From positions 62,001-126,000 of the forward strand of contig SRZB01000004.1 in assembly GCA_004793585.1 (NCBI GenBank): a stretch of 64,000 nucleotides of DNA, written 5' to 3'. Position 1 is the first letter of the stretch, and each line of letters starts with the position of its first letter. The position numbers and the translations under genes are program-made. Source of the DNA: Hominisplanchenecus murintestinalis (GTDB lineage: Bacteria > Bacillota > Clostridia > Lachnospirales > Lachnospiraceae). Under the pieces are notes generated by a model. That model made no database searches and was not told where the DNA came from. It saw nothing but the letters and a program-made list of their open reading frames with translations. This document shows, piece by piece, positions 1-64,000 of the stretch.

Positions 1-786
1 TTGGGGATGGGTGCAACGTATCTGGATCCTAAAAGCTCACAGATAGGAAAAAAAGAGAGTATTGCCGATACTGCCAGGGTACTTGGAAGGATGTTTGAGG
101 GTATTGAGTACCGGGGATATGGGCAGGAAATCGTAGAAGAATTGGCAGAACATGCCGGAGTCCCGGTATGGAATGGGCTTACGAACGAGTATCATCCGAC
201 ACAGATGCTGGCTGATTTGCTGACAATCCGGGAGCATTTTGGGGAGCTGAAAGGAAAGAAGTTGGTTTATATGGGCGACGCCCGTTACAATATGGGAAAT
301 TCCCTGATGATTGCCTGTGCGAAAATGGGGATGCATTTTACGGCGTGTACGACGAAAAAATATTTTCCGGATGCGGAGCTGGTGAAGCTTTGTGAGGAGT
401 ATGCTGAGGTTTCCGGCGGGAGTGTGACGCTGACAGAAGACGTGATGGAGGGCACGAAAGGCGCTGATGTAATCTATACGGATGTGTGGGTGTCTATGGG
501 AGAACCGGACGAGATTTGGGAAGAGCGTATCCGGGAGCTTACGCCGTATAAAGTGACAGCCGATGTGATGAAAAATGCGGGCGAGCAGTCTATTTTCCTG
601 CACTGCCTTCCGGCTTTCCATGATTTAAAGACTCAGATTGGAAGGGAAATGGGAGAACGTTTCCGGCTTGAAGATATGGAAGTTACAGATGAAGTGTTTG
701 AGTCGGTACAGTCAAAAGTGTTTGACGAAGCAGAAAACAGGATGCATACAATTAAGGCAGTGATGCTTGCTACTTTAGGAGAGTAG
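1..786 (+). CDS. argF: Ornithine carbamoyltransferase, 5' end cut by window edge
   Basis: Transfers carbamoyl from carbamoyl phosphate to ornithine to make citrulline in arginine metabolism, in the cytosol. The frame is open from base 1, and the visible 261 residues correspond to the last three quarters of a family that is usually about 330 residues. The carbamoyl-phosphate STRTR motif therefore lies outside the window. Visible signatures are HPTQ followed by a leucine-rich helix near residue 65, and HCLPAFHD near residue 200, the ornithine-side loop. Only one base separates its stop from the next start, so it probably heads a transcript into the following small gene and birA. The biosynthetic form (argF) and the catabolic form (arcB) cannot be told apart by sequence alone. 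No deiminase or carbamate kinase gene is visible downstream, which mildly favours argF. Confidence 0.9.
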
Positions 787-787
787 G

Positions 788-1072
788 ATGGATAGGAAAA
801 AGGCCGGGGCAGTGCTGAATCTGGAACTTTTGGGCGGCATTGCAGGTTTGGTTTTAATCATATGTTCCGTAGCGGCATGTTTGGATATCGATAATATGCA
901 GGGATTTTTTGTTCTGATATCGGGTCTGGGCGTACTCGTCAATGGAATCCTGGCAGGATTGAAGCTGTTGAGGAAAAAATATATTTTGGGTACAATCTTA
1001 GTGTTTTTTGCAGCTGCACTGTTTGTTCTGTTTGTATTGCAGCTGTTGACAGCAGAAAGGCTTTTAGGATGA
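788..1072 (+). CDS. Small three-helix membrane protein
   Basis: Unrecognised 94-residue protein. After a short basic start (MDRKKAG) there are three hydrophobic stretches, at roughly residues 13-32, 38-60 and 66-88, separated by short polar turns with RKK in the second. This predicts a three-pass inner-membrane protein with no signal peptide or catalytic motif. It starts one base after the carbamoyltransferase stop, and its own stop overlaps the birA start by four bases (ATGA). It is therefore translationally coupled between two metabolic genes. No function can be assigned. Confidence 0.75.
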   Translation: MDRKKAGAVLNLELLGGIAGLVLIICSVAACLDIDNMQGFFVLISGLGVLVNGILAGLKLLRKKYILGTILVFFAAALFVLFVLQLLTAERLLG

Positions 1073-2049
1073 AGAGCGAGATTTTACATATTTTAAGAAG
1101 TCAGGATGGATATGTGTCAGGGCAGGAGCTGTGTGAAAGGTTTGGCGTTTCGCGGACAGCGGTATGGAAAACCATTAACCAGCTAAAAGAAGAAGGATAT
1201 GAAATTGAAGCGGTTCCAAACAAGGGATACCATATCACGGCGTGTCCGGATGTGGTATCGGCGGAAGAGGTAAAAAGCCTTCTGGAGACGCGCTGGGCGG
1301 GGCAGAATATTGCCCACTTTGCTGCTGTTGATTCGACCAATAATAAGGCAAAGAGAATGGCGGAAGAGGGAGCGCCTCACGGCACTTTGGTGATTGCAGA
1401 TGAGCAGACCGGAGGACGGGGAAGGCGTGGCAGGAGCTGGAACACGATTCCCGGGGCGGCTATTGCCATGACTCTGGTGATACGGCCTGAACTGCCGCCG
1501 GAACGGGCATCTATGGTTACGCTTCTGATGGGAATGGCGGTGGCTTCCGGATGCCGGGAGCTTTTGGGACTTCCTGTAGGGATTAAATGGCCGAATGACG
1601 CGGTGCTTGACGGAAAGAAAATCTGCGGCATTCTGACAGAAATGAGTATGGAGATGGATGCAATTAATTATCTGGTTATTGGAACCGGAATCAATGTAAA
1701 TATGGATGAGTTTCCGGAAGAAATCAGCCAGGTAGCTACGTCTCTCTCTATTCATGCAGGGCATACCGTGAACCGGGCAGAAGTTATCTGCCGGTGCATG
1801 AAGTATTTTGAACAGTATTATGAGGCATTTGCGGCAGCAGGAAATTTGTCAGGACTGAAGAACATCTACAATGAGATGCTGGTGAACCGGGATGCCGAAG
1901 TGCGGGTGCTGGAGCCGGGGAATGAGTATACGGGGATTTCCAGGGGAATCAATGACTTGGGCGAACTGCTTGTAGAGAGGGAAGACCGTTCTGTAACGGC
2001 GGTTTTTGCCGGGGAAGTGTCTGTGCGCGGTGTCTATGGATATACATAA
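1069..2049 (+). CDS. birA: Biotin--[acetyl-CoA carboxylase] ligase / biotin operon repressor
   Basis: Activates biotin with ATP to biotinyl-AMP and attaches it to the carrier lysine of acetyl-CoA carboxylase or similar enzymes. Group II architecture of 326 residues: an N-terminal winged helix (about 1-60, containing the SRTAVWK recognition helix), a central ligase domain with the biotinyl-AMP loop GGRGRRGRSW near residue 120 and the GIKWPNDA motif near residue 170, then a small SH3-like C-terminal domain. The DNA-binding domain means it can also act as a biotin-responsive repressor. It overlaps the preceding membrane-protein gene by four bases and is followed after about 10 bases by the next gene. 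Confidence 0.95.
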   Translation: MKSEILHILRSQDGYVSGQELCERFGVSRTAVWKTINQLKEEGYEIEAVPNKGYHITACPDVVSAEEVKSLLETRWAGQNIAHFAAVDSTNNKAKRMAEEGAPHGTLVIADEQTGGRGRRGRSWNTIPGAAIAMTLVIRPELPPERASMVTLLMGMAVASGCRELLGLPVGIKWPNDAVLDGKKICGILTEMSMEMDAINYLVIGTGINVNMDEFPEEISQVATSLSIHAGHTVNRAEVICRCMKYFEQYYEAFAAAGNLSGLKNIYNEMLVNRDAEVRVLEPGNEYTGISRGINDLGELLVEREDRSVTAVFAGEVSVRGVYGYT

Positions 2050-2059
2050 GGAGAGGAAT

Positions 2060-2392
2060 ATGGAACCAGAAAAGACGGTGCTGTGCGCAGCCAGCGCCTA
2101 TGAGGAAAAGTTTTATCTTAACAGCCGATTTGAGTCGCTTCCGGCAGGCGTACAGGATGAACTGAAAATCCTGTGCGTGCTGTACACCAATGATGTGGGC
2201 GGTATTTTGGTGCTGGAGTTTGATAAGGACGGAACACTGTGTTTTCGTACGGAGGCGGCAGAAAATGATTTTGGTTATGACGAGATTGGCAGTGTGCTGA
2301 AAATCAGGCAGATACAGAGAGAGAAAGCGGAACTTTTAGAAGCGCTGGAGATGTATTATAAAGTGTTTCAAACTGCCGGGACAGGTGTGTAA
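2060..2392 (+). CDS. Small conserved Lachnospiraceae protein (DUF6145-like)
   Basis: 110-residue soluble protein. The start is the ATG at 2060, preceded by AAGGAGAGG. An upstream in-frame start at 2006 would overlap birA and has no ribosome site. The protein is acidic, has no transmembrane segment, and contains a hydrophobic beta-like core (GGILVLEFDKDG) followed by a C-terminal helix rich in Glu and Lys. It resembles a short family of unknown function that I recall beside dus in Lachnospiraceae. That family assignment is from memory and is not proved here. It sits between birA and dusB in a tight co-directional run. Confidence 0.75.
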   Translation: MEPEKTVLCAASAYEEKFYLNSRFESLPAGVQDELKILCVLYTNDVGGILVLEFDKDGTLCFRTEAAENDFGYDEIGSVLKIRQIQREKAELLEALEMYYKVFQTAGTGV

Positions 2393-2411
2393 GCATTTTA
2401 GGGAGGTCAGG

Positions 2412-3374
2412 ATGAGCCTGGAAATAGGGAATGTGGAAATTGAGAGTCCATGTATACTGGCGCCGATGGCAGGGGTAACTGACCTGCCATTTCGTTTGCT
2501 CTGCCGGGAGCAGGGGGCGGGCCTGCTGAGCATGGAGATGGTGAGCGCGAAAGCGGTTTCTTTTCATAATAAAAATACGGAAGCGTTAATGGAAATTGCA
2601 GAAGGGGAAAACCCTATCGCCTTGCAGCTCTTTGGGTCAGATCCGCATATTATGGCAGAGACAGCTAGGGAGATAGAAGAACGTCCTTTTGATATATTAG
2701 ACATCAATATGGGGTGTCCAGTGCCGAAAGTGGTGAACAATGGAGAAGGCTCGGCGCTTATGAAAGAGCCGGAAAAGGTAGAAGCGATTGTTTCCGGTGT
2801 GGTGAAGGCAGTCAGTAAGCCGGTGACAGTTAAAATCCGGAAAGGGTTTGACGAAAACCATATTAACGCAGTGGAAATAGCCAAAATCATTGAAAGCGCA
2901 GGCGCGGCGGCAATTGCCGTACACGGACGCACCCGGGAGCAGTATTATTCCGGCGAAGCGGACTGGGAGATTATTCGCCGGGTAAAAGAGGCAGTTTCCA
3001 TTCCGGTGATAGGGAATGGAGACGTCACATCGCCGTTCCGGGCAAAGCAGATATTGGAGGAAACCGGGTGTGACGGAGTGATGATTGGCAGGGCAGCCCG
3101 GGGGAATCCCTGGATTTTTGGGGAAACGGCAGAGTATTTGAAAACGGGGGTAGTACCTGCGCGTCCAAGCCGTCAGGAAGTAAAAGAAATGATTCTGCGC
3201 CACTGTGAGCTGCAGCTCCGTTATAAAGGTGAGTATACAGGCATCCGTGAGATGCGCAAGCATGTGGCGTGGTATACGGCGGGATACCCGCATTCGGCGA
3301 AGTTGAGGGGACGCGTCAATGAGATTGAGAGCATGGATGCGCTGAAAGCGCTTTTAGAAGAAAGCTTTGGGTGA
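2412..3374 (+). CDS. dusB: tRNA-dihydrouridine synthase
   Basis: FMN-dependent reductase that reduces specific uridines in the tRNA D-loop using NAD(P)H. The start chosen is the ATG at 2412, eight bases after GGGAGG. It gives 320 residues, the usual Dus length. An N-terminal TIM barrel carries the FMN-binding start APMAGVTDLPFR, the catalytic cysteine in the INMGCPVPK motif near residue 100, VHGRTREQYYSG, GNGDV and the phosphate loop IGRAARGNPW. A C-terminal helical tRNA-binding domain follows, ending in HSAKLRGRVN. It overlaps the next gene by four bases. The family member (DusB) is the usual one in Firmicutes. Confidence 0.93.
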   Translation: MSLEIGNVEIESPCILAPMAGVTDLPFRLLCREQGAGLLSMEMVSAKAVSFHNKNTEALMEIAEGENPIALQLFGSDPHIMAETAREIEERPFDILDINMGCPVPKVVNNGEGSALMKEPEKVEAIVSGVVKAVSKPVTVKIRKGFDENHINAVEIAKIIESAGAAAIAVHGRTREQYYSGEADWEIIRRVKEAVSIPVIGNGDVTSPFRAKQILEETGCDGVMIGRAARGNPWIFGETAEYLKTGVVPARPSRQEVKEMILRHCELQLRYKGEYTGIREMRKHVAWYTAGYPHSAKLRGRVNEIESMDALKALLEESFG

Positions 3375-5053
3375 AAATGATGGACGGGCGGAATTTCAGA
3401 GTACGGTATCATGGGATAAAAATTTCAACGCTGGAAGATTTTGCGAGGCTTCGGGGCGGCAGCCGCCAAAGTATGAAAGACGTATGTTTTGTACGGGCTG
3501 TGGGCACGTATCCCGGATTGGCAGAGGACATTGAGAAAATGGACAATCTGCTGACAGGGCAGATGAATGCGGGGATATGCAGGTATATCAGGATAAACGT
3601 ACTGCCGATGCCTTCCGGGAGCGAAGAGATTTCTGCGTATGCGGGCTGCTATGATAAGTGGGTGAAAACCGGAAAAAAGCGGATGGATATGGCAGAGGGA
3701 AATGAAGAATTCCGGCAGGCGGCGGGGCAGGCATTAACAGAAGCGCTGGCGCTGTTTCGAAAAGCGGCGCCAAATGCGACGTCTACGATTGAGCGGAATT
3801 TTGCAGTGAAGCTTTTATACTGGTTTGATAAAATCTGTGCAGGGCTGGCCGGACAGTGGAGGTTAGAGGCATCTATAAAAATTGTGCTTCCCAATATATC
3901 GAAAATGCAGGAATATTTATTCAGCTATTTCCTGACGCAGTTAGGAATAGATGTACTGCTTTTGCAGTGCAGTGTAGATATTGAGGAGAAACTGGAACGT
4001 CTGAACTTGTCAGAACAGCTGGAACTGGGCATGATATGCAGGTTTACGATTCCAGAGTATCATGTGCCAGGAGACAGCTTTAGAGATGCTGCTGACGCCG
4101 GGGATGGGCGGGAGACAGGAAAGGTACGGACTGGAAATTCAAGAGTGTCGGCAGCGTATAGACAGGACGTAAGAACATCCAGTGGTTCAGAAGTGTCACA
4201 GATAGAATCAGGCAGCAGTACAGTGCAGGCATATGAAGAAAATGGAGCAATTCGGGAGTCACGCCCGGTGGTTCGCCTGCCGGAACGCAGGAGAAAAAGC
4301 AGGGAATCTGGTATTTTGGGCAGCGGGCGGTTACAGGAGCCCGGCGCCCAGACAGGAGCATCAGGAGGCGGAAAGCAGGAGGGGGCGGCTGATAGCAGAG
4401 GTATGGAAGCGCCGCCATTTTCCGGGAACTCCCGCCCCGTTGGCAGTATTGTACGTGATTCCCGTCCGGGCGTTTTACGGCGGGAGCTGGAGTTTGAAGA
4501 GCTGGCTCTTCTTGCGTCTTCCGTCGTAATGATTGTGATTCATGACCAGAGAGGAGAAATCGCAGGGACAGGTTCAGGAATCATGGTTGGGAAAGATGGG
4601 TACATTTTGACGAATAATCATGTAGCAAGCGGCGGGGTATTTTATGATATCCGGATTGAGGAAGATGACCAGGTTTATACGACGGATGAACTGATTAAAT
4701 ATAATCCCGTGCTGGATCTTGCACTCCTGCGCATTCAGCGCAGACTTAAGCCGATTCCGGTTTATGGGGGTGAGAAGCACCTTGTGCGGGGGCAGAAAGT
4801 GGTGGCAATTGGCAGTCCTCTGGGACTGTTTAACTCGGTGTCTGATGGAATTATATCCGGATTCCGCAGCGTGGACGGAGTGGATATGATTCAGTTTACG
4901 GCGCCTATCTCCCACGGAAGTTCCGGCGGCGCGGTGCTGAATATGTATGGAGAGATTATTGGAATCAGCACGGCAGGGATAGACAGGGGGCAAAATATAA
5001 ATCTTGCGGTAGGGTATGAAAATATCCGGCAGTTTATTAGAGGATTCGTGTGA
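3371..5053 (+). CDS. Trypsin-like (HtrA-type) serine protease with unusual N-terminal region
   Basis: 560 residues from a GTG start that overlaps the dusB stop; ATG codons at 3377 and 3380 are alternatives. The C-terminal third is a trypsin/HtrA fold: TGSGIMVGKDGYILTNNHV with catalytic His417, LDLALL with Asp449, and SHGSSGGAV with Ser518. There is no PDZ domain, signal peptide or membrane helix, so it appears cytosolic. Residues 1 to about 230 form a separate domain containing YWFDKICAGLAGQW and a hydrophobic FSYFLTQLGIDVLLLQ segment. This faintly recalls the YceG-like domain of tellurium-resistance clusters, as an impression only. A low-complexity Ser/Arg/Gly linker joins the halves. Protease identity is firm; substrate and role are unknown. 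Confidence 0.82.
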   Translation: MKMMDGRNFRVRYHGIKISTLEDFARLRGGSRQSMKDVCFVRAVGTYPGLAEDIEKMDNLLTGQMNAGICRYIRINVLPMPSGSEEISAYAGCYDKWVKTGKKRMDMAEGNEEFRQAAGQALTEALALFRKAAPNATSTIERNFAVKLLYWFDKICAGLAGQWRLEASIKIVLPNISKMQEYLFSYFLTQLGIDVLLLQCSVDIEEKLERLNLSEQLELGMICRFTIPEYHVPGDSFRDAADAGDGRETGKVRTGNSRVSAAYRQDVRTSSGSEVSQIESGSSTVQAYEENGAIRESRPVVRLPERRRKSRESGILGSGRLQEPGAQTGASGGGKQEGAADSRGMEAPPFSGNSRPVGSIVRDSRPGVLRRELEFEELALLASSVVMIVIHDQRGEIAGTGSGIMVGKDGYILTNNHVASGGVFYDIRIEEDDQVYTTDELIKYNPVLDLALLRIQRRLKPIPVYGGEKHLVRGQKVVAIGSPLGLFNSVSDGIISGFRSVDGVDMIQFTAPISHGSSGGAVLNMYGEIIGISTAGIDRGQNINLAVGYENIRQFIRGFV

Positions 5054-5076
5054 GGAAAGAGAGAAACAAAGTACGC

Positions 5077-5105
5077 TTGTAAATATGAAACAATTCCTTT
5101 ATAAT
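5077..5105 (+). promoter_or_regulatory. Sigma-A-type promoter for guaA
   Basis: TTGTAA (5077-5082), a 17-base spacer and a consensus TATAAT (5100-5105), about 60 bases before the guaA start. The leader between promoter and start shows no purine-riboswitch core. Confidence 0.65.
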
Positions 5106-5167
5106 AGGGGATAGCCGATTAGGAAAAGAAACATGTACATATTTTGAGAAAAACAGGAGGAAAGAAC

Positions 5168-6715
5168 TTGAAGAACGAAGTTGTTATCGTGCTGGACTTT
5201 GGCGGGCAGTATAACCAATTAGTTGCCAGACGGGTGAGGGAGTGTAATGTCTACTGTGAGATTTACTCTTATAAAACAGACATCGAAAAAATTAAAGCTA
5301 TGAACCCGAAGGGCATTATTTTGACCGGGGGCCCTAACAGCTGCTATGAGGCGGATTCTCCAACATATTCAAAAGAATTGTTTGAGCTGGGAGTTCCGGT
5401 TCTGGGACTGTGCTATGGCGCGCAGCTGATGATGCATGTTTTGGGAGGAAAAGTAGAACGTGCTGCTGTACGTGAGTACGGAAAAACGGAAGTGCTGGTT
5501 GATAAGCAGGATTCAAAAGTATTTGAAAATATATCGCCGAAAACAATTTGCTGGATGAGCCATTTTGACTATATTTCTAAAACAGCACCTGGCTTTACGA
5601 TTTCTGCCCATACAGCAGACTGCCCTGTGGCAGCGGCGGAGAAGCCAGAGGAAAAGCTGTATGCCATCCAGTTTCATCCAGAGGTGCTTCACACGGTAGA
5701 AGGCAAGGAGATGCTTCACAACTTTGTATATAATGTGTGCGGATGTGCCGGGGATTGGAAAATGGATTCTTTTGTAGAAAGTTCAATCAAAGAAATCCGC
5801 AAAAAGGTTGGAAACGGGAGAGTGCTCTGTGCGCTGTCTGGCGGTGTGGATTCTTCTGTAGCTGCGGTATTGCTTTCCAAAGCCGTAGGCGAGCAGTTAA
5901 CCTGCGTATTTGTAGACCACGGGCTTTTACGTAAGAATGAGGGGGATGAGGTAGAAGCAGTATTTGGACCGGAAGGCGAATACAAATTGAACTTTATCCG
6001 TGCGAATGTGCAGGAGAGGTTCTATGAAAAGCTTGCCGGGGTAACAGAGCCTGAGAAAAAACGGAAAATCATAGGTGAAGAGTTTATCCGTGTATTTGAG
6101 GAAGAGGCAAAAAAAATCGGCGCTGTAGAATTTCTCGTACAGGGAACGATCTATCCGGATGTGGTAGAAAGCGGCCTGGGGGGAGAGTCTGCCGTCATTA
6201 AATCCCACCATAACGTAGGAGGCCTGCCGGATTATGTAGATTTCAAAGAAATTATAGAACCGTTGCGTGATTTGTTCAAAGACGAAGTACGTAAAGTAGG
6301 TTTGGAACTGGGAATCCCGGAACACCTGGTATTTCGCCAGCCATTTCCGGGACCGGGGCTCGGTATCCGTATCATCGGAGAAGTAACAGCAGAGAAAGTC
6401 AGAATCGTTCAGGATGCGGATGCAATATACCGTGAAGAAATCGCAAATGCAGGATTAGATAAGAGCATCGGGCAGTATTTTGCAGCACTTACCAATATGC
6501 GCTCCGTCGGGGTCATGGGTGATGAGAGAACCTATGATTATGCCATTGCACTGAGAGCAGTAAATACCGTTGACTTTATGACAGCAGAAGCAGCGGAAGT
6601 TTCCTGGGAAGTGTTGAAAAAAGTCACCAGCAGGATTATCAATGAAGTAAGTCATGTCAATCGAGTGATGTATGATGTGACTAGTAAGCCGCCGGGGACG
6701 ATTGAGTTCGAGTGA
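5168..6715 (+). CDS. guaA: GMP synthase (glutamine-hydrolysing)
   Basis: Converts XMP to GMP using ATP and glutamine, the last step of guanine nucleotide synthesis. The start is a TTG at 5168 because AGGAGG lies seven bases before it; the upstream TTG at 5144 has no ribosome site. The 515 residues fit the family. A class-I glutamine amidotransferase domain (about 1-190) has the nucleophile in LGLCYGAQ and the FHPEV motif. The ATP pyrophosphatase domain has the PP-loop ALSGGVDSS near residue 222. The C-terminal dimerisation domain ends in [10 protein letters not shown]. The 3' end of guaA is a known integration hotspot, and the backbone stops here. Confidence 0.97.
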
Positions 6716-6831
6716 TGGAATGGGCTTTAGAAAGCTAGTGTTTGTGCGGGTTGCAAACAAATTTGTTTAGGTACTGGCAACGATTTGGCAACATTTTTCA
6801 CATCACGCAATAAATAATTACATCAATGGCA

Positions 6832-6888
6832 TAAAAAACCTTGCTGATTTTCAGATATGAAAACTGAATATCGGCAAGGTCTTTTTAT
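6832..6888. terminator. Bidirectional terminator between guaA and the element regulator
   Basis: Long imperfect hairpin: CCTTGCTGATTTTCAG pairs with CTGAATATCGGCAAGG around a short A-rich loop, with A-runs on the left and T-runs on the right. It can therefore end both guaA (plus) and the convergent regulator gene (minus). Confidence 0.75.
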
Positions 6889-6890
6889 GC

Positions 6891-7451
6891 TCATTTCTGC
6901 TTTTTCTTTTTCGCTGTTTTCTTTTCTTCTTTCTCGATTTTCTGAAATTCCTCCATAAGCATATTGCTGACCGTTTGTGAGGGGACTTTCGCCCAATGCT
7001 TTGAGGTGTCCAATTCCGGGTACTTGTACCGCCACTGGTCGTATTCCTCTCTGCTTATCTCGCCCCGTTCCAGTTTGGCGGCTTGCTCCTGCCATGCGTG
7101 GAACATATCGAACATGGACGTATAAGTGGAGTAGTCGGACTTATCAAGGCGCAGGCAGATTTCCCCGTCAATCTCCCCGATTTTCAGTCCGTACATATCT
7201 TCCAACGCAAAGAGCGTGTGCATAAGCCCTATATAGGTATCAATATCCGGCACGGTAAGGGCGTGGGTGCTTATATCAAAGATATTCGCCATTTCTTTTA
7301 CAAGGTCGTGCTTTGGTGTCCTCGCTTCGGTTTCATACTGTGCCATGCGGACATCAGAGGTCTTTCCGAGAAAGCCGAGGATTTCGCCTAACTGTTTCTG
7401 TGTCATGCCCTTTCGGTTGCGGAAAAAGCGGATACGTTTGCCGATTGCCAT
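6891..7451 (-). CDS. Xre-family regulator of an integrative element
   Basis: 186 residues. The N-terminal helix-turn-helix (about 3-60) has the Xre pattern GKRIRFFRNRKGMTQKQLGEILG, followed by AQYETEARTP. The middle is an uncharacterised acidic helical domain, and the C-terminus is a lysine-rich tail (EKEEKKTAKKKKQK). AACGGAGG lies nine bases before the ATG. It is divergent from the excisionase/integrase pair and faces a TTAA-rich intergenic region. By analogy with other integrative elements it probably represses excision genes. Confidence 0.82.
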   Translation of the reverse strand: MAIGKRIRFFRNRKGMTQKQLGEILGFLGKTSDVRMAQYETEARTPKHDLVKEMANIFDISTHALTVPDIDTYIGLMHTLFALEDMYGLKIGEIDGEICLRLDKSDYSTYTSMFDMFHAWQEQAAKLERGEISREEYDQWRYKYPELDTSKHWAKVPSQTVSNMLMEEFQKIEKEEKKTAKKKKQK

Positions 7452-7609
7452 AATAAACCTCCGTTATTGTGAAGTGGGGGAAAGTCATGCCAGCTCGATT
7501 ACGCTTCGCTTTATCTCGCTGTGGCGGTGCGCCATATACGCCTGTCAGAAAGCAGTTCAGCGTGTGCAAGCACCCGCCGCCTTGTTTTCCGTCAGCCCTG
7601 CATGACTGT

Positions 7610-7764
7610 ACTTAAACAAATCTGTTGAAGTCAGTATAACATGGTGCAATAGAAATAGCAAGAATAACTTAAATAAAAAAAGTTAAGATTTTCTTGAAAG
7701 CCACTTGACTTAACGGAATTTATTTAGTATCATCTTAACAAGACTTAAACAAAAACAGTTAAAT
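7610..7764. promoter_or_regulatory. Array of TTAA-core sites over the excisionase promoter
   Basis: Seven sites of the form ACTTAAA/C or its complement lie at 7610, 7667, 7681, 7708, 7733, 7743 and 7757. They overlap a likely plus-strand promoter, TTGACT (7705-7710), a 17-base spacer and TATCAT (7728-7733). This 335-base gap contains no gene. The array is a candidate operator for the Xre regulator, or a set of integrase arm sites. Confidence 0.5.
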
Positions 7765-7786
7765 ATTGAAAGGAGAGGGTATCTGA

Positions 7787-7966
7787 ATGACAGAAAAATC
7801 GTTTATGACAGTGGAGGAAGTGGCAGCGGAACTGCGTGTGTCAAAGTCGAAAGCCTATCAGATTGTAAGGGAACTGAACGCAGAAATGCAGAAACAGGGC
7901 TATCTGACGGTGGCAGGACGTGTGAACGCTACATTTTTTCATAAAAAGGTATGTTACAGCGAATAG
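7787..7966 (+). CDS. Excisionase-like DNA-binding peptide
   Basis: 59 residues, preceded by AAAGGAGAGGG. The N-terminal half is a winged-helix/MerR-like fold (FMTVEEVAAELRVSKSKAYQIVRELNAEM), the usual signature of excisionases and helix-turn-helix domains beside tyrosine integrases. The C-terminal half (TVAGRVNATFFHKKV) matches the wing seen in these small proteins. It lies 15 bases before the integrase start and is co-directional, as expected of an Xis-Int pair that excises the element. Confidence 0.8.
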   Translation: MTEKSFMTVEEVAAELRVSKSKAYQIVRELNAEMQKQGYLTVAGRVNATFFHKKVCYSE

Positions 7967-7981
7967 AAGGGAGATGATGAA

Positions 7982-8971
7982 ATGGCTGTATACAAGGACA
8001 ACGCTACGGGGACGTGGCGGGTTATCTACCGCTTTACCAACTGGAAAGGAGAGAGGAAACAGACACAAAAGAGGGGCTTTGCAACCAAAAGGGAAGCGCA
8101 GGCGTGGGAGCATGAAGCCATGCTCAAACAGGGCGCAAAACTGGATATGACGTTTGGTAGTTTCTTTGAAGTGTATGAAGCCGACAAGAAACAGCGTGTC
8201 AAGGAGAGCACTTGGGAGTCCAAAAGCCATGTGATACGGACTAAGATTTTACCGTGCTTTGAAAACCGCAAAATCGCAGAGATTGAAGCAAAGGACGTGA
8301 TTGCGTGGCAGAATGAGTTGATGGCATACCGGGACGAGAAAGGCAAGCCCTATTCCGCAGATTATTTGAGGACAATTCATGCACAACTGACGGCGATATT
8401 CAACCATGCGGTAAACTTTTATAATCTCTCCTACAACCCTGCAAGGCGGGCGGGGACGATTGGAAGCGAAGCCGTCAAGGAAATGGACTTTTGGACGAAA
8501 GAGGAATATCTGAAATTCTCCGAAGCCATGATGGATAAGCCCCGTTCCTATTATGCGTTTGAAATGCTCTACTGGTGTGGTATGCGTTCCGGCGAATTAC
8601 TTGCGCTCACGCCGGCTGATATTGACTTCGAGAAACAGACAGTCACAATCAGCAAGACTTTCCACCGTTCCAAAGGGCGGGACATTATCACAAGCCCTAA
8701 AACGAAAAAGAGCAACCGCACAATCAAAATGCCGCCTTTTCTCTGTGAGGAAATGCAGGAGTACATCAAAATGCTTTATGACATTAAGCCGGACGAGCGT
8801 TTATTTACGGTCACAAAATCCTATCTCAATCACGAAATGGAGAGAGGGGCGAAACAGGCGGGCGTTAAGAAAATCCGTGTCCACGATATTCGCCACCCGT
8901 ATGTCAAGCCCACGACAAAAAAATTACAACTTTTTTTGAGGATTTCCGGGCAGCCGCATAGCTGCCCGTAG
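7982..8971 (+). pseudogene. Tyrosine integrase, truncated after the HxxR motif
   Basis: Site-specific recombinase of the Tn916/phage integrase type. Present are the N-terminal arm-binding domain (MAVYKDNATGTWRVIYRF), a SAM-like core-binding domain (about 60-170) and part of the catalytic domain with the first Arg in WCGMRSGELLAL and the HDIRH box near residue 305. After HDIRH, the usual SHAS and the catalytic Tyr segment are missing. Instead the frame runs into unrelated sequence (PYVKPTTKK) and stops at 8971. About 80 C-terminal residues are lost, so the enzyme should be inactive. The break is where the serine-recombinase element begins. Confidence 0.85.
8947..8968. terminator. Perfect hairpin downstream of the first recombinase
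   Basis: CGGGCAGC, a six-base loop, then GCTGCCCG, in the 100 bases between the truncated integrase and the recombinase stop. It may be a terminator for the minus-strand recombinase operon or part of the element end; no long T-run follows. Confidence 0.4.
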
Positions 8972-8994
8972 CTACTTAATACGGTATTCATGGC

Positions 8995-10539
8995 TCACGC
9001 CTCCTTTCCTGGTTCGCTTATTCCTAAGAAATCCTGTGTCACATATTCAATCTCGATCCGGTCTCCCGGAAAGATATAGACCTTACTGATAAGCCTGTCA
9101 ATCAGGGCTTGCGTCAGTGTGTCGGCGCTGCCTACTTCCTGAACGATCTCACGCTGTTTCAGCTTTGCTTCATAATCGCTCTGTATCTGCCTGGTCTGTG
9201 CGGTAATGGCGGCATGGACATTCCTTGCCTGCACCAGATCCGCATCATATACCGCCTTGCGCTCCTGGTAGGTTTCCAGGTCAACCTCTCCAAGTGCATA
9301 CTGTTCATAAAGCTGCCGTTTGCTGTCCTGGATAGAGCGCAGCTTATCTTCATGCTCGGCCTGCTGGATCGTCTGCAAATTCAGCTTATCCTTGCTGCTG
9401 TCAATCCCCAGCGCCGGACACATCTGTGCCCGGATTGTTTCAAGGACCGCCTGCTCCAGATCAGCCATTTTCACCCTTACCCCATGGCAGGGAAGGGTTT
9501 CTGCCACTTCGGAGTGACGGCAGTAAAACCACGTTCCATTTCTAAGTGACATAGCATGGTCGCAACAGCCGCAGAATACTTTCCCGCGGAGAAGGTAGTC
9601 GCGCCGTTTTTTATTCGGAAGGGAGAAACGCCTGATCGAAGCGTTGGCTTTCTCAAACAGCTCCATGCTTACGATTGCCGGGTGGTGGTCCGGTATTTTG
9701 AACCATTCGCTTTCATCCTTTAGCTTCATGCGGCGGCTGCCGATTTCCTGTACCTTACGCTTGCCGATCACATAAGTGCCGATATACCGCTGATCCTCCA
9801 GCATCCGCAGGACTGTTGAGCTACTCCAGACGCCGTGTGTCCTGGACACATTATAGTGGTCTTTCCCTTTATCCCTCCGGTATTCCCCAGGGGTGGGGAT
9901 ATTCATGGCATACAGTTTCCGCGTGATCCCGGCGGCCGTATTGCCGTCAGCCGCCCATTCAAATATCTGCCGGACAATCCCTGCGACATCCCCGTCCGGC
10001 TCCATGCGCCCGTCTGCGCTCTTGCGGTAGCCATAGGGACAGATGACGCTCTGGTATTCGCCCCGGCGCATCTTTGCGTATTTGGCGCTTTTCGTTTTCA
10101 TGGACATATCCCGGCTGTAACATTCGCTGATAAGATACTTAAAGGCAACGTCAATCCCTCCGGTATCTCCTTTGAAATTGGCGGTGTCAAAATCATCACT
10201 GACCGAGATAAACCGGGTATGGTAGAGCGGGAACACCCGCTCAATGAAATAGCCGGTCTCAATGCTGTTACGGCCAAACCGGGAGAGGTCTTTTACGATG
10301 ATACAGTCGATCTTCCCGGCCTGGACCATCGTCAAAAGCTCCTGTACCGCAGGGCGCTCAAAATTCGTACCCGTATGGCCGTTATCAACAAATTCCAGCA
10401 CTTCGCCGTTATCCCATTCCGGCAGCGACATGGCCTTTTCCCGGAGGATCAGCTTTTGGTTGGGAATACTCAAACTCTCGGTCTTAAAGTCCTCCACGGA
10501 CAGACGGATATAAAGGGCGATCACATATTTTTTGTGCAT
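8995..10539 (-). CDS. Large serine recombinase 1 of a three-gene set
   Basis: 514-residue resolvase-type recombinase. The N-terminal catalytic domain starts YVIALYIRLSVED, with Ser in the RLS motif as nucleophile, and has VKDLSRFGRN further on. A recombinase domain follows (about 165-300), then a zinc-ribbon start FCGCCDHAMSL with later Cys residues, and a C-terminal coiled-coil rich in Gln and Glu. Its ATG lies inside the end of the upstream recombinase gene (19-base overlap), so the two are co-translated. It is the last gene of the left end of the element and probably acts in its excision or insertion. Confidence 0.9.
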   Translation of the reverse strand: MHKKYVIALYIRLSVEDFKTESLSIPNQKLILREKAMSLPEWDNGEVLEFVDNGHTGTNFERPAVQELLTMVQAGKIDCIIVKDLSRFGRNSIETGYFIERVFPLYHTRFISVSDDFDTANFKGDTGGIDVAFKYLISECYSRDMSMKTKSAKYAKMRRGEYQSVICPYGYRKSADGRMEPDGDVAGIVRQIFEWAADGNTAAGITRKLYAMNIPTPGEYRRDKGKDHYNVSRTHGVWSSSTVLRMLEDQRYIGTYVIGKRKVQEIGSRRMKLKDESEWFKIPDHHPAIVSMELFEKANASIRRFSLPNKKRRDYLLRGKVFCGCCDHAMSLRNGTWFYCRHSEVAETLPCHGVRVKMADLEQAVLETIRAQMCPALGIDSSKDKLNLQTIQQAEHEDKLRSIQDSKRQLYEQYALGEVDLETYQERKAVYDADLVQARNVHAAITAQTRQIQSDYEAKLKQREIVQEVGSADTLTQALIDRLISKVYIFPGDRIEIEYVTQDFLGISEPGKEA

Positions 10540-12173
10540 GGTTCCACCGCCTTTCCCTGGAATTCACTCTTGAAGCGGAAAGTTACATGGATATTCCGCT
10601 CATGGTCGATTTCGATCCGCTCAATCAGCCGGTCAATCAGTTCTGCCGTAAGCGCATGGTCTTGTGTCAGCGATTTCGCATCCTTTTCCATTGCCCGGTA
10701 GCGCACAAGCCGGCTGTCCAGGGCGTCCATATCTTTTTCAAGCGCCTCAATCTCGCCGGACAGTGTACGGATGGATTCCTCATAATCCGCTTTCAGCTCA
10801 AAGTATTCCTCGTTTGTTAAGATACCCTGGACGAAGTTCTCATACAGTCCGCGGATCAGCCGGCGTTTCTTTTCGGTTTCCTGCCGCCTGGCCGACATCT
10901 GGGTTTTCAGCCTGTCTTTGTCCTTTTTCTGTTTTGCCTCCAGCTGAAAGAGGGGGAGGGACATTCCCAGGGCAACAGACAGCTCTTTTTCCAGAATAGC
11001 TGTGACCGTGGCGATAAGCTCCGTTTCCTGCATCATCACGCCTTTACAGCTATCCTTTGCCACACGGCTGTTGGTGAGGCAGTGGAACCAGTAAACATCC
11101 GGCCCTTTCTTGCGCTCGGCGCGCTGCCGGTGGAGGCTCCTGCCGCAGTCGGCACAGAACACCTTCCCCTTGAAGATGTTTGGGGTGTAGGGCCGCTTTG
11201 GGACCGCCCGGCTTTCCTCACAGATTTGTTTCCGGTATTCCTGCACCGCTGTAAAGAGCTCATAACTGATGATTGGTTCATGGGTGCGTCTTGCAATAAT
11301 CAGGTTGTCCTCCCCGGCCTTAACCTGCTGATGGTCCACGATCTTTGTCTTTCCCTGCACCAGATCGCCGGTGTAGACCTCGCTTTCCAGAATCTTCATT
11401 ACGGTGCGTGTCTGCCATTTCCCGCTCCCGATCAGGCCAGGGCTGGTGATCTCCCCGGTGGATTTTTTGTAATGGCTGGGCGCTGTGATTCCCATTTCAT
11501 TCAGGTTGCGGACGATACGGTTCAGCGCCACATGCCCATGCGCCCACTCAAAAATCTGCCTTACGACAGGGGCGGTATCTTCATCGATCAGCAGTTTATG
11601 GCAGTTGTCCGGGTCTTTGCGGTAGCCGTAGGGCGCCCGTGCGCCGATATAATCGCCGTCTTTCATGGCCTGCCTTGCCTGGGCCTTGATCTTCCTGCCA
11701 ATGTCCAATGCGTAAGCCTCGTTTATCATATTTTTCAGGGGAAGCATAATACCGCTGTGGAGGCTGCCGGGGTCTGCCGTGTCAAACTGGTCCGTGACCG
11801 CAATAAAACGGACGTTGTGGGTATGGAAATACTGTTCGATATAATAACCGGTATCAATGGAATTCCGTCCCAACCGGGAGAGGTCCTTGACAATCACACA
11901 GTCAATATGGCCCGCCTCGATATCAGAAAGCATCTGCTGGAAACCGGGGCGGTGGAAGTTTGTACCCGTCGCCCCATTGTCGATATAGGTATCATAGACA
12001 ACGAAATCCGGTTTGTCCGCAAGGAAATCATTCAGCACCAACTTTTGGTTTTCTACGGAGCAGCCCCGCTTTTTATTATCCTCCACAGAAAGACGGATAT
12101 AGAGCGCCACATACACATATAAGGACGGGGCCGGCATGGGAGCCGCCGTCTGTTTCCTGCTCTTTCTTGCCAT
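10521..12173 (-). CDS. Large serine recombinase 2 of a three-gene set
   Basis: 550 residues with the same layout: catalytic domain beginning VALYIRLSVEDNKKRG after a basic leader, VKDLSRLGRNSIDTGYY, a recombinase domain, the zinc ribbon FCADCGRSLHRQ with a second Cys pair (WFHC, SCKG), and a long coiled-coil (about 420-500). Its ATG directly abuts the stop of recombinase 3 (TAAATG). All three are therefore probably made from one message starting near 13802. Sequence differences from genes 1 and 3 are large, so these are not recent duplicates. Confidence 0.9.
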   Translation of the reverse strand: MARKSRKQTAAPMPAPSLYVYVALYIRLSVEDNKKRGCSVENQKLVLNDFLADKPDFVVYDTYIDNGATGTNFHRPGFQQMLSDIEAGHIDCVIVKDLSRLGRNSIDTGYYIEQYFHTHNVRFIAVTDQFDTADPGSLHSGIMLPLKNMINEAYALDIGRKIKAQARQAMKDGDYIGARAPYGYRKDPDNCHKLLIDEDTAPVVRQIFEWAHGHVALNRIVRNLNEMGITAPSHYKKSTGEITSPGLIGSGKWQTRTVMKILESEVYTGDLVQGKTKIVDHQQVKAGEDNLIIARRTHEPIISYELFTAVQEYRKQICEESRAVPKRPYTPNIFKGKVFCADCGRSLHRQRAERKKGPDVYWFHCLTNSRVAKDSCKGVMMQETELIATVTAILEKELSVALGMSLPLFQLEAKQKKDKDRLKTQMSARRQETEKKRRLIRGLYENFVQGILTNEEYFELKADYEESIRTLSGEIEALEKDMDALDSRLVRYRAMEKDAKSLTQDHALTAELIDRLIERIEIDHERNIHVTFRFKSEFQGKAVEPCTKNM

Positions 12174-13802
12174 TTAGCCCACCTTCCTTTCTTTGCCCTG
12201 TACGGCAATCTGTTCCGCCAGGGAGACCGCCTTCTGGTATTCATCCTGGTAATTAAATTCAATGTGCAGCTCGTCTTTCCCCATTACCCGTATGCTGCGG
12301 ATAAGCTGCATGACCGCCCTCCGGTCAATTTCCTCCATCGTGGAGAATTGCATAAAGTGGTTGATCCAGCGGTTCCGCTCGCTGCGGTTCTCCAGTACGT
12401 CCGTCAGCTTTTCGTTCCACTCGGCAACCGCTTTCTGCAGCAGTTCAATATCCGCATTGTATTTCCGCTTATAGGAGAGGAATTCTTCTTTGGTGAGAAT
12501 CCCGCTCACCAGGTTTTCATAGAGTTTTGCCTTGAAACCCTCAACCTGCGCCATACGTTTCTCATTTGCTTTGATCTGCCCGGCGTATTCCAGGGCCAGT
12601 TCCCGGTTGATCCGCTCCTGGCTGATACTGGACAGCAGCGCATCCAGGGAAGCCACATTTTCAATATGCCCTTTCAGGCTGCCCTGCACGCACTCGATCA
12701 GGTCGGACTCTTTCAGCATGACGGAAGATTTACACCCGTTCTTTTTGCCGGTAGGACAATAATAGTAGTGGTATTCCTTATCCTTATAGCGGTTGGTCTT
12801 GCGTGTCATACGGCAGCCGCAGCAGCCACAGATTAAAATGCCGGAGAACAGGTAGACTTTATCCGATTTTGGGGAGGTTCTGGTATCAATCCTGCGGAGG
12901 CGCTGTACCAGGTCAAAATCATGTTTCTGGATGATCGCCTCATGGGTACCCTCTACACGGACCCATTCAGAGGAAGGTCTGTCCTCACGCTCTTTCAGCT
13001 TGAAGTGGGGCGTGGTCTGTTTTCCCTGCACCAGCGTTCCGGTATAGGTTTCATCCTGCAAAATGCGAATGATCGTTGTGGCAGACCATTTACAATCTTT
13101 ACGGTCCGTATAGCCGCCTTTGGCGTGGGGCATCCCATTGTTGCGCTTATAAGCCAACGGTGAGAGAATGCCCATGCGGTTCAGCTCGTCCGCAATATGG
13201 GAAGCACTGAACCCCTCCAGCCGCTTTCTGAAAATATCCCGCACTACATTGGCAGCGTACCCGTCAACCTCCAGGCTCTTGTGTTTGTCGCCAGCTTTGA
13301 TATAGCCGTAGATGGTAAAGGCTCCTACAAAATCCCCGCTGCGCCGCTTTACTTCCAGGGCGCTCCGGGTCTTAACAGAAATGTCCCGGCTGTATGCCTC
13401 GTTCATAATGTTTTTTACCGATACGGTAAGGTCATCGGCGGCATCATTCTCCGTGTCCACGTTATCATTGATGGCGATAAAGCGGACGCCGTAGGCCGGA
13501 AATACCCGGCGCATATAGCGTCCGGTCTCTATGTACTCACGCCCCAGGCGGGAGAGGTCCTTGACGATCACACAGTTGGCCTCGCCCTGCTCGATCATCC
13601 GCATCATTTCCTGGAATGCCGGGCGGTCAAAGAGAACCCCGCTGTAACCGTCGTCAATCTTTTCTGCCACGACTTCAATCTCCGGGTGCCGGGCAATGTA
13701 ATCATCGATCAGCCGCCGTTGGTTGGCAACGCTGTCGCTTTCCACCGTCTTATCATCGGTATAAGAAAGACGGATGTACTTAATGGCTTTATAAACCTGC
13801 AT
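12174..13802 (-). CDS. Large serine recombinase 3 of a three-gene set
   Basis: The start is the ATG at 13802, preceded by AAAGGAG, giving 542 residues; an in-frame upstream extension to 13871 lacks a ribosome site. It has catalytic Ser in AIKYIRLSYTDD, the VKDLSRLGREY motif, a recombinase domain, the zinc ribbon ICGCCGCRMTRK with a second CPTGKKNGC pair, and a C-terminal coiled-coil. First gene of the recombinase operon. Elements with several large serine recombinases usually need more than one for recombination or directionality; which ones are active cannot be seen here. Confidence 0.9.
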   Translation of the reverse strand: MQVYKAIKYIRLSYTDDKTVESDSVANQRRLIDDYIARHPEIEVVAEKIDDGYSGVLFDRPAFQEMMRMIEQGEANCVIVKDLSRLGREYIETGRYMRRVFPAYGVRFIAINDNVDTENDAADDLTVSVKNIMNEAYSRDISVKTRSALEVKRRSGDFVGAFTIYGYIKAGDKHKSLEVDGYAANVVRDIFRKRLEGFSASHIADELNRMGILSPLAYKRNNGMPHAKGGYTDRKDCKWSATTIIRILQDETYTGTLVQGKQTTPHFKLKEREDRPSSEWVRVEGTHEAIIQKHDFDLVQRLRRIDTRTSPKSDKVYLFSGILICGCCGCRMTRKTNRYKDKEYHYYYCPTGKKNGCKSSVMLKESDLIECVQGSLKGHIENVASLDALLSSISQERINRELALEYAGQIKANEKRMAQVEGFKAKLYENLVSGILTKEEFLSYKRKYNADIELLQKAVAEWNEKLTDVLENRSERNRWINHFMQFSTMEEIDRRAVMQLIRSIRVMGKDELHIEFNYQDEYQKAVSLAEQIAVQGKERKVG

Positions 13803-13940
13803 AAAAAAACACTCCTTTCGTTGCGCAGAAAAATCCCCGCAATCCAAGAAGTGTGGCTGTGCCGTATTCAATTCCTTTTCCAGTTCTTATTGTACCACGC
13901 CCCTGCGGGAAAGTCAGCCCTTTTCCTAAAATAATCCGGC

Positions 13941-14156
13941 TCACCGTAAGATTCCCTTGATACATTCTTCCAGGGTGGCGCCGCCTGCGGCAAAGCTGGC
14001 CTGTACGGTGAACCGCCCGCATTTGAAGCGGTAAGGGTCTTTGATCTGCCGTACAAATTCGGCGATCCGTTCCTCACGGGAAAGCTCCTTATCAACGGCA
14101 ACCTCCCGGATGTCCACCAGTGCGCCGGTTCTGCCGGCAACAACCGTATTTTCCAT
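13941..14156 (-). CDS. Small DUF6870-like element protein
   Basis: 71 residues from the ATG at 14156, preceded by AGGAAGGAG; a longer reading from 14198 lacks a ribosome site. It begins MENTVVAGRTGALVD and contains REERIAEFVRQIKDPYRFKCG, followed by a Cys near the end. This is a pattern I know from small proteins encoded next to recombinases in Firmicute elements (DUF6870). Function is unknown. It is co-directional with, and upstream of, the three recombinases. Confidence 0.7.
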   Translation of the reverse strand: MENTVVAGRTGALVDIREVAVDKELSREERIAEFVRQIKDPYRFKCGRFTVQASFAAGGATLEECIKGILR

Positions 14157-14762
14157 AATACCAACTCCTTCCTGAAAATTTCTGGCTATCGAAACCACAT
14201 GAATAAGTCGGGCCTGCGCTCATACACTCACAGACCCGGCCCATTGTATCTGATTTCGATCAGCTGCCGTATTTGCCACGCCCCCCGGCAGGCCCTGAAC
14301 GAACAGGGCAGGGCTGTTACAGGCTGCGGATAGCGTTGCCGCATCATAGCCCCGCATACGCCGCCGCTTTGCCAGAGCAGGCGCACGCCGCAGGAACTCT
14401 CCCCAAGTCTTTAGGGAGCCGTGAGGAAGTACCATTATGATCTGTGCCGTTGTCGCGTCCGGCCTGCCACAGCCGGTTTCGTGGGTTGCGTTTACCGCTC
14501 GGACAGCCTGGATTCATCACCTCCTTAGGCCGCCTGTCACCGCGCCGCCCCATCTGCCGCTCGGAACACAGAATGAAGTACCTGTAACAGCGTGTATTCG
14601 GTTGTCAAGGAGCAAGCGAGGGGCGTGGCAGTTATGACAGTTTTTCAGTTGGGGCGGGCCGGAGCATATGCTGTACGGCCACACCCGCCAGGCTTGTCCT
14701 GCCGGATAAATATGTCCCTCTATTATTCATTTCATTTTTGAGGGTTATTTTCGGGGGCAGGA
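14157..14762. other. GC-rich stretch with no firm gene between the DUF6870-like gene and the sigma gene
   Basis: About 600 bases, richer in G and C than the neighbours, with many short inverted repeats, for example AGGGAG/CTCCCC near 14400 and GGCCTGCC/GGCCGCC near 14460-14530. The only coding signal I can support is the short minus-strand frame listed separately (14344-14517). I cannot match the stretch to a known RNA family. It may be a leader or structured RNA of the recombinase operon. Confidence 0.35.
14344..14517 (-). CDS. Possible 57-residue small protein with an excellent ribosome site
   Basis: The minus strand reads TAAGGAGGTGATGA directly before an ATG, close to an ideal ribosome site. 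The frame (MNPGCPSGKRNPRNRLWQAG and onward) is basic, with Cys residues and no hydrophobic segment. The composition could be a by-product of GC-rich structured DNA. The only reason to list it is the strength of the ribosome site; function unknown. Confidence 0.35.
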   Translation of the reverse strand: MNPGCPSGKRNPRNRLWQAGRDNGTDHNGTSSRLPKDLGRVPAACACSGKAAAYAGL

Positions 14763-15182
14763 TTAAATTTCTTCCAGAATTTTTTTCAGGCGTCGGAGCC
14801 CGCGCTGGATTCCTTCATGCACGGAGCTTACCGCCGAGTGTTCGCTTTTGGCAATTTCCGAAAGGCTCATGCCAAGCAGATAGTGCGAGCATATCCGGTT
14901 TCGCTGCTTTTCAGGCAACAGGGAAATAGCCCGGTAGAGCCTCGCATGTTCTTCCTCCTGGACCAAGACATCTTCCGGTGCCAGCATAATCACAAGGGCG
15001 TCCCGTTCAACATTCTTGTCATAGTCCAGAGAAAAATATGCCTTATGCCGATATGTACGCAGGAAATGGGCCGCCTCGCTTAATTTATATTCCCGGAGCA
15101 GGTCGGCCACCTCGTCCGGCACTTCAACAACAGTATCTTTCGTATAAAACGGGTAATAGTCCCGCAAGTTAATTTCTTTCAT
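14763..15182 (-). CDS. Small sigma-70-like factor (region 4) of a mobile element
   Basis: The start is the ATG at 15182, with GGAGG eight bases upstream; an upstream extension to 15557 is not supported. The product is 139 residues. The C-terminal half is a sigma region 4 helix-turn-helix (AISLLPEKQRNRICSHYLLGMSLSEIAKSEHSAVSSVHEGI). The N-terminal half, beginning MKEINLRDYYPFY, is typical of the sigma-like regulators in Clostridia conjugative elements and replaces a clear region 2. It is the first gene upstream of the DUF6870-like gene and the recombinases, and probably controls element genes. Confidence 0.82.
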   Translation of the reverse strand: MKEINLRDYYPFYTKDTVVEVPDEVADLLREYKLSEAAHFLRTYRHKAYFSLDYDKNVERDALVIMLAPEDVLVQEEEHARLYRAISLLPEKQRNRICSHYLLGMSLSEIAKSEHSAVSSVHEGIQRGLRRLKKILEEI

Positions 15183-15403
15183 GGGTAATTCCTCCAATTT
15201 CGATTTCTTTAGTTGATAGGCAAAATCGAAATCAGAAGGTGGAGAGCGACACCCCGGACTATCACCTGCAACAGAGGCAGCAGGAAAGTTTGTCTGTTTT
15301 GTAGATAAGAAAAGAGCGCGTACCCGTTTTGTTACAGGCGCGCGCTTAATGGAACATTTTGCTGATTGCTGGGAGAAAAAATAAAAATATGTCGATACAA
15401 AAA

Positions 15404-15430
15404 GTGCCGCAGCTTTTTGAACTGCGGCAC
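15404..15430 (-). terminator. Terminator of the winged-helix regulator gene
   Basis: GTGCCGCAG pairs perfectly with CTGCGGCAC (9-bp arms) around a nine-base loop. On the minus strand it is followed by TTTTTG, as expected for an intrinsic terminator of the gene ending at 15650. Confidence 0.7.
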
Positions 15431-15499
15431 TAAAATATATTTGGCTATTTTTTTGTCGTTTCCTGTGAAAATATAGGACTTTTCTAATGTGCATGTCTG

Positions 15500-15576
15500 C
15501 CCCCATATCTGGGGGAGTATAAATGGATTTGTCACTATACTTTGATATATCCCCCAACCTGTTACATGGGGGATAT
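15500..15576. repeat. Two C5/G5 palindromes in the 15183-15649 gap
   Basis: CCCCCATATCTGGGGG (15500-15515) and the pair ATATCCCCC (15547-15555) / GGGGGATAT (15568-15576) lie in tandem. They sit in the 467-base gap between the sigma gene and the winged-helix gene. They look like regulator sites or small hairpins. The rest of the gap holds the terminator at 15404 and a GC-rich inverted repeat near 15316-15345. Confidence 0.45.
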
Positions 15577-15649
15577 TATACAGGGGCATATTCGCTTTTT
15601 ATCGCCAGCCTTTCCCGGTAATGTCCTAAAAATGCCCTAAATTTATCTG

Positions 15650-16141
15650 TCATATTCCAGCATCGAATTTATAACCGACGCCTCGCACACTGATAACATA
15701 TTCAGGTGCTTCAGGTGCAATTTGAAGTTTCTGGCGAAGGCGGCTCAACAGATTATGGATTGTTTTTGGTGTAACGTCAATATATTCTTCGCCCCAAACA
15801 TGGTAAGCTATAGTCTCAAAGGTCAATACCCGTTTCTTGTTGACAATCAGTAAGTGGAGTGCATCGAATTCTTTAGCTGTTAATTCTATCTCCTGACTGC
15901 CGACACACACCGTTCTTTCTTCCAGGCAAAAATACAGATCACCTTCCCGGATTTCCAATAATGGTTGAACTGAACCATTCTGGAAACCGTGACATTTAGA
16001 AACAGTACATAGGAAAATATCGGGAAAATCACTCAGATTTTCTCTATTAAGAATATACTGCAATAAATCTTTCTGCTGCTCTGTATCAAGCAAAGCAAAC
16101 AATTTTTCTCCAATTTGTCTGCCGGATTCAGATATATCCAA
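15650..16141 (-). CDS. Receiver-less OmpR/PhoB-type winged-helix protein, 5' end frameshifted
   Basis: 163 residues from a TTG at 16141. Residues 85-163 are a complete OmpR-type winged helix (IELTAKEFDALHLLIVNKKRVLTFE, then TPKTIHNLLSRLRQKL and VRGVGYKFDAG). The first 80 residues are not a receiver domain and contain no phosphoacceptor. The best start is instead the ATG at 16158, seven bases after GGAGG, but that frame stops after three codons (ATGGGAAATTAG). One extra A in the AAA run would give MGKLAVLDISES and join the main frame. A homologous fragment at 45179-45241 begins MGHFAVFDLTES, which supports this. It may still be made from the TTG. It lies 61 bases downstream of the double-receiver gene and probably works with it. 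Confidence 0.75.
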   Translation of the reverse strand: MDISESGRQIGEKLFALLDTEQQKDLLQYILNRENLSDFPDIFLCTVSKCHGFQNGSVQPLLEIREGDLYFCLEERTVCVGSQEIELTAKEFDALHLLIVNKKRVLTFETIAYHVWGEEYIDVTPKTIHNLLSRLRQKLQIAPEAPEYVISVRGVGYKFDAGI

Positions 16142-16202
16142 TACGGCTAATTTCCCATGTCACCACCTCCTTCAAATCAACTTTATTTCAAGATTTTTAC
16201 CA

Positions 16203-16982
16203 TTATTTTGAATCTTCAACAAAATACATAATTCTCCGTATCAGCTCCGGAATATTGACCGGGGACATGAAATAGTCATTGATACCCTCATGCCGGTATT
16301 CATATTCCGTGGCAGGGTCGCTGTTCTCGGTAAGGATAAAGAACGGCAGAAGCCGGACAGGGGGATTCTTCATTTGGAACATCCCCGCCACCCGTCGCAG
16401 CGTATGAAACAGCTCCATTGCTGTGCCGTCCGGCAGTTCCAGATCGCACAAGATCAGTTCTATTTCTTCATCCTCAAAAATCCGACACTTGGCGTCTGCT
16501 ATCGAGGAAACCAGAATCAGGTCAAGGCCCTTTTGCAGCATAGCAGCCCGCAGCACTCCGGCGCTGGTATCTTCCGCATGGACAAAGAGCAGCTTATGAA
16601 AAGTTGAATCTGGTTCGCCGGATAACTGCCGGTAGGCGTATTCCACCAGCTTATCTTGCAGCAGCAGTCCTTTCATTTTGTCCATGCACAGCGTCGCGCC
16701 CCGGCGCATAGCCTCTTGTTCGTAGTCGTCCTTGTCATGGCAGGACGCCAGAATAAAAGGCAGCTCCTTATCTGCGGCCCGCACCTCGTTCAGAAAGTCC
16801 ATGCCGGAACCATCCGGCAGATCGAGATTACAGCAGACCACCAGCGGCATTTCCTCTTGGATGGCGGCCCGCGCTTCTTTCAGTGTACAAGCCGTTTTCA
16901 CCGGGTAGCCCCGGTGCTGTAAGTATTTTTGCAGACACCATGTATAGGTGTCGCTGTCGTCGATCAGCAGTATCTTTTTCAT
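16203..16982 (-). CDS. Double-receiver response regulator without an output domain
   Basis: 259 residues made of two receiver (REC) domains, about 1-118 and 128-256, and nothing else. The first has the acidic pair in LLIDDSD (Asp8, Asp9) and a conserved-type Lys (CMDKMKG), but Asn52 sits where the phosphoacceptor Asp should be (CCNLDLPDG). The second has the phosphoacceptor Asp180 (ILCDLELPDG) but lacks the acidic pair (FVHAEDTS) and has Ser in place of the conserved Lys (YFMSPV). Each domain is therefore half-degenerate. With the adjacent winged-helix gene it looks like a response regulator split into two proteins. Its promoter carries the same compound operator as the ABC operons. No kinase is adjacent. 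Confidence 0.85.
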   Translation of the reverse strand: MKKILLIDDSDTYTWCLQKYLQHRGYPVKTACTLKEARAAIQEEMPLVVCCNLDLPDGSGMDFLNEVRAADKELPFILASCHDKDDYEQEAMRRGATLCMDKMKGLLLQDKLVEYAYRQLSGEPDSTFHKLLFVHAEDTSAGVLRAAMLQKGLDLILVSSIADAKCRIFEDEEIELILCDLELPDGTAMELFHTLRRVAGMFQMKNPPVRLLPFFILTENSDPATEYEYRHEGINDYFMSPVNIPELIRRIMYFVEDSK

Positions 16983-17025
16983 GTGTCCTCACCCCCAATA
17001 TTGATTTACTACAAGCATAAACTAC

Positions 17026-17102
17026 AAATGTTACACAAATGTCCGAGGTGTCTTTGATTTCGACAGAAAAACAGGCTGAATTGTTACAAAGCTCGGACAT
17101 TT
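17026..17102 (-). promoter_or_regulatory. Compound operator upstream of the double-receiver gene
   Basis: AAATGTTACA (17026-17035) and AAATGTCCG (17037-17045) on the left; ATTGTTACA (17080-17088) and CGGACATTT (17094-17102) on the right. The same elements occur before the genes starting at 23756, 37833 and 42215, with the same five-base gap between TTACA and CGGACATTT in every copy that has the right half. Confidence 0.7.
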
Positions 17103-17126
17103 CAAAATATTTTGTCAAGGGATAGC

Positions 17127-17167
17127 AAAAATCAGTGGAGCAGCTAATGAACCGCTCCACTGATTTT
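17127..17167 (-). terminator. Terminator of the methyltransferase gene
   Basis: AAAATCAGTGGAGC pairs with GCTCCACTGATTTT around a 12-base loop. On the minus strand it lies 14 bases after the methyltransferase stop and ends in a T-run. Confidence 0.8.
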
Positions 17168-17181
17168 CCCAAACGTCCAAT

Positions 17182-17967
17182 TTAACGCTTTTTTAGTTCG
17201 GCAATAGCACCATAATGTAAAATATCAAATTCATTAGGCGCAATATGTTCAAGGAGTGTTCTATGTTCTTGTTCCCACATAGAAATTTCTTTTTCGGTAA
17301 GCGAAGCACCAATTCCACGACACGCTTTCATTCTTCCATTCCAGCTTTCATGGGTGAATGGTATTCTTACAGTAAATTCTTCGTGATGTACAAGTTCAAA
17401 GTTTTCTTTATAGCAATCGGGTATGTCTATTTGATGTATCGTTTCTCCTGCACCACTCCAGTTAGGACTATATTTTAACACAAGTTTTTCACTTGCTCCC
17501 GCAATTTTATCCTCAAATGGAAGCCATGCCATATATAAAACAAGAATCTTTCCCTCTTTTTTAAGCATACGATAAAACTTAGGCATAACAATTTTATGGT
17601 TAAAATACCAAAAACATTGACAGGCTGTGATTACATCAAAAGAATTATCTGAAAAACTTATATCTTCTGTTGGCACAACGTAATAATCTATATCCATATC
17701 TTTTGAAAGGATTTTGGCTTGTTCAATTTGATTTCCTGAAATATCGGTAGCCCTCCACTTCGCCCCATACTGGTACATATTTCTGGGAAGCACCCCTGTC
17801 CCTGTTCCAACATCAAGGATAGATTGTCCGTCTATACATAATTTGCGGTCAACAATTTTTTGATAAAATTCTTTTGGATAAATATCACGGAACTTTGCAT
17901 AATCTAAAGAGGTTTTCCCCCAATCAAAAGGTTTTCCGTTATCTATATCTCTATCAGTTATCTTCAT
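17182..17967 (-). CDS. Class I SAM-dependent methyltransferase
   Basis: The start is the ATG at 17967 (GGAGG six bases upstream), giving 261 residues. Rossmann-fold methyltransferase with motif I in ILDVGTGTGVLPRNM near residue 48, an acidic position after beta-2 (WRATDIS), and motif IV-like FDVITACQCFWYFNHK, as in ubiE/COQ5-like small-molecule methyltransferases. Substrate unknown. It is not a 23S rRNA Erm enzyme, since the Erm target-base motif is absent. Lower GC than the recombinase region suggests separate acquisition. Its own terminator follows. Confidence 0.85.
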   Translation of the reverse strand: MKITDRDIDNGKPFDWGKTSLDYAKFRDIYPKEFYQKIVDRKLCIDGQSILDVGTGTGVLPRNMYQYGAKWRATDISGNQIEQAKILSKDMDIDYYVVPTEDISFSDNSFDVITACQCFWYFNHKIVMPKFYRMLKKEGKILVLYMAWLPFEDKIAGASEKLVLKYSPNWSGAGETIHQIDIPDCYKENFELVHHEEFTVRIPFTHESWNGRMKACRGIGASLTEKEISMWEQEHRTLLEHIAPNEFDILHYGAIAELKKR

Positions 17968-18008
17968 ACTATGCCTCCATAAATTTCTTTTGCCCGACAA
18001 ACCGGAAG

Positions 18009-18287
18009 TTATCGCTTCCTGATAATCCAATCGTCATCTTGGTTTTTTCTCTCTGCATAGTAACCGCAAGGCATATCCTTTAAGGTACTGACAGAGTTAT
18101 CTAAATCAAAAACCCATTTTAAAGATACTAACTTTGCTTCATCCGTTTCATGTGTTTCTCCGCATAGAAATTGCCACATTCCGTCATCTTCATCATGTGA
18201 TACATATAGAATAGGTGCCTGACTCTCCAATATATGGCAACAGATAATCGTAGCAGTATCGGGTGAATCATAAAAAGGAAATTCCAT
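18009..18287 (-). CDS. DUF2185-like small protein
   Basis: 92 residues from the ATG at 18287, preceded by AAAGGAG. It contains ILYVSHDEDDGMWQFLCGETHE and VSLKWVFDLDNSV, the pattern of the DUF2185 family. That family is sometimes grouped with immunity-type proteins, but its function is not established. Soluble and acidic. It sits 41 bases upstream of the methyltransferase and may be co-transcribed with it. Confidence 0.65.
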   Translation of the reverse strand: MEFPFYDSPDTATIICCHILESQAPILYVSHDEDDGMWQFLCGETHETDEAKLVSLKWVFDLDNSVSTLKDMPCGYYAERKNQDDDWIIRKR

Positions 18288-18516
18288 GTCTGTTACTCCT
18301 TTCAAATTTCGATTTATAGTATTCGTTCCTATTTCTCAAAAACTACAAAAGCACATTCGTAAGGATGGGCGCAATACACACTTTCTTGCTTATCAGTTCT
18401 GTTAATTTTCTTTTATCGTTATCCATAGATAATTTGTATAAATTTTATATCTATTTTTAGATTATCCACATAAATACTATGTTTTCAAGTATTTTGAAGT
18501 ATAGAAAATCATTCAT

Positions 18517-18537
18517 TTTACCACGAATTTACCACGA
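18517..18537. repeat. Phased direct repeat TTTACCACGA
   Basis: Two copies of TTTACCACGA begin at 18517 and 18528, 11 bases apart. They lie in an otherwise empty 377-base gap (18288-18664) that also holds the terminator at 18573. The spacing matches that of TGGCAAC at 6775 and 6786 beside guaA. They may be remnants of recombination sites. Confidence 0.35.
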
Positions 18538-18572
18538 TTGATTGAGCCTTGATATGACAATAAAATAGCGCT

Positions 18573-18606
18573 AAAAAGACACCCTTAACTTAAGCGGTGT
18601 CTTTTT
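18573..18606. terminator. Bidirectional terminator
   Basis: AAAAAGACACC and GGTGTCTTTTT form an 11-bp stem around a 12-base loop, with a T-run on both strands. Confidence 0.85.
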
Positions 18607-18664
18607 ATGTACGGATATGAAATTGTCAAACTGAGATTTGTACTTCTGAACAGCTTGGATTTAT

Positions 18665-18808
18665 CTATTTCACGATAAATCTATAAATTGCATAGGCAAC
18701 CCATATAATCCAAGAAAAAAACCACAAATCAAAGAGAATACTTATTGTTAAATAAACGATAGCAACAGCGATTGCTATTATCCAATTTTTCTTTTTAGTA
18801 TATTCCAT
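18665..18808 (-). CDS. 47-residue two-helix membrane peptide
   Basis: A short minus-strand frame with GGAGGTGG nine bases before the ATG. The sequence begins MEYTKKKNWIIAIAVAIVY and continues as two hydrophobic segments (about 9-24 and 28-43) joined by LFDLW, ending in Lys. Trp-rich small membrane proteins of this shape are common beside Xre regulators and transporters in Clostridia, but no role is established. It has its own terminator downstream (18573-18606). Confidence 0.7.
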   Translation of the reverse strand: MEYTKKKNWIIAIAVAIVYLTISILFDLWFFSWIIWVAYAIYRFIVK

Positions 18809-18862
18809 AATCAACCACCTCCACAACTGCAAATCTATCCCAGTTATATAAACTGGGATTTG

Positions 18863-19543
18863 TCAATGAATCACCTCATAGCGTAATCTAAGATACGAGT
18901 TCTCCAAAACTACACATTCTTGCAACTTCACAACACCCAATTTTGATAATTCGCATTCTTCTGTCAAAGACTTTCCATCAATTAGAGTAGAAGTATCCTT
19001 GCCGCCAATCAAAACAGGTGCAATAATAATATCTACATAATCAAACAGCTTTTCACGAAGAAATAAGTTATTCAATGTTCCTCCAGTCTGGATTGTTATT
19101 CTCTCACAACCATATTCCGATTTAAGTTTTATAAGTGCATCTTTTAAGGATAATTCATTTTGGTATATGATATGAAGATTTTCATCCTCTACGTTAAAGG
19201 CAGGATGTCTTGTATTCGTCGTAATCAGCACAAACTCTTTTGATAAAGCACAAAAATAGCGAATACCATTTTCATTCAAATGTTTATTATCAATTACAAC
19301 AAAGGAAACCGGTGTTTTCCTTGGTATTTTCTTTTTATTTACTCCCATTTTTTCTTGCACTCTACCCGAGTTGAAAGACCACAAATCTGTTGTCTGCTCT
19401 ATTTCGTAATATTGGTGTAATCCCTCATTAACGCCTTTAATTTTAGGAAAATCCTTATCTACATCCAAATCATCTGTTGCACCAGTACTTATTTTCCCAT
19501 CAACAGACATTAGCATAAACAATGTTGTAATAGGTCTATCCAT
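18863..19543 (-). CDS. RibD C-terminal / dihydrofolate-reductase-fold reductase
   Basis: The start is the ATG at 19543 with GGAGG nine bases upstream; the longer reading from 19693 is not supported. The 226 residues match the stand-alone RibD C-terminal (pyrimidine reductase) domain: FMLMSVDGKISTG at the N-terminus, a central DLWSFNSGRVQEKMG, and IQTGGTLNNLFLREKLFDYVDIIIAPVLIGG as the NADPH-binding part. It is not a trimethoprim-resistance DHFR. No other riboflavin gene is nearby, so the substrate may be a different pterin or pyrimidine-like compound. Confidence 0.8.
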   Translation of the reverse strand: MDRPITTLFMLMSVDGKISTGATDDLDVDKDFPKIKGVNEGLHQYYEIEQTTDLWSFNSGRVQEKMGVNKKKIPRKTPVSFVVIDNKHLNENGIRYFCALSKEFVLITTNTRHPAFNVEDENLHIIYQNELSLKDALIKLKSEYGCERITIQTGGTLNNLFLREKLFDYVDIIIAPVLIGGKDTSTLIDGKSLTEECELSKLGVVKLQECVVLENSYLRLRYEVIH

Positions 19544-19708
19544 TTTATCTTTCCTCCACAAATTCCAATTCGCTTTCTTCATATCCATATTATAACAGTT
19601 CCATATATCCGCCACAACAAAAATCAGCATACCCTTTGATATTTTTCTGCCTTGAAAATGCACACTTCTTTCTTCCTCTTGATTACCCAACACAGAAAAG
19701 AAAAAAGG

Positions 19709-20344
19709 CTACTCGTCCTCATTATCAAAATGATTATTCCTTAATACTTCCCGTAACAGTTCCATATCTTCTTTTGAATTGGGGTTTATCATTTTTACAA
19801 CCTGATAAGGCGTACCGTACTTGTGTCCGTCTGTGCTTTCCCCAAACATATCCATGCTGTATAAATCATCATAGCGGTTTAATATTTTCTGAAATTTCAA
19901 GTGCTGGATAAATTCCTTGATAGGGTAAAGGTCGGACGCTTGTATCTCCGTTCCGTTGATATAGTCTGTGATGTATTTCCGCAACTGTTCCAGCTCATAC
20001 TCCAGCCATTCTTCTTCGCTGTCAAAGAAGTTATCATAGTGTCCATGTTTCAACTCTGCATTTAGGCGTTCTTCCGTCCTTAAAAACTGGCAGACTTCCT
20101 TTTCGGCTTGATTAACATACTTCCATTTTCCCGACAATAATTCATTGGGCGTTACTCCCAGCACGTCCATTATCTTTTCCAGCGTATCAAAGGTAGGATA
20201 GTTTACCCCTCTTTCAATCTTGGAAAGGCTCTGCATATTGATACCGATTTTGTCCGCAAACTCCTGCTGTTTCATTTTCCTGTGTTTTCTTATGGTCTGT
20301 ATGTTCTCTCCTAAGAAAATCATTTTCTTTATATAACCCTCCAT
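19709..20344 (-). CDS. Xre-family regulator with helical C-terminal domain
   Basis: 211 residues. The helix-turn-helix at about 12-65 reads NIQTIRKHRKMKQQEFADKIGINMQSLSKIERGVNYPT, a canonical Xre pattern. The remaining 140 residues are acidic and helical with no catalytic motif. Two starts are possible: 20344 (GGAG 15 bases upstream) or the ATG at 20323. Neither is well placed, so the first 7 residues are uncertain. It lies 82 bases downstream of the first ABC permease on the same strand and may regulate or share that transcript. Confidence 0.8.
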   Translation of the reverse strand: MEGYIKKMIFLGENIQTIRKHRKMKQQEFADKIGINMQSLSKIERGVNYPTFDTLEKIMDVLGVTPNELLSGKWKYVNQAEKEVCQFLRTEERLNAELKHGHYDNFFDSEEEWLEYELEQLRKYITDYINGTEIQASDLYPIKEFIQHLKFQKILNRYDDLYSMDMFGESTDGHKYGTPYQVVKMINPNSKEDMELLREVLRNNHFDNEDE

Positions 20345-20425
20345 AACTTAGTATAACCGCTCCTTTCGTTGCTTTTCTTTCTGTTTATAAGCCTATCATA
20401 CTTATTTATCGTAAATTTTATACGC

Positions 20426-22810
20426 TTATTCCATTGCCCTGATTTGCTCAACAAGAGATTGCTTTTTCAGATTTCCAGTTGTGTAAGAAATCAAGGTAAA
20501 CTGCACAATCAGCAGGATTGCTAAATATATCAATACGATCAGCCACGGAAATGAATAATAAAAGTATGGATTCATCATTTTCACAACTACCTGTACGGAT
20601 AGGAAGCCCAATCCAGTTCCCAAAACCACTGTTACAAGCGTAGCAAAAACGGAATAAATCAATCCCTCATAACACAGCATTTTGATCAGTTGCTTTTTAC
20701 TCAAACCAATTGCCTGTAACATTCCAATTTCCTGCCTGCGGGACAGAAAGTTTGTGATTGTCGTATTGACAAGGTTGATTAAAGAAAAGCACACAACAAT
20801 AACAGCCACGATCAACAATACCCCGAAAGAAAGTTGTTGAAGTCCGCTATAATAAGAGATACTTTCTTTTATGGTTTCCATAACCAAATCGCTATTTCCG
20901 TCTATCAGTTGATTTAATGCAGCTTCAACCGTATCAAATTTTTCCATATCGGTAATTACGGAAATCGTACCTGTGCAATCTATCCCGGTCGCTTCATTCA
21001 TAAGCTGCTCTGGAAGCGCAAAGCATTTTGAAAAGCCGGAGTAAGAATATTCGTTTACAATGCCCATGACGGTATAGGTCTTTGTGCGAATTTGGCCGGA
21101 TTTGGTTTTATAGTCCACTTCGACGGTATCACCCAACGCAGCCTCAATATCATAGAGATCGGCACGCTCTTGAAGCAAGACAATTCCATTGCCTGCCACC
21201 AGTTCATCATAATCAATGGTGCCTGCAATTCGTTCTTCCTCTAAATTCTGCTGCTCATCCCGGCAAAAGCCCTGAATCCATTTTCCAGAATTACCATTTA
21301 CAAGATATTCTGCGTCTGTGTAATACCAGCGCTTGATTCCTGTAACCCCATCAATAGATTCTACTGCATTTACAAAATCGGCATTTAGAAAATTCTTTTG
21401 CTGCAATCCAGACAAAGAAATACCGGCGGTGTCCCACGATTGATTTGCGTTGAGCTGGATGTTAAATTCACCGACAGGGAACGCCCTGCCTCTTGCCTCT
21501 GCAACGCCATCATAGGAAACTAACATTGTCGAAATCAATACAACCAATACTCCGCCGAGTGAAAGAGAAAGTATTGTTAAAGTGGACTTTGCCTTTTGTC
21601 TGGACAGATTCATTTTAGCAAGTGAAGCAGGCGTTATTTTACGGTGCAACACGGAACTTTCTTTCATTTTTCCTTGATAATCGGAATATCGCAATGCTTC
21701 CAGCGGAGATACTGCCGCAGCTCTTTTTACAGGAGTATGAATAGCAATCATCACAATAATAAATGCAAAAAGGCCAACCCCGGCCGTCACACATAAAGTA
21801 GTCAGCCAGTACCAACCGGCAGGAATCAGGAAGTACCCAATCACATTTCCAATAACCAGACCAATCGGGATAGCAATGGCAGCAAGTAATTTTCCCTCGC
21901 GGTAAACCATCTTTTTGATCTGTCGTTTTGTAGTTCCGATTGTGCGAAGCTGTCCATAGTTACGGATACTGCTTGCTACTGAAATATAAAAAATCGAATA
22001 GATCACAATGCCGGAACCAATGAAAGTTACAAAACCGATCAAGAAATAGAACAGCATATCGCTTCCGTGATTTTCGTCCTTTAAGTTAAAATATGTGGAA
22101 CGGACAATCACACTATCATCGGAAATTTTTAATTGCTGCGCCAGAGTGTTTGCATAGTTGGTGGCTTCTTCCTCGCTCATATTTTGAGCGCCTTTCAGCC
22201 CAATGTAATAATCAATCATGCCCTCGTCGCCATACTGCTGTCTTACTAATTCTTTCGATATAATGGCTGTATAGCGCCCAATATCGCCGGTTTTCACATC
22301 TAAGATTCCCGTCAATTTGAAATCATGGGTAGTCCCGTCAGAAAAGGGAATTTGAATTGTCTGTCCCAATTCATTTGAATAGCCCAAACTATCCAAAAAG
22401 GATTCCTGCACTACAATTTCATTCTCCGAAGCTGGTAAATCTCCCGAATAGGGCATACTTTGGGATTTTAGCATATCTGCATTTGCATAAGTAAAATTCA
22501 CGGTTGAATGGTTTACCTGTTCAGAAAATGCGTTAAAAAATTCCCCAACCCACGCAATTTCTTCTTGCTTGTATAGTTCTTGTCCCTGTTGTTCAGAAAT
22601 CGCATGGTACATAATCTGTGCTGTTTTTTGGTTGCGGTTCTGCGTTTCCTGCATAACTCCAAAGCCATAGAGGACAATGGCAGATAGCAATGCGCTGGCA
22701 AGTGCAATCGTCAAAACAATAAAGATATTTCTTTTTCGATTTGCCGAGATACTGCGATTTGATATGCGCTTTACTATGCCACTGGTGTCATTTTCAAAAG
22801 GCCATGTCAT
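20426..22810 (-). CDS. FtsX-type ABC permease 1 (peptide-antibiotic transporter family)
   Basis: 794 residues with a good GGAGG before the ATG. It begins MTWPFENDTSGI, a signature shared with two other permeases in the cluster. One membrane helix lies at about 28-50, then a large extracellular domain. A first FtsX block of three helices lies near 250-370, followed by a second extracellular domain, and a second FtsX block near 660-790 contains NFLSRRQEIGMLQAIGLSKKQ. This layout fits MacB/BceB-like transporters that remove or sense antimicrobial peptides at the membrane. It lies 14 bases downstream of its ATPase gene. Confidence 0.9.
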   Translation of the reverse strand: MTWPFENDTSGIVKRISNRSISANRKRNIFIVLTIALASALLSAIVLYGFGVMQETQNRNQKTAQIMYHAISEQQGQELYKQEEIAWVGEFFNAFSEQVNHSTVNFTYANADMLKSQSMPYSGDLPASENEIVVQESFLDSLGYSNELGQTIQIPFSDGTTHDFKLTGILDVKTGDIGRYTAIISKELVRQQYGDEGMIDYYIGLKGAQNMSEEEATNYANTLAQQLKISDDSVIVRSTYFNLKDENHGSDMLFYFLIGFVTFIGSGIVIYSIFYISVASSIRNYGQLRTIGTTKRQIKKMVYREGKLLAAIAIPIGLVIGNVIGYFLIPAGWYWLTTLCVTAGVGLFAFIIVMIAIHTPVKRAAAVSPLEALRYSDYQGKMKESSVLHRKITPASLAKMNLSRQKAKSTLTILSLSLGGVLVVLISTMLVSYDGVAEARGRAFPVGEFNIQLNANQSWDTAGISLSGLQQKNFLNADFVNAVESIDGVTGIKRWYYTDAEYLVNGNSGKWIQGFCRDEQQNLEEERIAGTIDYDELVAGNGIVLLQERADLYDIEAALGDTVEVDYKTKSGQIRTKTYTVMGIVNEYSYSGFSKCFALPEQLMNEATGIDCTGTISVITDMEKFDTVEAALNQLIDGNSDLVMETIKESISYYSGLQQLSFGVLLIVAVIVVCFSLINLVNTTITNFLSRRQEIGMLQAIGLSKKQLIKMLCYEGLIYSVFATLVTVVLGTGLGFLSVQVVVKMMNPYFYYSFPWLIVLIYLAILLIVQFTLISYTTGNLKKQSLVEQIRAME

Positions 22811-22824
22811 AGCCTGCCACCTCC

Positions 22825-23490
22825 TTACTCCACGATCTTGCCGTCCTCAATGCGGACAATCCGATCTGCAAGACGGGCTATGTCGTTGTTGTGGGTAATC
22901 ATCACGACAGTTTGTCGGAACTCCGCACTGGTGCGCTTGATAAGCCCCAGCACCTCGGCGCTGGTCTTGCTGTCAAGGTTGCCGGTCGGCTCGTCGGCCA
23001 GCACGATAGCCGGTTTTGTAATCAAGGCGCGGGCGATAGCCACACGCTGCTGCTGGCCGCCGGAAAGATTGTTCGGCATATTTTTCAGTTTATCTTCCAG
23101 CCCCAGCAGATGAACGATCTCGTTCAAAAACTTCTGATCCACCGTGTCCCCGTCCAGCTCCACCGGCAGGACGATGTTCTCATACACATTCAGAATAGGA
23201 ACAAGGTTATAGTTCTGGAAGATAAAGCCGATGTTGCGGCGACGGAAGATGGTAAGCTGCTCGTCGTTCATTTTTGACAAGTCTTTGTCCCGGACAATCA
23301 CATTGCCGGAAGTAGGGGTGTCCAGCCCGCCCATCATGTGAAGCAGGGTAGACTTGCCGCTGCCGGAGGTTCCTACAACAGCCACAAACTCGCCGTCCTC
23401 CACGGAGAAGTTCACACCGTCAAGGGCGCGGGTAATGTTCGGCTCTGTGCCGTAATACTTTTTCAGGTCGATCGTCTGTAAAATACTCAT
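22825..23490 (-). CDS. ABC transporter ATPase (MacB/BceA-like)
   Basis: The start is the ATG at 23490 with AAAGGA nine bases upstream, giving 221 residues. Complete ATPase: Walker A GTSGSGKSTLLHMMGG, Q-loop FQNYNLVPILNVYEN, signature [15 protein letters not shown], Walker [13 protein letters not shown] and H-loop MITHNND. The LVPILNVYEN and DEPTGNLD forms are typical of the antimicrobial-peptide/lipoprotein-release subfamily. It is the only ATPase in the 20-42 kb cluster, so it probably powers all the MTWPF-type permeases there. Confidence 0.93.
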   Translation of the reverse strand: MSILQTIDLKKYYGTEPNITRALDGVNFSVEDGEFVAVVGTSGSGKSTLLHMMGGLDTPTSGNVIVRDKDLSKMNDEQLTIFRRRNIGFIFQNYNLVPILNVYENIVLPVELDGDTVDQKFLNEIVHLLGLEDKLKNMPNNLSGGQQQRVAIARALITKPAIVLADEPTGNLDSKTSAEVLGLIKRTSAEFRQTVVMITHNNDIARLADRIVRIEDGKIVE

Positions 23491-23495
23491 AAAAT

Positions 23496-23756
23496 TCAAT
23501 CCTTTCTTTGTTTATTGTAAATGTGGAACGCTGCTGCGCCGGTGGCCGCCAACTGTACCAGAATCAGCACCGCGAACAGACCGAAGCTCTCATAGTAGAA
23601 CAGTTCATCCAAAAACAGGAGAACATCACAGAGAGCAGTCAAGGCAACCGTCCAGCGGATGTGCCGAGCCAGCCATTGCCGGAACACCAGCACAAGGGCA
23701 ACGGGCGGGACGATCAGCAGCGCCAGATTCAAAATCAAGGTCGGGGTCAGTTCCAT
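23496..23756 (-). CDS. Small three-helix membrane protein of the ABC operon
   Basis: 86 residues with GGAGG eight bases before the ATG. Hydrophobic segments lie at about 5-24, 34-50 and 56-78, with a short basic C-terminus (YNKQRKD). No catalytic motif. Five bases separate it from the ATPase start, and it is the first gene after the compound operator, so it leads the operon small protein - ATPase - permease - Xre regulator. Probably an accessory subunit or sensor; unrecognised. Confidence 0.75.
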   Translation of the reverse strand: MELTPTLILNLALLIVPPVALVLVFRQWLARHIRWTVALTALCDVLLFLDELFYYESFGLFAVLILVQLAATGAAAFHIYNKQRKD

Positions 23757-23800
23757 TGCGTCGCCTCCTTGCTTTTGCTGATAAGGGTATTGTAAAACCC

Positions 23801-23877
23801 AAATGTCCGCGAAATGTTACAGCGGTCAAAAAATTTCATCGAAAATCGGGGTGAAATGTTACAGCACTCGGACATTT
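23801..23877 (-). promoter_or_regulatory. Compound operator/promoter of the ATPase operon
   Basis: AAATGTCCG (23801-23809) and GAAATGTTACA (23811-23821), then a second GAAATGTTACA (23853-23863) and CGGACATTT (23869-23877). On the minus strand a TACAAT -10 element lies just downstream, and the site covers the -35 region, suggesting activator-dependent transcription. The 89-base block is nearly identical to the one at 37866-37954. Confidence 0.72.
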
Positions 23878-23882
23878 CAAAA

Positions 23883-26024
23883 TCAGTCTGCCATTTTGAT
23901 CCGTTCCACCAACGAATTTCTGCATTGAATTTTTAGACAGATAGCAGAAATTATAATCGGTGTTATTATTAAGCAGACACCGTAAATCAATAATGGAATA
24001 AAAGGAAAAGCGTATTGAAAATAAGTTAATCCATTTGTAGATAATATCCGTACTAACAAATAACCCATCGAGGTTCCTGCCACAAGCGTAATAATCAAGC
24101 ATGGAATAATCAGTAAGACGCTTTCATGCAGCAACATTTTCTTTATCTGCTTTTTTGTCATACCGATAGACTCCAATATTCCAAATTCTTTTCTCCTTGT
24201 ACTGATACGACTAATCAAGGTGTTTGTCAGATTAAAAATGCTAAACATAATGACAAAGGCAGATACCCCATAAACTTGTACGCTAGTATTATGAATCGTA
24301 TTTGCTGAAGATGCTTTTACCTCTTGTAAGGTTTCCATTACCAAATCAGGGTGTTTGGACAGTATTTCATTTAACTTGCTTTCTACTGATTTACCCACTT
24401 TTTCATATTCGGGTACGGACAAAGTTAAAGAAGCTGTTAAATCCATATCTCCCCACAACTTTTCTATGGTTTCTTTTGGAAGATAAAAACCCTCATTCAT
24501 ACTTTTTTCGGAAGTACCGGCAATTAAAACATCTGTGCTGTGTTCAATTCCATCGAACCATCGTAATGTCTCTTTTTCTCCTATTGATGGGCAAGTATGA
24601 TAGACTTCGTTCTGTACGCTTGTCCCTAATATAACCATAGCGTTTTGTTTCACCAATGTTTCGTATGTCCAATCGACAGGAAGCGTTTTCAAAATTTCCT
24701 CCTGATTATCAGGTGTAATCGGAATAATGGGAATTTCTAATTGTTCATCGTGATACTCAATAATGGCTGCGGTTCTCTCCGTAGCATAAATCTCTTTAAC
24801 TTCCGGGATTTGTTGCAATTCTTCCATGAGTTCCTGTGAAAAAGGCGTATCAACTTGATACTCCGAAATGCCATACGGTTTCGGGTTGACTAATGTATTG
24901 TGGTTAATCGTAATATAATATTCTCCATCTTCCAAATTCCCCATTCTCGCAAAGGAATCTGGATTCCATGATGATATAAAAGTGGCTCCAACCATAAATA
25001 AAATCCCACCGATTGCAAGTGAGGCAATCGTCAGATTGTGTTTTTTTCGATCCTGCTTTTCGCTTAATACAGCTAAAGAATACGGTGAGAGACGAATATG
25101 ATTTTTCCTTTTCCGCGCTTTACTTTCTTTCAGTTCTGAATCATTTCCAACATATTTTGTTGCTTCAATGGGGGGAATTTTTGAAGCTATTTGTGCAGGC
25201 TTATATATGGAAATTTGTACGATGATAATGCCTAATATTATTGCGAAAATACTTGTAGCTATGGCATTGAGAATCGTTATCCCATTCGGCTCTAACAAAT
25301 ATGCAAATATGATACCTACTGCAATACCGGCAGGTATTCCGAACAGGCAGAAACGATACCCCTCTTTACGAATCATCCGCTTAATTTGTTTTTCTGTCAT
25401 GCCAATAGTTTTGAGCTGTCCAATCTGCTGCACTTGATTTGATACCGAAAGGTAGAATACACTGTATATGACAATCCCACTTGAAAATGCAATAAAAAGC
25501 GTAGCTAAAAGAACACTTCCCATTCCTGATCCACTAATAAGTGAGGAACAGAATTTGCTATTAAAATAAAGTTGATTCCTACTTATGTCTTGCGATGAAG
25601 CAAGACGATATACTGTATTCTCAAAATCAACAAGTCCCATTTCTGTCGCACCATTTACACGAATCAAAGCACTATACGGAATATCAGATAATAACACGCC
25701 CCGTTCTGCATATGCCGGGGAGACATAAAAGTAATATGTTCCTGTTTCCACATTATCAGTAAAACCAGTAATGATAAAATCCTCTGTTTTACTCTCCGCC
25801 GTTGGTAAAGTGATGGTATCTCCTATATTTAGCTGATAGCCCAGCTCTAATTGAACATTTTTATCAATTACAATTTCATTGTACTGTTCTGGACGGGTTC
25901 CACTGACTAATTCATAAGATTTTATAATTCCAAAACCAGTCGGCATATAAACCGCTTCAAATTTGATCCCATCCATCAGAAAACTATTACTATGCTTAAG
26001 GTCAGTACGTATAAAGGACAAGAC
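23883..26024 (-). pseudogene. FtsX-type ABC permease 2, C-terminal part of a split gene
   Basis: 714 codons. The frame carries the first extracellular domain and both FtsX blocks (QQIGQLKTIGMTEKQIKRM and STRRKEFGILESIGMTKKQ) but lacks the N-terminal MTWPF segment and first membrane helix. Upstream of 26030 the sequence is unrelated and meets a stop codon. The missing 100 codons are at 37534-37833. Joining the two at the shared GAAAA gives KEVF followed by VLSFIRTD in one frame and a total of 813 residues, close to the 794 and 802 of its paralogues. The nested element between the fragments therefore inactivated this permease. Confidence 0.88.
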
Positions 26025-26090
26025 GAAAAACAACACATAATAAGGCAGTTACCGAAAAAGCAAACCTTTGTGACAAAATCAAACAGGCAG

Positions 26091-26132
26091 AAAAAAGCAC
26101 GATTTGACAATCAACGCCAATCGTGCTTTTTT
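26091..26132. terminator. Bidirectional terminator at the left end of the nested element
   Basis: AAAAAAGCACGATT pairs with AATCGTGCTTTTTT (14-bp stem), with a T-run on both strands. It lies between the element end and repA. Confidence 0.85.
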
Positions 26133-26156
26133 CATTCTTGAAAAGGAGGGCACTCA

Positions 26157-27044
26157 ATGTCGAGCGTAACTTTATCAGACTATTATTGCGGCGATGAAGA
26201 AATACGGTTTTCACACTTCCGCATCCCCCGCCAGCTTATCACCCATTCTCGCTTCAAGCCCCTGTCTGCGGACGCCAAGTTGTTATATGGTATGTTGCTG
26301 AATCGTATGAGCCTGTCCGCCAAAAATGACTGGCACGACAACTCCGGGCGGGTTTATATTTACTTCACTGTAAAAGAGGTTTGCGAGGTCATAGGCTGCG
26401 GGCGAAACAAGGCCATGCGGTTATTGGCAGAGTTGGATACCAGCAAAGGAATCGGCCTGATTGAGCGAATCAAACAGGGCCAGGGGAAGCCGGACAGGAT
26501 TTTTGTCAAGCGAATCACTATGCAGGAGCATATGGAGGCACCCGATCAAGGCCCTGCCGCACCCATTTTGCCGGCTGATTTTTCCGACGTGCAGAGGTCG
26601 GAAAAATCGACTTCAAGGCATCGGGAAAATCGACGTCTTGAGGTTTCAAAAGCAAACCCGAATTATACTGATAAAAACCAAACTGATTTTATTCATACTA
26701 ATCAATCCATCTATCCCCCTACCCCCACCGCAAACCAGGCGGTAATGGATAGATACGAGCTAAGAGAGGAACCCAGGAAAAATAGTATGTCTTATGGGCT
26801 TTTACAGTTTTTCTACTGTTCAGCACGATGTTGGGGAAATGCGTCTCACCGTGAGACGCATTTCTTTTGTGGAAAAAACGCCGTTAAAAAAGGAATCATC
26901 TACCCAGCAACACCACAACGGACAGCGCCGCCGAAAGGCGGTGCTGTCCGAGCAAGTATGTCATTTGTTAAACACAAACGACCCTTGTTAGGGGGCACTG
27001 CCCCCTTAAAACCCCCAGCCCACGAAAAATACGTCTCACCATGA
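26157..27044 (+). pseudogene. RepA-type replication initiator, C-terminally truncated
   Basis: The frame begins MSSVTLSDYYCGDEE after GGAGG. Residues 1-125 match the RepA N-terminal domain (FSHFRIPRQLITHSRFKPLS, DAKLLYGMLLNRMSLS, CEVIGCGRNKAMRLL, IERIKQGQGKPDRIF), found in theta plasmids and in circular forms of Firmicute elements. A linker leads to MDRYELREE, where family members continue into a second domain. Here the frame instead runs through a GTCTCAC palindrome into unrelated GC-rich sequence up to 27044. The C-terminal domain is thus lost. The N-terminal domain could still bind DNA; replication function is doubtful. Confidence 0.75.
26836..26864. repeat. GTCTCAC palindrome, copy 1
   Basis: Perfect 14-bp arms, GAAATGCGTCTCAC and GTGAGACGCATTTC, around a single C. 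It lies inside the out-of-family tail of repA. Confidence 0.85.
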
Positions 27045-27052
27045 GACGCATT
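27028..27052. repeat. GTCTCAC palindrome, copy 2 (imperfect)
   Basis: AATACGTCTCACCATGAGACGCATT, centred at about 27040, with two mismatches, 18 bases before the mobC start. It overlaps the end of the repA frame. Confidence 0.75.
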
Positions 27053-27069
27053 ACGAAAGGGAGACTGCC

Positions 27070-27378
27070 ATGCGAAAACGTGAACATTTTATCGGCCTAT
27101 GGCTGGATGATACAGAGTATAGGCACCTGCTGAAACAATGCGCTCTGTCGGGCCTCAATGCCAGCGCCCTGATCCGCCACAGTATCATGGGCATGAACAT
27201 TCAGCCAAAGCCGCCTGATACCTACGCCGCCCTGCTGCAGGAGTTGTCGGCAATCGGGAACAATGTAAATCAAATTGCATATTGGGCCAATGCCACAAAA
27301 GGCATCAGCAAAACAGAACTTGCAGAAGCTGCTGCTCTTATCCGGCAGACGTGGCGTTTGGTGAAAGAGACGCTGTAA
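27070..27378 (+). CDS. mobC: MobC-type relaxosome accessory protein
   Basis: 102 residues. A ribbon-helix-helix-like start (RKREHFIGLWLDDTEYRHLLKQCALSGLNASALIRHSI) is followed by LLQELSAIGNNVNQIAYWANATKGIS, the MobC signature. MobC opens DNA at oriT for the relaxase. In most elements the relaxase gene follows at once. Here 480 non-coding bases follow, so the cognate relaxase has been lost. The MOBP-type relaxase at 54329-55738 is a possible partner only in principle. Confidence 0.85.
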   Translation: MRKREHFIGLWLDDTEYRHLLKQCALSGLNASALIRHSIMGMNIQPKPPDTYAALLQELSAIGNNVNQIAYWANATKGISKTELAEAAALIRQTWRLVKETL

Positions 27379-27448
27379 CGTGATAAGGCGGCACAATCCG
27401 GGGTATGCCCTCTCGGTGGAGCGGATTTTACACCACCGTCCTTTGCCC

Positions 27449-27501
27449 GTCAAGGCCAAGGCAAGCCGCGCCGTCCGCAAGCGTCCGGCGCGGGCCTTGA
27501 C
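27449..27501. other. Large GC-rich hairpin after mobC
   Basis: GTCAAGGCC (27449-27457) pairs with GGCCTTGAC (27493-27501), and an inner CCGCGCC (27466-27472) pairs with GGCGCGG (27487-27493). It lies in the 487-base gap 27379-27865 left by the missing relaxase. It could be an oriT-type structure or a terminator. The gap also holds the terminator at 27547, palindrome copy 3 and the response-regulator promoter. Confidence 0.4.
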
Positions 27502-27546
27502 AGCCAAAGGCCGCCGGTGCTTTTTGTGACTAAGGGGGCATACCCC

Positions 27547-27569
27547 AAAACCGGCTTGCGCCGGTTTTT
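27547..27569 (+). terminator. Terminator downstream of mobC
   Basis: AAAACCGGC, a four-base loop, then GCCGGTTTTT. Confidence 0.75.
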
Positions 27570-27655
27570 CTGTTATGGGTAAAGCCAGCGTTTCCCGGAG
27601 AGTGCGGTGATCATTGTCAGGAAAAGCGGCAGACGCTCATGAGACCAGCCAACTC

Positions 27656-27686
27656 TTTAATGTGTCTCACCGTGAGACGCATTAAA
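27656..27686. repeat. GTCTCAC palindrome, copy 3
   Basis: TTTAATGTGTCTCAC and GTGAGACGCATTAAA around one C, with one mismatch in the arms. It lies upstream of the response-regulator gene. Confidence 0.8.
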
Positions 27687-27801
27687 AGTTCTCCATTTTA
27701 GTAGTATCTTACTTCGTCTTTCAGAGTTGCGAAGTATATGAAGAAGAGCTATACTATGCGAATAAAGGATTTGAGTTCTAATGACGTTAGTTGACCAAAT
27801 A

Positions 27802-27813
27802 TAGACTTTTCTC
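27802..27813 (+). promoter_or_regulatory. Shared TAGACTTTTCTC site before the response-regulator gene
   Basis: The 12-base TAGACTTTTCTC occurs here and again at 29738-29749, just before the ABC ATPase of the same cargo cluster, each time followed by a GAT-containing stretch. It is a candidate binding site for the adjacent response regulator. Confidence 0.45.
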
Positions 27814-27865
27814 TGATAGTATAAACGATATAATCTTTGACACGCACAGCGGAAAGGAATATAAA

Positions 27866-28540
27866 ATGATACCTAAAATTTTGTTAGTTGACGATGAAGC
27901 TGCTATCAACAATCTAATCAAACTGCATTTCCAGACCGAGGGCTATCTTGTCTATACCGCATCAGACGCAGAAGAAGCCGCTCAAATGCTGTCCCATGCC
28001 CCCGACCTGATTTTGCTGGACATCAATATGCCGGAGGTTGACGGACTGGAATTTTGCAAAAAGGTACGCAATCACATTGACTGTCCCATTATTTTCCTGA
28101 CCTCCCGTGTCACCGAGCAGGATAAGATTATCGGCCTGCGGGCTGGTGGGGACGATTACATTACAAAACCGTTCAGCCTGGACGAATTGACGGCGCGTGT
28201 GGAAGCCCATCTTCGGCGGGAAAACCGCACACGGCATGGCGGCAATGCAAGAATATTTGGCGACCTGTTCATTGACTATGTGGGGCGGTGTGTGTACTGC
28301 AACGAGCAGATCATCCCATTCTCAAAAAAGGAATTTGACATCATCGAATTTCTCTCGCTCAATGCCGGACAGGTCTTTGACCGGGAGCGGATATATGAGC
28401 GGCTTTGGGGCTATGATGCCGAGGGAAGCAGCGATATACTAAAAGAGCATATCCGCAGAATACGCACGAAGCTGGCAGCGGCGACCAGCAAAAATTATAT
28501 TGAAACAGTTTGGGGGTGCGGATATAAATGGGTAAGCTGA
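27866..28540 (+). CDS. OmpR-family response regulator of the nested element
   Basis: 224 residues from the ATG at 27866 (GGAAAGGA upstream); the longer frame from 27791 covers the promoter. The receiver domain has acidic residues in LLVDDEAA, phosphoacceptor Asp in LILLDINMPEVDG, and Thr/Lys in FLTSR and YITKPF. A PhoB-type winged helix follows (PFSKKEFDIIEFLSLNAGQ, HIRRIRTKL, VWGCGYKW). The stop overlaps the kinase start by 13 bases. It probably responds to the kinase next door and controls the downstream ABC transporter, since both promoters share TAGACTTTTCTC. Confidence 0.93.
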   Translation: MIPKILLVDDEAAINNLIKLHFQTEGYLVYTASDAEEAAQMLSHAPDLILLDINMPEVDGLEFCKKVRNHIDCPIIFLTSRVTEQDKIIGLRAGGDDYITKPFSLDELTARVEAHLRRENRTRHGGNARIFGDLFIDYVGRCVYCNEQIIPFSKKEFDIIEFLSLNAGQVFDRERIYERLWGYDAEGSSDILKEHIRRIRTKLAAATSKNYIETVWGCGYKWVS

Positions 28541-29730
28541 AAAACCTCTCCATCAAAAAATCATTCTGCTTTATTGTTATCGTTACGGCCATAGCTGTAA
28601 TTCTTTTGTCCGCTGCTTCGGTACGAATTTGCTCTAATATACGAGATCAAATCCTGCTTCCCCACGCCTATATTTTTCAGCCGTCTGTTGTTCAGCCGGA
28701 GGGAAACGGAAAATTCACCTTGGAAGCGAGCGGCGGCCCGGCGAACGGTGAGGTATCCGAATTTACAAATCAGGAAGTGATCGTATTTGAGACCGCTCAA
28801 ACGCTGATGGTTCTCCTACCCGTCCTTTTCTCCTTTGCAGGCATCGCCTGCGCCAGCTCGATATTTTACCGCATTAAGTTGAAGGAGCCTCTGGATGCGC
28901 TCAAGCAGGGCATTGTTCACATTGCAGACAATGATTTGTCTTTTTCCATAAGCTATCAAAAGCAAGATGAATTGGGCCAACTTTGCGGGGCATTTGAGAC
29001 TATGCGGCGGGAGCTGCTGGATAATAGCCGGCGGATGTGGGCTTTGCTTGATGAACGGAAGAAAATCAACGCCAGCATTTCCCACGACCTGCGAACACCA
29101 ATCACCGTGATAAAAGGATACAGCGAATATCTGGACAGGAACATTGGCAAAGATATACTTACGGCGGATGGAACGCGAGAGATTGCCGGATATATCCATG
29201 AAGCAGCCAGCAGATTAGAGGATTATGCAAATTCCGTCCATGAGGTACAAACCCTGGAGGATATGAGCCTGGACTACAAGGAAATTGCGTTACCTGATCT
29301 GATGAAAGAAATGCAGACCCAACTTTCTATCCTGTCTGAACAGCACCAAACAAACATCCATTTTTCTGCGAATTTGCCGGAGCGGACGGCTTCCCTCGCC
29401 CCCGCCGCTGTGTTTCGGATCGTGGAAAATATTGTTTCCAATGCCCTGCGATATTGTAAATCGAAGATTGACCTGGACTTTTCTTATTCACAGCCTTTTC
29501 TTAAAATCACAGTAACGGATGATGGGAAAGGCTTTTCGGCGCAAGACCGGGCCGAGGCAGTCAATTACTTCTACAAGGGCAAAAAAGAAAAGGAGCATTT
29601 CGGCATCGGCCTGACGATCTGCAAAATTTTAGCGGAGAAGCATGGCGGCACGATATTCCTTGACAATGCGCCGGACGGCGGGGCAAGAGTAACCGTAAAA
29701 CTAAAAATTGAAGAAGTTTCTCCATTGTGA
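28528..29730 (+). CDS. Sensor histidine kinase of the nested element
   Basis: 400 residues. Two membrane helices (about 13-34 and 88-112) flank a short extracytoplasmic domain, then a HAMP-like segment (KLKEPLDALKQGI). The H-box ISHDLRTPITVIKGY is followed by a complete ATPase domain: NIVSNALRYC, DDGKGFS and FGIGLTICKIL. It phosphorylates the overlapping response regulator. Linked to a bacitracin/lantibiotic-type ABC-2 transporter, so a peptide antibiotic is the likely but unproven signal. Confidence 0.92.
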   Translation: MGKLKNLSIKKSFCFIVIVTAIAVILLSAASVRICSNIRDQILLPHAYIFQPSVVQPEGNGKFTLEASGGPANGEVSEFTNQEVIVFETAQTLMVLLPVLFSFAGIACASSIFYRIKLKEPLDALKQGIVHIADNDLSFSISYQKQDELGQLCGAFETMRRELLDNSRRMWALLDERKKINASISHDLRTPITVIKGYSEYLDRNIGKDILTADGTREIAGYIHEAASRLEDYANSVHEVQTLEDMSLDYKEIALPDLMKEMQTQLSILSEQHQTNIHFSANLPERTASLAPAAVFRIVENIVSNALRYCKSKIDLDFSYSQPFLKITVTDDGKGFSAQDRAEAVNYFYKGKKEKEHFGIGLTICKILAEKHGGTIFLDNAPDGGARVTVKLKIEEVSPL

Positions 29731-29737
29731 CGGAATG

Positions 29738-29749
29738 TAGACTTTTCTC
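29738..29749 (+). promoter_or_regulatory. Shared TAGACTTTTCTC site before the ABC ATPase gene
   Basis: Second copy of the 12-base site found at 27802-27813. It lies 41 bases before the ATPase start and 7 bases after the kinase stop. Confidence 0.45.
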
Positions 29750-29790
29750 GATTAAACTCTCCTTATCAACTCGAAAGGAGAGTTTTTCTT

Positions 29791-30672
29791 ATGGAAATAA
29801 AAATCCAAGCCCTAAAAAAGAACTACGGGCAAAAGACAGCACTGGACAACATTTCCCTCACCATTGAAAACGGTATGTTCGGTCTGCTGGGACGAAATGG
29901 AGCGGGGAAAACAACACTGATGCAGATATTGTCCACCCTGCGGAAGCCGACCTCCGGCAAAATTATATTCAACGAAATCCCGCTGGAGGATACCCAGAAA
30001 ATCCGGCCCCTCATTGGCTATCTGCCGCAGGAATTTTCCCTGTACCCGGATATGTCGGTGTTGGAGATCATGCGCTATCTGGCCGCACTGTCCAATCTTT
30101 CAGCGGAGGTACAGCGCCAACGCATCCCTGATCTGCTGCAAAGGGTAAATCTGTGGGAGAACAGGGAAAAAAAGGTACGGAAGCTGTCCGGGGGCATGAA
30201 ACGGCGGCTGGGTATTGCCCAAGCCTTGCTCCATGACCCGCAGGTGTTGATTGCCGACGAGCCGACAGTTGGCCTTGACCCCCAGGAGCGGCTTCGCTTC
30301 TATGCCCTGCTGAACGAGTTTTCCAGCAACCGCATTGTGATCGTGTCCTCGCACATTGTCAGTGACATTGAAACGGTATGTGAAAAGGTGGCTGTTCTGG
30401 ACGCTGGGAAGCTGCTGTTCACTGGAACCGTAGAGGATTTGGCGCAAACGGCGGCGGGAAAGGTCTACGAGCTGACTGTCCCCAAGAGCAGACAGGCGTC
30501 CATCCAAAATGAATATTGCGTCCTGTCCAGTCAGGGCCATTTGGCGGATGTGAAAATCCGTGTCCTCCATGACAGTGAGCCGACGGTCGGTGATCCTGTG
30601 ACCTGTGAGGCCACGGTAGAGGACGGCTACATGGAAATGCTTCGGCAGTTGGAACAGGGGGTGAAAAAATGA
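29791..30672 (+). CDS. ABC-2 transporter ATPase (BcrA/CcmA type)
   Basis: 293 residues, with AAAGGAG ten bases before the start. Walker A GRNGAGKTTLMQIL, Q-loop GYLPQEFSLYPDM, signature LSGGMKRRLGIAQALLHDP, Walker B VLIADEPTVGLDP, H-loop IVSSHIV, and a C-terminal extension typical of drug and bacteriocin exporters. It overlaps the permease start by four bases (ATGA). With the two permeases it forms an exporter of the bacitracin/lantibiotic self-protection type. Confidence 0.93.
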   Translation: MEIKIQALKKNYGQKTALDNISLTIENGMFGLLGRNGAGKTTLMQILSTLRKPTSGKIIFNEIPLEDTQKIRPLIGYLPQEFSLYPDMSVLEIMRYLAALSNLSAEVQRQRIPDLLQRVNLWENREKKVRKLSGGMKRRLGIAQALLHDPQVLIADEPTVGLDPQERLRFYALLNEFSSNRIVIVSSHIVSDIETVCEKVAVLDAGKLLFTGTVEDLAQTAAGKVYELTVPKSRQASIQNEYCVLSSQGHLADVKIRVLHDSEPTVGDPVTCEATVEDGYMEMLRQLEQGVKK

Positions 30673-32099
30673 TGCGCTTGTTTGGAATGGAGTGCAAAAA
30701 GATAGCCAAAAGCATTTTATATTGGGTGCTTGTCCTGGCGCTGCTGGCCGTCAGCTTTTATCAATATGATCCCTCCGTGGAAAGTGAGCTTCGGCGTACT
30801 AACGACCCCGCTTCGGTGTTCTATACCGCAACCGACGGAAACTACGCAGAGGAACGCGATGCCGTCCCCAATGCGGCGATGGAACACGCCATGATGATTG
30901 GGGCCACAAAACTCTTGATGTATAATTACCGCGATAACTGCTATCAGTATTACCCCTTTGGCTATGTCAAGGAGAAAACCATGTCCGCCAAGGAACAGGC
31001 TGTGATCCTCCAATACCTGATGGAGCTGACCGGGCTTAGTGAACAGGAGTTGGCCGGGGCAAAAGACGGAGCGGGAGATACCAATGATACCAATATCGGT
31101 GACGTTCCCATCTCCGGCGGCGGTGCCTTTGTCCTGGATCCGGGCAAAGGAGGCATAAACGAGGACGGGCAGTTTATCATAAGGCCGGACGAATGGCAGT
31201 ACGTTCCCAGCGATGGCACATCTCCCGAAACGCCGTCACAGTCAAGCGGCAGCTTTGAAATACAGGTGTCGTTTGAACGTTTCAAAGAAATCATGGAAGA
31301 AGTCAATCGGATGATTGGGCGCAACTCCTATTTTAGTTGGACAATGCTGAAACTGTACTACTTCGGGAACGACATGGAGGAAGCTCCCATCACCGAGCGG
31401 CAGCACCGGGAGTTCTACGAGGGCGACCGGGTGACCGGCGCTTTTGCTCGGTACTACTGCGACAGCATTTCCCTTAGAGTGCTGTTCCTCCCGGCCTTTG
31501 TAATTGTTGACCTGATGCTGCGGGATAAGCGCCGCAAAATGCGGGGTTTGACTTACCCAAGAACGATCTCTAGCGCAAAGCTGATCTGTACCCGTTACGC
31601 CGCCGCAGTCTGTATGACCATGCTCCCTATCCTCATTCTGCCGGTCAAATCCCTGGTTGTGCTGATGCGGTACTGCGGCAGCATTGGCGTCCAAGCGGAT
31701 GCGCTGGCTTTTATCAAGTACACCCTCGCGTGGATTTTGCCCACGGTTCTGCTGATTATGGCAATCAGCCTGGTGGTGACGGCGCTGCTGGAAAACTATA
31801 CAGCGATCCTGCTGGCCGGTCTGATCTGGCTGGTTGGCAATCCCACTGTCGATAAGCTGAACGGTGGAAATTACGGCCTGTTCGACCTTATCATCCGGCA
31901 CAACACCCTGAAAGGCTACGGGCGGATGATGGAGAATATTCAAATGCTGGCACTAAACAGGATTACTATTTCCGTTATTGCCCTGGCGCTTGTGGGGTTG
32001 GCCGTCTTTGTGTATAGCAAAAAGCGGAAAGGAGGGCTGACCTTTGGACGCCAAAAATCTGCTCACCATCACAAATTCAAACTTACGGCTGAACATTAA
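30669..32099 (+). CDS. ABC-2 type permease with large extracytoplasmic insert
   Basis: 476 residues. The first helix (about 13-30) is followed by an unusually long soluble region up to about 260, with a Gly/Ser/Thr-rich segment (KDGAGDTNDTNIGDVPISGGG). Five further hydrophobic segments lie between 270 and 465. This is the shape of ABC-2 permeases with an external domain after helix 1. The stop lies 56 bases inside the next gene, so the two permeases are translationally coupled. Confidence 0.82.
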   Translation: MMRLFGMECKKIAKSILYWVLVLALLAVSFYQYDPSVESELRRTNDPASVFYTATDGNYAEERDAVPNAAMEHAMMIGATKLLMYNYRDNCYQYYPFGYVKEKTMSAKEQAVILQYLMELTGLSEQELAGAKDGAGDTNDTNIGDVPISGGGAFVLDPGKGGINEDGQFIIRPDEWQYVPSDGTSPETPSQSSGSFEIQVSFERFKEIMEEVNRMIGRNSYFSWTMLKLYYFGNDMEEAPITERQHREFYEGDRVTGAFARYYCDSISLRVLFLPAFVIVDLMLRDKRRKMRGLTYPRTISSAKLICTRYAAAVCMTMLPILILPVKSLVVLMRYCGSIGVQADALAFIKYTLAWILPTVLLIMAISLVVTALLENYTAILLAGLIWLVGNPTVDKLNGGNYGLFDLIIRHNTLKGYGRMMENIQMLALNRITISVIALALVGLAVFVYSKKRKGGLTFGRQKSAHHHKFKLTAEH

Positions 32100-32670
32100 G
32101 CAGACCCTTTTCCCAGCAATTCTGCTCCTGTTCGTTATTCCGCTGATATACGGGACTTCCAACCTCGACAGCGTGAAGTCTGCGGATTGTCTGGAACGAA
32201 TGGTGGCACTGATTGGACTTCCTATGTTCGTGCCGCTGCTAAAGCCGGAGCAGGACAGCGGCATGGACGCGATTATCACTTTTCGGCCCTTTCCATATCG
32301 GATTGTCACTGTGCTGCGGATGGTGCTTTCACTGATCTGCACAGTTGCACTTGTTCTTGTTTTCGAGGGATATATGACCATTGGCGGATGTTCATTCCCG
32401 GCGTCTGTTTTTGCGCTCCGAACACTGGCGGTAACTATGACGCTCGGATTTATCGGGCTTCTGGCAAGCGCCGTATCAAGAAATACGGTAATTGGATTTT
32501 TGGTGTCGTTCTGTTGGTACTGTGTCCTGCAAGTGGAGAATATAGGAGCTATTTTCAAATCCGTTTCAAATGGCATCAGCGTTTACCAATTCTTCTTGCT
32601 GTTGGGGAGCGGTGCGGCGATTATCTTTTTTAGCGGACTTCCCTTTGAGAAAAAAGGACAATCGGCATAG
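32044..32670 (+). CDS. Second ABC-2 type permease subunit
   Basis: 208 residues from a TTG at 32044, eight bases after GGAGG. Six predicted membrane segments (for example FPAILLLFVIPLIYG, MVLSLICTVALVLVFEGYM and LAVTMTLGFIGLLASAV). It lacks the external domain of its partner, so the transporter is probably a heterodimeric permease with the ATPase at 29791. Confidence 0.78.
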   Translation: MDAKNLLTITNSNLRLNIKQTLFPAILLLFVIPLIYGTSNLDSVKSADCLERMVALIGLPMFVPLLKPEQDSGMDAIITFRPFPYRIVTVLRMVLSLICTVALVLVFEGYMTIGGCSFPASVFALRTLAVTMTLGFIGLLASAVSRNTVIGFLVSFCWYCVLQVENIGAIFKSVSNGISVYQFFLLLGSGAAIIFFSGLPFEKKGQSA

Positions 32671-32679
32671 GAAATACCA

Positions 32680-33105
32680 ATGACAAGATTTGAGCTATTT
32701 AATGAAATCATGTTTGAAGCCTACTGCAAAAAGGCGGTCAGCAATGCCACAAAGAAAGAACGTCAGAAAAAATCCAAGCGGGGACAGATAGAGCAATCCC
32801 TCTCCACACTGACAGATGCCGCACTTTATAGTTTGGCGGCAGAGAGCAATGAAGCGGAACAGCCGGAGGAATTATGCCAGACATTCCACGTTCAAGGAAT
32901 GAATATCCCTGTTTACAATCCAAAGCTGTCTAAAGCGTTGACCTACTTAATCCCAAAAGACCGGGAAATCATTTTGCTTTATTATTTCAAAGGGCTGAAA
33001 CACACTCAAATTGCCCCGCTGGTACATATAGGCGCATCCGCTGTTTCCCGGCGGAGCAGAGCCGCAACTAAACGGCTGCGGGAATTGATAGAGAACGCTC
33101 CATGA
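32680..33105 (+). CDS. Small sigma-70-like factor of the nested element
   Basis: 141 residues. The C-terminal half is a sigma region 4 helix-turn-helix (LTYLIPKDREIILLYYFKGLKHTQIAPLVHIGASAVSRRSRAATKRL). The N-terminal half is basic and lacks an obvious region 2. With the next small gene (four-base overlap) it makes the sigma plus helix-turn-helix pair known from Tn916-like conjugative elements, where such pairs control transfer or excision genes. It is different in sequence from the sigma at 14763. Confidence 0.82.
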   Translation: MTRFELFNEIMFEAYCKKAVSNATKKERQKKSKRGQIEQSLSTLTDAALYSLAAESNEAEQPEELCQTFHVQGMNIPVYNPKLSKALTYLIPKDREIILLYYFKGLKHTQIAPLVHIGASAVSRRSRAATKRLRELIENAP

Positions 33106-33344
33106 AGCGAGTACCTTTTAATATCATCCAGGCGGCAAAGAGATTTGACGCTGAAGCCGTCCAGTTTGTACTCCAGCACTTTGAGGGCTTTATCGTAAGC
33201 CGATGCCTATGCCGTTACGATGATGAATACGGAAATACACATTTTCATGTGGACGATGATCTGTATTATCAAGCGAAAATCGCGTTGTTCAGAGCCATCG
33301 ACAGCTTTCAATTCAAAAAGCCGCCCGATGATTTTATGCCATAG
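33102..33344 (+). CDS. HTH_16-type conjugative-element regulator
   Basis: 80 residues, usual full length for the family. The sequence NIIQAAKRFDAEAVQFVLQHFEGFI then DDDLYYQAKIALFRAIDSFQF is the helix-turn-helix domain found in conjugative transposons, which resembles a sigma region 2. It overlaps the upstream region-4 gene, and together the two look like a sigma factor divided into two proteins. The IS insertion lies 24 bases after its stop. Confidence 0.78.
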   Translation: MKRVPFNIIQAAKRFDAEAVQFVLQHFEGFIVSRCLCRYDDEYGNTHFHVDDDLYYQAKIALFRAIDSFQFKKPPDDFMP

Positions 33345-33368
33345 CCGAGAAATGCGTCTCACGGTGAG

Positions 33369-34950
33369 TAATGTCATTAAGCTAGCCGCGAAGAAAGAAA
33401 CGGCAAAAGGCAATGGGATTCCGAAGGAAATCCAGAAGGAGCTTATCAGGAAAAAGAGGCAGCAAAAGCAGACGGAGGCAGCTCCGTCAGAAAAAGGATA
33501 TAGAAAAGGTCAGCGAGCGGAGGCATAGCAGGCGGAAATGCGGTTACCCGTGATTTTTGGCCTTGGGGCGGTGCGTCCGGGGCGAAGCGGGAGCAGTCTT
33601 CGTCGGAGAAGCAGGAGCGGATCAGCGGCGGAGCGGCGCAGGAAAGCACAGCAGGCAAAGACAGCGTCGGAGAAATTGACATGACGCTTGTATTTGGCTG
33701 TGCCCTGAGACGCGTCCACAGCCCAGGCAGCGGCCTGGGTGAAATTAAAGATGAGGAAACTGGCGAAAACCTCCTGGAGGACAAGGTCCGGCTTCTTTGC
33801 GTGAAGATGGATGAGACCCACGGCGTATTTCAGGCTGCGGAAGGAGGTCTCAATGCCCCAGCGTCTGGCGTAGAGGGCTTTGAGGGCGGCGAGGGGGAAC
33901 CGGTCCGGGTCGAGATTGGTGATAAGGGTTTCCGTATTGCCGCTGTCGGTCTGCAAACGAACAACGCGAAAGGATATTTCGTAGAAATCCGGGCTGTTCG
34001 ACTCTAAAAAGTCAAATGTCATTGTGGGCGGGATACGGTAATAGGACTTGGGGACGGCGATGCCCCGGGTCTCCAACTGCCGCGGCGTCAGCCGGCCCAG
34101 GGTGAGTTTGAGGGGAATGTCGAACTCCAACTGGTCAGGCAAAGGCATACCGTATGCAATGCCCCGAGCCTTGTCCCGAATACGGATCAGGTAATTCCAG
34201 TTCCGCTTCTCCAGGTGGGCCAGATTGTTGCAGGATTCGTAATTCCGGTCAGCCAGCAGGATCACCTTTCCGGAAACGCGGGAGCGGTCTGCCATCTGGC
34301 ACAGGGCGCTGCACTCGTTCTTTTCGTGCTCCTTCTGCACGATCAGGTCGGTATAAATGCCGTTTTCCAGGTCAAAGAGCGCATTCATGTGCCAGAGGTT
34401 CCAGCCGTGCTGTCTGGGCGTGCCCGGGCGGTAGGAGGCTGGGTCCTCCGGGTAGGCGGCGGATTTCAGCGACGAGCCATCCACTGCCAGCAGACGATGG
34501 CCACGAAAGGTCTTCCCAGGGCGCAGCAGGGCTGTGAAGCGGTGGAACAGCGTCTCCAGCGCCGCGGGCAGCAGCTTCTGCCGCTGCTGGACAAAGGCCG
34601 AAGCCGACGGTGTTTTTTCGCTGTTTTGAAACCGTCCGATCAGTATTTTTCCAATGCTGTTTTCGCTCATGGTCAGCAGCAGGGATATGACCGTTTCGAA
34701 GGTCAGCGTCCGGGGACGGGTAAAATCCCGCCCCGGCTGCCTGACGTATTGTTCTGGGTGCTCCCCCATTTTCCGGATCATAGAAAGCAGCATTCCCCGC
34801 AAAAATTTTGGTGTATATTTCATGTGCGGCGTCCCCCCGAAAAGCAAGTTTACTTTTCAGGGCTTCGCCGCACATTTTTCCTCCTTTGTCAACCCATTTT
34901 TACATCTTTTTTGACTTTATTTTCTCCCTATTCCCAACTTAATGACATTA
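33369..34950 (-). mobile_element. IS4-family insertion sequence, 1582 bp
   Basis: Perfect 13-bp terminal inverted repeats TAATGTCATTAAG / CTTAATGACATTA enclose one transposase gene. An 11-bp target duplication (CTCACGGTGAG) flanks it, in the 10-12 bp range usual for the IS4 family. Both ends are intact, so the copy looks recent and potentially active. Confidence 0.9.
33510..34823 (-). CDS. IS4-family DDE transposase
   Basis: 437 residues from the ATG at 34823. Catalytic residues are visible: Asp in LAVDGSSLK, Asp in VILLADRNYES, and Glu in the Y-(2)-R-(3)-E-(6)-K signature of IS4 transposases (YARRWGIETSFRSLK). The C-terminus is rich in Arg and Leu. It cuts and reinserts the surrounding 1582-bp IS. 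The gene is full length with no frameshift. Confidence 0.92.
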   Translation of the reverse strand: MKYTPKFLRGMLLSMIRKMGEHPEQYVRQPGRDFTRPRTLTFETVISLLLTMSENSIGKILIGRFQNSEKTPSASAFVQQRQKLLPAALETLFHRFTALLRPGKTFRGHRLLAVDGSSLKSAAYPEDPASYRPGTPRQHGWNLWHMNALFDLENGIYTDLIVQKEHEKNECSALCQMADRSRVSGKVILLADRNYESCNNLAHLEKRNWNYLIRIRDKARGIAYGMPLPDQLEFDIPLKLTLGRLTPRQLETRGIAVPKSYYRIPPTMTFDFLESNSPDFYEISFRVVRLQTDSGNTETLITNLDPDRFPLAALKALYARRWGIETSFRSLKYAVGLIHLHAKKPDLVLQEVFASFLIFNFTQAAAWAVDASQGTAKYKRHVNFSDAVFACCAFLRRSAADPLLLLRRRLLPLRPGRTAPRPKITGNRISACYASAR

Positions 34951-35143
34951 CTCACGGTGAGACGCATTTCTTTGTATCGGCGTTACAATTCCAATGCAAA
35001 AATTGTTGTATCAGGCAGGTAAATAAAATGTTTTGACTTGTTTTGAGTTTTATTTCAGTTTTGGCTATTCGGCATCGTGATACATACAAAGGGCGAAATC
35101 AAGACGTAAGAAACAGGAACAGCAACCAATACAGCGATTGCTG

Positions 35144-35174
35144 AAAAATGTGTCTCACGGTGAAACGTATTTTT
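35144..35174. repeat. GTCTCAC palindrome, copy 5 (imperfect)
   Basis: AAAAATGTGTCTCAC and GTGAAACGTATTTTT around a single G, two mismatches in the arms. Confidence 0.75.
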
Positions 35175-35645
35175 AGGAAACTGTCGTTTTCTAAAATCTT
35201 TTGGGAAGTTTTGCCCATTCCTGCGAATAATGAACAAAATCCGATTTTCACGGATATTAAGTGGTAGAAGCAGGTATTTTCCGTTCGTAGGAAAAAGGCT
35301 TGACTACAACTGAATAAGGCAATCAGATACATTCTGTATGCGCGGAGCCGGGCGGCGGGTACGCAGGGATGATCTCCCGTGAAAGGAGGCCGGACACTGG
35401 GAGGACGGAGCGAACAGGGCCAGCGCCGCAAAGCTGCTATGGCACAGCAGCAGGCCACGAACCGCATACAGGGGAGATACTTGCGTCGGCTATGCGTCAC
35501 AGCGTAGGACGCCCCGCCACGGGAATGGGGGGAGGCACGAAAAATTCTATGGAGCGGCCCTGCCAGCCGCCGTCTGGCTCTGCCTTTGTTTTTACATCGT
35601 GAACAACGAAATATAAAACCGCCAACCAGCGCGAAATTTGTCGTT

Positions 35646-35670
35646 AATGCGTCTCACCGTGAGACGCATT
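35646..35670. repeat. GTCTCAC palindrome, copy 6
   Basis: AATGCGTCTCAC and GTGAGACGCATT around one C, perfect arms, followed by a T-run. It may terminate transcription before the recombinase promoter. Confidence 0.85.
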
Positions 35671-35775
35671 TTTTATGAAAAGAATTTGCCCGCGAGGGAG
35701 TTGCCGTTTCTGGAAAATGAAGCGATTACTTGACAAAGAAACCAAGTGAAGAAGAATAAAAAACTTGTCGAAAAT

Positions 35776-35804
35776 TTGACGTTTTCCTTGACATCTAATA
35801 TAAT
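35776..35804 (+). promoter_or_regulatory. Promoter of the nested-element recombinase
   Basis: TTGACG (35776-35781), a 17-base spacer and TATAAT (35799-35804), 48 bases before the recombinase start. CGGTAACTGCC (35826-35836) just downstream is the inverse of GGCAGTTACCG at 26044-26054 near the left end. Confidence 0.7.
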
Positions 35805-35852
35805 ATAAGTGTCACAAGGCCAGAAACGGTAACTGCCGGATTGGAGGCTGAA

Positions 35853-37499
35853 ATGATTAGGCAGTCAGGCAATTTGAATGAAAAATGGACAGCCCTCTAC
35901 GTCCGGCTCTCCCGCGATGATGAGAACGAGGGGGACAGCAACAGCATAGCCCATCAAATCGAAATCCTCACCAGGTATTGTCAAGACCGTGGAATTTCCA
36001 GCTATAAGGTTTACAAAGATGACGGATGGAGCGGTACAAATTTCAAACGTCCCGGCTTTATGGAAATGATGGCCGACATTGAGGCAGGGCTTGTCAGTAT
36101 GGTGATAGTCAAGGATATGTCCCGGTTTGGCAGGAATTATCTGGAAGTGGGGCTATATACGGAAATCCGATTTCCAGAACTGGGAGTCCGATTTATCGCC
36201 GTCAATGACGGAGTGGACAGCGAGGATCAACTGGGAAATGACTTCACCCCGTTCAGAAATATCATAAATGAGTGGTATGCCAAAGATACGTCGAAGAAGA
36301 TACGGGCGGTTTTCCGCAACAAAGGAATGTCGGGCCAGAGGCTGGCATCAAACGCTCCCTACGGCTACATAAAGGGCGAGGACGGACACCTTTTGGTGGA
36401 CGAGGAAACCGCCCCCGTGGTGGAGTTGATTTTCCAGCTATGTGTGGAGGGCAACGGCCCTGGTAAAATTGCCCGGATGCTGAAAGAGAGGGAAATCCCA
36501 ACGCCGGGGACGATTGAGTTTCGGCGCACAGGCCGGACAAGCCGTTACTACCCGGATGATCCCTGCCGCTGGAATCCCGCAACTGTCCTGAGCATTTTGG
36601 AACAGGATACTTATTTAGGCCGCACAACGAATTTCAAGACCACAAAACTCTCCTACAAGAGCAAGAAAGCAATCATCAATCCCCCGGACAAGCGGGCGGT
36701 GTTTGAGGGCACCCATGAAGCGATTATTGACAGGGAGACATGGGAAATCGTACAGAAGAATCGGGAGCAGCGCCGCCGCCCTACCAAGCTGGGCGAAATG
36801 GGACTGTTCTCCGGGCTGGCCTACTGCGCCGATTGTGGAGCAAAGCTGTACCACCACCGCACCGTTACATTTACAAAAGAACAGGAGAGTTACACTTGTG
36901 CAAACTACCGCTCCAGAAAGCAATGCACCGCCCATTATATCCGGGCCGTGGTGCTGGAACAGCTTGTACTCCAAAATTTGCAGAGGGTGGTAGCCTACGC
37001 ACAGGATGACGAGGATGAGTTTGTGCGGCGCGTCATGGAAAACAAGACGGCGGCACAGCGTACCGAGCAGGAACGGGCCAAGCGCAAGCTGGAGAAGCAG
37101 GAGCGGCGTATCAGCGAACTTGACCGCATTATTCAACAGCTTTATGAAGATCGTGTGGCGGGGGCGTTGAGCGTAGAGCGGCTTACCCGGTTGTCCGAGG
37201 GCTACGAAAAGGAACAGGCGGATCTGAAACAGTCCGCAGAGGAATTGCGGGGCGTTGTAGCCGAAACGAAAGCCCAGGCTGTCAATATTCAGAATTTCCT
37301 GAAAATTGTACGGAAGTACACCGAACCCACCGAGCTGACCCCGGCACTTTTGCGTGAGTTTGTGGAAAAGGTAGTTGTTCACGCCCCGGATAAGTCCAGC
37401 GGCCATCGCACCCAGCGCATTGACGTACACTATAACTTTATCGGGGAGATTGATTTTTCCCCGGAATTTAGCAGGTACAGCAAAACGACAACCGCATGA
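35853..37499 (+). CDS. Large serine recombinase of the nested element (TnpX-like)
   Basis: The start is the ATG at 35853, five bases after GGAGG, giving 548 residues. The catalytic domain begins TALYVRLSRDDENEGDSNS with Ser in RLS and contains VKDMSRFGRNYLEVG. The recombinase domain (about 165-300) is followed by the zinc ribbon YCADCGAKLYHH with CTAH-type Cys/His, and a long coiled-coil at 390-480. It lies next to the right end of the 11.5-kb element and is the obvious candidate for its insertion and excision. Its stop codon is inside the 37490-37519 hairpin. It is closest in plan to single-recombinase elements such as Tn4451/Tn5397. Confidence 0.93.
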   Translation: MIRQSGNLNEKWTALYVRLSRDDENEGDSNSIAHQIEILTRYCQDRGISSYKVYKDDGWSGTNFKRPGFMEMMADIEAGLVSMVIVKDMSRFGRNYLEVGLYTEIRFPELGVRFIAVNDGVDSEDQLGNDFTPFRNIINEWYAKDTSKKIRAVFRNKGMSGQRLASNAPYGYIKGEDGHLLVDEETAPVVELIFQLCVEGNGPGKIARMLKEREIPTPGTIEFRRTGRTSRYYPDDPCRWNPATVLSILEQDTYLGRTTNFKTTKLSYKSKKAIINPPDKRAVFEGTHEAIIDRETWEIVQKNREQRRRPTKLGEMGLFSGLAYCADCGAKLYHHRTVTFTKEQESYTCANYRSRKQCTAHYIRAVVLEQLVLQNLQRVVAYAQDDEDEFVRRVMENKTAAQRTEQERAKRKLEKQERRISELDRIIQQLYEDRVAGALSVERLTRLSEGYEKEQADLKQSAEELRGVVAETKAQAVNIQNFLKIVRKYTEPTELTPALLREFVEKVVVHAPDKSSGHRTQRIDVHYNFIGEIDFSPEFSRYSKTTTA

Positions 37500-37519
37500 C
37501 GCCACAGCATCATGCGGTT
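37490..37519. terminator. Perfect hairpin at the right end of the nested element
   Basis: AACCGCATGA and TCATGCGGTT (10-bp arms) around a 10-base loop. It contains the recombinase stop and lies 15 bases inside the deduced right crossover. It may be a terminator or part of the recombination site. Confidence 0.55.
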
Positions 37520-37533
37520 GCACTCCCAATAGG

Positions 37534-37833
37534 GAAAACTTCTTTATGCGTATTGCACATATAGGGTACAATATCTTCAAGTTCAGGTTCTTTTTTCAGA
37601 ATTTCTATCTGTTCTGCTGTAAGCCCTCCGATGGTAACTTGCTGCATTTGATTCAAAATCTTTTGTTCGCTGATTTTGCTGCCTTGTTGGAATAAGGAGA
37701 TTCCCACAATCAAACTAATTGCCAGCGCAATGGTCAAAACATTAAAAAAGCAAAAAATACGATTTGAAGATACATTGCGTTTTGCCAACTTTTTTGTAAT
37801 GGCACTTGTATCGTTTTCAAAAGGCCATGTCAT
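37534..37833 (-). pseudogene. FtsX-type ABC permease 2, N-terminal part of a split gene
   Basis: 100 codons from the ATG at 37833 (GGAGGTGATACAACT before it). It begins MTWPFENDTSAITKKLAKRN, has the first membrane helix (FNVLTIALAISLIVGISLF), and ends at ...HKEVF, where the nested element starts. The frame then runs a few codons into element sequence and stops. The rest of the gene is at 23883-26024. It retains the compound operator at 37876-37952, so a useless N-terminal peptide may still be expressed. Confidence 0.88.
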
Positions 37834-37875
37834 AGTTGTATCACCTCCATATTTGATAAAGCTATTGTAAAACCC

Positions 37876-37952
37876 AAATGTCCGCGAAATGTTACAGCGG
37901 CCAAAAAATTTCATTGAAAATCGGGGTGAAATGTTACAGCGCTCGGACATTT
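37876..37952 (-). promoter_or_regulatory. Compound operator/promoter of the split permease
   Basis: AAATGTCCG (37876-37884), GAAATGTTACA (37886-37896), GAAATGTTACA (37928-37938) and CGGACATTT (37944-37952). The surrounding 89 bases differ from the 23791-23879 block at only three positions. Confidence 0.72.
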
Positions 37953-37998
37953 CAAAAAAATTTACGGCGGGCAGCCGGAAATGGCCGTCCGCCGCGTT

Positions 37999-39030
37999 CT
38001 ATTTTGTAGGCAGCATAATGGAAAATTCCGAACCCTTGCCCGGCTCCGAAACCACTTTGATATAGCCGCCCTGCCGCGTTACGATCTCGCGGGCCAGATA
38101 TAGGCCAATGCCCACGCCCTGCTGTTCGTGTACTTCTTCCTCACGATAAAAGCGCCGGAAGATGGCGGCCTGATTGCTTTCGGAAATGCCCTTGCCAGTG
38201 TCGGTCACTTTGATCTCCACATACATTTCCCACAGCACCACCGACACAGCGATTTTCCCGCCTGCCGGGGTGTACTTCACCGCATTGTCCAGCAGGTTAA
38301 AGAGGGCTTCCGATGTCCACTTGCTGTCATGGGAAACGGTCAAATCCTCCGGGCAATCCACGGACACGGCGATTTCCTTTTTCTCCGCTGCATACACGAT
38401 CCCACTCATAGCCTGCGCCACAGTATCAAAAAGGCGACCCGGTTTCTTGTCCAACTGGATCACGCCTGTTTCCAGCCGGGAGGTTTTTACAAGGGCCTGA
38501 AAGAGAAAGTCCAGCTTATCCGTCTGGCTGCGGATTCCCCGGATAAAGTCGGTGCGCTCCGCCTCGGCCATAGGCTTTTCCAGCAGGGTGTCCGTCGCCA
38601 TTTTCAGATTGCTTACCGGCGTTTTCACCTGATGGGAAATATCTGATACAAGGGTCTGTAACTCCTGCCGTTCCTCGTCCACCCGGCGGCGGTTCTCCTG
38701 CATGATCTGGTAAAGCCTTGCCAGCCGGTGTCCGATTCTGGCAAGCTGGGTTTCGCTGTCCTCCGGGCGTTTTGGCGCTTCATTCCCGGCGATCATGTGG
38801 TCTAAGGTCTGGCACAGGTCAGCGGTAAACTGTGACAGCCGCTTTCCAAACGCCTGCGTCAGTACGAAAATCCCCACAAGGGCGCACAGCAGCAGCGCCC
38901 CGCCCGTCAGCAGCACCGCAATTTGTTTCGTCACAAAAAACAGGGCTATGGTGATCCCGGACATGGAGAGGGCAAGCCCTATTGCCACCCGGCCAAACAG
39001 CCGCTTTACCGAGAGGTTTTGAAACTTCAT
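37999..39030 (-). CDS. Intramembrane-sensing histidine kinase (BceS-like)
   Basis: 343 residues from the ATG at 39030; this start overlaps the response-regulator stop by four bases (ATGA), and the longer frame is not needed. Two membrane helices (about 13-35 and 38-62) are separated by only a few residues (TKQI), so there is no sensor domain outside the membrane. The cytosolic part has ISHQVKTPVSNLKM, LLDNAVKYTP, DTGKGIS and VGIGLYLAREI. Kinases of this shape normally read the state of a partner ABC permease rather than a ligand, which fits the FtsX permeases on both sides. Confidence 0.92.
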   Translation of the reverse strand: MKFQNLSVKRLFGRVAIGLALSMSGITIALFFVTKQIAVLLTGGALLLCALVGIFVLTQAFGKRLSQFTADLCQTLDHMIAGNEAPKRPEDSETQLARIGHRLARLYQIMQENRRRVDEERQELQTLVSDISHQVKTPVSNLKMATDTLLEKPMAEAERTDFIRGIRSQTDKLDFLFQALVKTSRLETGVIQLDKKPGRLFDTVAQAMSGIVYAAEKKEIAVSVDCPEDLTVSHDSKWTSEALFNLLDNAVKYTPAGGKIAVSVVLWEMYVEIKVTDTGKGISESNQAAIFRRFYREEEVHEQQGVGIGLYLAREIVTRQGGYIKVVSEPGKGSEFSIMLPTK

Positions 39031-39719
39031 TTTGCCTCGCCTCCCGTCCATTGATAGCCCATGCCGTAAACGGTCTTGATGTAGGGCGCGCCGCCGTCGG
39101 ATTCGATCTTGCCGCGAATCCGGCTGATGGAGGTTGTCAGGGTGTGTTCGTCCACAAACCTTTCGTCTATATCCCACAGCTTTTCCAAAAGCTGCCCACG
39201 GGTCAGCACTTGCCGGGGATTTTTACGGAACAGGTTCAGCATTTTGTACTCCATCGGGGATAGGGTCAGGGGCTTGCCATTTAAGGAAGCCGTCTGCTCC
39301 GAGAAGTCCAGAAACAGCCGCCCGTCGTCGTAAATGTCCTTAGCCGGTTTGTGGTGTTCCAGCATGGCGAACATGGCTTTGATTTTCCGCTGCAAGGCCC
39401 CGATCACAAAGGGCTTTGTGATGTAGTCCACCGCACCCACCTCATAGCCCCGTATCTGGTCGCTCTCCTGATCGTTGGCGGTTAGGAAAATTACGATAGT
39501 GTCCGGGTGCTGGGGCTTGATCAGCTTGCACAGCTCAAAACCGTTGCCGTCCGGCAGATTGATGTCCAGCAGCACTAAATCAAATTCCCGCTGGCGGATG
39601 GCTGCGGCTGCGGTTCTGGCATTCAGGGCAGAAGTCACGCCGTAGCCGTCTGCGGTCAGGTTATAGGCCAACATCTTACTTAAAAAACTGTCGTCCTCGA
39701 CAATTAAAATCTGCTTCAT
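39027..39719 (-). CDS. OmpR-family response regulator (BceR-like)
   Basis: The start chosen is the ATG at 39719, giving 230 residues. The receiver has LIVEDDSFLSK, phosphoacceptor Asp in LVLLDINLPDGNG, FLTAND and DYITKPF. The winged helix has LTLSPMEYKMLNLFRKNPRQVLTR, ISRIRGKIE and VYGMGYQW. Partner of the overlapping kinase. It lies 87 bases after the 802-residue permease on the same strand, so permease and two-component genes may share a transcript. Together with the split regulator at 15650-16982 it is a candidate to bind the compound operators. Confidence 0.93.
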   Translation of the reverse strand: MKQILIVEDDSFLSKMLAYNLTADGYGVTSALNARTAAAAIRQREFDLVLLDINLPDGNGFELCKLIKPQHPDTIVIFLTANDQESDQIRGYEVGAVDYITKPFVIGALQRKIKAMFAMLEHHKPAKDIYDDGRLFLDFSEQTASLNGKPLTLSPMEYKMLNLFRKNPRQVLTRGQLLEKLWDIDERFVDEHTLTTSISRIRGKIESDGGAPYIKTVYGMGYQWTGGEAK

Positions 39720-39806
39720 ATCCTCACTTCCTTTGCTTTTTGCAGATGATATAACAGGCAAATTATCCCATGTTGCGGAAAACATAATTTTCTGATAAAG
39801 GAAAAT

Positions 39807-42215
39807 TTACTCCATTGTTTTAATACGCTCAATCACAGGATGCCTTTTGCTGTATCGTACAGAGAAAACGGAATAAACTACCAGTATGAAGAAAAGCACT
39901 GCAAAATATATACTTATTTCTAAAACTGGAAAATGATAAGTCAATGTCCCGAATGTCCCAACCTGATTGAAAACTTTGCAGAGTATAAATCCTGCTAAAG
40001 TTCCAATCGTTAAAGTTAGAATAGCCGTACCAGCAACATAATAAAAACATTCGGTTTGCAGCATTTTAGAGAATTGCCTACTGCTCAATCCCACAGACTG
40101 TAAAATACCAAATTCCTGCTGCCTTGATATAATGTTTGTCATCAGCGTATTGATAAGGCTGATTAGCCCAAAAACAGAAATGAAAAATACCAATCCATAT
40201 AACGGCATTTTTATGTTATCCATTTCCTCTTGCAGATAAGTAATAATATCGCTGATACTGAAAACTTCTATACCTCCATGATTTTCTGCCAACTGGAATA
40301 TCTTATTCTCAACTTCTGTAAGCTGATCCCTTTCCACATCTACAATGCAGGTCATATTGAAGTTGGAAACATTTTCTTTCATCATAGATAAGAGTTCCTG
40401 CGGAAAATAGAAAAATGCTGAATCCCCACCGAGATCAGGGGCTTTTCCAATCCCCATTACAGTAAATTCTTCCCATTGTCCATCCGTTGTTTCCACTTTG
40501 ACTATATCGCCAATTTGAGGGGTGTAATTATAATAGTCGCTTAACAGCCTGGTTGAATTATCAACGATAACTCCTTTTCCATTGATAAGTTTCTGGTGGT
40601 CTGCGGTTCCCTCTATCAGTCCTTGTGAAAAGTCCTCGTACTGATTTTCAGGAATTCCAATTTGGGTAAAGAAATGGCTGTTACCATCCTTGAAAGGAGT
40701 GGGAAATTCCATATTTGAAACACAGCCCTGTATAAATTCAATATTCTTTACGCCATCCATATCTGAAATTGTTTCTTCCAAAACTTCATCCAATGGATTT
40801 TCCGTTTGAAGTGCATTGATCCCGGCGGGACGGTCTTCCGCATTTGTGTTGGCGGGATCGAGGGAAAGTGCAATGTCGCCATTTGTAAATTGCTGTTTTG
40901 CCATGCTTTCTACATCATTTGAATTAAGGTAGGTGGCTGCACACATCAGTAAAACTCCCGCAAATCCCAAAGACAATACGGTTAGAATAGCTTTTTTCTT
41001 GTTCCGGGCAAAGCTCATTCGGGCAAGCGAAGATGGCGTGATTTTTCGATGTTCGATCCGCGTTTTTTCTGTCGCCGATGTATCAGCAGTATTGATTCGC
41101 AGCGCCTCAATAGGCGATACCATAGAGGCTTTCTTTACAGGGGTATGGACAGCAATTTTTAAGGCAATTTCTGTAACAATGGCAATCACAACGGCGCATT
41201 TCAGTGTAGTCATCCAATGCCAGCCGTCCGGGACGAAACAATAGCCCAAAACACTTCCTAATACAACGCCGATAGGAATTGCGGCACAGGATAACAAAAA
41301 ACTTTCTTTTCGTACGATACGCTTGATCTGAACCGATGTAGCCCCCAGCACACGCAGCCTGCCATATTCATGTATTTTCCCAATAACGGAAATGTAGAAC
41401 AGGCTGTAAATAACCAAAGAACAGGCCAGTACAATTAAACTGCTTGCTCCGATAATCACTAATAGCTCCTGCGTAGATTTTTCTTCTGCCAACCCAAAGT
41501 AAGTAGAGCTATACATAACATACTGTTCAGGTACACCGCTTTGTTCCGCAATTTCGTCTATCGACAGCTTCAAAGTTTCGCTGTCCATATTTTCGGTATT
41601 TTTTAAGCGGACCAAAAGATCGTAACAGTTCGCTTCTCCATACCGGCTATACAAACCATCCGATACAATGATTTGATAAATGCGGGATGCATTACTGCTT
41701 TGAATAATGCCGCAAACATGATATGTCTGCTTTTCTCCAAAAGGCATATCCAGTGTAACGGTCTGATCCAGTTGAACCGACAGCCCTAAATGCTCCAAAT
41801 AGGACTGTTCCACAATGATTTCATTTTCTGCCTCCGGCATTTTTCCCAGCAAGTCGGTAACGCCTTTCAGTTCAAGTGCATTTTGATCTCTATAATACAC
41901 ATCCAAAGTATAGTCATTGATACGGCTCGTTCCCATTGCAGCCTCTTTGCCGACTACTTCGATCTGGTTGTTATGTTCCAGTTTTTCAAAGACGGCACTG
42001 GTACTGTTAATAAAGCTGCCTTGATAACGTCCTTGCAGATAAAGCCTGTATTCACGGTCTGTTCCGAGGTTATATAATGCTAATATCATCATCAAACTAA
42101 CTGCAAAAGCAATCGTTATAACGATAAACGCATTGCGTCTTTTATCCGCTTTCATGCTTCGATCTGCTAATTTTTTTACAATGGCGCTGGTGTCATTTTC
42201 AAAAGGCCATGTCAT
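39807..42215 (-). CDS. FtsX-type ABC permease 3 (peptide-antibiotic transporter family)
   Basis: 802 residues from the ATG at 42215, with GGAGGTGATACAACT before it. It begins MTWPFENDTSAIVKKLADRS like the other two. First helix at about 33-50, a large external domain, the first FtsX block near 260-380 (KIHEYGRLRVLGATSVQIKRI), a second external domain, and a C-terminal FtsX block (ISRQQEFGILQSVGLSSRQFSKM). It has no ATPase gene of its own, so it probably uses the ATPase at 22825. The frame is intact. Confidence 0.9.
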   Translation of the reverse strand: MTWPFENDTSAIVKKLADRSMKADKRRNAFIVITIAFAVSLMMILALYNLGTDREYRLYLQGRYQGSFINSTSAVFEKLEHNNQIEVVGKEAAMGTSRINDYTLDVYYRDQNALELKGVTDLLGKMPEAENEIIVEQSYLEHLGLSVQLDQTVTLDMPFGEKQTYHVCGIIQSSNASRIYQIIVSDGLYSRYGEANCYDLLVRLKNTENMDSETLKLSIDEIAEQSGVPEQYVMYSSTYFGLAEEKSTQELLVIIGASSLIVLACSLVIYSLFYISVIGKIHEYGRLRVLGATSVQIKRIVRKESFLLSCAAIPIGVVLGSVLGYCFVPDGWHWMTTLKCAVVIAIVTEIALKIAVHTPVKKASMVSPIEALRINTADTSATEKTRIEHRKITPSSLARMSFARNKKKAILTVLSLGFAGVLLMCAATYLNSNDVESMAKQQFTNGDIALSLDPANTNAEDRPAGINALQTENPLDEVLEETISDMDGVKNIEFIQGCVSNMEFPTPFKDGNSHFFTQIGIPENQYEDFSQGLIEGTADHQKLINGKGVIVDNSTRLLSDYYNYTPQIGDIVKVETTDGQWEEFTVMGIGKAPDLGGDSAFFYFPQELLSMMKENVSNFNMTCIVDVERDQLTEVENKIFQLAENHGGIEVFSISDIITYLQEEMDNIKMPLYGLVFFISVFGLISLINTLMTNIISRQQEFGILQSVGLSSRQFSKMLQTECFYYVAGTAILTLTIGTLAGFILCKVFNQVGTFGTLTYHFPVLEISIYFAVLFFILVVYSVFSVRYSKRHPVIERIKTME

Positions 42216-42257
42216 AGTTGTATCACCTCCATATTTGATAGGGCCATTATAAACCCC

Positions 42258-42278
42258 AAATGTCCGCGAAATATTACA
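42258..42278 (-). promoter_or_regulatory. Half copy of the compound operator before permease 3
   Basis: AAATGTCCG (42258-42266) and GAAATATTACA (42268-42278), the left half of the block seen at 23801 and 37876. The right half is missing because the sequence changes into a relaxase fragment at about 42300. Confidence 0.65.
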
Positions 42279-42310
42279 ACAAACAGATTTTTTCAAAAAA
42301 GTGCTTTTCC

Positions 42311-42452
42311 GAGGGCTTGGAAAGCAGACTGGCCGAGATTAGCGCGGCAAACGACGCGGCGGCAAAGGCGCTCAAAGAGGCGGGAACCACAAAGCTCCCC
42401 AACCTGTACGCCCTCAAAACCGAGTATAAAAAGCTGGACGCAGAGATTTTGA
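42311..42452 (+). pseudogene. Relaxase C-terminal fragment
   Basis: A 47-codon piece reading LESRLAEISAANDAAAKALKEAG then TKLPNLYALKTEYKKLDAE. The intact relaxase at 54329 has the matching layout AAKKHFDGLG then TKLPSVKSLREEYAGLMEQ. It has no start or stop of its own and interrupts the operator of permease 3. A scar of an earlier element. Confidence 0.65.
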
Positions 42453-42509
42453 CACCTCCGCGCCCGGCGTTTTCTCGTAGGCTGCCCTTTTAGGATGACC
42501 CCAGATTAG

Positions 42510-42674
42510 TTACTTATTGACATCAGTAATAACGATACTCCCATCTTTATTCAATAAGGGGGTTATACTTGTATCATGGACAAGATAATTAACGCCTGTT
42601 TCATTATCAATGACTATGCTCCACGAAGTTCCTTGTGTATAAATCGTTTCAAACCGCTTTTCTTTGTTTACCAT
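42510..42674 (-). CDS. DUF6440-like small protein
   Basis: 54 residues, with AAAAAGGAG seven bases before the ATG at 42674. The sequence MVNKEKRFETIYTQG, then IVIDNETGVNYLV and PLLNKDGSIVI, matches the DUF6440 pattern (a small beta-rich domain with DxxTGVNYL). Function unknown. It follows the ABC-2 permease by 14 bases and is probably the last gene of the GntR-ABC operon. Confidence 0.7.
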   Translation of the reverse strand: MVNKEKRFETIYTQGTSWSIVIDNETGVNYLVHDTSITPLLNKDGSIVITDVNK

Positions 42675-42688
42675 ATTCATTCTCCTTT

Positions 42689-43297
42689 TTAAGTCATATC
42701 CTTATTTATAATTTGTTTTCTCGAAATCAGCCACGAAATCGAATAAAGTAATACACCTACAATAGTTACAAGACCACAAGCGAGCAACTTGTTGTCAATT
42801 AGTAGCGCAGCTCCTACAAATACGAAAGCGGAAAGAGGGTACGCAATGATTAAAGCCAACATACTTTTTTCTTCACTAAGCAGGAATGTGAGTGGTATTG
42901 TCATGCTTCCAGAAAATAATGCCATAGCAATGCTGATACCAACAAATAGCATCATAGATTGATAGTCAATTTGACCTTTTATAATGGATGCCACAACACC
43001 CAGAATGACACCTAAAAGCAAACCGATCCCACTAAGTAGTAAATACAAGATATATTTACAGTCTAAAACAGCCGTTCTGGATACAGGTAAAACAAGCGAA
43101 ACTTTTTTCCAACCAGAGTTTCTGTCCATATTTATCGTCGTTACAGAGATCATTCCGAGCATAACAGTTGCAATTACAGTTAAAACCCATGTGGAAGTCA
43201 AAAAAGACATTCCTATTCCAACCACTGCAAAAACTACAAGTATGATATATAGCACAGACTTGATTAAATAATAATCTTTAAGTAATAAGCCTTTCAT
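42689..43297 (-). CDS. ABC-2 type permease (Ytr-like operon)
   Basis: 202 residues with six predicted helices and little loop sequence: LIKSVLYIILVVFAVVGIGM at the N-terminus and IAYPLSAFVFVGAALLI further on. It begins MKGLLLKDYYLIKS, the usual start of ABC_2-type permeases paired with GntR regulators. It is one base away from the ATPase gene. It forms the membrane part of a small transporter thought to respond to cell-wall stress in related operons. Confidence 0.85.
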   Translation of the reverse strand: MKGLLLKDYYLIKSVLYIILVVFAVVGIGMSFLTSTWVLTVIATVMLGMISVTTINMDRNSGWKKVSLVLPVSRTAVLDCKYILYLLLSGIGLLLGVILGVVASIIKGQIDYQSMMLFVGISIAMALFSGSMTIPLTFLLSEEKSMLALIIAYPLSAFVFVGAALLIDNKLLACGLVTIVGVLLYSISWLISRKQIINKDMT

Positions 43298-43298
43298 T

Positions 43299-44156
43299 TT
43301 ATTTCCCCCTTTCTCCTTTTACATAGAGAAGCATAATTTCGTCAATCGAAACAGAATCAATCAGTGTTTTTGGATATTTTTTCTTCATGGCAGCCCGATC
43401 AGCAACCAACACCTGCCATTCATAATCCATCTTGCGGTATACGATGATGTCCGATTTATCCAATGCCTCGAACTGTGCGGCTCCACACTTAATGATACCA
43501 TACTGCTCTATCAGCTCATCCTTCAGCTTTGAGAATACTACTTGCCCCTCGTGAATAAAAACAATGTAGTCAGCAATTTTTTCAAGGTCAGTAGTGATGT
43601 GCGAAGAAATCAAAATAGAATGAGTTTCGTCCTGTGCAAAGTCCAATAAGATGTCTAATATATCATCTCGTATGACGGGATCAAGTCCACTGGTGGCTTC
43701 ATCCAAAATCAGTAGTTTAGAATTATGGGACAAGGCGACTGCGATTGCCAATTTCATTTTCATTCCTTTTGAAAATTGCTTAATCGGTTTATCGGTAGGT
43801 AAAGAAAATTTTTTCAAAAGGTTCAGGAATGTGTGTTCTTCCCATGAATGATAAATGTCTTTCATAACCCGGTTGAGTTTTCGGGTAGAAAAGATTTCAG
43901 GATAGTTGTTGCCGTCAAATACGACACCAATCTGTTCCTTGATTTCGTTATCTGGTTGCTCTTTACCTAAAACACAAATGCTGCCAGCCTCTTTCTGAAT
44001 AAGTCCCAACACTGCATTGATAGTTGTACTTTTTCCAGCTCCATTTTCACCAATCAGCCCTACAATAGAACCACATGGAACAGAAAATGAAACTCCATTC
44101 AACATAAAATCTTTATATGTCTTGGTTAGACCTGAAATAATTAAAGCATCATTCAT
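43299..44156 (-). CDS. ABC transporter ATPase (YtrB-like)
   Basis: 285 residues. Walker A GENGAGKSTTINAVLG, Q-loop VFDGNNYPEIFSTRK, signature KQFSKGMKMKLAIAVALSH, Walker B LLILDEATSGLDP and H-loop ILISSHITTDLEK. The FSKGM form of the signature is typical of YtrB-like ATPases partnered with GntR-type YtrA regulators. It overlaps the regulator stop by four bases and abuts the permease. Confidence 0.92.
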   Translation of the reverse strand: MNDALIISGLTKTYKDFMLNGVSFSVPCGSIVGLIGENGAGKSTTINAVLGLIQKEAGSICVLGKEQPDNEIKEQIGVVFDGNNYPEIFSTRKLNRVMKDIYHSWEEHTFLNLLKKFSLPTDKPIKQFSKGMKMKLAIAVALSHNSKLLILDEATSGLDPVIRDDILDILLDFAQDETHSILISSHITTDLEKIADYIVFIHEGQVVFSKLKDELIEQYGIIKCGAAQFEALDKSDIIVYRKMDYEWQVLVADRAAMKKKYPKTLIDSVSIDEIMLLYVKGERGK

Positions 44157-44536
44157 TCTCCATCATCCTCCTGATACATAAGGGTTAGTAAATCGGTCAA
44201 CTTATTGAGAGATATTCCGCTTGTGCGTGCGATTTCGATTGCCTCTGCAAATTTTTCCTCTATCTTCTTTTGTTGTTCTTCAAGATAGAAGTCCTGGTTT
44301 TGTGCCGACACATAGCAGCCTTTTCCAGCAGTTGTTTCAATAAAACCATCTTCCTGCAAAGTTGCATAAGCCTTTTGTACTGTAAGAATACTGATGTGCA
44401 ACGATTTTGCCAATGAACGCACAGATGGAATTGCTTCACCAGCTTTCAGTTCTCCACTCATAATAGCCGCTTTGATCTGTGAAGAAATTTGCTCATACAG
44501 TGGTCGGCTTGCTTTATTGCTTACAACTATTTCCAA
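44153..44536 (-). CDS. GntR-family repressor (YtrA-like)
   Basis: 127 residues from a TTG start at 44536. A winged helix of the GntR type (PLYEQISSQIKAAIMSGELKAGEAIPSVRSLAKSLHISILTVQKAYATLQEDGFIE) is followed by a short C-terminal dimerisation helix pair, the YtrA layout without a ligand domain. First gene of the operon. The promoter just upstream carries a perfect 15-bp inverted repeat, so autorepression is likely. Confidence 0.9.
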   Translation of the reverse strand: MEIVVSNKASRPLYEQISSQIKAAIMSGELKAGEAIPSVRSLAKSLHISILTVQKAYATLQEDGFIETTAGKGCYVSAQNQDFYLEEQQKKIEEKFAEAIEIARTSGISLNKLTDLLTLMYQEDDGE

Positions 44537-44554
44537 ATTCTCACCGCCATTTCT

Positions 44555-44612
44555 GTGTTATACTGTATTGCTATTACAAATACAGTATAACACACGCAAA
44601 AACAGTTGTCAA
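44555..44612 (-). promoter_or_regulatory. Promoter with GntR operator
   Basis: On the minus strand: TTGACA (44607-44612), a 17-base spacer and TATACT (44584-44589). Overlapping the -10 is a perfect inverted repeat, GTGTTATACTGTATT (44555-44569) and AATACAGTATAACAC (44579-44593), nine bases apart. This is a textbook site for the GntR/YtrA-type repressor encoded next. Confidence 0.85.
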
Positions 44613-44660
44613 TATGGTAGACAGCCATATCACATAAATAATTTGTATCCGTCTACGCAT

Positions 44661-45035
44661 TTAGGGTGGTAAAAGTCCACGGAAATCAAGGGTTTTTCCG
44701 CATGGTCGGCAGGCGGTGGATAAAGTTATCCTGTTCCCCTCAAAACGGGGTTCTAAATTCAAAAGGCCGTTGATCCCGTTCCACGCCTGCGGCTGGGAAA
44801 TGGCATTGGCCTGTTCGGTTGCTTCCAGAAAATCATCCAGCCTGTCGCCGGCCAGGGGTTCCATTTTCCCAGCCGACAGTTCATAGGCGGCAAGGATTTC
44901 TTTTCCGGCTTCCGCAAGGGACAGGTCGGGATTGTCAAGCTGGCCTCCGTCCAGTTCCTTGTAGTCGGGGCCGTACAGCGTGTAATCATAGCTGGGTTCC
45001 GATGTCTGGATATACAGGTAATCGCCGTTTTCCAA
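44661..45035 (-). pseudogene. Fragment of a large conjugative-element protein
   Basis: An open stretch with MENGDYLYIQTSEPSYDYTLYG and DGGQLDNPDLSLAEAGKEILAAY, a pattern I associate with domains repeated in large integrative-element proteins (DUF4316/LPD-like, not certain). There is no ribosome site at its first codon. Directly upstream, the sequence changes into a histidine-kinase N-terminus (45049-45090), so this is a recombination remnant rather than a gene. Confidence 0.5.
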
Positions 45036-45048
45036 AAGATATTGTCAC

Positions 45049-45090
45049 TCAGCCAAACAGCCACTTTACCGAGAGGTTCTTAAACTTCAT
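45049..45090 (-). pseudogene. Histidine-kinase N-terminal remnant
   Basis: Fourteen codons reading MKFKNLSVKWLFG and then a stop. The kinase at 39030 begins MKFQNLSVKRLFG (11 of 13 identical). A second copy of that kinase once stood here and has been cut to its first codons. Confidence 0.7.
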
Positions 45091-45178
45091 TTTGACTCGC
45101 TCATAAAAAATGGTGCGTCACTTGAAGCTGTTTTGAAATTGGTAGGGTAGTTTTGTGCAAATTTCTATATTTGCTCAT

Positions 45179-45241
45179 TTATAGTTTCCTGCCTATTTTT
45201 TCACCGGATTCTGTTAAATCAAATACTGCGAAATGCCCCAT
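45179..45241 (-). pseudogene. N-terminal remnant of a receiver-less winged-helix regulator
   Basis: Twenty codons after GGGGGTGATAGT: MGHFAVFDLTESG, then EKIGRKL and a stop. It aligns with the corrected N-terminus of the regulator at 15650-16158 (MGKLAVLDISESG, then RQIGEKL; 12 of 20 identical). It shows that a second copy of the split-regulator cassette once lay here. Confidence 0.65.
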
Positions 45242-45308
45242 ACTATCACCCCCTGTTCCTCAGTGTCAATCAAAAAGAATCTGAGCTATCCTTCTTTACA
45301 GTCGATTT

Positions 45309-45719
45309 TTATTCTTCCTTTTCCCGAAATCCCCAAGCCTCAAAATCCGTATCTTCATCCTCCGGCTTAACTTCCTCGGCATAATCGGGACCGATGGCCT
45401 CTGCCGAGGCGTTGAGCATATAGGGCGTGACCTGTACCAGCGCTTCGCTCTGGATTGCCAGCCCCCTGCGGGCAGCCTTGCCGCAAAACACCATGGCGGC
45501 GGCAAAGGCAAAATACTGCACACAGCTTGTTAAGTAGAGATTCACAATGGCCAGTTCATTTCCCTGCACAGGGACGCCCTGCTCAAGCTGCCGGGAAATG
45601 TTTTGATGACAAGCCGCCAAGGAAATAAAGGCCGTAATCAACAGCACCACAGCAAAAACGTAGCAGGCCACAGCGAGGATGCTGCCCTTTTTGGAGGGCT
45701 TAGAAAACTCGTCCATCAT
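45309..45719 (-). CDS. Small membrane protein of the second peptide-ABC operon
   Basis: 136 residues from the ATG at 45719 (GAGGAGG upstream), overlapping the ATPase stop by four bases. It has two membrane helices (about 13-36 and 63-83) flanking an extracytoplasmic loop (CHQNISRQLEQGVPVQG), and an acidic C-terminal tail (VKPEDEDTDFEAWGF). Not recognised. Its position as last gene after the ATPase suggests an accessory subunit of the transporter. Confidence 0.75.
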   Translation of the reverse strand: MMDEFSKPSKKGSILAVACYVFAVVLLITAFISLAACHQNISRQLEQGVPVQGNELAIVNLYLTSCVQYFAFAAAMVFCGKAARRGLAIQSEALVQVTPYMLNASAEAIGPDYAEEVKPEDEDTDFEAWGFREKEE

Positions 45720-46420
45720 CTTGCCCTCCTCTCGTTGCGGGGAGCATTGTTTCTGCGGCATTGGGGTTGGGCGTTTCCATCCTGAGTACGCTCCAGCACC
45801 TGCAGCTCACCTTTTTTCAGCCGGAACACCACATCGGCCTGCTTCGCCAGCTCATTGGAGTGGGTAACGACCACCACACACTTGTTCATCTTGTGGGCGC
45901 TCTCTTTGAGAATTTCCGTGATGTCCTGGGCAGTGTCCTCGTCCAGATTGCCGGTAGGCTCATCGGCCAGGATCACCGGAGCCTCGCTTGCCAAGGCACG
46001 GGCGATGGCTACACGCTGCTGCTGGCCGCCGGAGAGTTTCAGCACATTTCGCTTGGCTTCTTCTTTCGTCAGGCCCAGGCGCTCCAGAATGGGCAACGGC
46101 GGCAGCTTGGAGGTCAGCGATACATTCTCTGCGGGGGTCAGATAGTCGATCAGGTTATACGCCTGAAAGATAAATGCCACATGGTTTTTCCGATGATTAG
46201 ACAAACCGGTTTTGGCAATATCTTGTCCTTCAAAACAAATTTGGCCGTTGCTGGGACTATCCAGACCACCGATCAGGGAGAGCAGGGTGGTCTTACCGCA
46301 GCCGGAAGGCCCCAGGATTGCGTAGAGTTTGCCCTGTTCCAGTTGTCCGCTCACGCCCCGAAGGACAGGCTGCTTGCCGTCATAACTATATTTCAAATTG
46401 GAAAATTCTAAAATGCTCAT
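45716..46420 (-). CDS. ABC transporter ATPase (MacB-like) of the second peptide system
   Basis: The start chosen is the ATG at 46420 (AAGGAG upstream), giving 234 residues. Walker [18 protein letters not shown]-loop [15 protein letters not shown], signature [16 protein letters not shown], Walker [14 protein letters not shown] and H-loop VVTHSNE. MacB/BceA subfamily, serving the permeases at 47090 and 48424. Downstream it overlaps the small membrane-protein gene. Confidence 0.93.
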
Positions 46421-46436
46421 ATCAACATACATCTCC

Positions 46437-46955
46437 TTACATCCAGTCATCAAAAAAATCGTTCATCCATTCTTCGGAATCTAAGCCCCCAGAAGGAGAA
46501 TCCACGCTTACATTGTTTATATCGCTTAAAGTGATTTCACACGATCCGCTTGTGCCATCCTCAACAAGTATGATTCTTACTGTACCCTTTTTCAAATCGA
46601 CGGAAGTGCTTTGCGTATCATCACCTTCTAAAAGGGTGGTAATTTTATTGTCCTCGGAAACAAGCAGGACTTTGAATTTACCGCTGGACAAATCTGCCGA
46701 AAGGTCAATAGAAATAGATGTATCTTCTGCTGCATTGAGCATCCAAATGGTGTCTTTTCCGTTGAACCCTTGAAATTCTCTTTTCAGAGAAGTGTCCGTA
46801 CTTCCGGTGTCTACACATTTTTGGTAGGTATAACTATCCTCATTAGAAAGGATCAAGTTGCGATCATTATATGAGGAATTTCCACAGGCAGATAAGATCA
46901 ATGTGAAAATCAGAGCCGAACAAAGCAGCATAACTATTCTTCTTGTGCGCTTCAT
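46437..46955 (-). CDS. Lipoprotein B of the second peptide-ABC operon
   Basis: 172 residues. Signal peptide MKRTRRIVMLLCSALIFTL with lipobox LSAC, lipidated Cys at 24. The mature part starts GNSSYND and contains an Asp-rich beta domain (GTVRIILVEDGTSGSCEITLSD), ending WMNDFFDDWM. It is a close paralogue of lipoprotein A (50163-50681). Membrane-anchored lipoproteins next to MacB-like ABC systems often bind the peptide substrate. The ATG lies immediately after, and in frame with, a 39-codon ATPase stub (46956-47072). Confidence 0.82.
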   Translation of the reverse strand: MKRTRRIVMLLCSALIFTLILSACGNSSYNDRNLILSNEDSYTYQKCVDTGSTDTSLKREFQGFNGKDTIWMLNAAEDTSISIDLSADLSSGKFKVLLVSEDNKITTLLEGDDTQSTSVDLKKGTVRIILVEDGTSGSCEITLSDINNVSVDSPSGGLDSEEWMNDFFDDWM

Positions 46956-47072
46956 AGTAGTCTTTCCACATCCAGAAAGGCCGGAAACGGCATACCTTTT
47001 TCCCGCTCCGATTTGGGAGCTGCTTTTTTTATCAAATGAATTTGACAATTCTGGTAATTCCGAAATGCTCAT
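46956..47072 (-). pseudogene. ABC ATPase N-terminal stub fused in frame to lipoprotein B
   Basis: 39 codons beginning MSISELPELSN, with its own GGAGG, and ending exactly after a Walker A (VSGLSGCGKTT). The next codon is the lipoprotein ATG in the same frame. The stub resembles the first 45 residues of the neighbouring ATPase ([10 protein letters not shown] ... GPSGCGKTT). It is a leftover of a second ATPase gene whose body has been deleted. Confidence 0.7.
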
Positions 47073-47089
47073 AATCTTAAATCCTCCAT

Positions 47090-48412
47090 TTAGCTCATTT
47101 TGCTTAATATCTCTTTGGGCTGTAAGCGAAACACTGGGATGTTAGACATTCCCACAGAGAAGGCTACAACTAAGGTTCCAATTCCACAAACAGCCGCAAA
47201 GTTACGAACAGTTATTTCCACTTCCAGAGAAGAGGCGGTATCGCTGGCGATTGTTTCGGTTTGCGCGGAGACATTTTGCAGGAGAAGATCACCCGTTACA
47301 TCCGCAACGACTTGGCCAGCAAAGAAAGAAATGCCAAATGCCAGCACAGCGATCATCATGACCTCTGCAAAATGTTGCAGAAATATCTGCGTCTTTCGGT
47401 ATCCCATAGCCAGCAATATACCTGTTTCATGAATACGGCCCTTAATCCAAAGACTTAGAATTAAAGACAACACCAGGGCACTGCCAATAATTAAGCAGGT
47501 CAACAAGGACGATACCAGGGCAGACATATTTTCCAAAGGTGCCGCTGTTCGCTGATATTCTTCATCGGCAGTTTCTACCGCAAAATCATCCCATGCAATA
47601 TTGGCGTTTTCTTTTGCAGATTCAATGGTATTACTAAGCTGAGCCGGATCTTTCACATAAAATTCCAGTCGTTGATATTCTCCTGATTCCCCATTGGAAT
47701 CGTCAATGAAAATTCGGTTCTGATAAAGAGAGGGTGGCGGTACAAGCCCCGCATTAAGTTGTGGTTCCTTGATTTCGTAGATACCTACAATAGAGAAGGG
47801 GCTGGATGTTTTTTCTTGCGAAGATTGAAGCCAGATTTGATCTCCAACTTCTAAATTGTTAAGTCCTGCAAGTTCTTTACTTATGAGAACAACATTTTCA
47901 TCTGTCGGCAGAATGTGACGCCCTTCAGTGATCTGAAAGGTTCCTTTTGAAAAAAACATGCTTTTTTCAGAGTCCGTATTCATTTCACTGGTAACAGTAT
48001 GAAGTAATGTTTCATCATCATCGTATTGATTATTGGTCTCTACCAGTTCCAGATATTCTCCATTGGCATTGGTCAGTATTGCCTCTCCAATTTGAGAAGC
48101 ATTGTAGCTTTCAATATTAGGAGTTTTTAAGACTTCTTCAATCACAGAATCATCTAACGGCGCACCGACATATTGAACACCACTGCTTTGATTTTCACTG
48201 GCTATAAAGTTTTCAGATTTAGATTTGTCCACCACTAACCCAAAACTACCACCAAGAGAGTGCCTTAGTTCTTGTGCTGCTGTATCGGCAGAATATTTAA
48301 TCGAAAGCCCTACCAAAACAAAGGTTGAAACGACAAGCAGCACCATGAACAACACAATGCTTTTTCCCTTTTTACGGTGTACTGATAAAAAGGCTCTGCT
48401 TAAAGTGTTCAT
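47090..48412 (-). CDS. MacB-like ABC permease A
   Basis: 440 residues from the ATG at 48412 (GGAGG seven bases upstream). One N-terminal helix (GKSIVLFMVLLVVSTFVLVGL), a large external domain of about 260 residues, and three C-terminal helices with the FtsX motif GRIHETGILLAMGYRKTQIFLQHFAEV. This four-helix layout is that of MacB permeases, which act as mechanotransmitters with an ATPase on the inside. About 11 bases from its sister permease. Confidence 0.9.
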   Translation of the reverse strand: MNTLSRAFLSVHRKKGKSIVLFMVLLVVSTFVLVGLSIKYSADTAAQELRHSLGGSFGLVVDKSKSENFIASENQSSGVQYVGAPLDDSVIEEVLKTPNIESYNASQIGEAILTNANGEYLELVETNNQYDDDETLLHTVTSEMNTDSEKSMFFSKGTFQITEGRHILPTDENVVLISKELAGLNNLEVGDQIWLQSSQEKTSSPFSIVGIYEIKEPQLNAGLVPPPSLYQNRIFIDDSNGESGEYQRLEFYVKDPAQLSNTIESAKENANIAWDDFAVETADEEYQRTAAPLENMSALVSSLLTCLIIGSALVLSLILSLWIKGRIHETGILLAMGYRKTQIFLQHFAEVMMIAVLAFGISFFAGQVVADVTGDLLLQNVSAQTETIASDTASSLEVEITVRNFAAVCGIGTLVVAFSVGMSNIPVFRLQPKEILSKMS

Positions 48413-48423
48413 TATGTGACCTC

Positions 48424-49857
48424 CTAATCCATCTTTCCAAGCAGCTCTTTGGGCTTCAAACGGAAAATCGGAATAGAAGCTACCGTTACGGAGGCTATAA
48501 TCAGCACCCCACCAATACCAAACACCCAAAACAGTGTTTGTGGCACAACTGTGACTGTCAATTCAGTGACAGATGTTGTGTTTGTAGGGATTTCAGGCAA
48601 CGTATAACCAAAGGAACCATCCTCACCAATCTCCGGTTCTTGTGTAACAGAATTAGTGGTATCGGTGTCCAAGAGAGCATTTCCCATTCCTTGTGCAACT
48701 GCTGTACTGGCAAAAAAAGAAAGGCTGAACGCTAATACGGCAACAATAAGAACCTCGGCCAGATGTTGCATTAAAATCTTTGCCTTACTAATACCAATAG
48801 AAAGTAAGATTCCGGTTTCATGAGTACGGCTCTTTGTCCACATGGTCAGAAGCAAAACTAATATGGCAACGCTTATGGCTGTAGTAATCACAATAAGCGT
48901 CGTAATCAAACCTCCCAGATTGTCCAGCGGCAAAGCTGCAGATTCGTAGGATTTATTTTCTTCGGCCAACGTAAAACAATCCCAATCTATGGAATCCAGA
49001 TTTCTTACATCTTCCATAATATTGTCCAACTTAGCCGGATCATCTACCTGATAATGAACTTTGTAATAGCCCTCAGATGACCAGGATAACAGTTCTACGC
49101 TTGTTTCCACATCCATCAAAACTGTATTTTCCAGCAAATCTCCCGGTGTTGAAAACATGGAAACTTGTTGTGTTATCCTAGAATCAAAGATACCGACAAT
49201 GGTAACTGTTTCTTGCAATTTTCCAGCTTCTTCATCTCCGCCTGTAATTTGTGGATTCATAGCGATTACAAATTGGTCGCCTAATTTCAGATTGTTTGAT
49301 TCCGCCAACTCTTTATGGATCAGCACAGCGTTGTGATCCTCGCTGGTAATCTGGCGTCCTTCAATCAACTCAAGGCTGCCACCAGTAAACATATCAGCTT
49401 CCGCTGTATTGGTGTAGCCATAAATATTTGCCTGTTTACTCAGTACCGGCTCATTGGCAAACATACTTCCTTCAATACTCTTTAACTTCAAATACTCGCC
49501 ATCCATCGTTTTCAGATTTGCGGGGCCAATATTCTCTGCATTATATCCGCTTACGCCGGGAACCTCTGCCACTTTATCCGCAATTTCTTTTGTCAGGGAT
49601 TCTCCCACATACGCCATCGCATAGGAACCGTTCCCAAGATCACGGCGTTCATATTTGCTCTGGTCGCTGTGATCTTCTTTCATGACAAATCCACCGCCTA
49701 AAGACTGACGCACATTTGCAGCCGCCTGGTCAGCGGCCTTGCGAATAGATACCCCGGAAATTACAAGTGTACCTACGACTAAGAAAATCATAAACAGCAA
49801 GAGCGTCTTGCTCCATTTTCGGACAAGATACAAAATTGTCCTTTTTCCCACATTCAT
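48424..49857 (-). CDS. MacB-like ABC permease B
   Basis: 477 residues with GGAGG before the ATG. Same four-helix plan as its neighbour: a helix near 15-33, an external domain, then FtsX helices with KSRTHETGILLSIGISKAKILMQHLAEV. The C-terminal stretch has a Pro/Thr-rich insert (DTTNSVTQEPEIGEDG). With permease A it probably forms a heterodimeric transporter. A likely TTGACA lies about 75 bases upstream. Confidence 0.9.
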   Translation of the reverse strand: MNVGKRTILYLVRKWSKTLLLFMIFLVVGTLVISGVSIRKAADQAAANVRQSLGGGFVMKEDHSDQSKYERRDLGNGSYAMAYVGESLTKEIADKVAEVPGVSGYNAENIGPANLKTMDGEYLKLKSIEGSMFANEPVLSKQANIYGYTNTAEADMFTGGSLELIEGRQITSEDHNAVLIHKELAESNNLKLGDQFVIAMNPQITGGDEEAGKLQETVTIVGIFDSRITQQVSMFSTPGDLLENTVLMDVETSVELLSWSSEGYYKVHYQVDDPAKLDNIMEDVRNLDSIDWDCFTLAEENKSYESAALPLDNLGGLITTLIVITTAISVAILVLLLTMWTKSRTHETGILLSIGISKAKILMQHLAEVLIVAVLAFSLSFFASTAVAQGMGNALLDTDTTNSVTQEPEIGEDGSFGYTLPEIPTNTTSVTELTVTVVPQTLFWVFGIGGVLIIASVTVASIPIFRLKPKELLGKMD

Positions 49858-50001
49858 AGAAGTGCCTCCTTTGCTTTGTTTTTCAGTATTTTAGCAGGCA
49901 TATTTCTCATGGGTATGGAACATAGTTGTCATGGAGTTGTCAAAACACTGTCTGTATATTGATAAACAGATTTTTCGTTTTCTTGGTCTTTCGGCAAAAA
50001 A

Positions 50002-50027
50002 GGCGGCGGCTCTAAAAAGCCACCGCC
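50002..50027 (-). terminator. Terminator of lipoprotein gene A
   Basis: GGCGGCGGCT and AGCCACCGCC (one mismatch) around a six-base loop, followed on the minus strand by TTTTTTG. It lies in the 305-base gap before permease B together with a second hairpin, AGCTG/CAGCT, near 50050-50076. Confidence 0.75.
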
Positions 50028-50162
50028 AGCTCAAATAAGCGTGTCAGTATAGCTGCTGTACGACAGCTTTTTTGCCATCGTGCGGTAGCTAATCACTTAT
50101 AGCCTGATTGTCTCATGAATATTCAAATCAGGAAGTCAAAACACTCCATGGGTCGTTCTATT

Positions 50163-50681
50163 TTACGTCCAATCATTATAAAAATCATCCATCCATTCTT
50201 CGGAATCTAAGCCATCAGAGGGTGAATCCACACTTACATTGCTTATATCGCTTAAAGTGATTTCACACGATCCGCTTGTGCCATCCCCAACAAGTATGAT
50301 TCTTGCCGTACCTTTCTCCAAATCAATGGATGTATTCTGTGTACCATCACCTTCTAAAAGAGTGGTAATTTCGTTCTCCTCGGAGACAAGCAGCACTTTG
50401 AATTTTCCGCTGGACAGATTTGTCGAAAGGTCAAGGGAAATAGAAGCATCTTCTTGGACATCGAGCATCCAGATGGTATCTTTTCCATTGAACCCTTGAA
50501 ATTCTCTTTTCAGAGAAGCGTCCGTACTTCCGGTGTCCACACATTTTTGATAGGTATAGCTGTCCTCGTTAGAAAGGATGGAATTGCAGTCATTATATGA
50601 GGAATTTCCACAGGCAGATAATACCAATGTAAAAACCAAAGTCAAACAGAATAGTTTAATGATGTTTTTGTGTATCTCAAT
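50163..50681 (-). CDS. Lipoprotein A, probably from an ATT start
   Basis: 172 residues if started at ATT (50681), seven bases after AAGGAG. No ATG or GTG gives a signal peptide, and the TTG at 50645 has no ribosome site. From the ATT the protein reads MEIHKNIIKLFCLTLVFTL then LSAC, exactly the same length and lipobox position as lipoprotein B, whose ATG aligns with this ATT. The mature domain is closely similar to lipoprotein B. It lies between the two-component genes and the permeases and may be a peptide-binding or sensing lipoprotein. Confidence 0.72.
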   Translation of the reverse strand: MEIHKNIIKLFCLTLVFTLVLSACGNSSYNDCNSILSNEDSYTYQKCVDTGSTDASLKREFQGFNGKDTIWMLDVQEDASISLDLSTNLSSGKFKVLLVSEENEITTLLEGDGTQNTSIDLEKGTARIILVGDGTSGSCEITLSDISNVSVDSPSDGLDSEEWMDDFYNDWT

Positions 50682-50811
50682 GTAATCTCTCCTTATTTTA
50701 TATTAGAACTTCTGTATAGCGGATAAATACACCATACACCTCCATTTTATCAATGGGTCAACCCTATCTTGTTTAATGAAGTCCTCTTTGTATTGGTACG
50801 TTGAGATAACT

Positions 50812-52260
50812 TCATTTTACGAAGCGGTTATTTGTGGGGCAGTTTATTGTAAATCTCATTCCATGCTCATACGGCATAAAGGAGTAAGGGATTTTGTAAG
50901 TATCCAAAAGTTTATGGGTGATATATAATCCAAGGCCATTTCCACCAGTTTCCCTGCTGCGAGAATAATCAGGCCGGTAAAACGCTTCAAACAAATGATT
51001 TAGGTCTTTCTCTGAAATCGGGACGCATTCATTTTCTACTATGATCGTGCCTTCTGAACAGATAACAGAGACTTTTCCACCACTGTTTGTATAATTCACA
51101 GCATTAGAGATAACATTGGAGATTGCCCGCTTTACAGCTTTGACCGGAATATGAACCACCCCGGCTTTTTCTGTTTCAATATAAAATACAATTCCCTTTG
51201 AATCTGCAATCAAGCGGTAGGAATTACAGACCTCATGGAGCAACTCAGAAAGCTGGACTTTCTTGATAGGTTCTTCTGGCTGTCCAGTCAATTTAGAGGC
51301 GTCAAGCACCTCTTGGATCATAGAAGAAAGCTGCAGCATTTTTTCTTTGCATACAGGGAGATAAGTATCTGTATCTTCAAATTTCCCCACACCTAAAATC
51401 ATGCTGTCCAGCATAGTGCAAACTGCCGATACAGGCGTTTTCAACTCATGCGAAGCAGCTCGCATGAAGTCTATTTTTGATTGCTCCACTTCGCTAACAT
51501 GGGCGATTTCTGCGTGCAGATGATCTATTGATGTCAAAAGTTCCTTATAAAGTGCGTTGATATTTTGAGATAACTGTCCGATCTCATCCTTTGTGCGAAT
51601 TTCACAGACAGCATTTCTCTTTAATAACCTCATTTGCTCTGTAGTTTCTGATATTTTCTTGATTGGTGTAGAAAGCCGTCTGGAATACAAAAACGCCACA
51701 ATAGCAGAAATAATAAAGCAAATCAACAAGTTAATAGGAAGGATCTCAAGAACAATGCCTTTTGTTTCATTTACCGGCTGCAATGTAACAAGAATAAGCA
51801 ACGTACAATCTTCGTTATCTGCATTTTGAAACGAAAATTCCCGCTTTACAAATTGTGCTGTTAAGTAGGGAGCCAGGCCATCAATCCCTTGTTCAGCGCC
51901 CGTAACATTAGACTGAGCATCATTCGCTTGATCTCCGGGAGAGGCTTGAAAAGAATAATCTTTCCCGTTTCCATTCAGGGCATCTTCAATATAAAAAGAA
52001 CCATAGACATACTGTTTATCTCCGCAGGTCAAGTTCACAAATGCCTTATTCTTAGCATACCGCTCCAAAACCTTATCTTCCGATAATTCTGAGGATTGTT
52101 GAAGCTGCTGTATTATTTCCTCCCCTATGCTTTCCGCAAGACTTTCTTTTTGGTTTGTATAAAAAGCAGGTATCAGAAAATACATCAACCCATGCCCAAT
52201 TAACGTAATGATAATCATTAACATAAGGGTATAACAAAAAGTTTTTGGAAATAGTTTCAT
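50812..52260 (-). CDS. Sensor histidine kinase of the second peptide system
   Basis: 482 residues. Helices at about 10-30 and 175-197 enclose an external sensor domain of 140 residues with Asp/Ser-rich segments. A HAMP domain follows (YSRRLSTPIKKISETTEQMRLL), then the H-box ASHELKTPVSAVCTM and the ATPase domain (NVISNAVNYTN, GGNGLGLYITHKL). The G1 box is degenerate (VENECVPIS), as often in VanS-like kinases. Its start overlaps the response-regulator stop by four bases. Probable trigger of the lipoprotein/MacB operon downstream. Confidence 0.92.
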   Translation of the reverse strand: MKLFPKTFCYTLMLMIIITLIGHGLMYFLIPAFYTNQKESLAESIGEEIIQQLQQSSELSEDKVLERYAKNKAFVNLTCGDKQYVYGSFYIEDALNGNGKDYSFQASPGDQANDAQSNVTGAEQGIDGLAPYLTAQFVKREFSFQNADNEDCTLLILVTLQPVNETKGIVLEILPINLLICFIISAIVAFLYSRRLSTPIKKISETTEQMRLLKRNAVCEIRTKDEIGQLSQNINALYKELLTSIDHLHAEIAHVSEVEQSKIDFMRAASHELKTPVSAVCTMLDSMILGVGKFEDTDTYLPVCKEKMLQLSSMIQEVLDASKLTGQPEEPIKKVQLSELLHEVCNSYRLIADSKGIVFYIETEKAGVVHIPVKAVKRAISNVISNAVNYTNSGGKVSVICSEGTIIVENECVPISEKDLNHLFEAFYRPDYSRSRETGGNGLGLYITHKLLDTYKIPYSFMPYEHGMRFTINCPTNNRFVK

Positions 52261-52922
52261 CGCACATCCTCAAATTTATAGCCGATTCCCTTCACTGTTA
52301 CAATACAGTCCAATCCTAACTTTTTACGAAGTCTGCCGATATATGTGTCAATCGTCCTATCATTCAATGGAACATCTGTCCCCCAAATAGAATCGAGAAT
52401 TTGATCTCTGGTCAACACAACTCCTGTATGATCCACCAGAATTTTCAGCAACTGCACTTCTTTGGGTGAAATATCAATCAGCTTTCCTGCCTTTTCTGCT
52501 GAAAAGCCGGAGAAGTCCACTATAATATCTTTATAACTCCAAATATTTGCTGGTCCCGTTTTTCCAATACGCCGAAGAAGCGCCGTAATCCTTTTTCCCA
52601 GTAAAACGATGGAAAACGGTTTCGTTACATAATCATCTGCCAGATTGTCAAAACTCATAATCTGTGTATCCATGTCGTCCATCGCTGTGAGCATAAGAAT
52701 TGGTATGCTGCTTGCCTGACGAATCTTTTTCAAAACATTCAGACCGTTTATTTGGGGAAGCATGATGTCCAAAACAACCAGGTCTATCTCTTTGCTATTG
52801 AACAACTCTAAAGCCTGTTCTCCATCGTATGCTGAAAACACGATGTGGCCCATATCCTGCAAATACTCACAAACAGATTCGTTTGTCAGGACATCATCTT
52901 CTACTATCAATAAGTTTGCCAT
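52257..52922 (-). CDS. OmpR-family response regulator of the second peptide system
   Basis: 221 residues. Receiver: LIVEDDVLTNE, phosphoacceptor in LVVLDIMLPQINGL, MLTAMDD and DYVTKPF. Winged helix: DISPKEVQLLKILVDHTGVVLTRDQ, TYIGRLRKKL and VKGIGYKFEDVR. VanR-like. First gene of a run reading response regulator, kinase, lipoprotein A, permeases, lipoprotein B, ATPase and small membrane protein, all on the minus strand. Confidence 0.94.
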   Translation of the reverse strand: MANLLIVEDDVLTNESVCEYLQDMGHIVFSAYDGEQALELFNSKEIDLVVLDIMLPQINGLNVLKKIRQASSIPILMLTAMDDMDTQIMSFDNLADDYVTKPFSIVLLGKRITALLRRIGKTGPANIWSYKDIIVDFSGFSAEKAGKLIDISPKEVQLLKILVDHTGVVLTRDQILDSIWGTDVPLNDRTIDTYIGRLRKKLGLDCIVTVKGIGYKFEDVR

Positions 52923-53076
52923 TTCATCACCCTTTTTTATTTAGATATTAGCATTCCAATGTGTCATGTATATGAATTTTCCATGGATAACGAGAAACTT
53001 TGTCAAGTAAGGCAGTAGACTCCACACAGACACGCCAATAAGTATATCAAATTTTCTGAATAATTTCCATATATGC

Positions 53077-54138
53077 TTATGAATGTTCTTTTTCCTGTGT
53101 CCTTTCCGCAGACGGTCCCAGCAGATAGTCAATATTGGCCTTCACATTCTGCAGCTCCCGCATTTCTTCCCGTACCTGCTTATATTCCGCATAGGCTTTT
53201 CTCTTGGCCTCCAGCACTTCGGCATATTCTTCCCGCAGAGTCTTTACGGTAGGCAGCTTCTCCACTCCCAGGCTGTCAAAATATTTCTTCGCTGCCTGGT
53301 GGATCAGGATGTCAGCCTCATGCTCGGCCCGGAATTTTTTGCTGTAACCGGCTTTTCGATACGCAATGTAGACAGATCTCGTCTTAGAGTAATTGACGAT
53401 CTGTTTCTGCAATTCTCCATTTTGAGATAAACGGCTTTCCATATCCTTGATCTGCGTGGAAAGCTCATTAAACCGGGAAGTCGTAGCCTGGGCCTTTGCT
53501 TGAAGGTCCTCATAGCTCATATCCCCATGCTCTTTCAGGTAAGCCACAGCTTTCGCAAGCTGCTTCACATTGAACACTTTGGCACAACGCTCATAACCGG
53601 CACCTTTACCGGCCCGCATTGCGGCGTCAATATCAATCAGCATCCTCACCGAAGAATTGGACCGTTTGGGCTGAACAGAGGGAATATAGGTTCCGGCGAT
53701 CCTTTCCCGTATTGCCTGTTCAGTATAATCTCCTTTTAGCGTATTGCAGCGGGTTCGGCTCTTTTGCCCTGGAACACGGAAATTGATAGATTTCCCGCGC
53801 CGGGTGACTTCCACACCGGACGCTTCCAGAATTTTCAGGAAATCCTCAAAGGTGGAGGGGTGCTGCTCCAGGGCGGCGTCAATGGCCTGACGGATCTGAT
53901 TCTGAAAGGAAAGCGGTTTGTTTCCATCACCCAGCCATTTTCCATAGTGGCCGCGGCTGGGCTTGGGATCTTCGACAATAGAAAGGCCATGCTCCAGACA
54001 CAGCTTATCGCTGATCCGGCGCAAAGCCCAGGAGGAACCCCAAAAGTTGCGGAATTTCCTGGTAGACTCCAGATTTACCGCACTCACGATGATGTGATTA
54101 TGGACATGGTGCTTGTCTATGTGCATGCAGACAATACC
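53077..54138 (-). pseudogene. MOBP-type relaxase missing its N-terminus
   Basis: About 354 codons beginning in the motif IVCMHIDKHHVHNHIIVSA (the HxxxHxHxH metal site) and running to the normal relaxase end. The matching parts in the intact gene at 54329-55738 start at residue 117, so the catalytic Tyr region is lost. Upstream codons to 54411 are unrelated and overlap the intact gene. The coiled-coil C-terminal half is complete (NGELQKQIVNYSKTRSVYIAYRKAGYSKKF). A broken second copy, clearly diverged from the first. Confidence 0.8.
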
Positions 54139-54194
54139 TAAATAAAGGTTCTCAAAACTACTGGCAAGCAATGCAATCTTCCGTAAGATTGCGT

Positions 54195-54232
54195 ATTTAG
54201 CAGAAATCCCGTACCCGGAATTTCTGCTAAAT
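54195..54232. repeat. Inverted repeat between the two relaxase copies
   Basis: ATTTAGCAGAAAT (54195-54207) and ATTTCTGCTAAAT (54220-54232), perfect 13-bp arms. A second small hairpin, CAATCTT/AAGATTG, lies just to the left (54174-54191). Both are at the point where the truncated relaxase loses homology. Confidence 0.65.
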
Positions 54233-54328
54233 GCTTGTTGGTGACATATCCCCAAACCCCTGAGATCATTGCCGTTGGCAATGGCTGCGCGTTCCGTTGG
54301 AACGCTGAAAAACAAAAGCGGAGAGAAC

Positions 54329-55738
54329 CTATTGTCGTGATTTTTGCGATTCCCTCTGCGGTTCCCGCCCGGTGGGAATGTCCAGCAAATGCTCCACATT
54401 CGCCCGGACATTATGGAGCTCCTTCATATCCGCCCTGGCCTGCTTATAGGCAGAATAGGCTTTCCGTTTCTGCTCCATAAGTCCGGCATATTCCTCCCGC
54501 AGAGATTTGACGGAAGGCAGCTTTGTGATCCCCAGCCCATCAAAGTGTTTCTTCGCCGCCTGATGCAGAAGGATTTCCGTCTCATGCGCCGCACGGAATT
54601 TTTTGCTGTACCCGGCTTTTCGGTATTCCACATAGACTGTCCGTGTTTTGGCATAATTTACAATCTGTTTCTGCAGTTCCCCGTTGGTGGTCATCTGCGA
54701 TTCCAGCTCCTTGATCTGTACCGACAGCGCATTAAAATTAGCAGTAGCAATATCTGATTTTTTCTGCAAATCCTCATAGTTCATATCGCCATGCTCTTTG
54801 AGCCAGATCACCGCCTGGGAGAGCTGTTTTAAGTTGAACACCTTCGCCCAGCGTTCATATCCCGGACCTTTGCCGGAACGGATTGCCGCCTCAATATCCA
54901 CCAGCAGCCCGACTTTGGAAACCGGCTTTTGGGGAGAAGTACGGCGCGGCTTTGCCGTCCGTGTGCCGGCAATCCGTTCTTTGATGGCCTGCTCGGTATA
55001 GTCGCCTTTCAGTGTGTCACACCGGGTATATCTATCATCAGGTGACAGGCGAAAACGAAGGTGCTTTCGCTCCTGGTTGACTTCAATCCCAGCCGCCTCC
55101 AGCTTTTTCAAAAGTTCTTCAAAGTCCTTCGGCTTTTCTTCCAGGGCTGTGTCGATAGCCTGTCGTAGCTGCTCCTGGTGGGAAGGCTGTTTCTGACTTC
55201 CCATCCATGTGCCATAATGGTCCCGGCTGGGTTTCGGATTCTCTACAATGGAAAGCCCATGCTCCAGGCACAGCTTGTCATTCATGCGCCGGATCGCCCA
55301 TGTAGAGCCCCAGAAGTTGCGGAATTTTTTCTGGCAGTCCAGCGTGGTAGAATTTATGATGATGTGGTTATGGACATGGTGTTTATCCACATGGGTACAG
55401 ACAACAAAAGCATGGTTTCCCTTCGTCAGTTTCAATGCCAGCTCCCGCCCGATCTGGTTCGCTTCTTCCGGCGTGACTTCGCCGGGTTTGAACGCCTGCC
55501 GGAGATGGTAGGCAATCACATCATCCGCGCCCCGGTCACGTCCGGTCAGGTTCGCATACTGGCGCTTGGATAAAAGGAATTCCGCATCAGCGGTCCGGGT
55601 GTCGCATTCATAACCATAAATGAATTTCCCAAAATCGGTTTTCTGCGGATTCTTTACGTAGTCAATGATGTCTGCTATGGCCGTGGAAACATCCCGGCCT
55701 TTCCCAACATGCAGCGGCATGAGCCGAGTGGTTGCCAT
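54329..55738 (-). CDS. MOBP-type relaxase of the mobilisation block
   Basis: The start is the ATG at 55738 after AAGGGGGTGACAG, giving 469 residues. The relaxase domain has a Tyr-containing helix (LLSKRQYANLTGRDRG) and the metal-binding HVDKHHVHNHIIINS, where three His hold the nicking site. A long helical C-terminal half (about 270-450) probably contacts the coupling protein. It nicks oriT and leads one strand into the recipient. The tail is basic (REPQRESQKSRQ). MobC is encoded about 1 kb upstream on the same strand. Confidence 0.92.
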   Translation of the reverse strand: MATTRLMPLHVGKGRDVSTAIADIIDYVKNPQKTDFGKFIYGYECDTRTADAEFLLSKRQYANLTGRDRGADDVIAYHLRQAFKPGEVTPEEANQIGRELALKLTKGNHAFVVCTHVDKHHVHNHIIINSTTLDCQKKFRNFWGSTWAIRRMNDKLCLEHGLSIVENPKPSRDHYGTWMGSQKQPSHQEQLRQAIDTALEEKPKDFEELLKKLEAAGIEVNQERKHLRFRLSPDDRYTRCDTLKGDYTEQAIKERIAGTRTAKPRRTSPQKPVSKVGLLVDIEAAIRSGKGPGYERWAKVFNLKQLSQAVIWLKEHGDMNYEDLQKKSDIATANFNALSVQIKELESQMTTNGELQKQIVNYAKTRTVYVEYRKAGYSKKFRAAHETEILLHQAAKKHFDGLGITKLPSVKSLREEYAGLMEQKRKAYSAYKQARADMKELHNVRANVEHLLDIPTGREPQRESQKSRQ

Positions 55739-55771
55739 ATCTGTCACCCCCTTAATCCAATATTGGCCCTG

Positions 55772-56281
55772 TTACCGCTCCGGCTCCTTTTTTGCTTTCG
55801 TCCTGTCACTGTGCGCCGGTTGCCCGGCATTTTTATTCAGGCTGTCACGCACGGACGGTTTCTGCTCCTGGGCCGGCGCACACTCCCGCCTGGCCTGGGA
55901 GAGAAACAGGTCGGTAAGACCGGGATTGCAGCGGTCCACAACAAAATAAACACTCTGGTCATATCCAAAACCGTCCTTATCCTCACAGACCGGGACCGTC
56001 TGCGCCCATGCCTTGTTGTCCCGTGAAATGCGCCCGTCGTGATCTTTCTGCCGGACCGTGTTGGCAAGGACATAAAAAATCCGGCCATAATCAAACTGCT
56101 GTAAGACCTGCTGCACGCACGCCGGGTCTAAACGGTTATCCCGGTAGTTGTCCGCAATGGCCTGTTCGATTGCCTCCCTGCACGCAACGTTTGCTTTGTG
56201 GGAAGCGTGGTACTGATCCAGTTCCCCATGCTCATGCGCATAGGTGGCAGAATGAAAATAAATTGGCGTTGTATCTTTCAA
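55772..56281 (-). CDS. DUF3849-type mobilisation-block protein
   Basis: 169 residues from a TTG at 56281, seven bases after GGAGG. It contains TTPIYFHSATYAHEHGELDQYHASHKANVACREAI and RIFYVLANTVRQKDHDGRIS, the DUF3849 pattern. Function unknown. The last 30 residues carry the (P)SVR-L-K motif and end KKEPER, a tail shared with four other proteins of this block. It lies 33 bases upstream of the relaxase. Confidence 0.78.
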   Translation of the reverse strand: MKDTTPIYFHSATYAHEHGELDQYHASHKANVACREAIEQAIADNYRDNRLDPACVQQVLQQFDYGRIFYVLANTVRQKDHDGRISRDNKAWAQTVPVCEDKDGFGYDQSVYFVVDRCNPGLTDLFLSQARRECAPAQEQKPSVRDSLNKNAGQPAHSDRTKAKKEPER

Positions 56282-56370
56282 TGAAATCCCTCCAATCAAA
56301 AAGCTGCCGTAACAGACAGCCATAATTATAGAAAAAGGGCGGGGCTGCCAATGCGCCCCGCCGAAACTGT

Positions 56371-56661
56371 TTAACCAAATATAAAATCTTTCAGGGTGCC
56401 ATTTACGCCGCCGATCATGCCGACCAGCCAGGCCGCCGCCATCGGCAGACCGTATGGGCTGATAAGGAACGCGATCACCAGCCAGGACATTCCCGGCCAG
56501 AACCCGGCAGCGAAGAACAGCGCCAGCGCCGCCAGAAAAACAATCCCTGACAGAATCCCCAGCACAGCGCCGGAAATCACAACAAGAAATTTGCAGAACA
56601 AATAAAGAATCCCCGTAACTATTACAAATGGAAGTGCCAGCAGTTTACCAATCAGACGCAT
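56371..56661 (-). CDS. CD1845-type membrane protein
   Basis: 96 residues, almost entirely hydrophobic, with three to four helices (LPFVIVTGILYLFCKFLVVI, IVFLAALALFFAAGFWPG, MAAAWLVGMIGG) and ending LKDFIFG. It matches the CD1845 family found in Tn1549/CTn-like elements between MobC and the relaxase. Function unknown, presumably at the donor membrane. Confidence 0.8.
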   Translation of the reverse strand: MRLIGKLLALPFVIVTGILYLFCKFLVVISGAVLGILSGIVFLAALALFFAAGFWPGMSWLVIAFLISPYGLPMAAAWLVGMIGGVNGTLKDFIFG

Positions 56662-56710
56662 ACGTCCGCCTCCTTTCCTAATTCCATGTCCGTTTTTTCA
56701 GGACATCCAG

Positions 56711-56744
56711 GTATGCCCGAAGGGTATTTCAAAGAGAAGCATAC
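56711..56744. other. Candidate oriT region
   Basis: Non-coding stretch 56662-56805 between the CD1845-type gene and mobC, containing GTATGC (56711-56716) and GCATAC (56739-56744) followed by TTACCCC, plus a hairpin CCCGAAGGG. A transfer origin beside mobC is usual for MOBP systems. There is no nick-site homology that I can verify by eye. Confidence 0.35.
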
Positions 56745-56805
56745 TTACCCCTCTATTAGAATCTTACCGTGCCGGCCTGAGGAAATCAACGGCATTTCTG
56801 CCTGT

Positions 56806-57150
56806 TTACGAAATGTTCGCAAATCCCCGCAGCAGCTTATCCATGCCATCCCACAGACTGTCCAGACGGGTGCGCAGGTCGTCCACGTCGGCAGCGTAAA
56901 TACTCCCGGTCTCATTGGCACGTCTGGTGTACTGGTTTAAGTTATTGGAGCAGATACGAAGAAGCCGTACCATTTCCTGAATGTCGCTCATATCCAGATG
57001 AATGATATAACCGTCAACCGCCATCTTGCGCAGATATGCGGACAGGTTGGTAATGCCGAGCTCCGCCATGCGCCCCTTTACCAGCTCCGCGTCCTGCTCG
57101 GACATGACAAATTCCACCCGGACGGATTTTTTGGTATGCCCGGCTTTCAT
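56806..57150 (-). CDS. mobC: MobC-type relaxosome protein of the mobilisation block
   Basis: 114 residues. N-terminal KKSVRVEFVMSEQDAELVKGRMAELGITNLSAYLRKMAVDGYII is the ribbon-helix-helix-like part. LRICSNNLNQYTRRANETGSIYAADVDDL is the MobC signature helix. It assists the relaxase at oriT. The ATG overlaps the stop of the upstream gene, and its ribosome site (AAGGAG) is inside that gene's KKEPER codons. It is unrelated in detail to the MobC at 27070. Confidence 0.9.
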   Translation of the reverse strand: MKAGHTKKSVRVEFVMSEQDAELVKGRMAELGITNLSAYLRKMAVDGYIIHLDMSDIQEMVRLLRICSNNLNQYTRRANETGSIYAADVDDLRTRLDSLWDGMDKLLRGFANIS

Positions 57151-57848
57151 CGTTCCGGCTCCTTTTTCGTGGAAGGCGGTTTATGGGCGGGAGCGGCGGC
57201 TGTCCGGGACTCTTTGAGCTTTCCGCGTAAGGTATTCTTTTTCAGGCTGTCAATATATTCTTTTATATCGCCGTTTGTGGCATGGCAGGAGCGTTTGAGC
57301 CGTTCCCGTTTCAGGATTACGGCAAGTTCCCGTTCATTCTCCGGCAGATCGGTTATCGACTTTGGGCTCCCATGTACCGGCACCAGCTCATTCATAAGCT
57401 GCCTCCGGTCCCGATAAGGGATCGTGATATTAGCTCCGTCCTCAAACACAACGGCTACTTTTCCAATGGGGCAGGCCAGCAGCTTTACCCGCTCCACATG
57501 CGTCCCATAATCAAGCGGGTATATATTGCCGGCCACTTTTCCGTCCTGCACATCTTTGATGGAGAGGGCATAGGCAAGGACCGGGTCTTTCGTCTGCTCA
57601 TGGTAAAACTCCCACACTTTATTTGCGTGGCTGCCCTCCAGATAGACCTCCCATTCCCGCAGGGTATAGGTGCCGCAGGGCCGTGACAGCCAGAGAAGGC
57701 GCCGGTCCTCTGGTTCTCCCGATAGAGCCAGCTTTGGGATCAGTTCTTTATCCAGGTCAAAATCATCTTTATAATGCTGCGTGTGCAGCTCCATGATCTG
57801 CCCCAGGCTGTCCAGTATATCCACGCCCTCAAACCTTACCGCGCCCAT
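57147..57848 (-). CDS. Mobilisation-block accessory protein, unknown
   Basis: 233 residues, soluble. The N-terminal two thirds are a mixed domain (CGTYTLREWEVYLEG, YALSIKDVQDGKVAGNIYPLDYGTHVERVKLLA). The last third is helical and basic (ILKRERLKRSCHATNGDIKEYIDSLKKNTLRGKL), with a Pro/Ala/Lys tail ending KKEPER. I do not recognise a named family with certainty. Its start overlaps the previous stop, and its stop overlaps the mobC start. Confidence 0.75.
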   Translation of the reverse strand: MGAVRFEGVDILDSLGQIMELHTQHYKDDFDLDKELIPKLALSGEPEDRRLLWLSRPCGTYTLREWEVYLEGSHANKVWEFYHEQTKDPVLAYALSIKDVQDGKVAGNIYPLDYGTHVERVKLLACPIGKVAVVFEDGANITIPYRDRRQLMNELVPVHGSPKSITDLPENERELAVILKRERLKRSCHATNGDIKEYIDSLKKNTLRGKLKESRTAAAPAHKPPSTKKEPER

Positions 57849-58789
57849 CAGCGTTCCCTCTCTGCCATCAGTGGCGCTGCCTGCCTTGCTTCATGCTCCG
57901 GGTGGTCTGCCTTCAGCCGTTCCATCAGGGAAGGTTTCTCTGCCGTTTCCTCCGGCAGCGTCTCTGGGGCAAGCTCCCGGATTTCCTCATAAGTCTGTCC
58001 GTCCGTCAGGTCAGGGCGCACAGGCGGTTCGTTGTTGAGGTGTCCGTCCAGCATATTGTAATTGCCGGTCTGTCCTTCCTCGTAAAGCTCCGCATTATGC
58101 AGATAGCTCTCCGGCGCCTGGAAGGGCTGTCCGGCAAACATGATCTCCCTATGGGGCGTAAACTGTGAGAGCACGCCGTCCCGGAGCCTTGCAAATTCTT
58201 CATACTGACCCAGGGTAAGGCCGCGCTCCAGCATTTCCGCCTGGGTATGCGCCCAGCCCTCCCCATAGAGAAAATAGTACATATCCGGCTGGTCGCAGAC
58301 AAAGCACAGGGAGCCGTCCTGGTTGTCATAATAAGACGCCTGCATATCCTGATAGTGGCAGCGTTCCTCACGTCCCAGGTACACCCGGTTATCTGCGCCC
58401 AGCATGGCGACCATGCCCGCATAGTTGCTGTGGACCGCAGAGCGGATTCCCACCAATGGGTCCGCCTCCGGCATGATCTGCCTGCCGGGAATCTCATTGC
58501 GCTTTTCCGCTGCGTCATTTCTCGGCGCCACTTCCTCATGGGCGCGGGCATCCAAATCCGGCTGTGCCGCACGTTTTTTAATTGCGCCCGGTTCCGGCTC
58601 TTTTTCCTCCACATAGTAGCGGACATTCGCCGTGGCATGGCGGCCGGCTTCGTCCGCATAATCCTGGGCGGCTTTTTCAGAATCAAATTCCAGAGGCTTT
58701 CCGTCCTCTTTGCACCAGCCCTCCGCACGTCCAAAAATGGAAGAGCCGCTGCGGACCGCCCACACGCCGTATACTCTTTCTTTTCCCAT
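57848..58789 (-). CDS. Mobilisation-block accessory protein, unknown
   Basis: 313 residues, acidic. It begins MGKERVYGVWAVRSG, a small domain with a GWCKEDGKPLEFDSEKAAQDYADEAG motif, then a linker, then a domain rich in Tyr, Asp and Glu (SAVHSNYAGMVAMLGADNRVYLGREERCHYQDMQ). The C-terminus repeats the tail pattern: EKPSLMERLK and a final RER. Similar proteins occur in Firmicute integrative elements, but I know no function. One-base overlap with the gene downstream. Confidence 0.75.
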   Translation of the reverse strand: MGKERVYGVWAVRSGSSIFGRAEGWCKEDGKPLEFDSEKAAQDYADEAGRHATANVRYYVEEKEPEPGAIKKRAAQPDLDARAHEEVAPRNDAAEKRNEIPGRQIMPEADPLVGIRSAVHSNYAGMVAMLGADNRVYLGREERCHYQDMQASYYDNQDGSLCFVCDQPDMYYFLYGEGWAHTQAEMLERGLTLGQYEEFARLRDGVLSQFTPHREIMFAGQPFQAPESYLHNAELYEEGQTGNYNMLDGHLNNEPPVRPDLTDGQTYEEIRELAPETLPEETAEKPSLMERLKADHPEHEARQAAPLMAERER

Positions 58790-58800
58790 CCTGACCCTCC

Positions 58801-59439
58801 TTACCGTTCCTGCTGTTTCGGCGTTTTCTGCTTTTTGTCCGGTTCCGCCGTCTTTGTTTCTTTTATCTGCTGCCGGACCGAGGCCCTGTGCTCCGGCTCC
58901 CTTTCGGAATCCGTGATATTGACATACTCGCCGATGATGTTCAGCGCCTCATGGTAGCTGCCGGAAGCAAACACCCGGTCCGACATTTCTTTTGCCTGGT
59001 CCGCCATATCATTCCTGCGGAGGGTGCGGGCCGCAATCCCTACCAGGTTGAAAACATTCCCGTCCTGGCCGATCAACGCGCAGTCCGGTTTCTCCGGCTC
59101 CGGCGAAGGCTCACTGATAAAGCCGCCCAGACGGTTCGGTACAAAATCGGATAGCCAGGTACCCCCGAAATCCGCATGGGTCTGTAACCGCCAGATGGCA
59201 AGTTTCCCGATGTCCAGCTTTACATCCTCGAAAGGGTAGAGCAGGCAGGTAAGCTCCCCATACTGGAAAGCTGAAACGTCCTCAAATTTACTGCCGTCCT
59301 TCAAAATGCCCGCCTCGGTGAACATATCATTGATCCCGTCCACCCATTCCTTCAAATCCCCGCCGCAGCCCTGCAGGATCAGGCCGTCTTTGCCCTCCAT
59401 GCCCCGCAGGTCATCGGTTGTGATCGTGTTGATATTCAT
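58801..59439 (-). CDS. Mobilisation-block accessory protein, unknown
   Basis: 212 residues. Two parts: an N-terminal domain (MNINTITTDDLRGMEGKDGLILQGCGG), and a conserved C-terminal module with CALIGQDGNVFNLVGIAARTLRR, then ADQAKEMSDRVFASGSYHEALNIIGEYVNI. This is a pattern I have seen in proteins of phages and integrative elements without an assigned role. The last 30 residues have ASVRQQIK and end QQER. Eleven bases separate it from the next gene, whose ribosome site follows the stop directly. Confidence 0.75.
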   Translation of the reverse strand: MNINTITTDDLRGMEGKDGLILQGCGGDLKEWVDGINDMFTEAGILKDGSKFEDVSAFQYGELTCLLYPFEDVKLDIGKLAIWRLQTHADFGGTWLSDFVPNRLGGFISEPSPEPEKPDCALIGQDGNVFNLVGIAARTLRRNDMADQAKEMSDRVFASGSYHEALNIIGEYVNITDSEREPEHRASVRQQIKETKTAEPDKKQKTPKQQER

Positions 59440-59450
59440 AAAACCGCCTC

Positions 59451-59981
59451 CTATCGTTCCTGTTGATGGTTGGTTTTCTGCCGGATGGCTTTGGCCTCCG
59501 GCTGTTTTTTTAGCTGCTTACGGACGGAAGGCTTTACTGCCGGCTGCCACATATCCGTTAAAATGGCAGAGGCCGGCTGTTCCCATTCCTTCCCGAATCC
59601 ACGGATCACAGTCCCGTACATGATCCCGTTATCCGCAAACATTTTCAAAGTGTCAAATGCCCGGTCAAATAATTCTATATTCCTTGCATCCACGCTGGGC
59701 GCAAAATGGATCACTCCTACAGGGTAATCCCCTCCGGTACCGACCCAGCCCCGGACAAACGCGTCATAATCCTTTGTAATGCCGGCAGCCGCAAGCTCAC
59801 CGGCATGGCTGGAATCCAACAGACTTGTCACTGCATACTGCCGGCCTAAGACCAATAGCCCTGTGTCCGGGTTATACATGAAGCGCCGGTTGTCAATCTG
59901 CTGTATGTCAATGGCCTGCGTCCATGTGTCGATCCGCATAATTTCCGGTACGACCGGTATTTTTATTTTCTCGATAAACAT
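59451..59981 (-). CDS. Mobilisation-block accessory protein, unknown
   Basis: 176 residues. An N-terminal beta-rich domain (MFIEKIKIPVVPEIMRIDTW, then FMYNPDTGLLVLGRQ), a central part with GWVGTGGDYPVGVIHFAPSVDARN, and the shared tail with KPSVRKQLK ending QQER. No catalytic motif or membrane segment. First of the run of five genes that share the C-terminal tail. Confidence 0.72.
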   Translation of the reverse strand: MFIEKIKIPVVPEIMRIDTWTQAIDIQQIDNRRFMYNPDTGLLVLGRQYAVTSLLDSSHAGELAAAGITKDYDAFVRGWVGTGGDYPVGVIHFAPSVDARNIELFDRAFDTLKMFADNGIMYGTVIRGFGKEWEQPASAILTDMWQPAVKPSVRKQLKKQPEAKAIRQKTNHQQER

Positions 59982-60001
59982 CCCTCCCGATTTTTCTGTC
60001 T

Positions 60002-60112
60002 GTCCGCAACTTAGGGCTGCTTCAGGGCGCCGGAGTATTCTTATTCAGCCGCCCCTCAAACCGGGTTCTGAAATCCTTGAAAATCAAGCCTCTTTTTGGT
60101 TAAGTTGCGGAC
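60002..60112. repeat. 111-bp interval bounded by 12-bp inverted repeats
   Basis: GTCCGCAACTTA (60002-60013) and TAAGTTGCGGAC (60101-60112) are perfect inverted repeats flanking a gene-free interval. It may be a small transposable unit or a long-range RNA stem. No target duplication is obvious. Confidence 0.5.
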
Positions 60113-60115
60113 ATA

Positions 60116-60493
60116 TTACCTCTGGTTCTGCCTGATCCGGCGCTTGCGTTCCCGCTCGGATTTCCGTCTGGCAAAGGCGCGGCAGGAATCCGAACAATAT
60201 GCCTGGCTGGTGGTGGGAAGATATGCCCTGCCGCAGACCGGGCAGGTTTTCTGTTTCAGGGAAGTGTCCTCGCCGGTAATGGCAGATTCCAGCGCCGGGT
60301 CCACCGGCAGCACCGCCTCCCGGAAGTAGCGGCAGAAAGAGCCGGTCCACCATTTATGCAGCATATAACAGGGACAGTCCAAAGAACGGCAGAACTTATC
60401 CCGATTGTCATAGTTCGCACAAAGGTCTGTTACCAGCCTTCGGATCGCCGCCCGTTCCTGTCTGGTTAATTCCCGTGAGGGCGGCCCGCTCAT
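60116..60493 (-). CDS. Cysteine-rich VLP-type protein
   Basis: 125 residues. It begins MSGPPSRELTRQERAAIRRLV, has C-CPCYMLHKWWTGSFCRYFREAVLPVDPALE, and a C-terminal zinc ribbon KTCPVCGRAYLPTTSQAYCSDSCRAFARRK. This is the Cys_rich_VLP family of Clostridia conjugative elements. Probably zinc-binding and DNA-binding; role unproven. The start overlaps the topB stop (ATGA). Confidence 0.82.
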   Translation of the reverse strand: MSGPPSRELTRQERAAIRRLVTDLCANYDNRDKFCRSLDCPCYMLHKWWTGSFCRYFREAVLPVDPALESAITGEDTSLKQKTCPVCGRAYLPTTSQAYCSDSCRAFARRKSERERKRRIRQNQR

Positions 60494-62598
60494 TTCCCCC
60501 TGCCTTTCTTCGCCGGAAATTCCAGCCTGAAATTCACATATTTTCCCCCTGTATCATCCAGCAGCACCACCGCGTCATAGGTCTTTCCCGTCTTTTCGCT
60601 GTAAAGCCCGGACACGGAAACGCGGCCCTCTTTCAGAAGGGCCGCCGCCACAGACTTTGTAATGCTCTTTTTCTTACTGGAAAAGAATTTGTTATCTTTC
60701 CAGAGTGCAAAGGCACAATCCCGGTTATCACAGAAGAATCCTTTTTTGCCCTCATACACCGTGCTGGCGCAGCGGGGACAGGTGCCGACAGCTTCACGCC
60801 CGTTTTCTTTCGCATCCGGGAACAGCCCGGCAAACCGTTCCTCCGGCGCGGTATGTTCTCTGACGAGCGCCCGGATCATATCTGCAATCCCATCCATGAA
60901 GTCTTTTGCCGGGACCCCGCCGCGCTCCACCTGTTTCAGCATGGATTCCCATTCTGCGGTGAGCATGGGCGATTTGATGTTATCCGGCAGGACCAAAATC
61001 AGGTTCGTGCCTTTTTCCGTGGGGATAAGCTGCTTTTTCTTCCGCTGCACAAAACCGGCAGATACCAGCTTTTCCAGCGTGGCGGCACGGGTAGCCGGCG
61101 TACCTAAACCTTTGCGCTCGGCATCCTCCGGCATATCCCCGGTGCCCGCCGTTTCCATAGCCGCCAGAAGGGAATCCTCCGTATAGTGCTTCGGCGGGGA
61201 TGTCTTGCCTTCCCGGACGCCGGCAGACACCTTTTCAAAGGTCTGGCCCTCCTGCAGCGGAGGCAGGGCAGCATCTTCACTTTCTTTTTCTTCCGTCTTA
61301 GACTGTTTCAGGCCCATGCGGTGAAGGCGTTCCACTTCCTTCCATCCTGTCTGCAGCACGGTTTTTCCCTTTGCCGTGAAGGAATGGCCCCGGCAGTCCA
61401 GAACCGCTGTTACCGCCTCAAACCGGTGGGCCTGGGCCGTGGCAGAAAGGAGCCTTGCGGCAATCAGCGTCAGTACATCCCGCTCCCCGGAAGGAAGCTC
61501 CGATAAATCCGTCCGGGTAATCTCCACCGTAGGGATAATCGCGTGATGGTCGGTGACTTTGCTGCCATCCGTCACACGGCCAATATCCGGTTCCCCGGCG
61601 CATCCCTTCCCAAAGGGCGTATTGCCCCGTAGCCAGAGGACCAGGGAAGCGGCGGTTGCCTGCATATCCTCCGTCAGATACTGGCTGTCCGTCCGGGGAT
61701 AGGTCGCCAGTTTTTTCTCATAAAGCGACTGCACATAGTCAAGGGTCTGCTGAGCCGTATAACCATAAATGCGGTTACATTCCCGCTGTAAGGTTGTCAG
61801 ATCGTACAGGCGGGGCGGCTGTACCGTCTTGGCCTGCTTTTCCACGGACAGCACCGAAGCGGCCTGCCCGTCACTTTCCATACGGATTTTTTCAGCCCCC
61901 GCCTTATCCGGCAGCTTTTCGCCGGAGGCAGTAAAGCCGCCGCAGGTGATTTCCGGCACATAAAAGGGGCTGCTTGTAAATGCCTGAATATCCGCCTCCC
62001 GCCGTACCAAAAGCGCCAGCGTTGGCGACATTACCCGCCCCACATTCAGCGTCGTGCCATACAGGACGGAGAAAAGCCGGGTGGCGTTAATGCCGATCAG
62101 CCAGTCAGCCCCGGCCCGGCAGACCGCCGCGTCATAGAGCTTATCGTAGTCGCTGCCAGGACGCAGGTGTTCAAAGCCGTCCCGGATTGCCGCATCCTCC
62201 ATACTGGAAATCCAGAGGCGTTCCATTGGTTTGCTGCATCCGGCATATTGATAGACAAGACGGAAGATCAGCTCGCCCTCACGTCCGGCGTCGGTACCAC
62301 ACACCACAGAATCCACCCGTTTGTCTTTCATCAGCCGGCACAGAAGGTCAAGCTGCTTTTTCTTATCCTTCGGCACTCCGTATTTCCATTCTTCCGGCAG
62401 GATCGGCAGATCGCCATAACGCCATCTGGCATACTGTTCTCCGTAAGCCTCCGGCTGCGCAAGCTCCAGAAGGTGCCCCACGCACCAGCTTACCAGATAA
62501 CCGCCGCCCTCCATGTAGCCGTCTTTTTTCTCATTCGCGCCCAGGACCGCCGCCAGCGATATGGCGACGGAGGGCTTTTCTGCAATTACTAACTTCAA
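60490..62598 (-). CDS. topB: DNA topoisomerase III
   Basis: 702 residues from a TTG at 62598, eight bases after AGGAGG. Type IA topoisomerase that passes single strands and may resolve transfer intermediates. Toprim domain with MKLVIAEKPSVA and GTDAGREGELIFR, active-site Tyr in LATYPRTDSQYL near residue 305, and a C-terminal zinc-ribbon domain (CPRCASTVYEGKKGFFCDNRDC). This plasmid/element form of TopB is a regular member of Tn1549/CTn-like mobilisation regions. Confidence 0.95.
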   Translation of the reverse strand: MKLVIAEKPSVAISLAAVLGANEKKDGYMEGGGYLVSWCVGHLLELAQPEAYGEQYARWRYGDLPILPEEWKYGVPKDKKKQLDLLCRLMKDKRVDSVVCGTDAGREGELIFRLVYQYAGCSKPMERLWISSMEDAAIRDGFEHLRPGSDYDKLYDAAVCRAGADWLIGINATRLFSVLYGTTLNVGRVMSPTLALLVRREADIQAFTSSPFYVPEITCGGFTASGEKLPDKAGAEKIRMESDGQAASVLSVEKQAKTVQPPRLYDLTTLQRECNRIYGYTAQQTLDYVQSLYEKKLATYPRTDSQYLTEDMQATAASLVLWLRGNTPFGKGCAGEPDIGRVTDGSKVTDHHAIIPTVEITRTDLSELPSGERDVLTLIAARLLSATAQAHRFEAVTAVLDCRGHSFTAKGKTVLQTGWKEVERLHRMGLKQSKTEEKESEDAALPPLQEGQTFEKVSAGVREGKTSPPKHYTEDSLLAAMETAGTGDMPEDAERKGLGTPATRAATLEKLVSAGFVQRKKKQLIPTEKGTNLILVLPDNIKSPMLTAEWESMLKQVERGGVPAKDFMDGIADMIRALVREHTAPEERFAGLFPDAKENGREAVGTCPRCASTVYEGKKGFFCDNRDCAFALWKDNKFFSSKKKSITKSVAAALLKEGRVSVSGLYSEKTGKTYDAVVLLDDTGGKYVNFRLEFPAKKGRGK

Positions 62599-62729
62599 TG
62601 TCCAGACCTCCTTTGCATTTCCTCAAATTCTTCGTCCGCCTGCTTTCCCGTCTGCAAAAGGCACATCAGCACAACGCCGGCAGACATCCCTCCTGTGAAT
62701 GTAAGAAAGTGTGTAATCATGTTCCACAT
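62595..62729 (-). CDS. DUF3789-type membrane peptide
   Basis: 44 residues, with GGAGG before the ATG at 62729. It reads MWNMITHFLTFTGGMSAGVVLMCLLQ, one hydrophobic segment, then a polar tail QADEEFEEMQRRSGH. This is the DUF3789 pattern, small peptides found directly upstream of topB in these elements. Its stop overlaps the topB start. Function unknown. Confidence 0.78.
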   Translation of the reverse strand: MWNMITHFLTFTGGMSAGVVLMCLLQTGKQADEEFEEMQRRSGH

Positions 62730-62867
62730 AAAAATCGCCTCCTTTTTGGTATAAAAAAGAGCGAGGACATTTATAGCCTTCGCTCTTAATTTCAGATATT
62801 CAATTATTTAAGTAAATTATATGTTTACGGCAAAATCAACAATACCATCAATGCCATAAACTGGAAT

Positions 62868-63470
62868 TTATCCTATTGCCTTTTTCATCCAACTATCTAA
62901 AAAGGCAAGTTGTTCATCTGTATGAAACCAATGCTCCCCATTTTCCATTACAGTAAGATGTGTATTGTGATTACTAATAAATTCATTTACTGTTTGGCGA
63001 GATATGAGGTTATCATTTTCTGCATATAGAATTTCTGTGGGAACATTCCATATTATAGGATTTTCCCTAACAAAGCATAAATATTTCCACGATAATGTTT
63101 CCCCAAAATCCGTAGGGATTTCTCCCTTCTCACGCAAATCCTTCTCTGATACATTTGCCCAACTCATCATGTCAAGTATAAGACGTTCCATGTCAAGTAC
63201 AGGCGATATAAATAAAGCCTTTGCAATATCACAATCTTGCAATGTGTGCATTGCAAAATAAGCGCCTATACTGTTTGCAATCAAATAAATACAGTCATAT
63301 CTTTCGCAAACCTTGTCATAAACCGATTGAATTTGATTTTGCACAATCCACGGAAGATAGTCATTGTACTCTATGCCAATCATATCAGAACCCAAACAAT
63401 TTTTCTTGTACTGTTCAGCTTCCAAATGGCTTCCACCTTTTCCGTGAATATATAAAATTACTTTTTTCAT
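62868..63470 (-). CDS. Small alpha/beta hydrolase
   Basis: 200 residues. The fold starts KKVILYIHGKGGSHLEAEQY (oxyanion HG). The nucleophile elbow is IANSIGAYF (A-N-S-I-G instead of G-x-S-x-G), with acid YAENDNL and His in NGEHWFHTDEQ. A serine hydrolase of the short esterase type; the substrate is unknown. Lower GC than the mobilisation genes next to it. This is cargo, and marks where the conserved mobilisation order is broken. Confidence 0.82.
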   Translation of the reverse strand: MKKVILYIHGKGGSHLEAEQYKKNCLGSDMIGIEYNDYLPWIVQNQIQSVYDKVCERYDCIYLIANSIGAYFAMHTLQDCDIAKALFISPVLDMERLILDMMSWANVSEKDLREKGEIPTDFGETLSWKYLCFVRENPIIWNVPTEILYAENDNLISRQTVNEFISNHNTHLTVMENGEHWFHTDEQLAFLDSWMKKAIG

Positions 63471-63497
63471 AATATCACCTCTACAAAAAATTCCGAT

Positions 63498-63992
63498 TTA
63501 TATAATAGATACGATGTAAATAATGCACGAAGATAAAAGAGAAATCACAACTCCCAGTATAATTCCCTTAATACCGCCTTTAACATGGAATAAATAATTT
63601 TTGTATTCTTTATCCATATCTTCTGTTCCAGCTATTCTTAATTTTTTACTATGACAGAACACGCCAATATCAAGCACAATTACATCAAAGAGATTAACCG
63701 CAAGGAATAAGATAAACACATGTAAAAACGCTCTTTGAAAAGTTTTAGCTCCTGAAAAATAGGCGACTGCTGAAAAAAGTGTAATACATACAAAGACAGC
63801 AATGAGTTTCTTTAATATGTGTTTTTTTTCAGTCCTTTTTATAGAATTTTTATATTCTGGCAAAGACTCTACTCTTTTTCTAATTTCTGGAGGGTAAGAC
63901 ATAATATATTTAACTGGGTCTTTATACTGTGTAGACAATACAATTACTGCAAAAATTATACAAGTAATCATACATTCTATTACCAAAAGCAT
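63498..63992 (-). CDS. Four-helix membrane protein, at the window edge
   Basis: 164 residues from the ATG at 63992. An earlier start outside the window cannot be excluded, and the ribosome site is not visible. Hydrophobic segments lie at about 2-20, 62-80, 88-108 and 143-163, with a basic cytosolic stretch KNSIKRTEKKHILKK between the first two. Not recognised. Same strand as the hydrolase, 27 bases upstream of it. Confidence 0.6.
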   Translation of the reverse strand: MLLVIECMITCIIFAVIVLSTQYKDPVKYIMSYPPEIRKRVESLPEYKNSIKRTEKKHILKKLIAVFVCITLFSAVAYFSGAKTFQRAFLHVFILFLAVNLFDVIVLDIGVFCHSKKLRIAGTEDMDKEYKNYLFHVKGGIKGIILGVVISLLSSCIIYIVSII

Positions 63993-64000
63993 AGTCACTC

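What the first reader, a model, noticed from the sequence alone, without database searches (positions are those of the whole stretch)
17026..42278. One compound operator at four promoters spread over 25 kb
Blocks of AAATGTCCG and GAAATGTTACA (with CGGACATTT five bases after the second TTACA) occur before the double-receiver gene (17026-17102), the ATPase operon (23801-23877), the split permease (37876-37952) and permease 3 (42258-42278, half). Two of the copies differ at only three of 89 bases. None was seen before the second peptide system. This defines a regulon linking the split regulator, one ATPase and three permeases.
Basis: partly seen in the sequence, partly recalled or inferred. Interest (0 to 1): 0.75.

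Follow-up and report, generated by a model that had tools for sequence, protein, structure and literature searches.

The report
Shared switch for swappable membrane pumps
In gut Firmicutes a nearly identical stretch of about 90 DNA bases stands in front of a regulator and a changing set of membrane-pump genes, and it is likely the place where that one regulator binds to turn the whole set on, so that pumps could be exchanged without rewiring their control.

Summary
The block is a promoter operator of fixed geometry: an inverted AAATGT box, ACATTT boxes 18, 42 and 11 bp further on, then a -10-like element 12 bp on. Full copies stand before the double receiver, the ATPase operon and the (interrupted) permease; the promoter-proximal half stands before permease 3, upstream of regulator and kinase. 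In the whole genome only 7 good sites exist, all in two copies of this module. In 80 loci whose response regulator is at least 95% identical, mostly Clostridia, the same sites recur before regulator, ATPase, permeases and double receiver. They persist where the regulator is 58-91% identical; there the long spacer is mostly 42 or 32 bp, one helical turn apart. Regulator and operator coincide across 299 genomes. So the regulator at 39027-39719, rather than the winged-helix protein, is the likely binder. Unexpectedly, regulator, kinase and ATPase are nearly constant, while the permeases behind the operators fall into 19 families (17 groups even at 50% identity, median pairwise identity 26.5%), exchanged repeatedly and joined at operator and leader. 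Binding, inducing signal and phenotype are untested.

The parts
17014..17102 (-). Full operator (OP' form) with -10 TATGCT (17014-17019); boxes at 17026-17031, 17037-17042, 17079-17084, 17097-17102; before the double-receiver gene
23789..23877 (-). Full operator with -10 TACAAT (23789-23794); boxes at 23801-23806, 23812-23817, 23854-23859, 23872-23877; before the small membrane protein, ATPase and permease genes
37864..37952 (-). Full operator with -10 TACAAT (37864-37869); boxes at 37876-37881, 37887-37892, 37929-37934, 37947-37952; before the interrupted permease (family P3)
42247..42278 (-). Half operator (direct repeat only) with -10 TATAAT (42247-42252); before permease 3 (family P4), regulator and kinase
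39027..39719 (-). Response regulator, receiver plus winged-helix output (OmpR/PhoB type); likely binder of the operator
   Evidence: Response_reg, Trans_reg_C
37999..39030 (-). Histidine kinase; hydrophobic N-terminus with almost no extracellular part
   Evidence: HisKA, HATPase_c; hydropathy
39807..42215 (-). Permease 3 (family P4), FtsX type, starts MTWPFENDT
37561..37833 (-). 5' part of the interrupted P3 permease (starts MTWPFENDT)
23883..25998 (-). 3' part of the interrupted P3 permease; 95% identical DNA to an uninterrupted relative in genome G009
25999..37560 (.). Element inserted in the P3 permease (RepA_N protein, transposase, large serine recombinase with DUF4368)
23496..23756 (-). 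Small hydrophobic protein of the module, no family match
22825..23499 (-). ABC ATPase of the module
20426..22810 (-). Permease (family P2), FtsX type, starts MTWPFENDT; best fold match E. coli YbbP
16203..16982 (-). Double-receiver protein, no output domain found by Pfam, behind OP'
15650..16141 (-). Winged-helix protein; rarely found with the operator elsewhere, so an unlikely binder

Best explanation
The repeated block is a compound promoter operator that the response regulator encoded at 39027-39719 likely binds, once phosphorylated by the neighbouring kinase, to activate its own operon, the ABC ATPase, the permeases of the array and the double-receiver gene together. Shown by sequence: four copies of one 6-mer at fixed spacing; the proximal two form an 11-bp tandem direct repeat whose first half sits where a -35 element would be and whose second half ends 6 bp before a -10-like hexamer; an inverted pair stands further upstream at transporter and double-receiver promoters and is missing at most regulator promoters. 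Inferred: a head-to-tail regulator dimer on the direct repeat stands in for the -35 contact, and a second dimer on the upstream pair, on the same helix face, strengthens the transporter promoters, so that weak self-activation of the regulator precedes strong induction of the pumps. Inferred: the kinase, which has almost no extracellular part, is switched by the permeases, whose extracellular domains differ from family to family, in the manner of Bce-type systems; the shared MTWPFENDT start of the permeases would be part of what lets one kinase and one ATPase serve them all. Inferred: the near-identical operator and leader also serve as seams at which permease genes are exchanged between modules.
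For: Geometry 18/42/11/12 in 91 of 106 full sites and 23 of 29 OP' sites, although OP' spacers differ in sequence (sites were picked by box sequence, with a range of distances, 30-75 bp in all, allowed between the parts). Sites in 83 sequences (80 loci, window, C127, G009): 106 full (68 before the ATPase, 30 a permease, 4 the small protein, 4 unclassified), 89 half (64 regulator, 9 P4, 16 other), 29 OP' (24 double receiver, 5 unclassified), 19 with the upstream pair only. Direct repeat plus -10 in the 80 loci: 216 sense, 2 antisense hits, one of these a reversed regulator copy. In 15 loci with regulator 58-91% identical: 28 sense, 0 antisense hits in 155,584 bp; 27 of 28 lie 53-122 bp before the matched start of regulator, ATPase, small protein or permease; upstream pair (up to 3 of 14 mismatches) at 16 of 28, always 18 bp apart though 16-20 were allowed; long spacer 42 in 7, 32 in 6, and 41, 40, 19 once each. 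Of 299 family genomes 23 carry the regulator at 75% or more; 21 of these and 4 of the other 276 have the core at up to 2 mismatches (Fisher p 3e-26). The two exceptions have direct-repeat sites; two of the four extras are cut by a contig end beside the site. Regulator 95-100%, kinase 92-100% (one rearranged copy 81%), ATPase 92-100% (C127 89%), against 19 permease families.
Against: No binding, footprint, transcript or phenotype was measured. The -10 assignment is a consensus match. Long spacers of 40, 41 and 19 (3 of 16 in divergent loci) and of 41 or 43 (11 of 106 full sites) show that phasing is tolerant. Of 12 regulator copies at 75-91%, three lack a passing half-operator promoter directly upstream: G258 has none found, and in G280 (C30) and G014 the direct repeat is there but no -10 passes at the usual offset. 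Of 10 copies at 53-64% only three were examined; they have sites of this kind, but none of the seven genomes with only such copies has the strict core. Exchange by recombination at the operator is inferred from seams; operators within one locus are not more alike than between loci (230 of 300 shuffles as low). Permease family is not free of the chassis lineage: changes on the tree are fewer than in every one of 60 shuffles. The MTWPFENDT start is unplaced in the single-chain model (residues 1-8 below pLDDT 50).
Confidence: 0.83

Rival explanations
1. Another regulator of the island, such as the winged-helix protein at 15650-16141 (with or without the double receiver), binds the operator, and the response regulator at 39027 is only one of its targets.
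For: The winged-helix protein is an output domain without a receiver and lies next to a protein with two receivers and no output found.
Against: A homologue (60% identity or more) was found in only 3 of 83 sequences that carry the operators, whereas the response regulator tracks the operator in 21 of 23 genomes at the strict threshold and in the two others at the looser one. Contig and locus ends limit the absence count.
Confidence: 0.06
2. The repeats are mainly a recombination or integration site of the mobile element and have no role in transcription.
For: Gene content changes at the blocks: slot-1 permease genes of families P3, P5 and P7 begin at the operator and end 4-8 bp before the next one; different upstream contexts are joined near the half site; in 13 of 83 sequences the last operator is left at the same base for a common other sequence.
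Against: A fixed distance to a -10 hexamer, one-turn spacer variants, orientation towards the gene, and presence before the regulator itself are not expected of a recombination site.
Confidence: 0.06
3. The operator copies are recent duplications that carry over by descent alone, without selection on the boxes.
For: Close loci are similar throughout: the two window copies differ at 3 of 90 bases, and regulator DNA is 92.8-100% identical to the window's among 83 sequences.
Against: In loci with regulator 58-91% identical the spacers have diverged while boxes, 11-bp repeat, 18-bp pair and -10 distance persist.
Confidence: 0.04

Closest known systems
Bce-type peptide resistance modules (BceRS-BceAB, PsdRS-PsdAB, GraRS-VraFG)
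   Same: Response regulator, kinase with almost no extracellular part, ABC ATPase and FtsX-type permease encoded together; regulator likely drives the transporter genes.
   Different: Permease has two extracellular domains in the model and its best fold match is YbbP, not BceB; operator is an 11-bp direct repeat plus inverted pair, with none of the three inverted-repeat consensus sequences tested, while BceR and GraR are reported to use inverted repeats (PMC3128592, passages seen); one near-constant kinase goes with 19 permease families, against the reported coevolution of transporter and kinase (PMC5985334, passages seen).
OmpR/PhoB-family tandem activator sites (for example ArcA, PhoB)
   Same: Direct repeats with 11-bp centre-to-centre distance and extra boxes beyond the first pair (ArcA: PMC3798270, passages seen). 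The PhoB box standing in for a -35 element is recalled.
   Different: Here the extra boxes are an inverted pair 18 bp apart, mostly 42 or 32 bp upstream, at transporter and double-receiver promoters.
E. coli YbbAP / MacB superfamily permeases
   Same: Best fold match of the predicted P2 model: YbbP, TM 0.64/0.63 over the whole length; YbbP is described as two fused MacB units with two periplasmic domains (PMC5985334, passages seen).
   Different: YbbP is described with two linking helices; eight hydrophobic segments were counted in P2, P4 and P6. Encoded with a two-component system and in families with a constant N-terminal start.
VraH, small membrane partner of VraDE
   Same: Small membrane protein working with an ABC transporter (VraH: PMC5985334, passage seen).
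   Different: No family match for the 86-residue protein; relation not tested.

Membership tests
Bce-type module | Kinase without an extracellular sensor domain | tested here: met
   Hydropathy of the kinase N-terminus shows a nearly continuous hydrophobic stretch, residues about 11-62, with no room for a domain
Bce-type module | Permease with ten helices and one extracellular domain between helices 7 and 8 | tested here: not met
   P2: 8 hydrophobic segments (this crude count varies from 8 to 11 among six families) and two extracellular domains in the model; fold match YbbP TM 0.64/0.63, best BceB chain 0.35/0.42. Model pTM 0.64. Definition from PMC5985334 (passage seen)
Bce-type module | Regulator site is an inverted repeat of the Bce/Aps/Psd/Gra type | tested here: not met
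   AnnTTACnAnnnnGTnAG (PMC10858260, passages seen), ACAAATTTGT (PMC3128592, passages seen) and a recalled TNACA-N4-TGTNA, exact matches only, are absent from all four window operators
Bce-type module | Transporter and kinase coevolve | tested here: not met
   Kinase 92-100% identical (one rearranged copy 81%) while permeases fall in 19 families. On the regulator-kinase tree the family changes at least 15 times in slot 1 (72 loci) and 26 times behind the ATPase (63 loci); shuffled means 23.7 and 32.1, so some association remains
Bce-type module | Induced by and protecting against peptide antibiotics | not testable with these tools
   No expression or phenotype data
OmpR/PhoB-type activator site | Regulator with receiver and winged-helix output | tested here: met
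OmpR/PhoB-type activator site | Direct repeat with 11-bp spacing at a promoter | tested here: met
OmpR/PhoB-type activator site | Binding of the phosphorylated regulator | not testable with these tools
   Needs gel shift or footprint
YbbP-type permease | Two MacB-like units with two extracellular domains in one chain | tested here: met
   Predicted model of P2 (mean pLDDT 79.9, pTM 0.64) and fold search; one of 19 families was modelled

The most novel reading that the evidence does not exclude
A plug-in sensing array: a mobile, constant chassis (regulator, sensor-less kinase, ATPase, operator) accepts any of at least 17 permease groups that carry the operator-leader at the DNA level and the MTWPFENDT start at the protein level. 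The permeases are the variable sensors, the constant start is the docking tag, and the operator is both control element and recombination handle, so a gut bacterium gains a new peptide-sensing pump that is correctly regulated on arrival.
Probability: 0.42. Interest if true: 0.87.

Novelty: new variant of a known kind. Interest (0 to 1): 0.7.

Why it matters
Bce-type systems are described as sets in which transporter and kinase evolve together. Here one nearly invariant regulator-kinase-ATPase set is found with 19 different permease families behind the same operator, in 80 loci of Firmicutes (many from genera known from the gut) reaching into at least two classes. That makes a general question testable: which part of a transporter does a sensor-less kinase read? 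The constant start of otherwise dissimilar permeases is a concrete candidate. It also gives a defined operator with which to call this regulon in genomes and metagenomes, and an example of regulation that travels with an exchangeable gene.

Tried and rejected
Winged-helix protein as the binder: set aside because it was found in only 3 of 83 sequences with the operators. Genome-wide regulon: not seen in this genome, since hits outside the two modules appear only at 3 mismatches, 4 against 2 controls. Within-locus homogenisation of operators: not supported; within-locus mean 3.07 differences, slot1-slot1 2.72, slot2-slot2 3.08, cross 3.00 in 29 loci, 230 of 300 shuffles as low. Known inverted-repeat motifs in the operators: none of three found. 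The hit at 47386 lies inside an ORF and was dropped as chance.

Corrections and selections. The kinase identities are void, because I used a wrong frame (37999-39040); redone with 37999-39030. The permeases were collected with a pattern requiring an M-T/K-W/R-P start, so the first seven residues were selected for; a check by similarity (segments of 550 residues or more) found 103 of 114 FtsX-like segments with the start, the other 11 being two GTG starts with the same residues, two with one substituted residue, two whose start lies in masked sequence, two interrupted genes and three untagged transporters. One search gave 20 clusters at 80% linkage, but one (P19) is a P5 gene broken by an insertion; the other 19 share 17.0-60.4% pairwise identity, median 26.5% over 171 pairs, two pairs (P2-P17, P9-P20) being above 42%; 17 groups remain at 50%. 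In some searches slot 1 showed 16 changes with the window and L061 mis-scored for that reason; corrected, 15. One search looked at 11 of the 16 half sites that are not before regulator or P4: 3 are the regulator after all, 2 an untagged ABC operon, 1 the small protein-ATPase, 5 remnants. The 80 loci are the best 80 of 444 relatives, hence biased to close ones.

Papers: searches listed none that, by title and start of abstract, describes this module; only open-licence papers are held and only the top rows were listed, so this does not show that it is unpublished.
Full report
What is there. On the minus strand, in the direction of transcription, each full block reads as four copies of one 6-mer: AAATGT (inverted), ACATTT 18 bp on (ACAATT in the double-receiver copy), ACATTT 42 bp on, ACATTT 11 bp on, and a -10-like hexamer 12 bp after that. 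The three full copies, before the double receiver, the ATPase operon and the P3 permease, have this spacing exactly, although the double-receiver copy has different spacer sequence and the GG- and TA-flanked boxes of the proximal pair in reversed order. The copy before permease P4 has only the proximal pair, one base off. The two closest copies differ at 3 of 90 bases.

More than chance, and confined. In the whole genome the 21-base core gives 5 hits and no control hit, and the wider promoter pattern 7 hits at 0-2 mismatches. All lie in two modules: the window and contig C127, where the order is half operator, regulator, kinase, full operator, ATPase, permease, OP', double receiver. At 3 mismatches there are 4 more hits against 2 controls, taken as chance.

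The system in other bacteria. A search with the regulator returned 444 relatives in GTDB genomes, of which the best 80 loci (95-100% identity) were kept. NCBI ranks place 75 in Clostridia, one in Erysipelotrichia, one in Bacilli (a record named Lactobacillus rogosae) and leave three unassigned. Core matches fall at 0-2 mismatches (187) or at 5-6 (234), with nothing at 3-4; the reversed control has 29 hits, all at 5-6. The sites obey a grammar: half operator, (P4), regulator, kinase, full operator, (permease, full operator) repeated, (small protein), ATPase, permease, OP', double receiver; parts in brackets are not always there, and the last two are missing or unseen in many loci. Counts: full sites 106 (68 ATPase, 30 permease, 4 small protein, 4 unclassified); half sites 89 (64 regulator, 9 P4, 16 others, of which 11 were looked at); OP' 29 (24 double receiver, 5 unclassified); 19 more with the upstream pair only. 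The regulator also occurs on 3 of 72,556 plasmid records, at 97.8, 80.4 and 59.1%.

Footprint in divergent relatives. The regulator was sought in the same 299 family genomes as the core. Of 23 genomes with a regulator at 75% or more, 21 have the core; of 276 others, 4 do. All 12 regulator copies at 75-91% and 3 of 10 at 53-64% were examined. Direct repeat plus -10 was found 28 times on the sense strand and never on the other; 27 of 28 lie 53-122 bp before the matched start of regulator, ATPase, small protein or permease, the last near a locus end. The upstream pair (up to 3 of 14 mismatches) is present at 16 of 28 and 18 bp apart in all 16; the long spacer is 42 in seven, 32 in six, and 41, 40 and 19 once each. 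A step of one helical turn is what two protein units on one face of the helix would require. The -10 match over the divergent set peaks at the expected offset (4.62 of 6; next best 3.09). Against this: three of the 12 copies at 75-91% lack a passing half-operator promoter directly upstream (G258, G280 C30, G014).

Which regulator. The response regulator has receiver and winged-helix domains, and 11-bp tandem repeats are known from its family (ArcA, PMC3798270, passages seen). Winged-helix homologues were found in 3 of 83 sequences. Hence the response regulator is the likely binder; binding is not shown. The published motifs of PsdR/ApsR and GraR, and a recalled BceR-type motif, are absent.

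Constant chassis, changing permeases. Regulator identity is 95-100%, kinase 92-100% apart from one rearranged copy at 81%, ATPase 92-100% apart from 89% in C127. The permeases form 19 families at 80% linkage, 17 groups at 50%, median pairwise identity 26.5%. Between slot-1 families (P3, P4, P5, P7, P12, one representative each) the operator (96-98%, without P4), leader (90-100%) and first 24 coding bases (92-100%) are nearly the same; bases 24-60 range from 42 to 92%, and the windows beyond from 33 to 60% (P19, the broken P5, set aside). The permease stop lies 4 bp before the next operator in 11 of 12 P3, 8 bp in 8 of 9 P5 and 7 bp in 4 of 4 P7, but 131 bp in both P12. The first 27 bases are nearly the same in one member of each of the 20 clusters, synonymous sites included, and largely so in divergent loci. 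On the regulator-kinase tree the permease family changes at least 15 times in slot 1 and 26 times behind the ATPase (63 loci, 15 states), fewer than in any of 60 shuffles (means 23.7 and 32.1). So permeases are largely, though not wholly, uncoupled from the lineage of the kinase. An expectation that operators within a locus would be homogenised was not met.

Permease and kinase. The P2 model shows two units of helices, each with an extracellular domain; the best fold match is YbbP (TM 0.64/0.63), the best BceB chain reaching 0.35/0.42. The first eight residues have low confidence. The kinase has no room for an extracellular sensor. By analogy with Bce systems (PMC10314905 and PMC5985334, passages seen), the permease would be the sensor. 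That step, the inducing peptides and the role of the MTWPFENDT start are inference.

Mobility. The window holds three tandem serine recombinases (8995-13871) and two relaxase-like ORFs (53077-55747). The P3 permease is interrupted at 25998/37560 by an element with its own serine recombinase; an uninterrupted relative exists in G009. Upstream of 89 half sites 22 sequence clusters were seen, by eye at least eight distinct contexts, and 13 of 83 sequences leave the last operator at the same base for another common sequence. The module edge therefore tends to coincide with an operator.

Verdict. Observation confirmed, interpretation supported and sharpened. It works like a Bce-type circuit but fails three Bce membership tests (permease topology, operator type, coevolution), so it is filed as a new variant.

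Noticed in passing
window 25999-37560: An 11.6 kb element (RepA_N protein, transposase, DUF4368 serine recombinase) interrupts the P3 permease with a 2-base overlap at the ends; P5 permeases of L061 and L092 are also interrupted near codon 80.
   Followed up: partly
first 27 coding bases of the permeases, e.g. window 22784-22810, 37807-37833, 42189-42215: One member of each of the 20 permease clusters has nearly the same first 27 nucleotides, including synonymous sites, although the proteins are otherwise mostly below 42% identical; the tag is largely kept in loci with regulators 64-91% identical.
   Followed up: partly
L070:6682, L076:6682, L106:about 1106: Half operator in front of an ABC ATPase-permease pair; in L070 and L076 the permease lacks the MTWPFENDT start, in L106 the ATPase is 47% identical to the module's: the regulon seems to reach a second kind of transporter.
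   Followed up: partly
L028, L030, L035, L045, L056, L062, L063, L064, L065, L081, L089, L090, L021: The last operator is left right after CGGACATTT and continues with the same sequence ATAGTTCTTCC in 13 of 83 sequences; no double receiver was found there within the flanks held. What joins here is unknown.
   Followed up: no
window 8995-13871 and 53077-55747: Three tandem large serine recombinases and two relaxase-like ORFs: the module is probably cargo of a mobile, perhaps conjugative, element.
   Followed up: no
window 16203-16982: Double-receiver protein with hundreds of relatives in protein databases (373 at E 0.001): its second receiver seems, by reading, to lack the paired acidic residues and the conserved lysine; a possible phosphate sink or connector under the same operator.
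   Followed up: no
window 17182-20344: A methyltransferase, a RibD-like protein and an Xre-type regulator lie between permease P2 and OP' in the window and were not found (60% identity or more) in the other 82 sequences as held.
   Followed up: no
upstream of the half operator in L024-L103: By eye at least eight distinct upstream contexts are joined about 20 bp upstream of the half operator; nearest upstream ORFs of eight loci include Xre-type regulators, a response regulator, an ABC-2 membrane protein and an integrase.
   Followed up: partly
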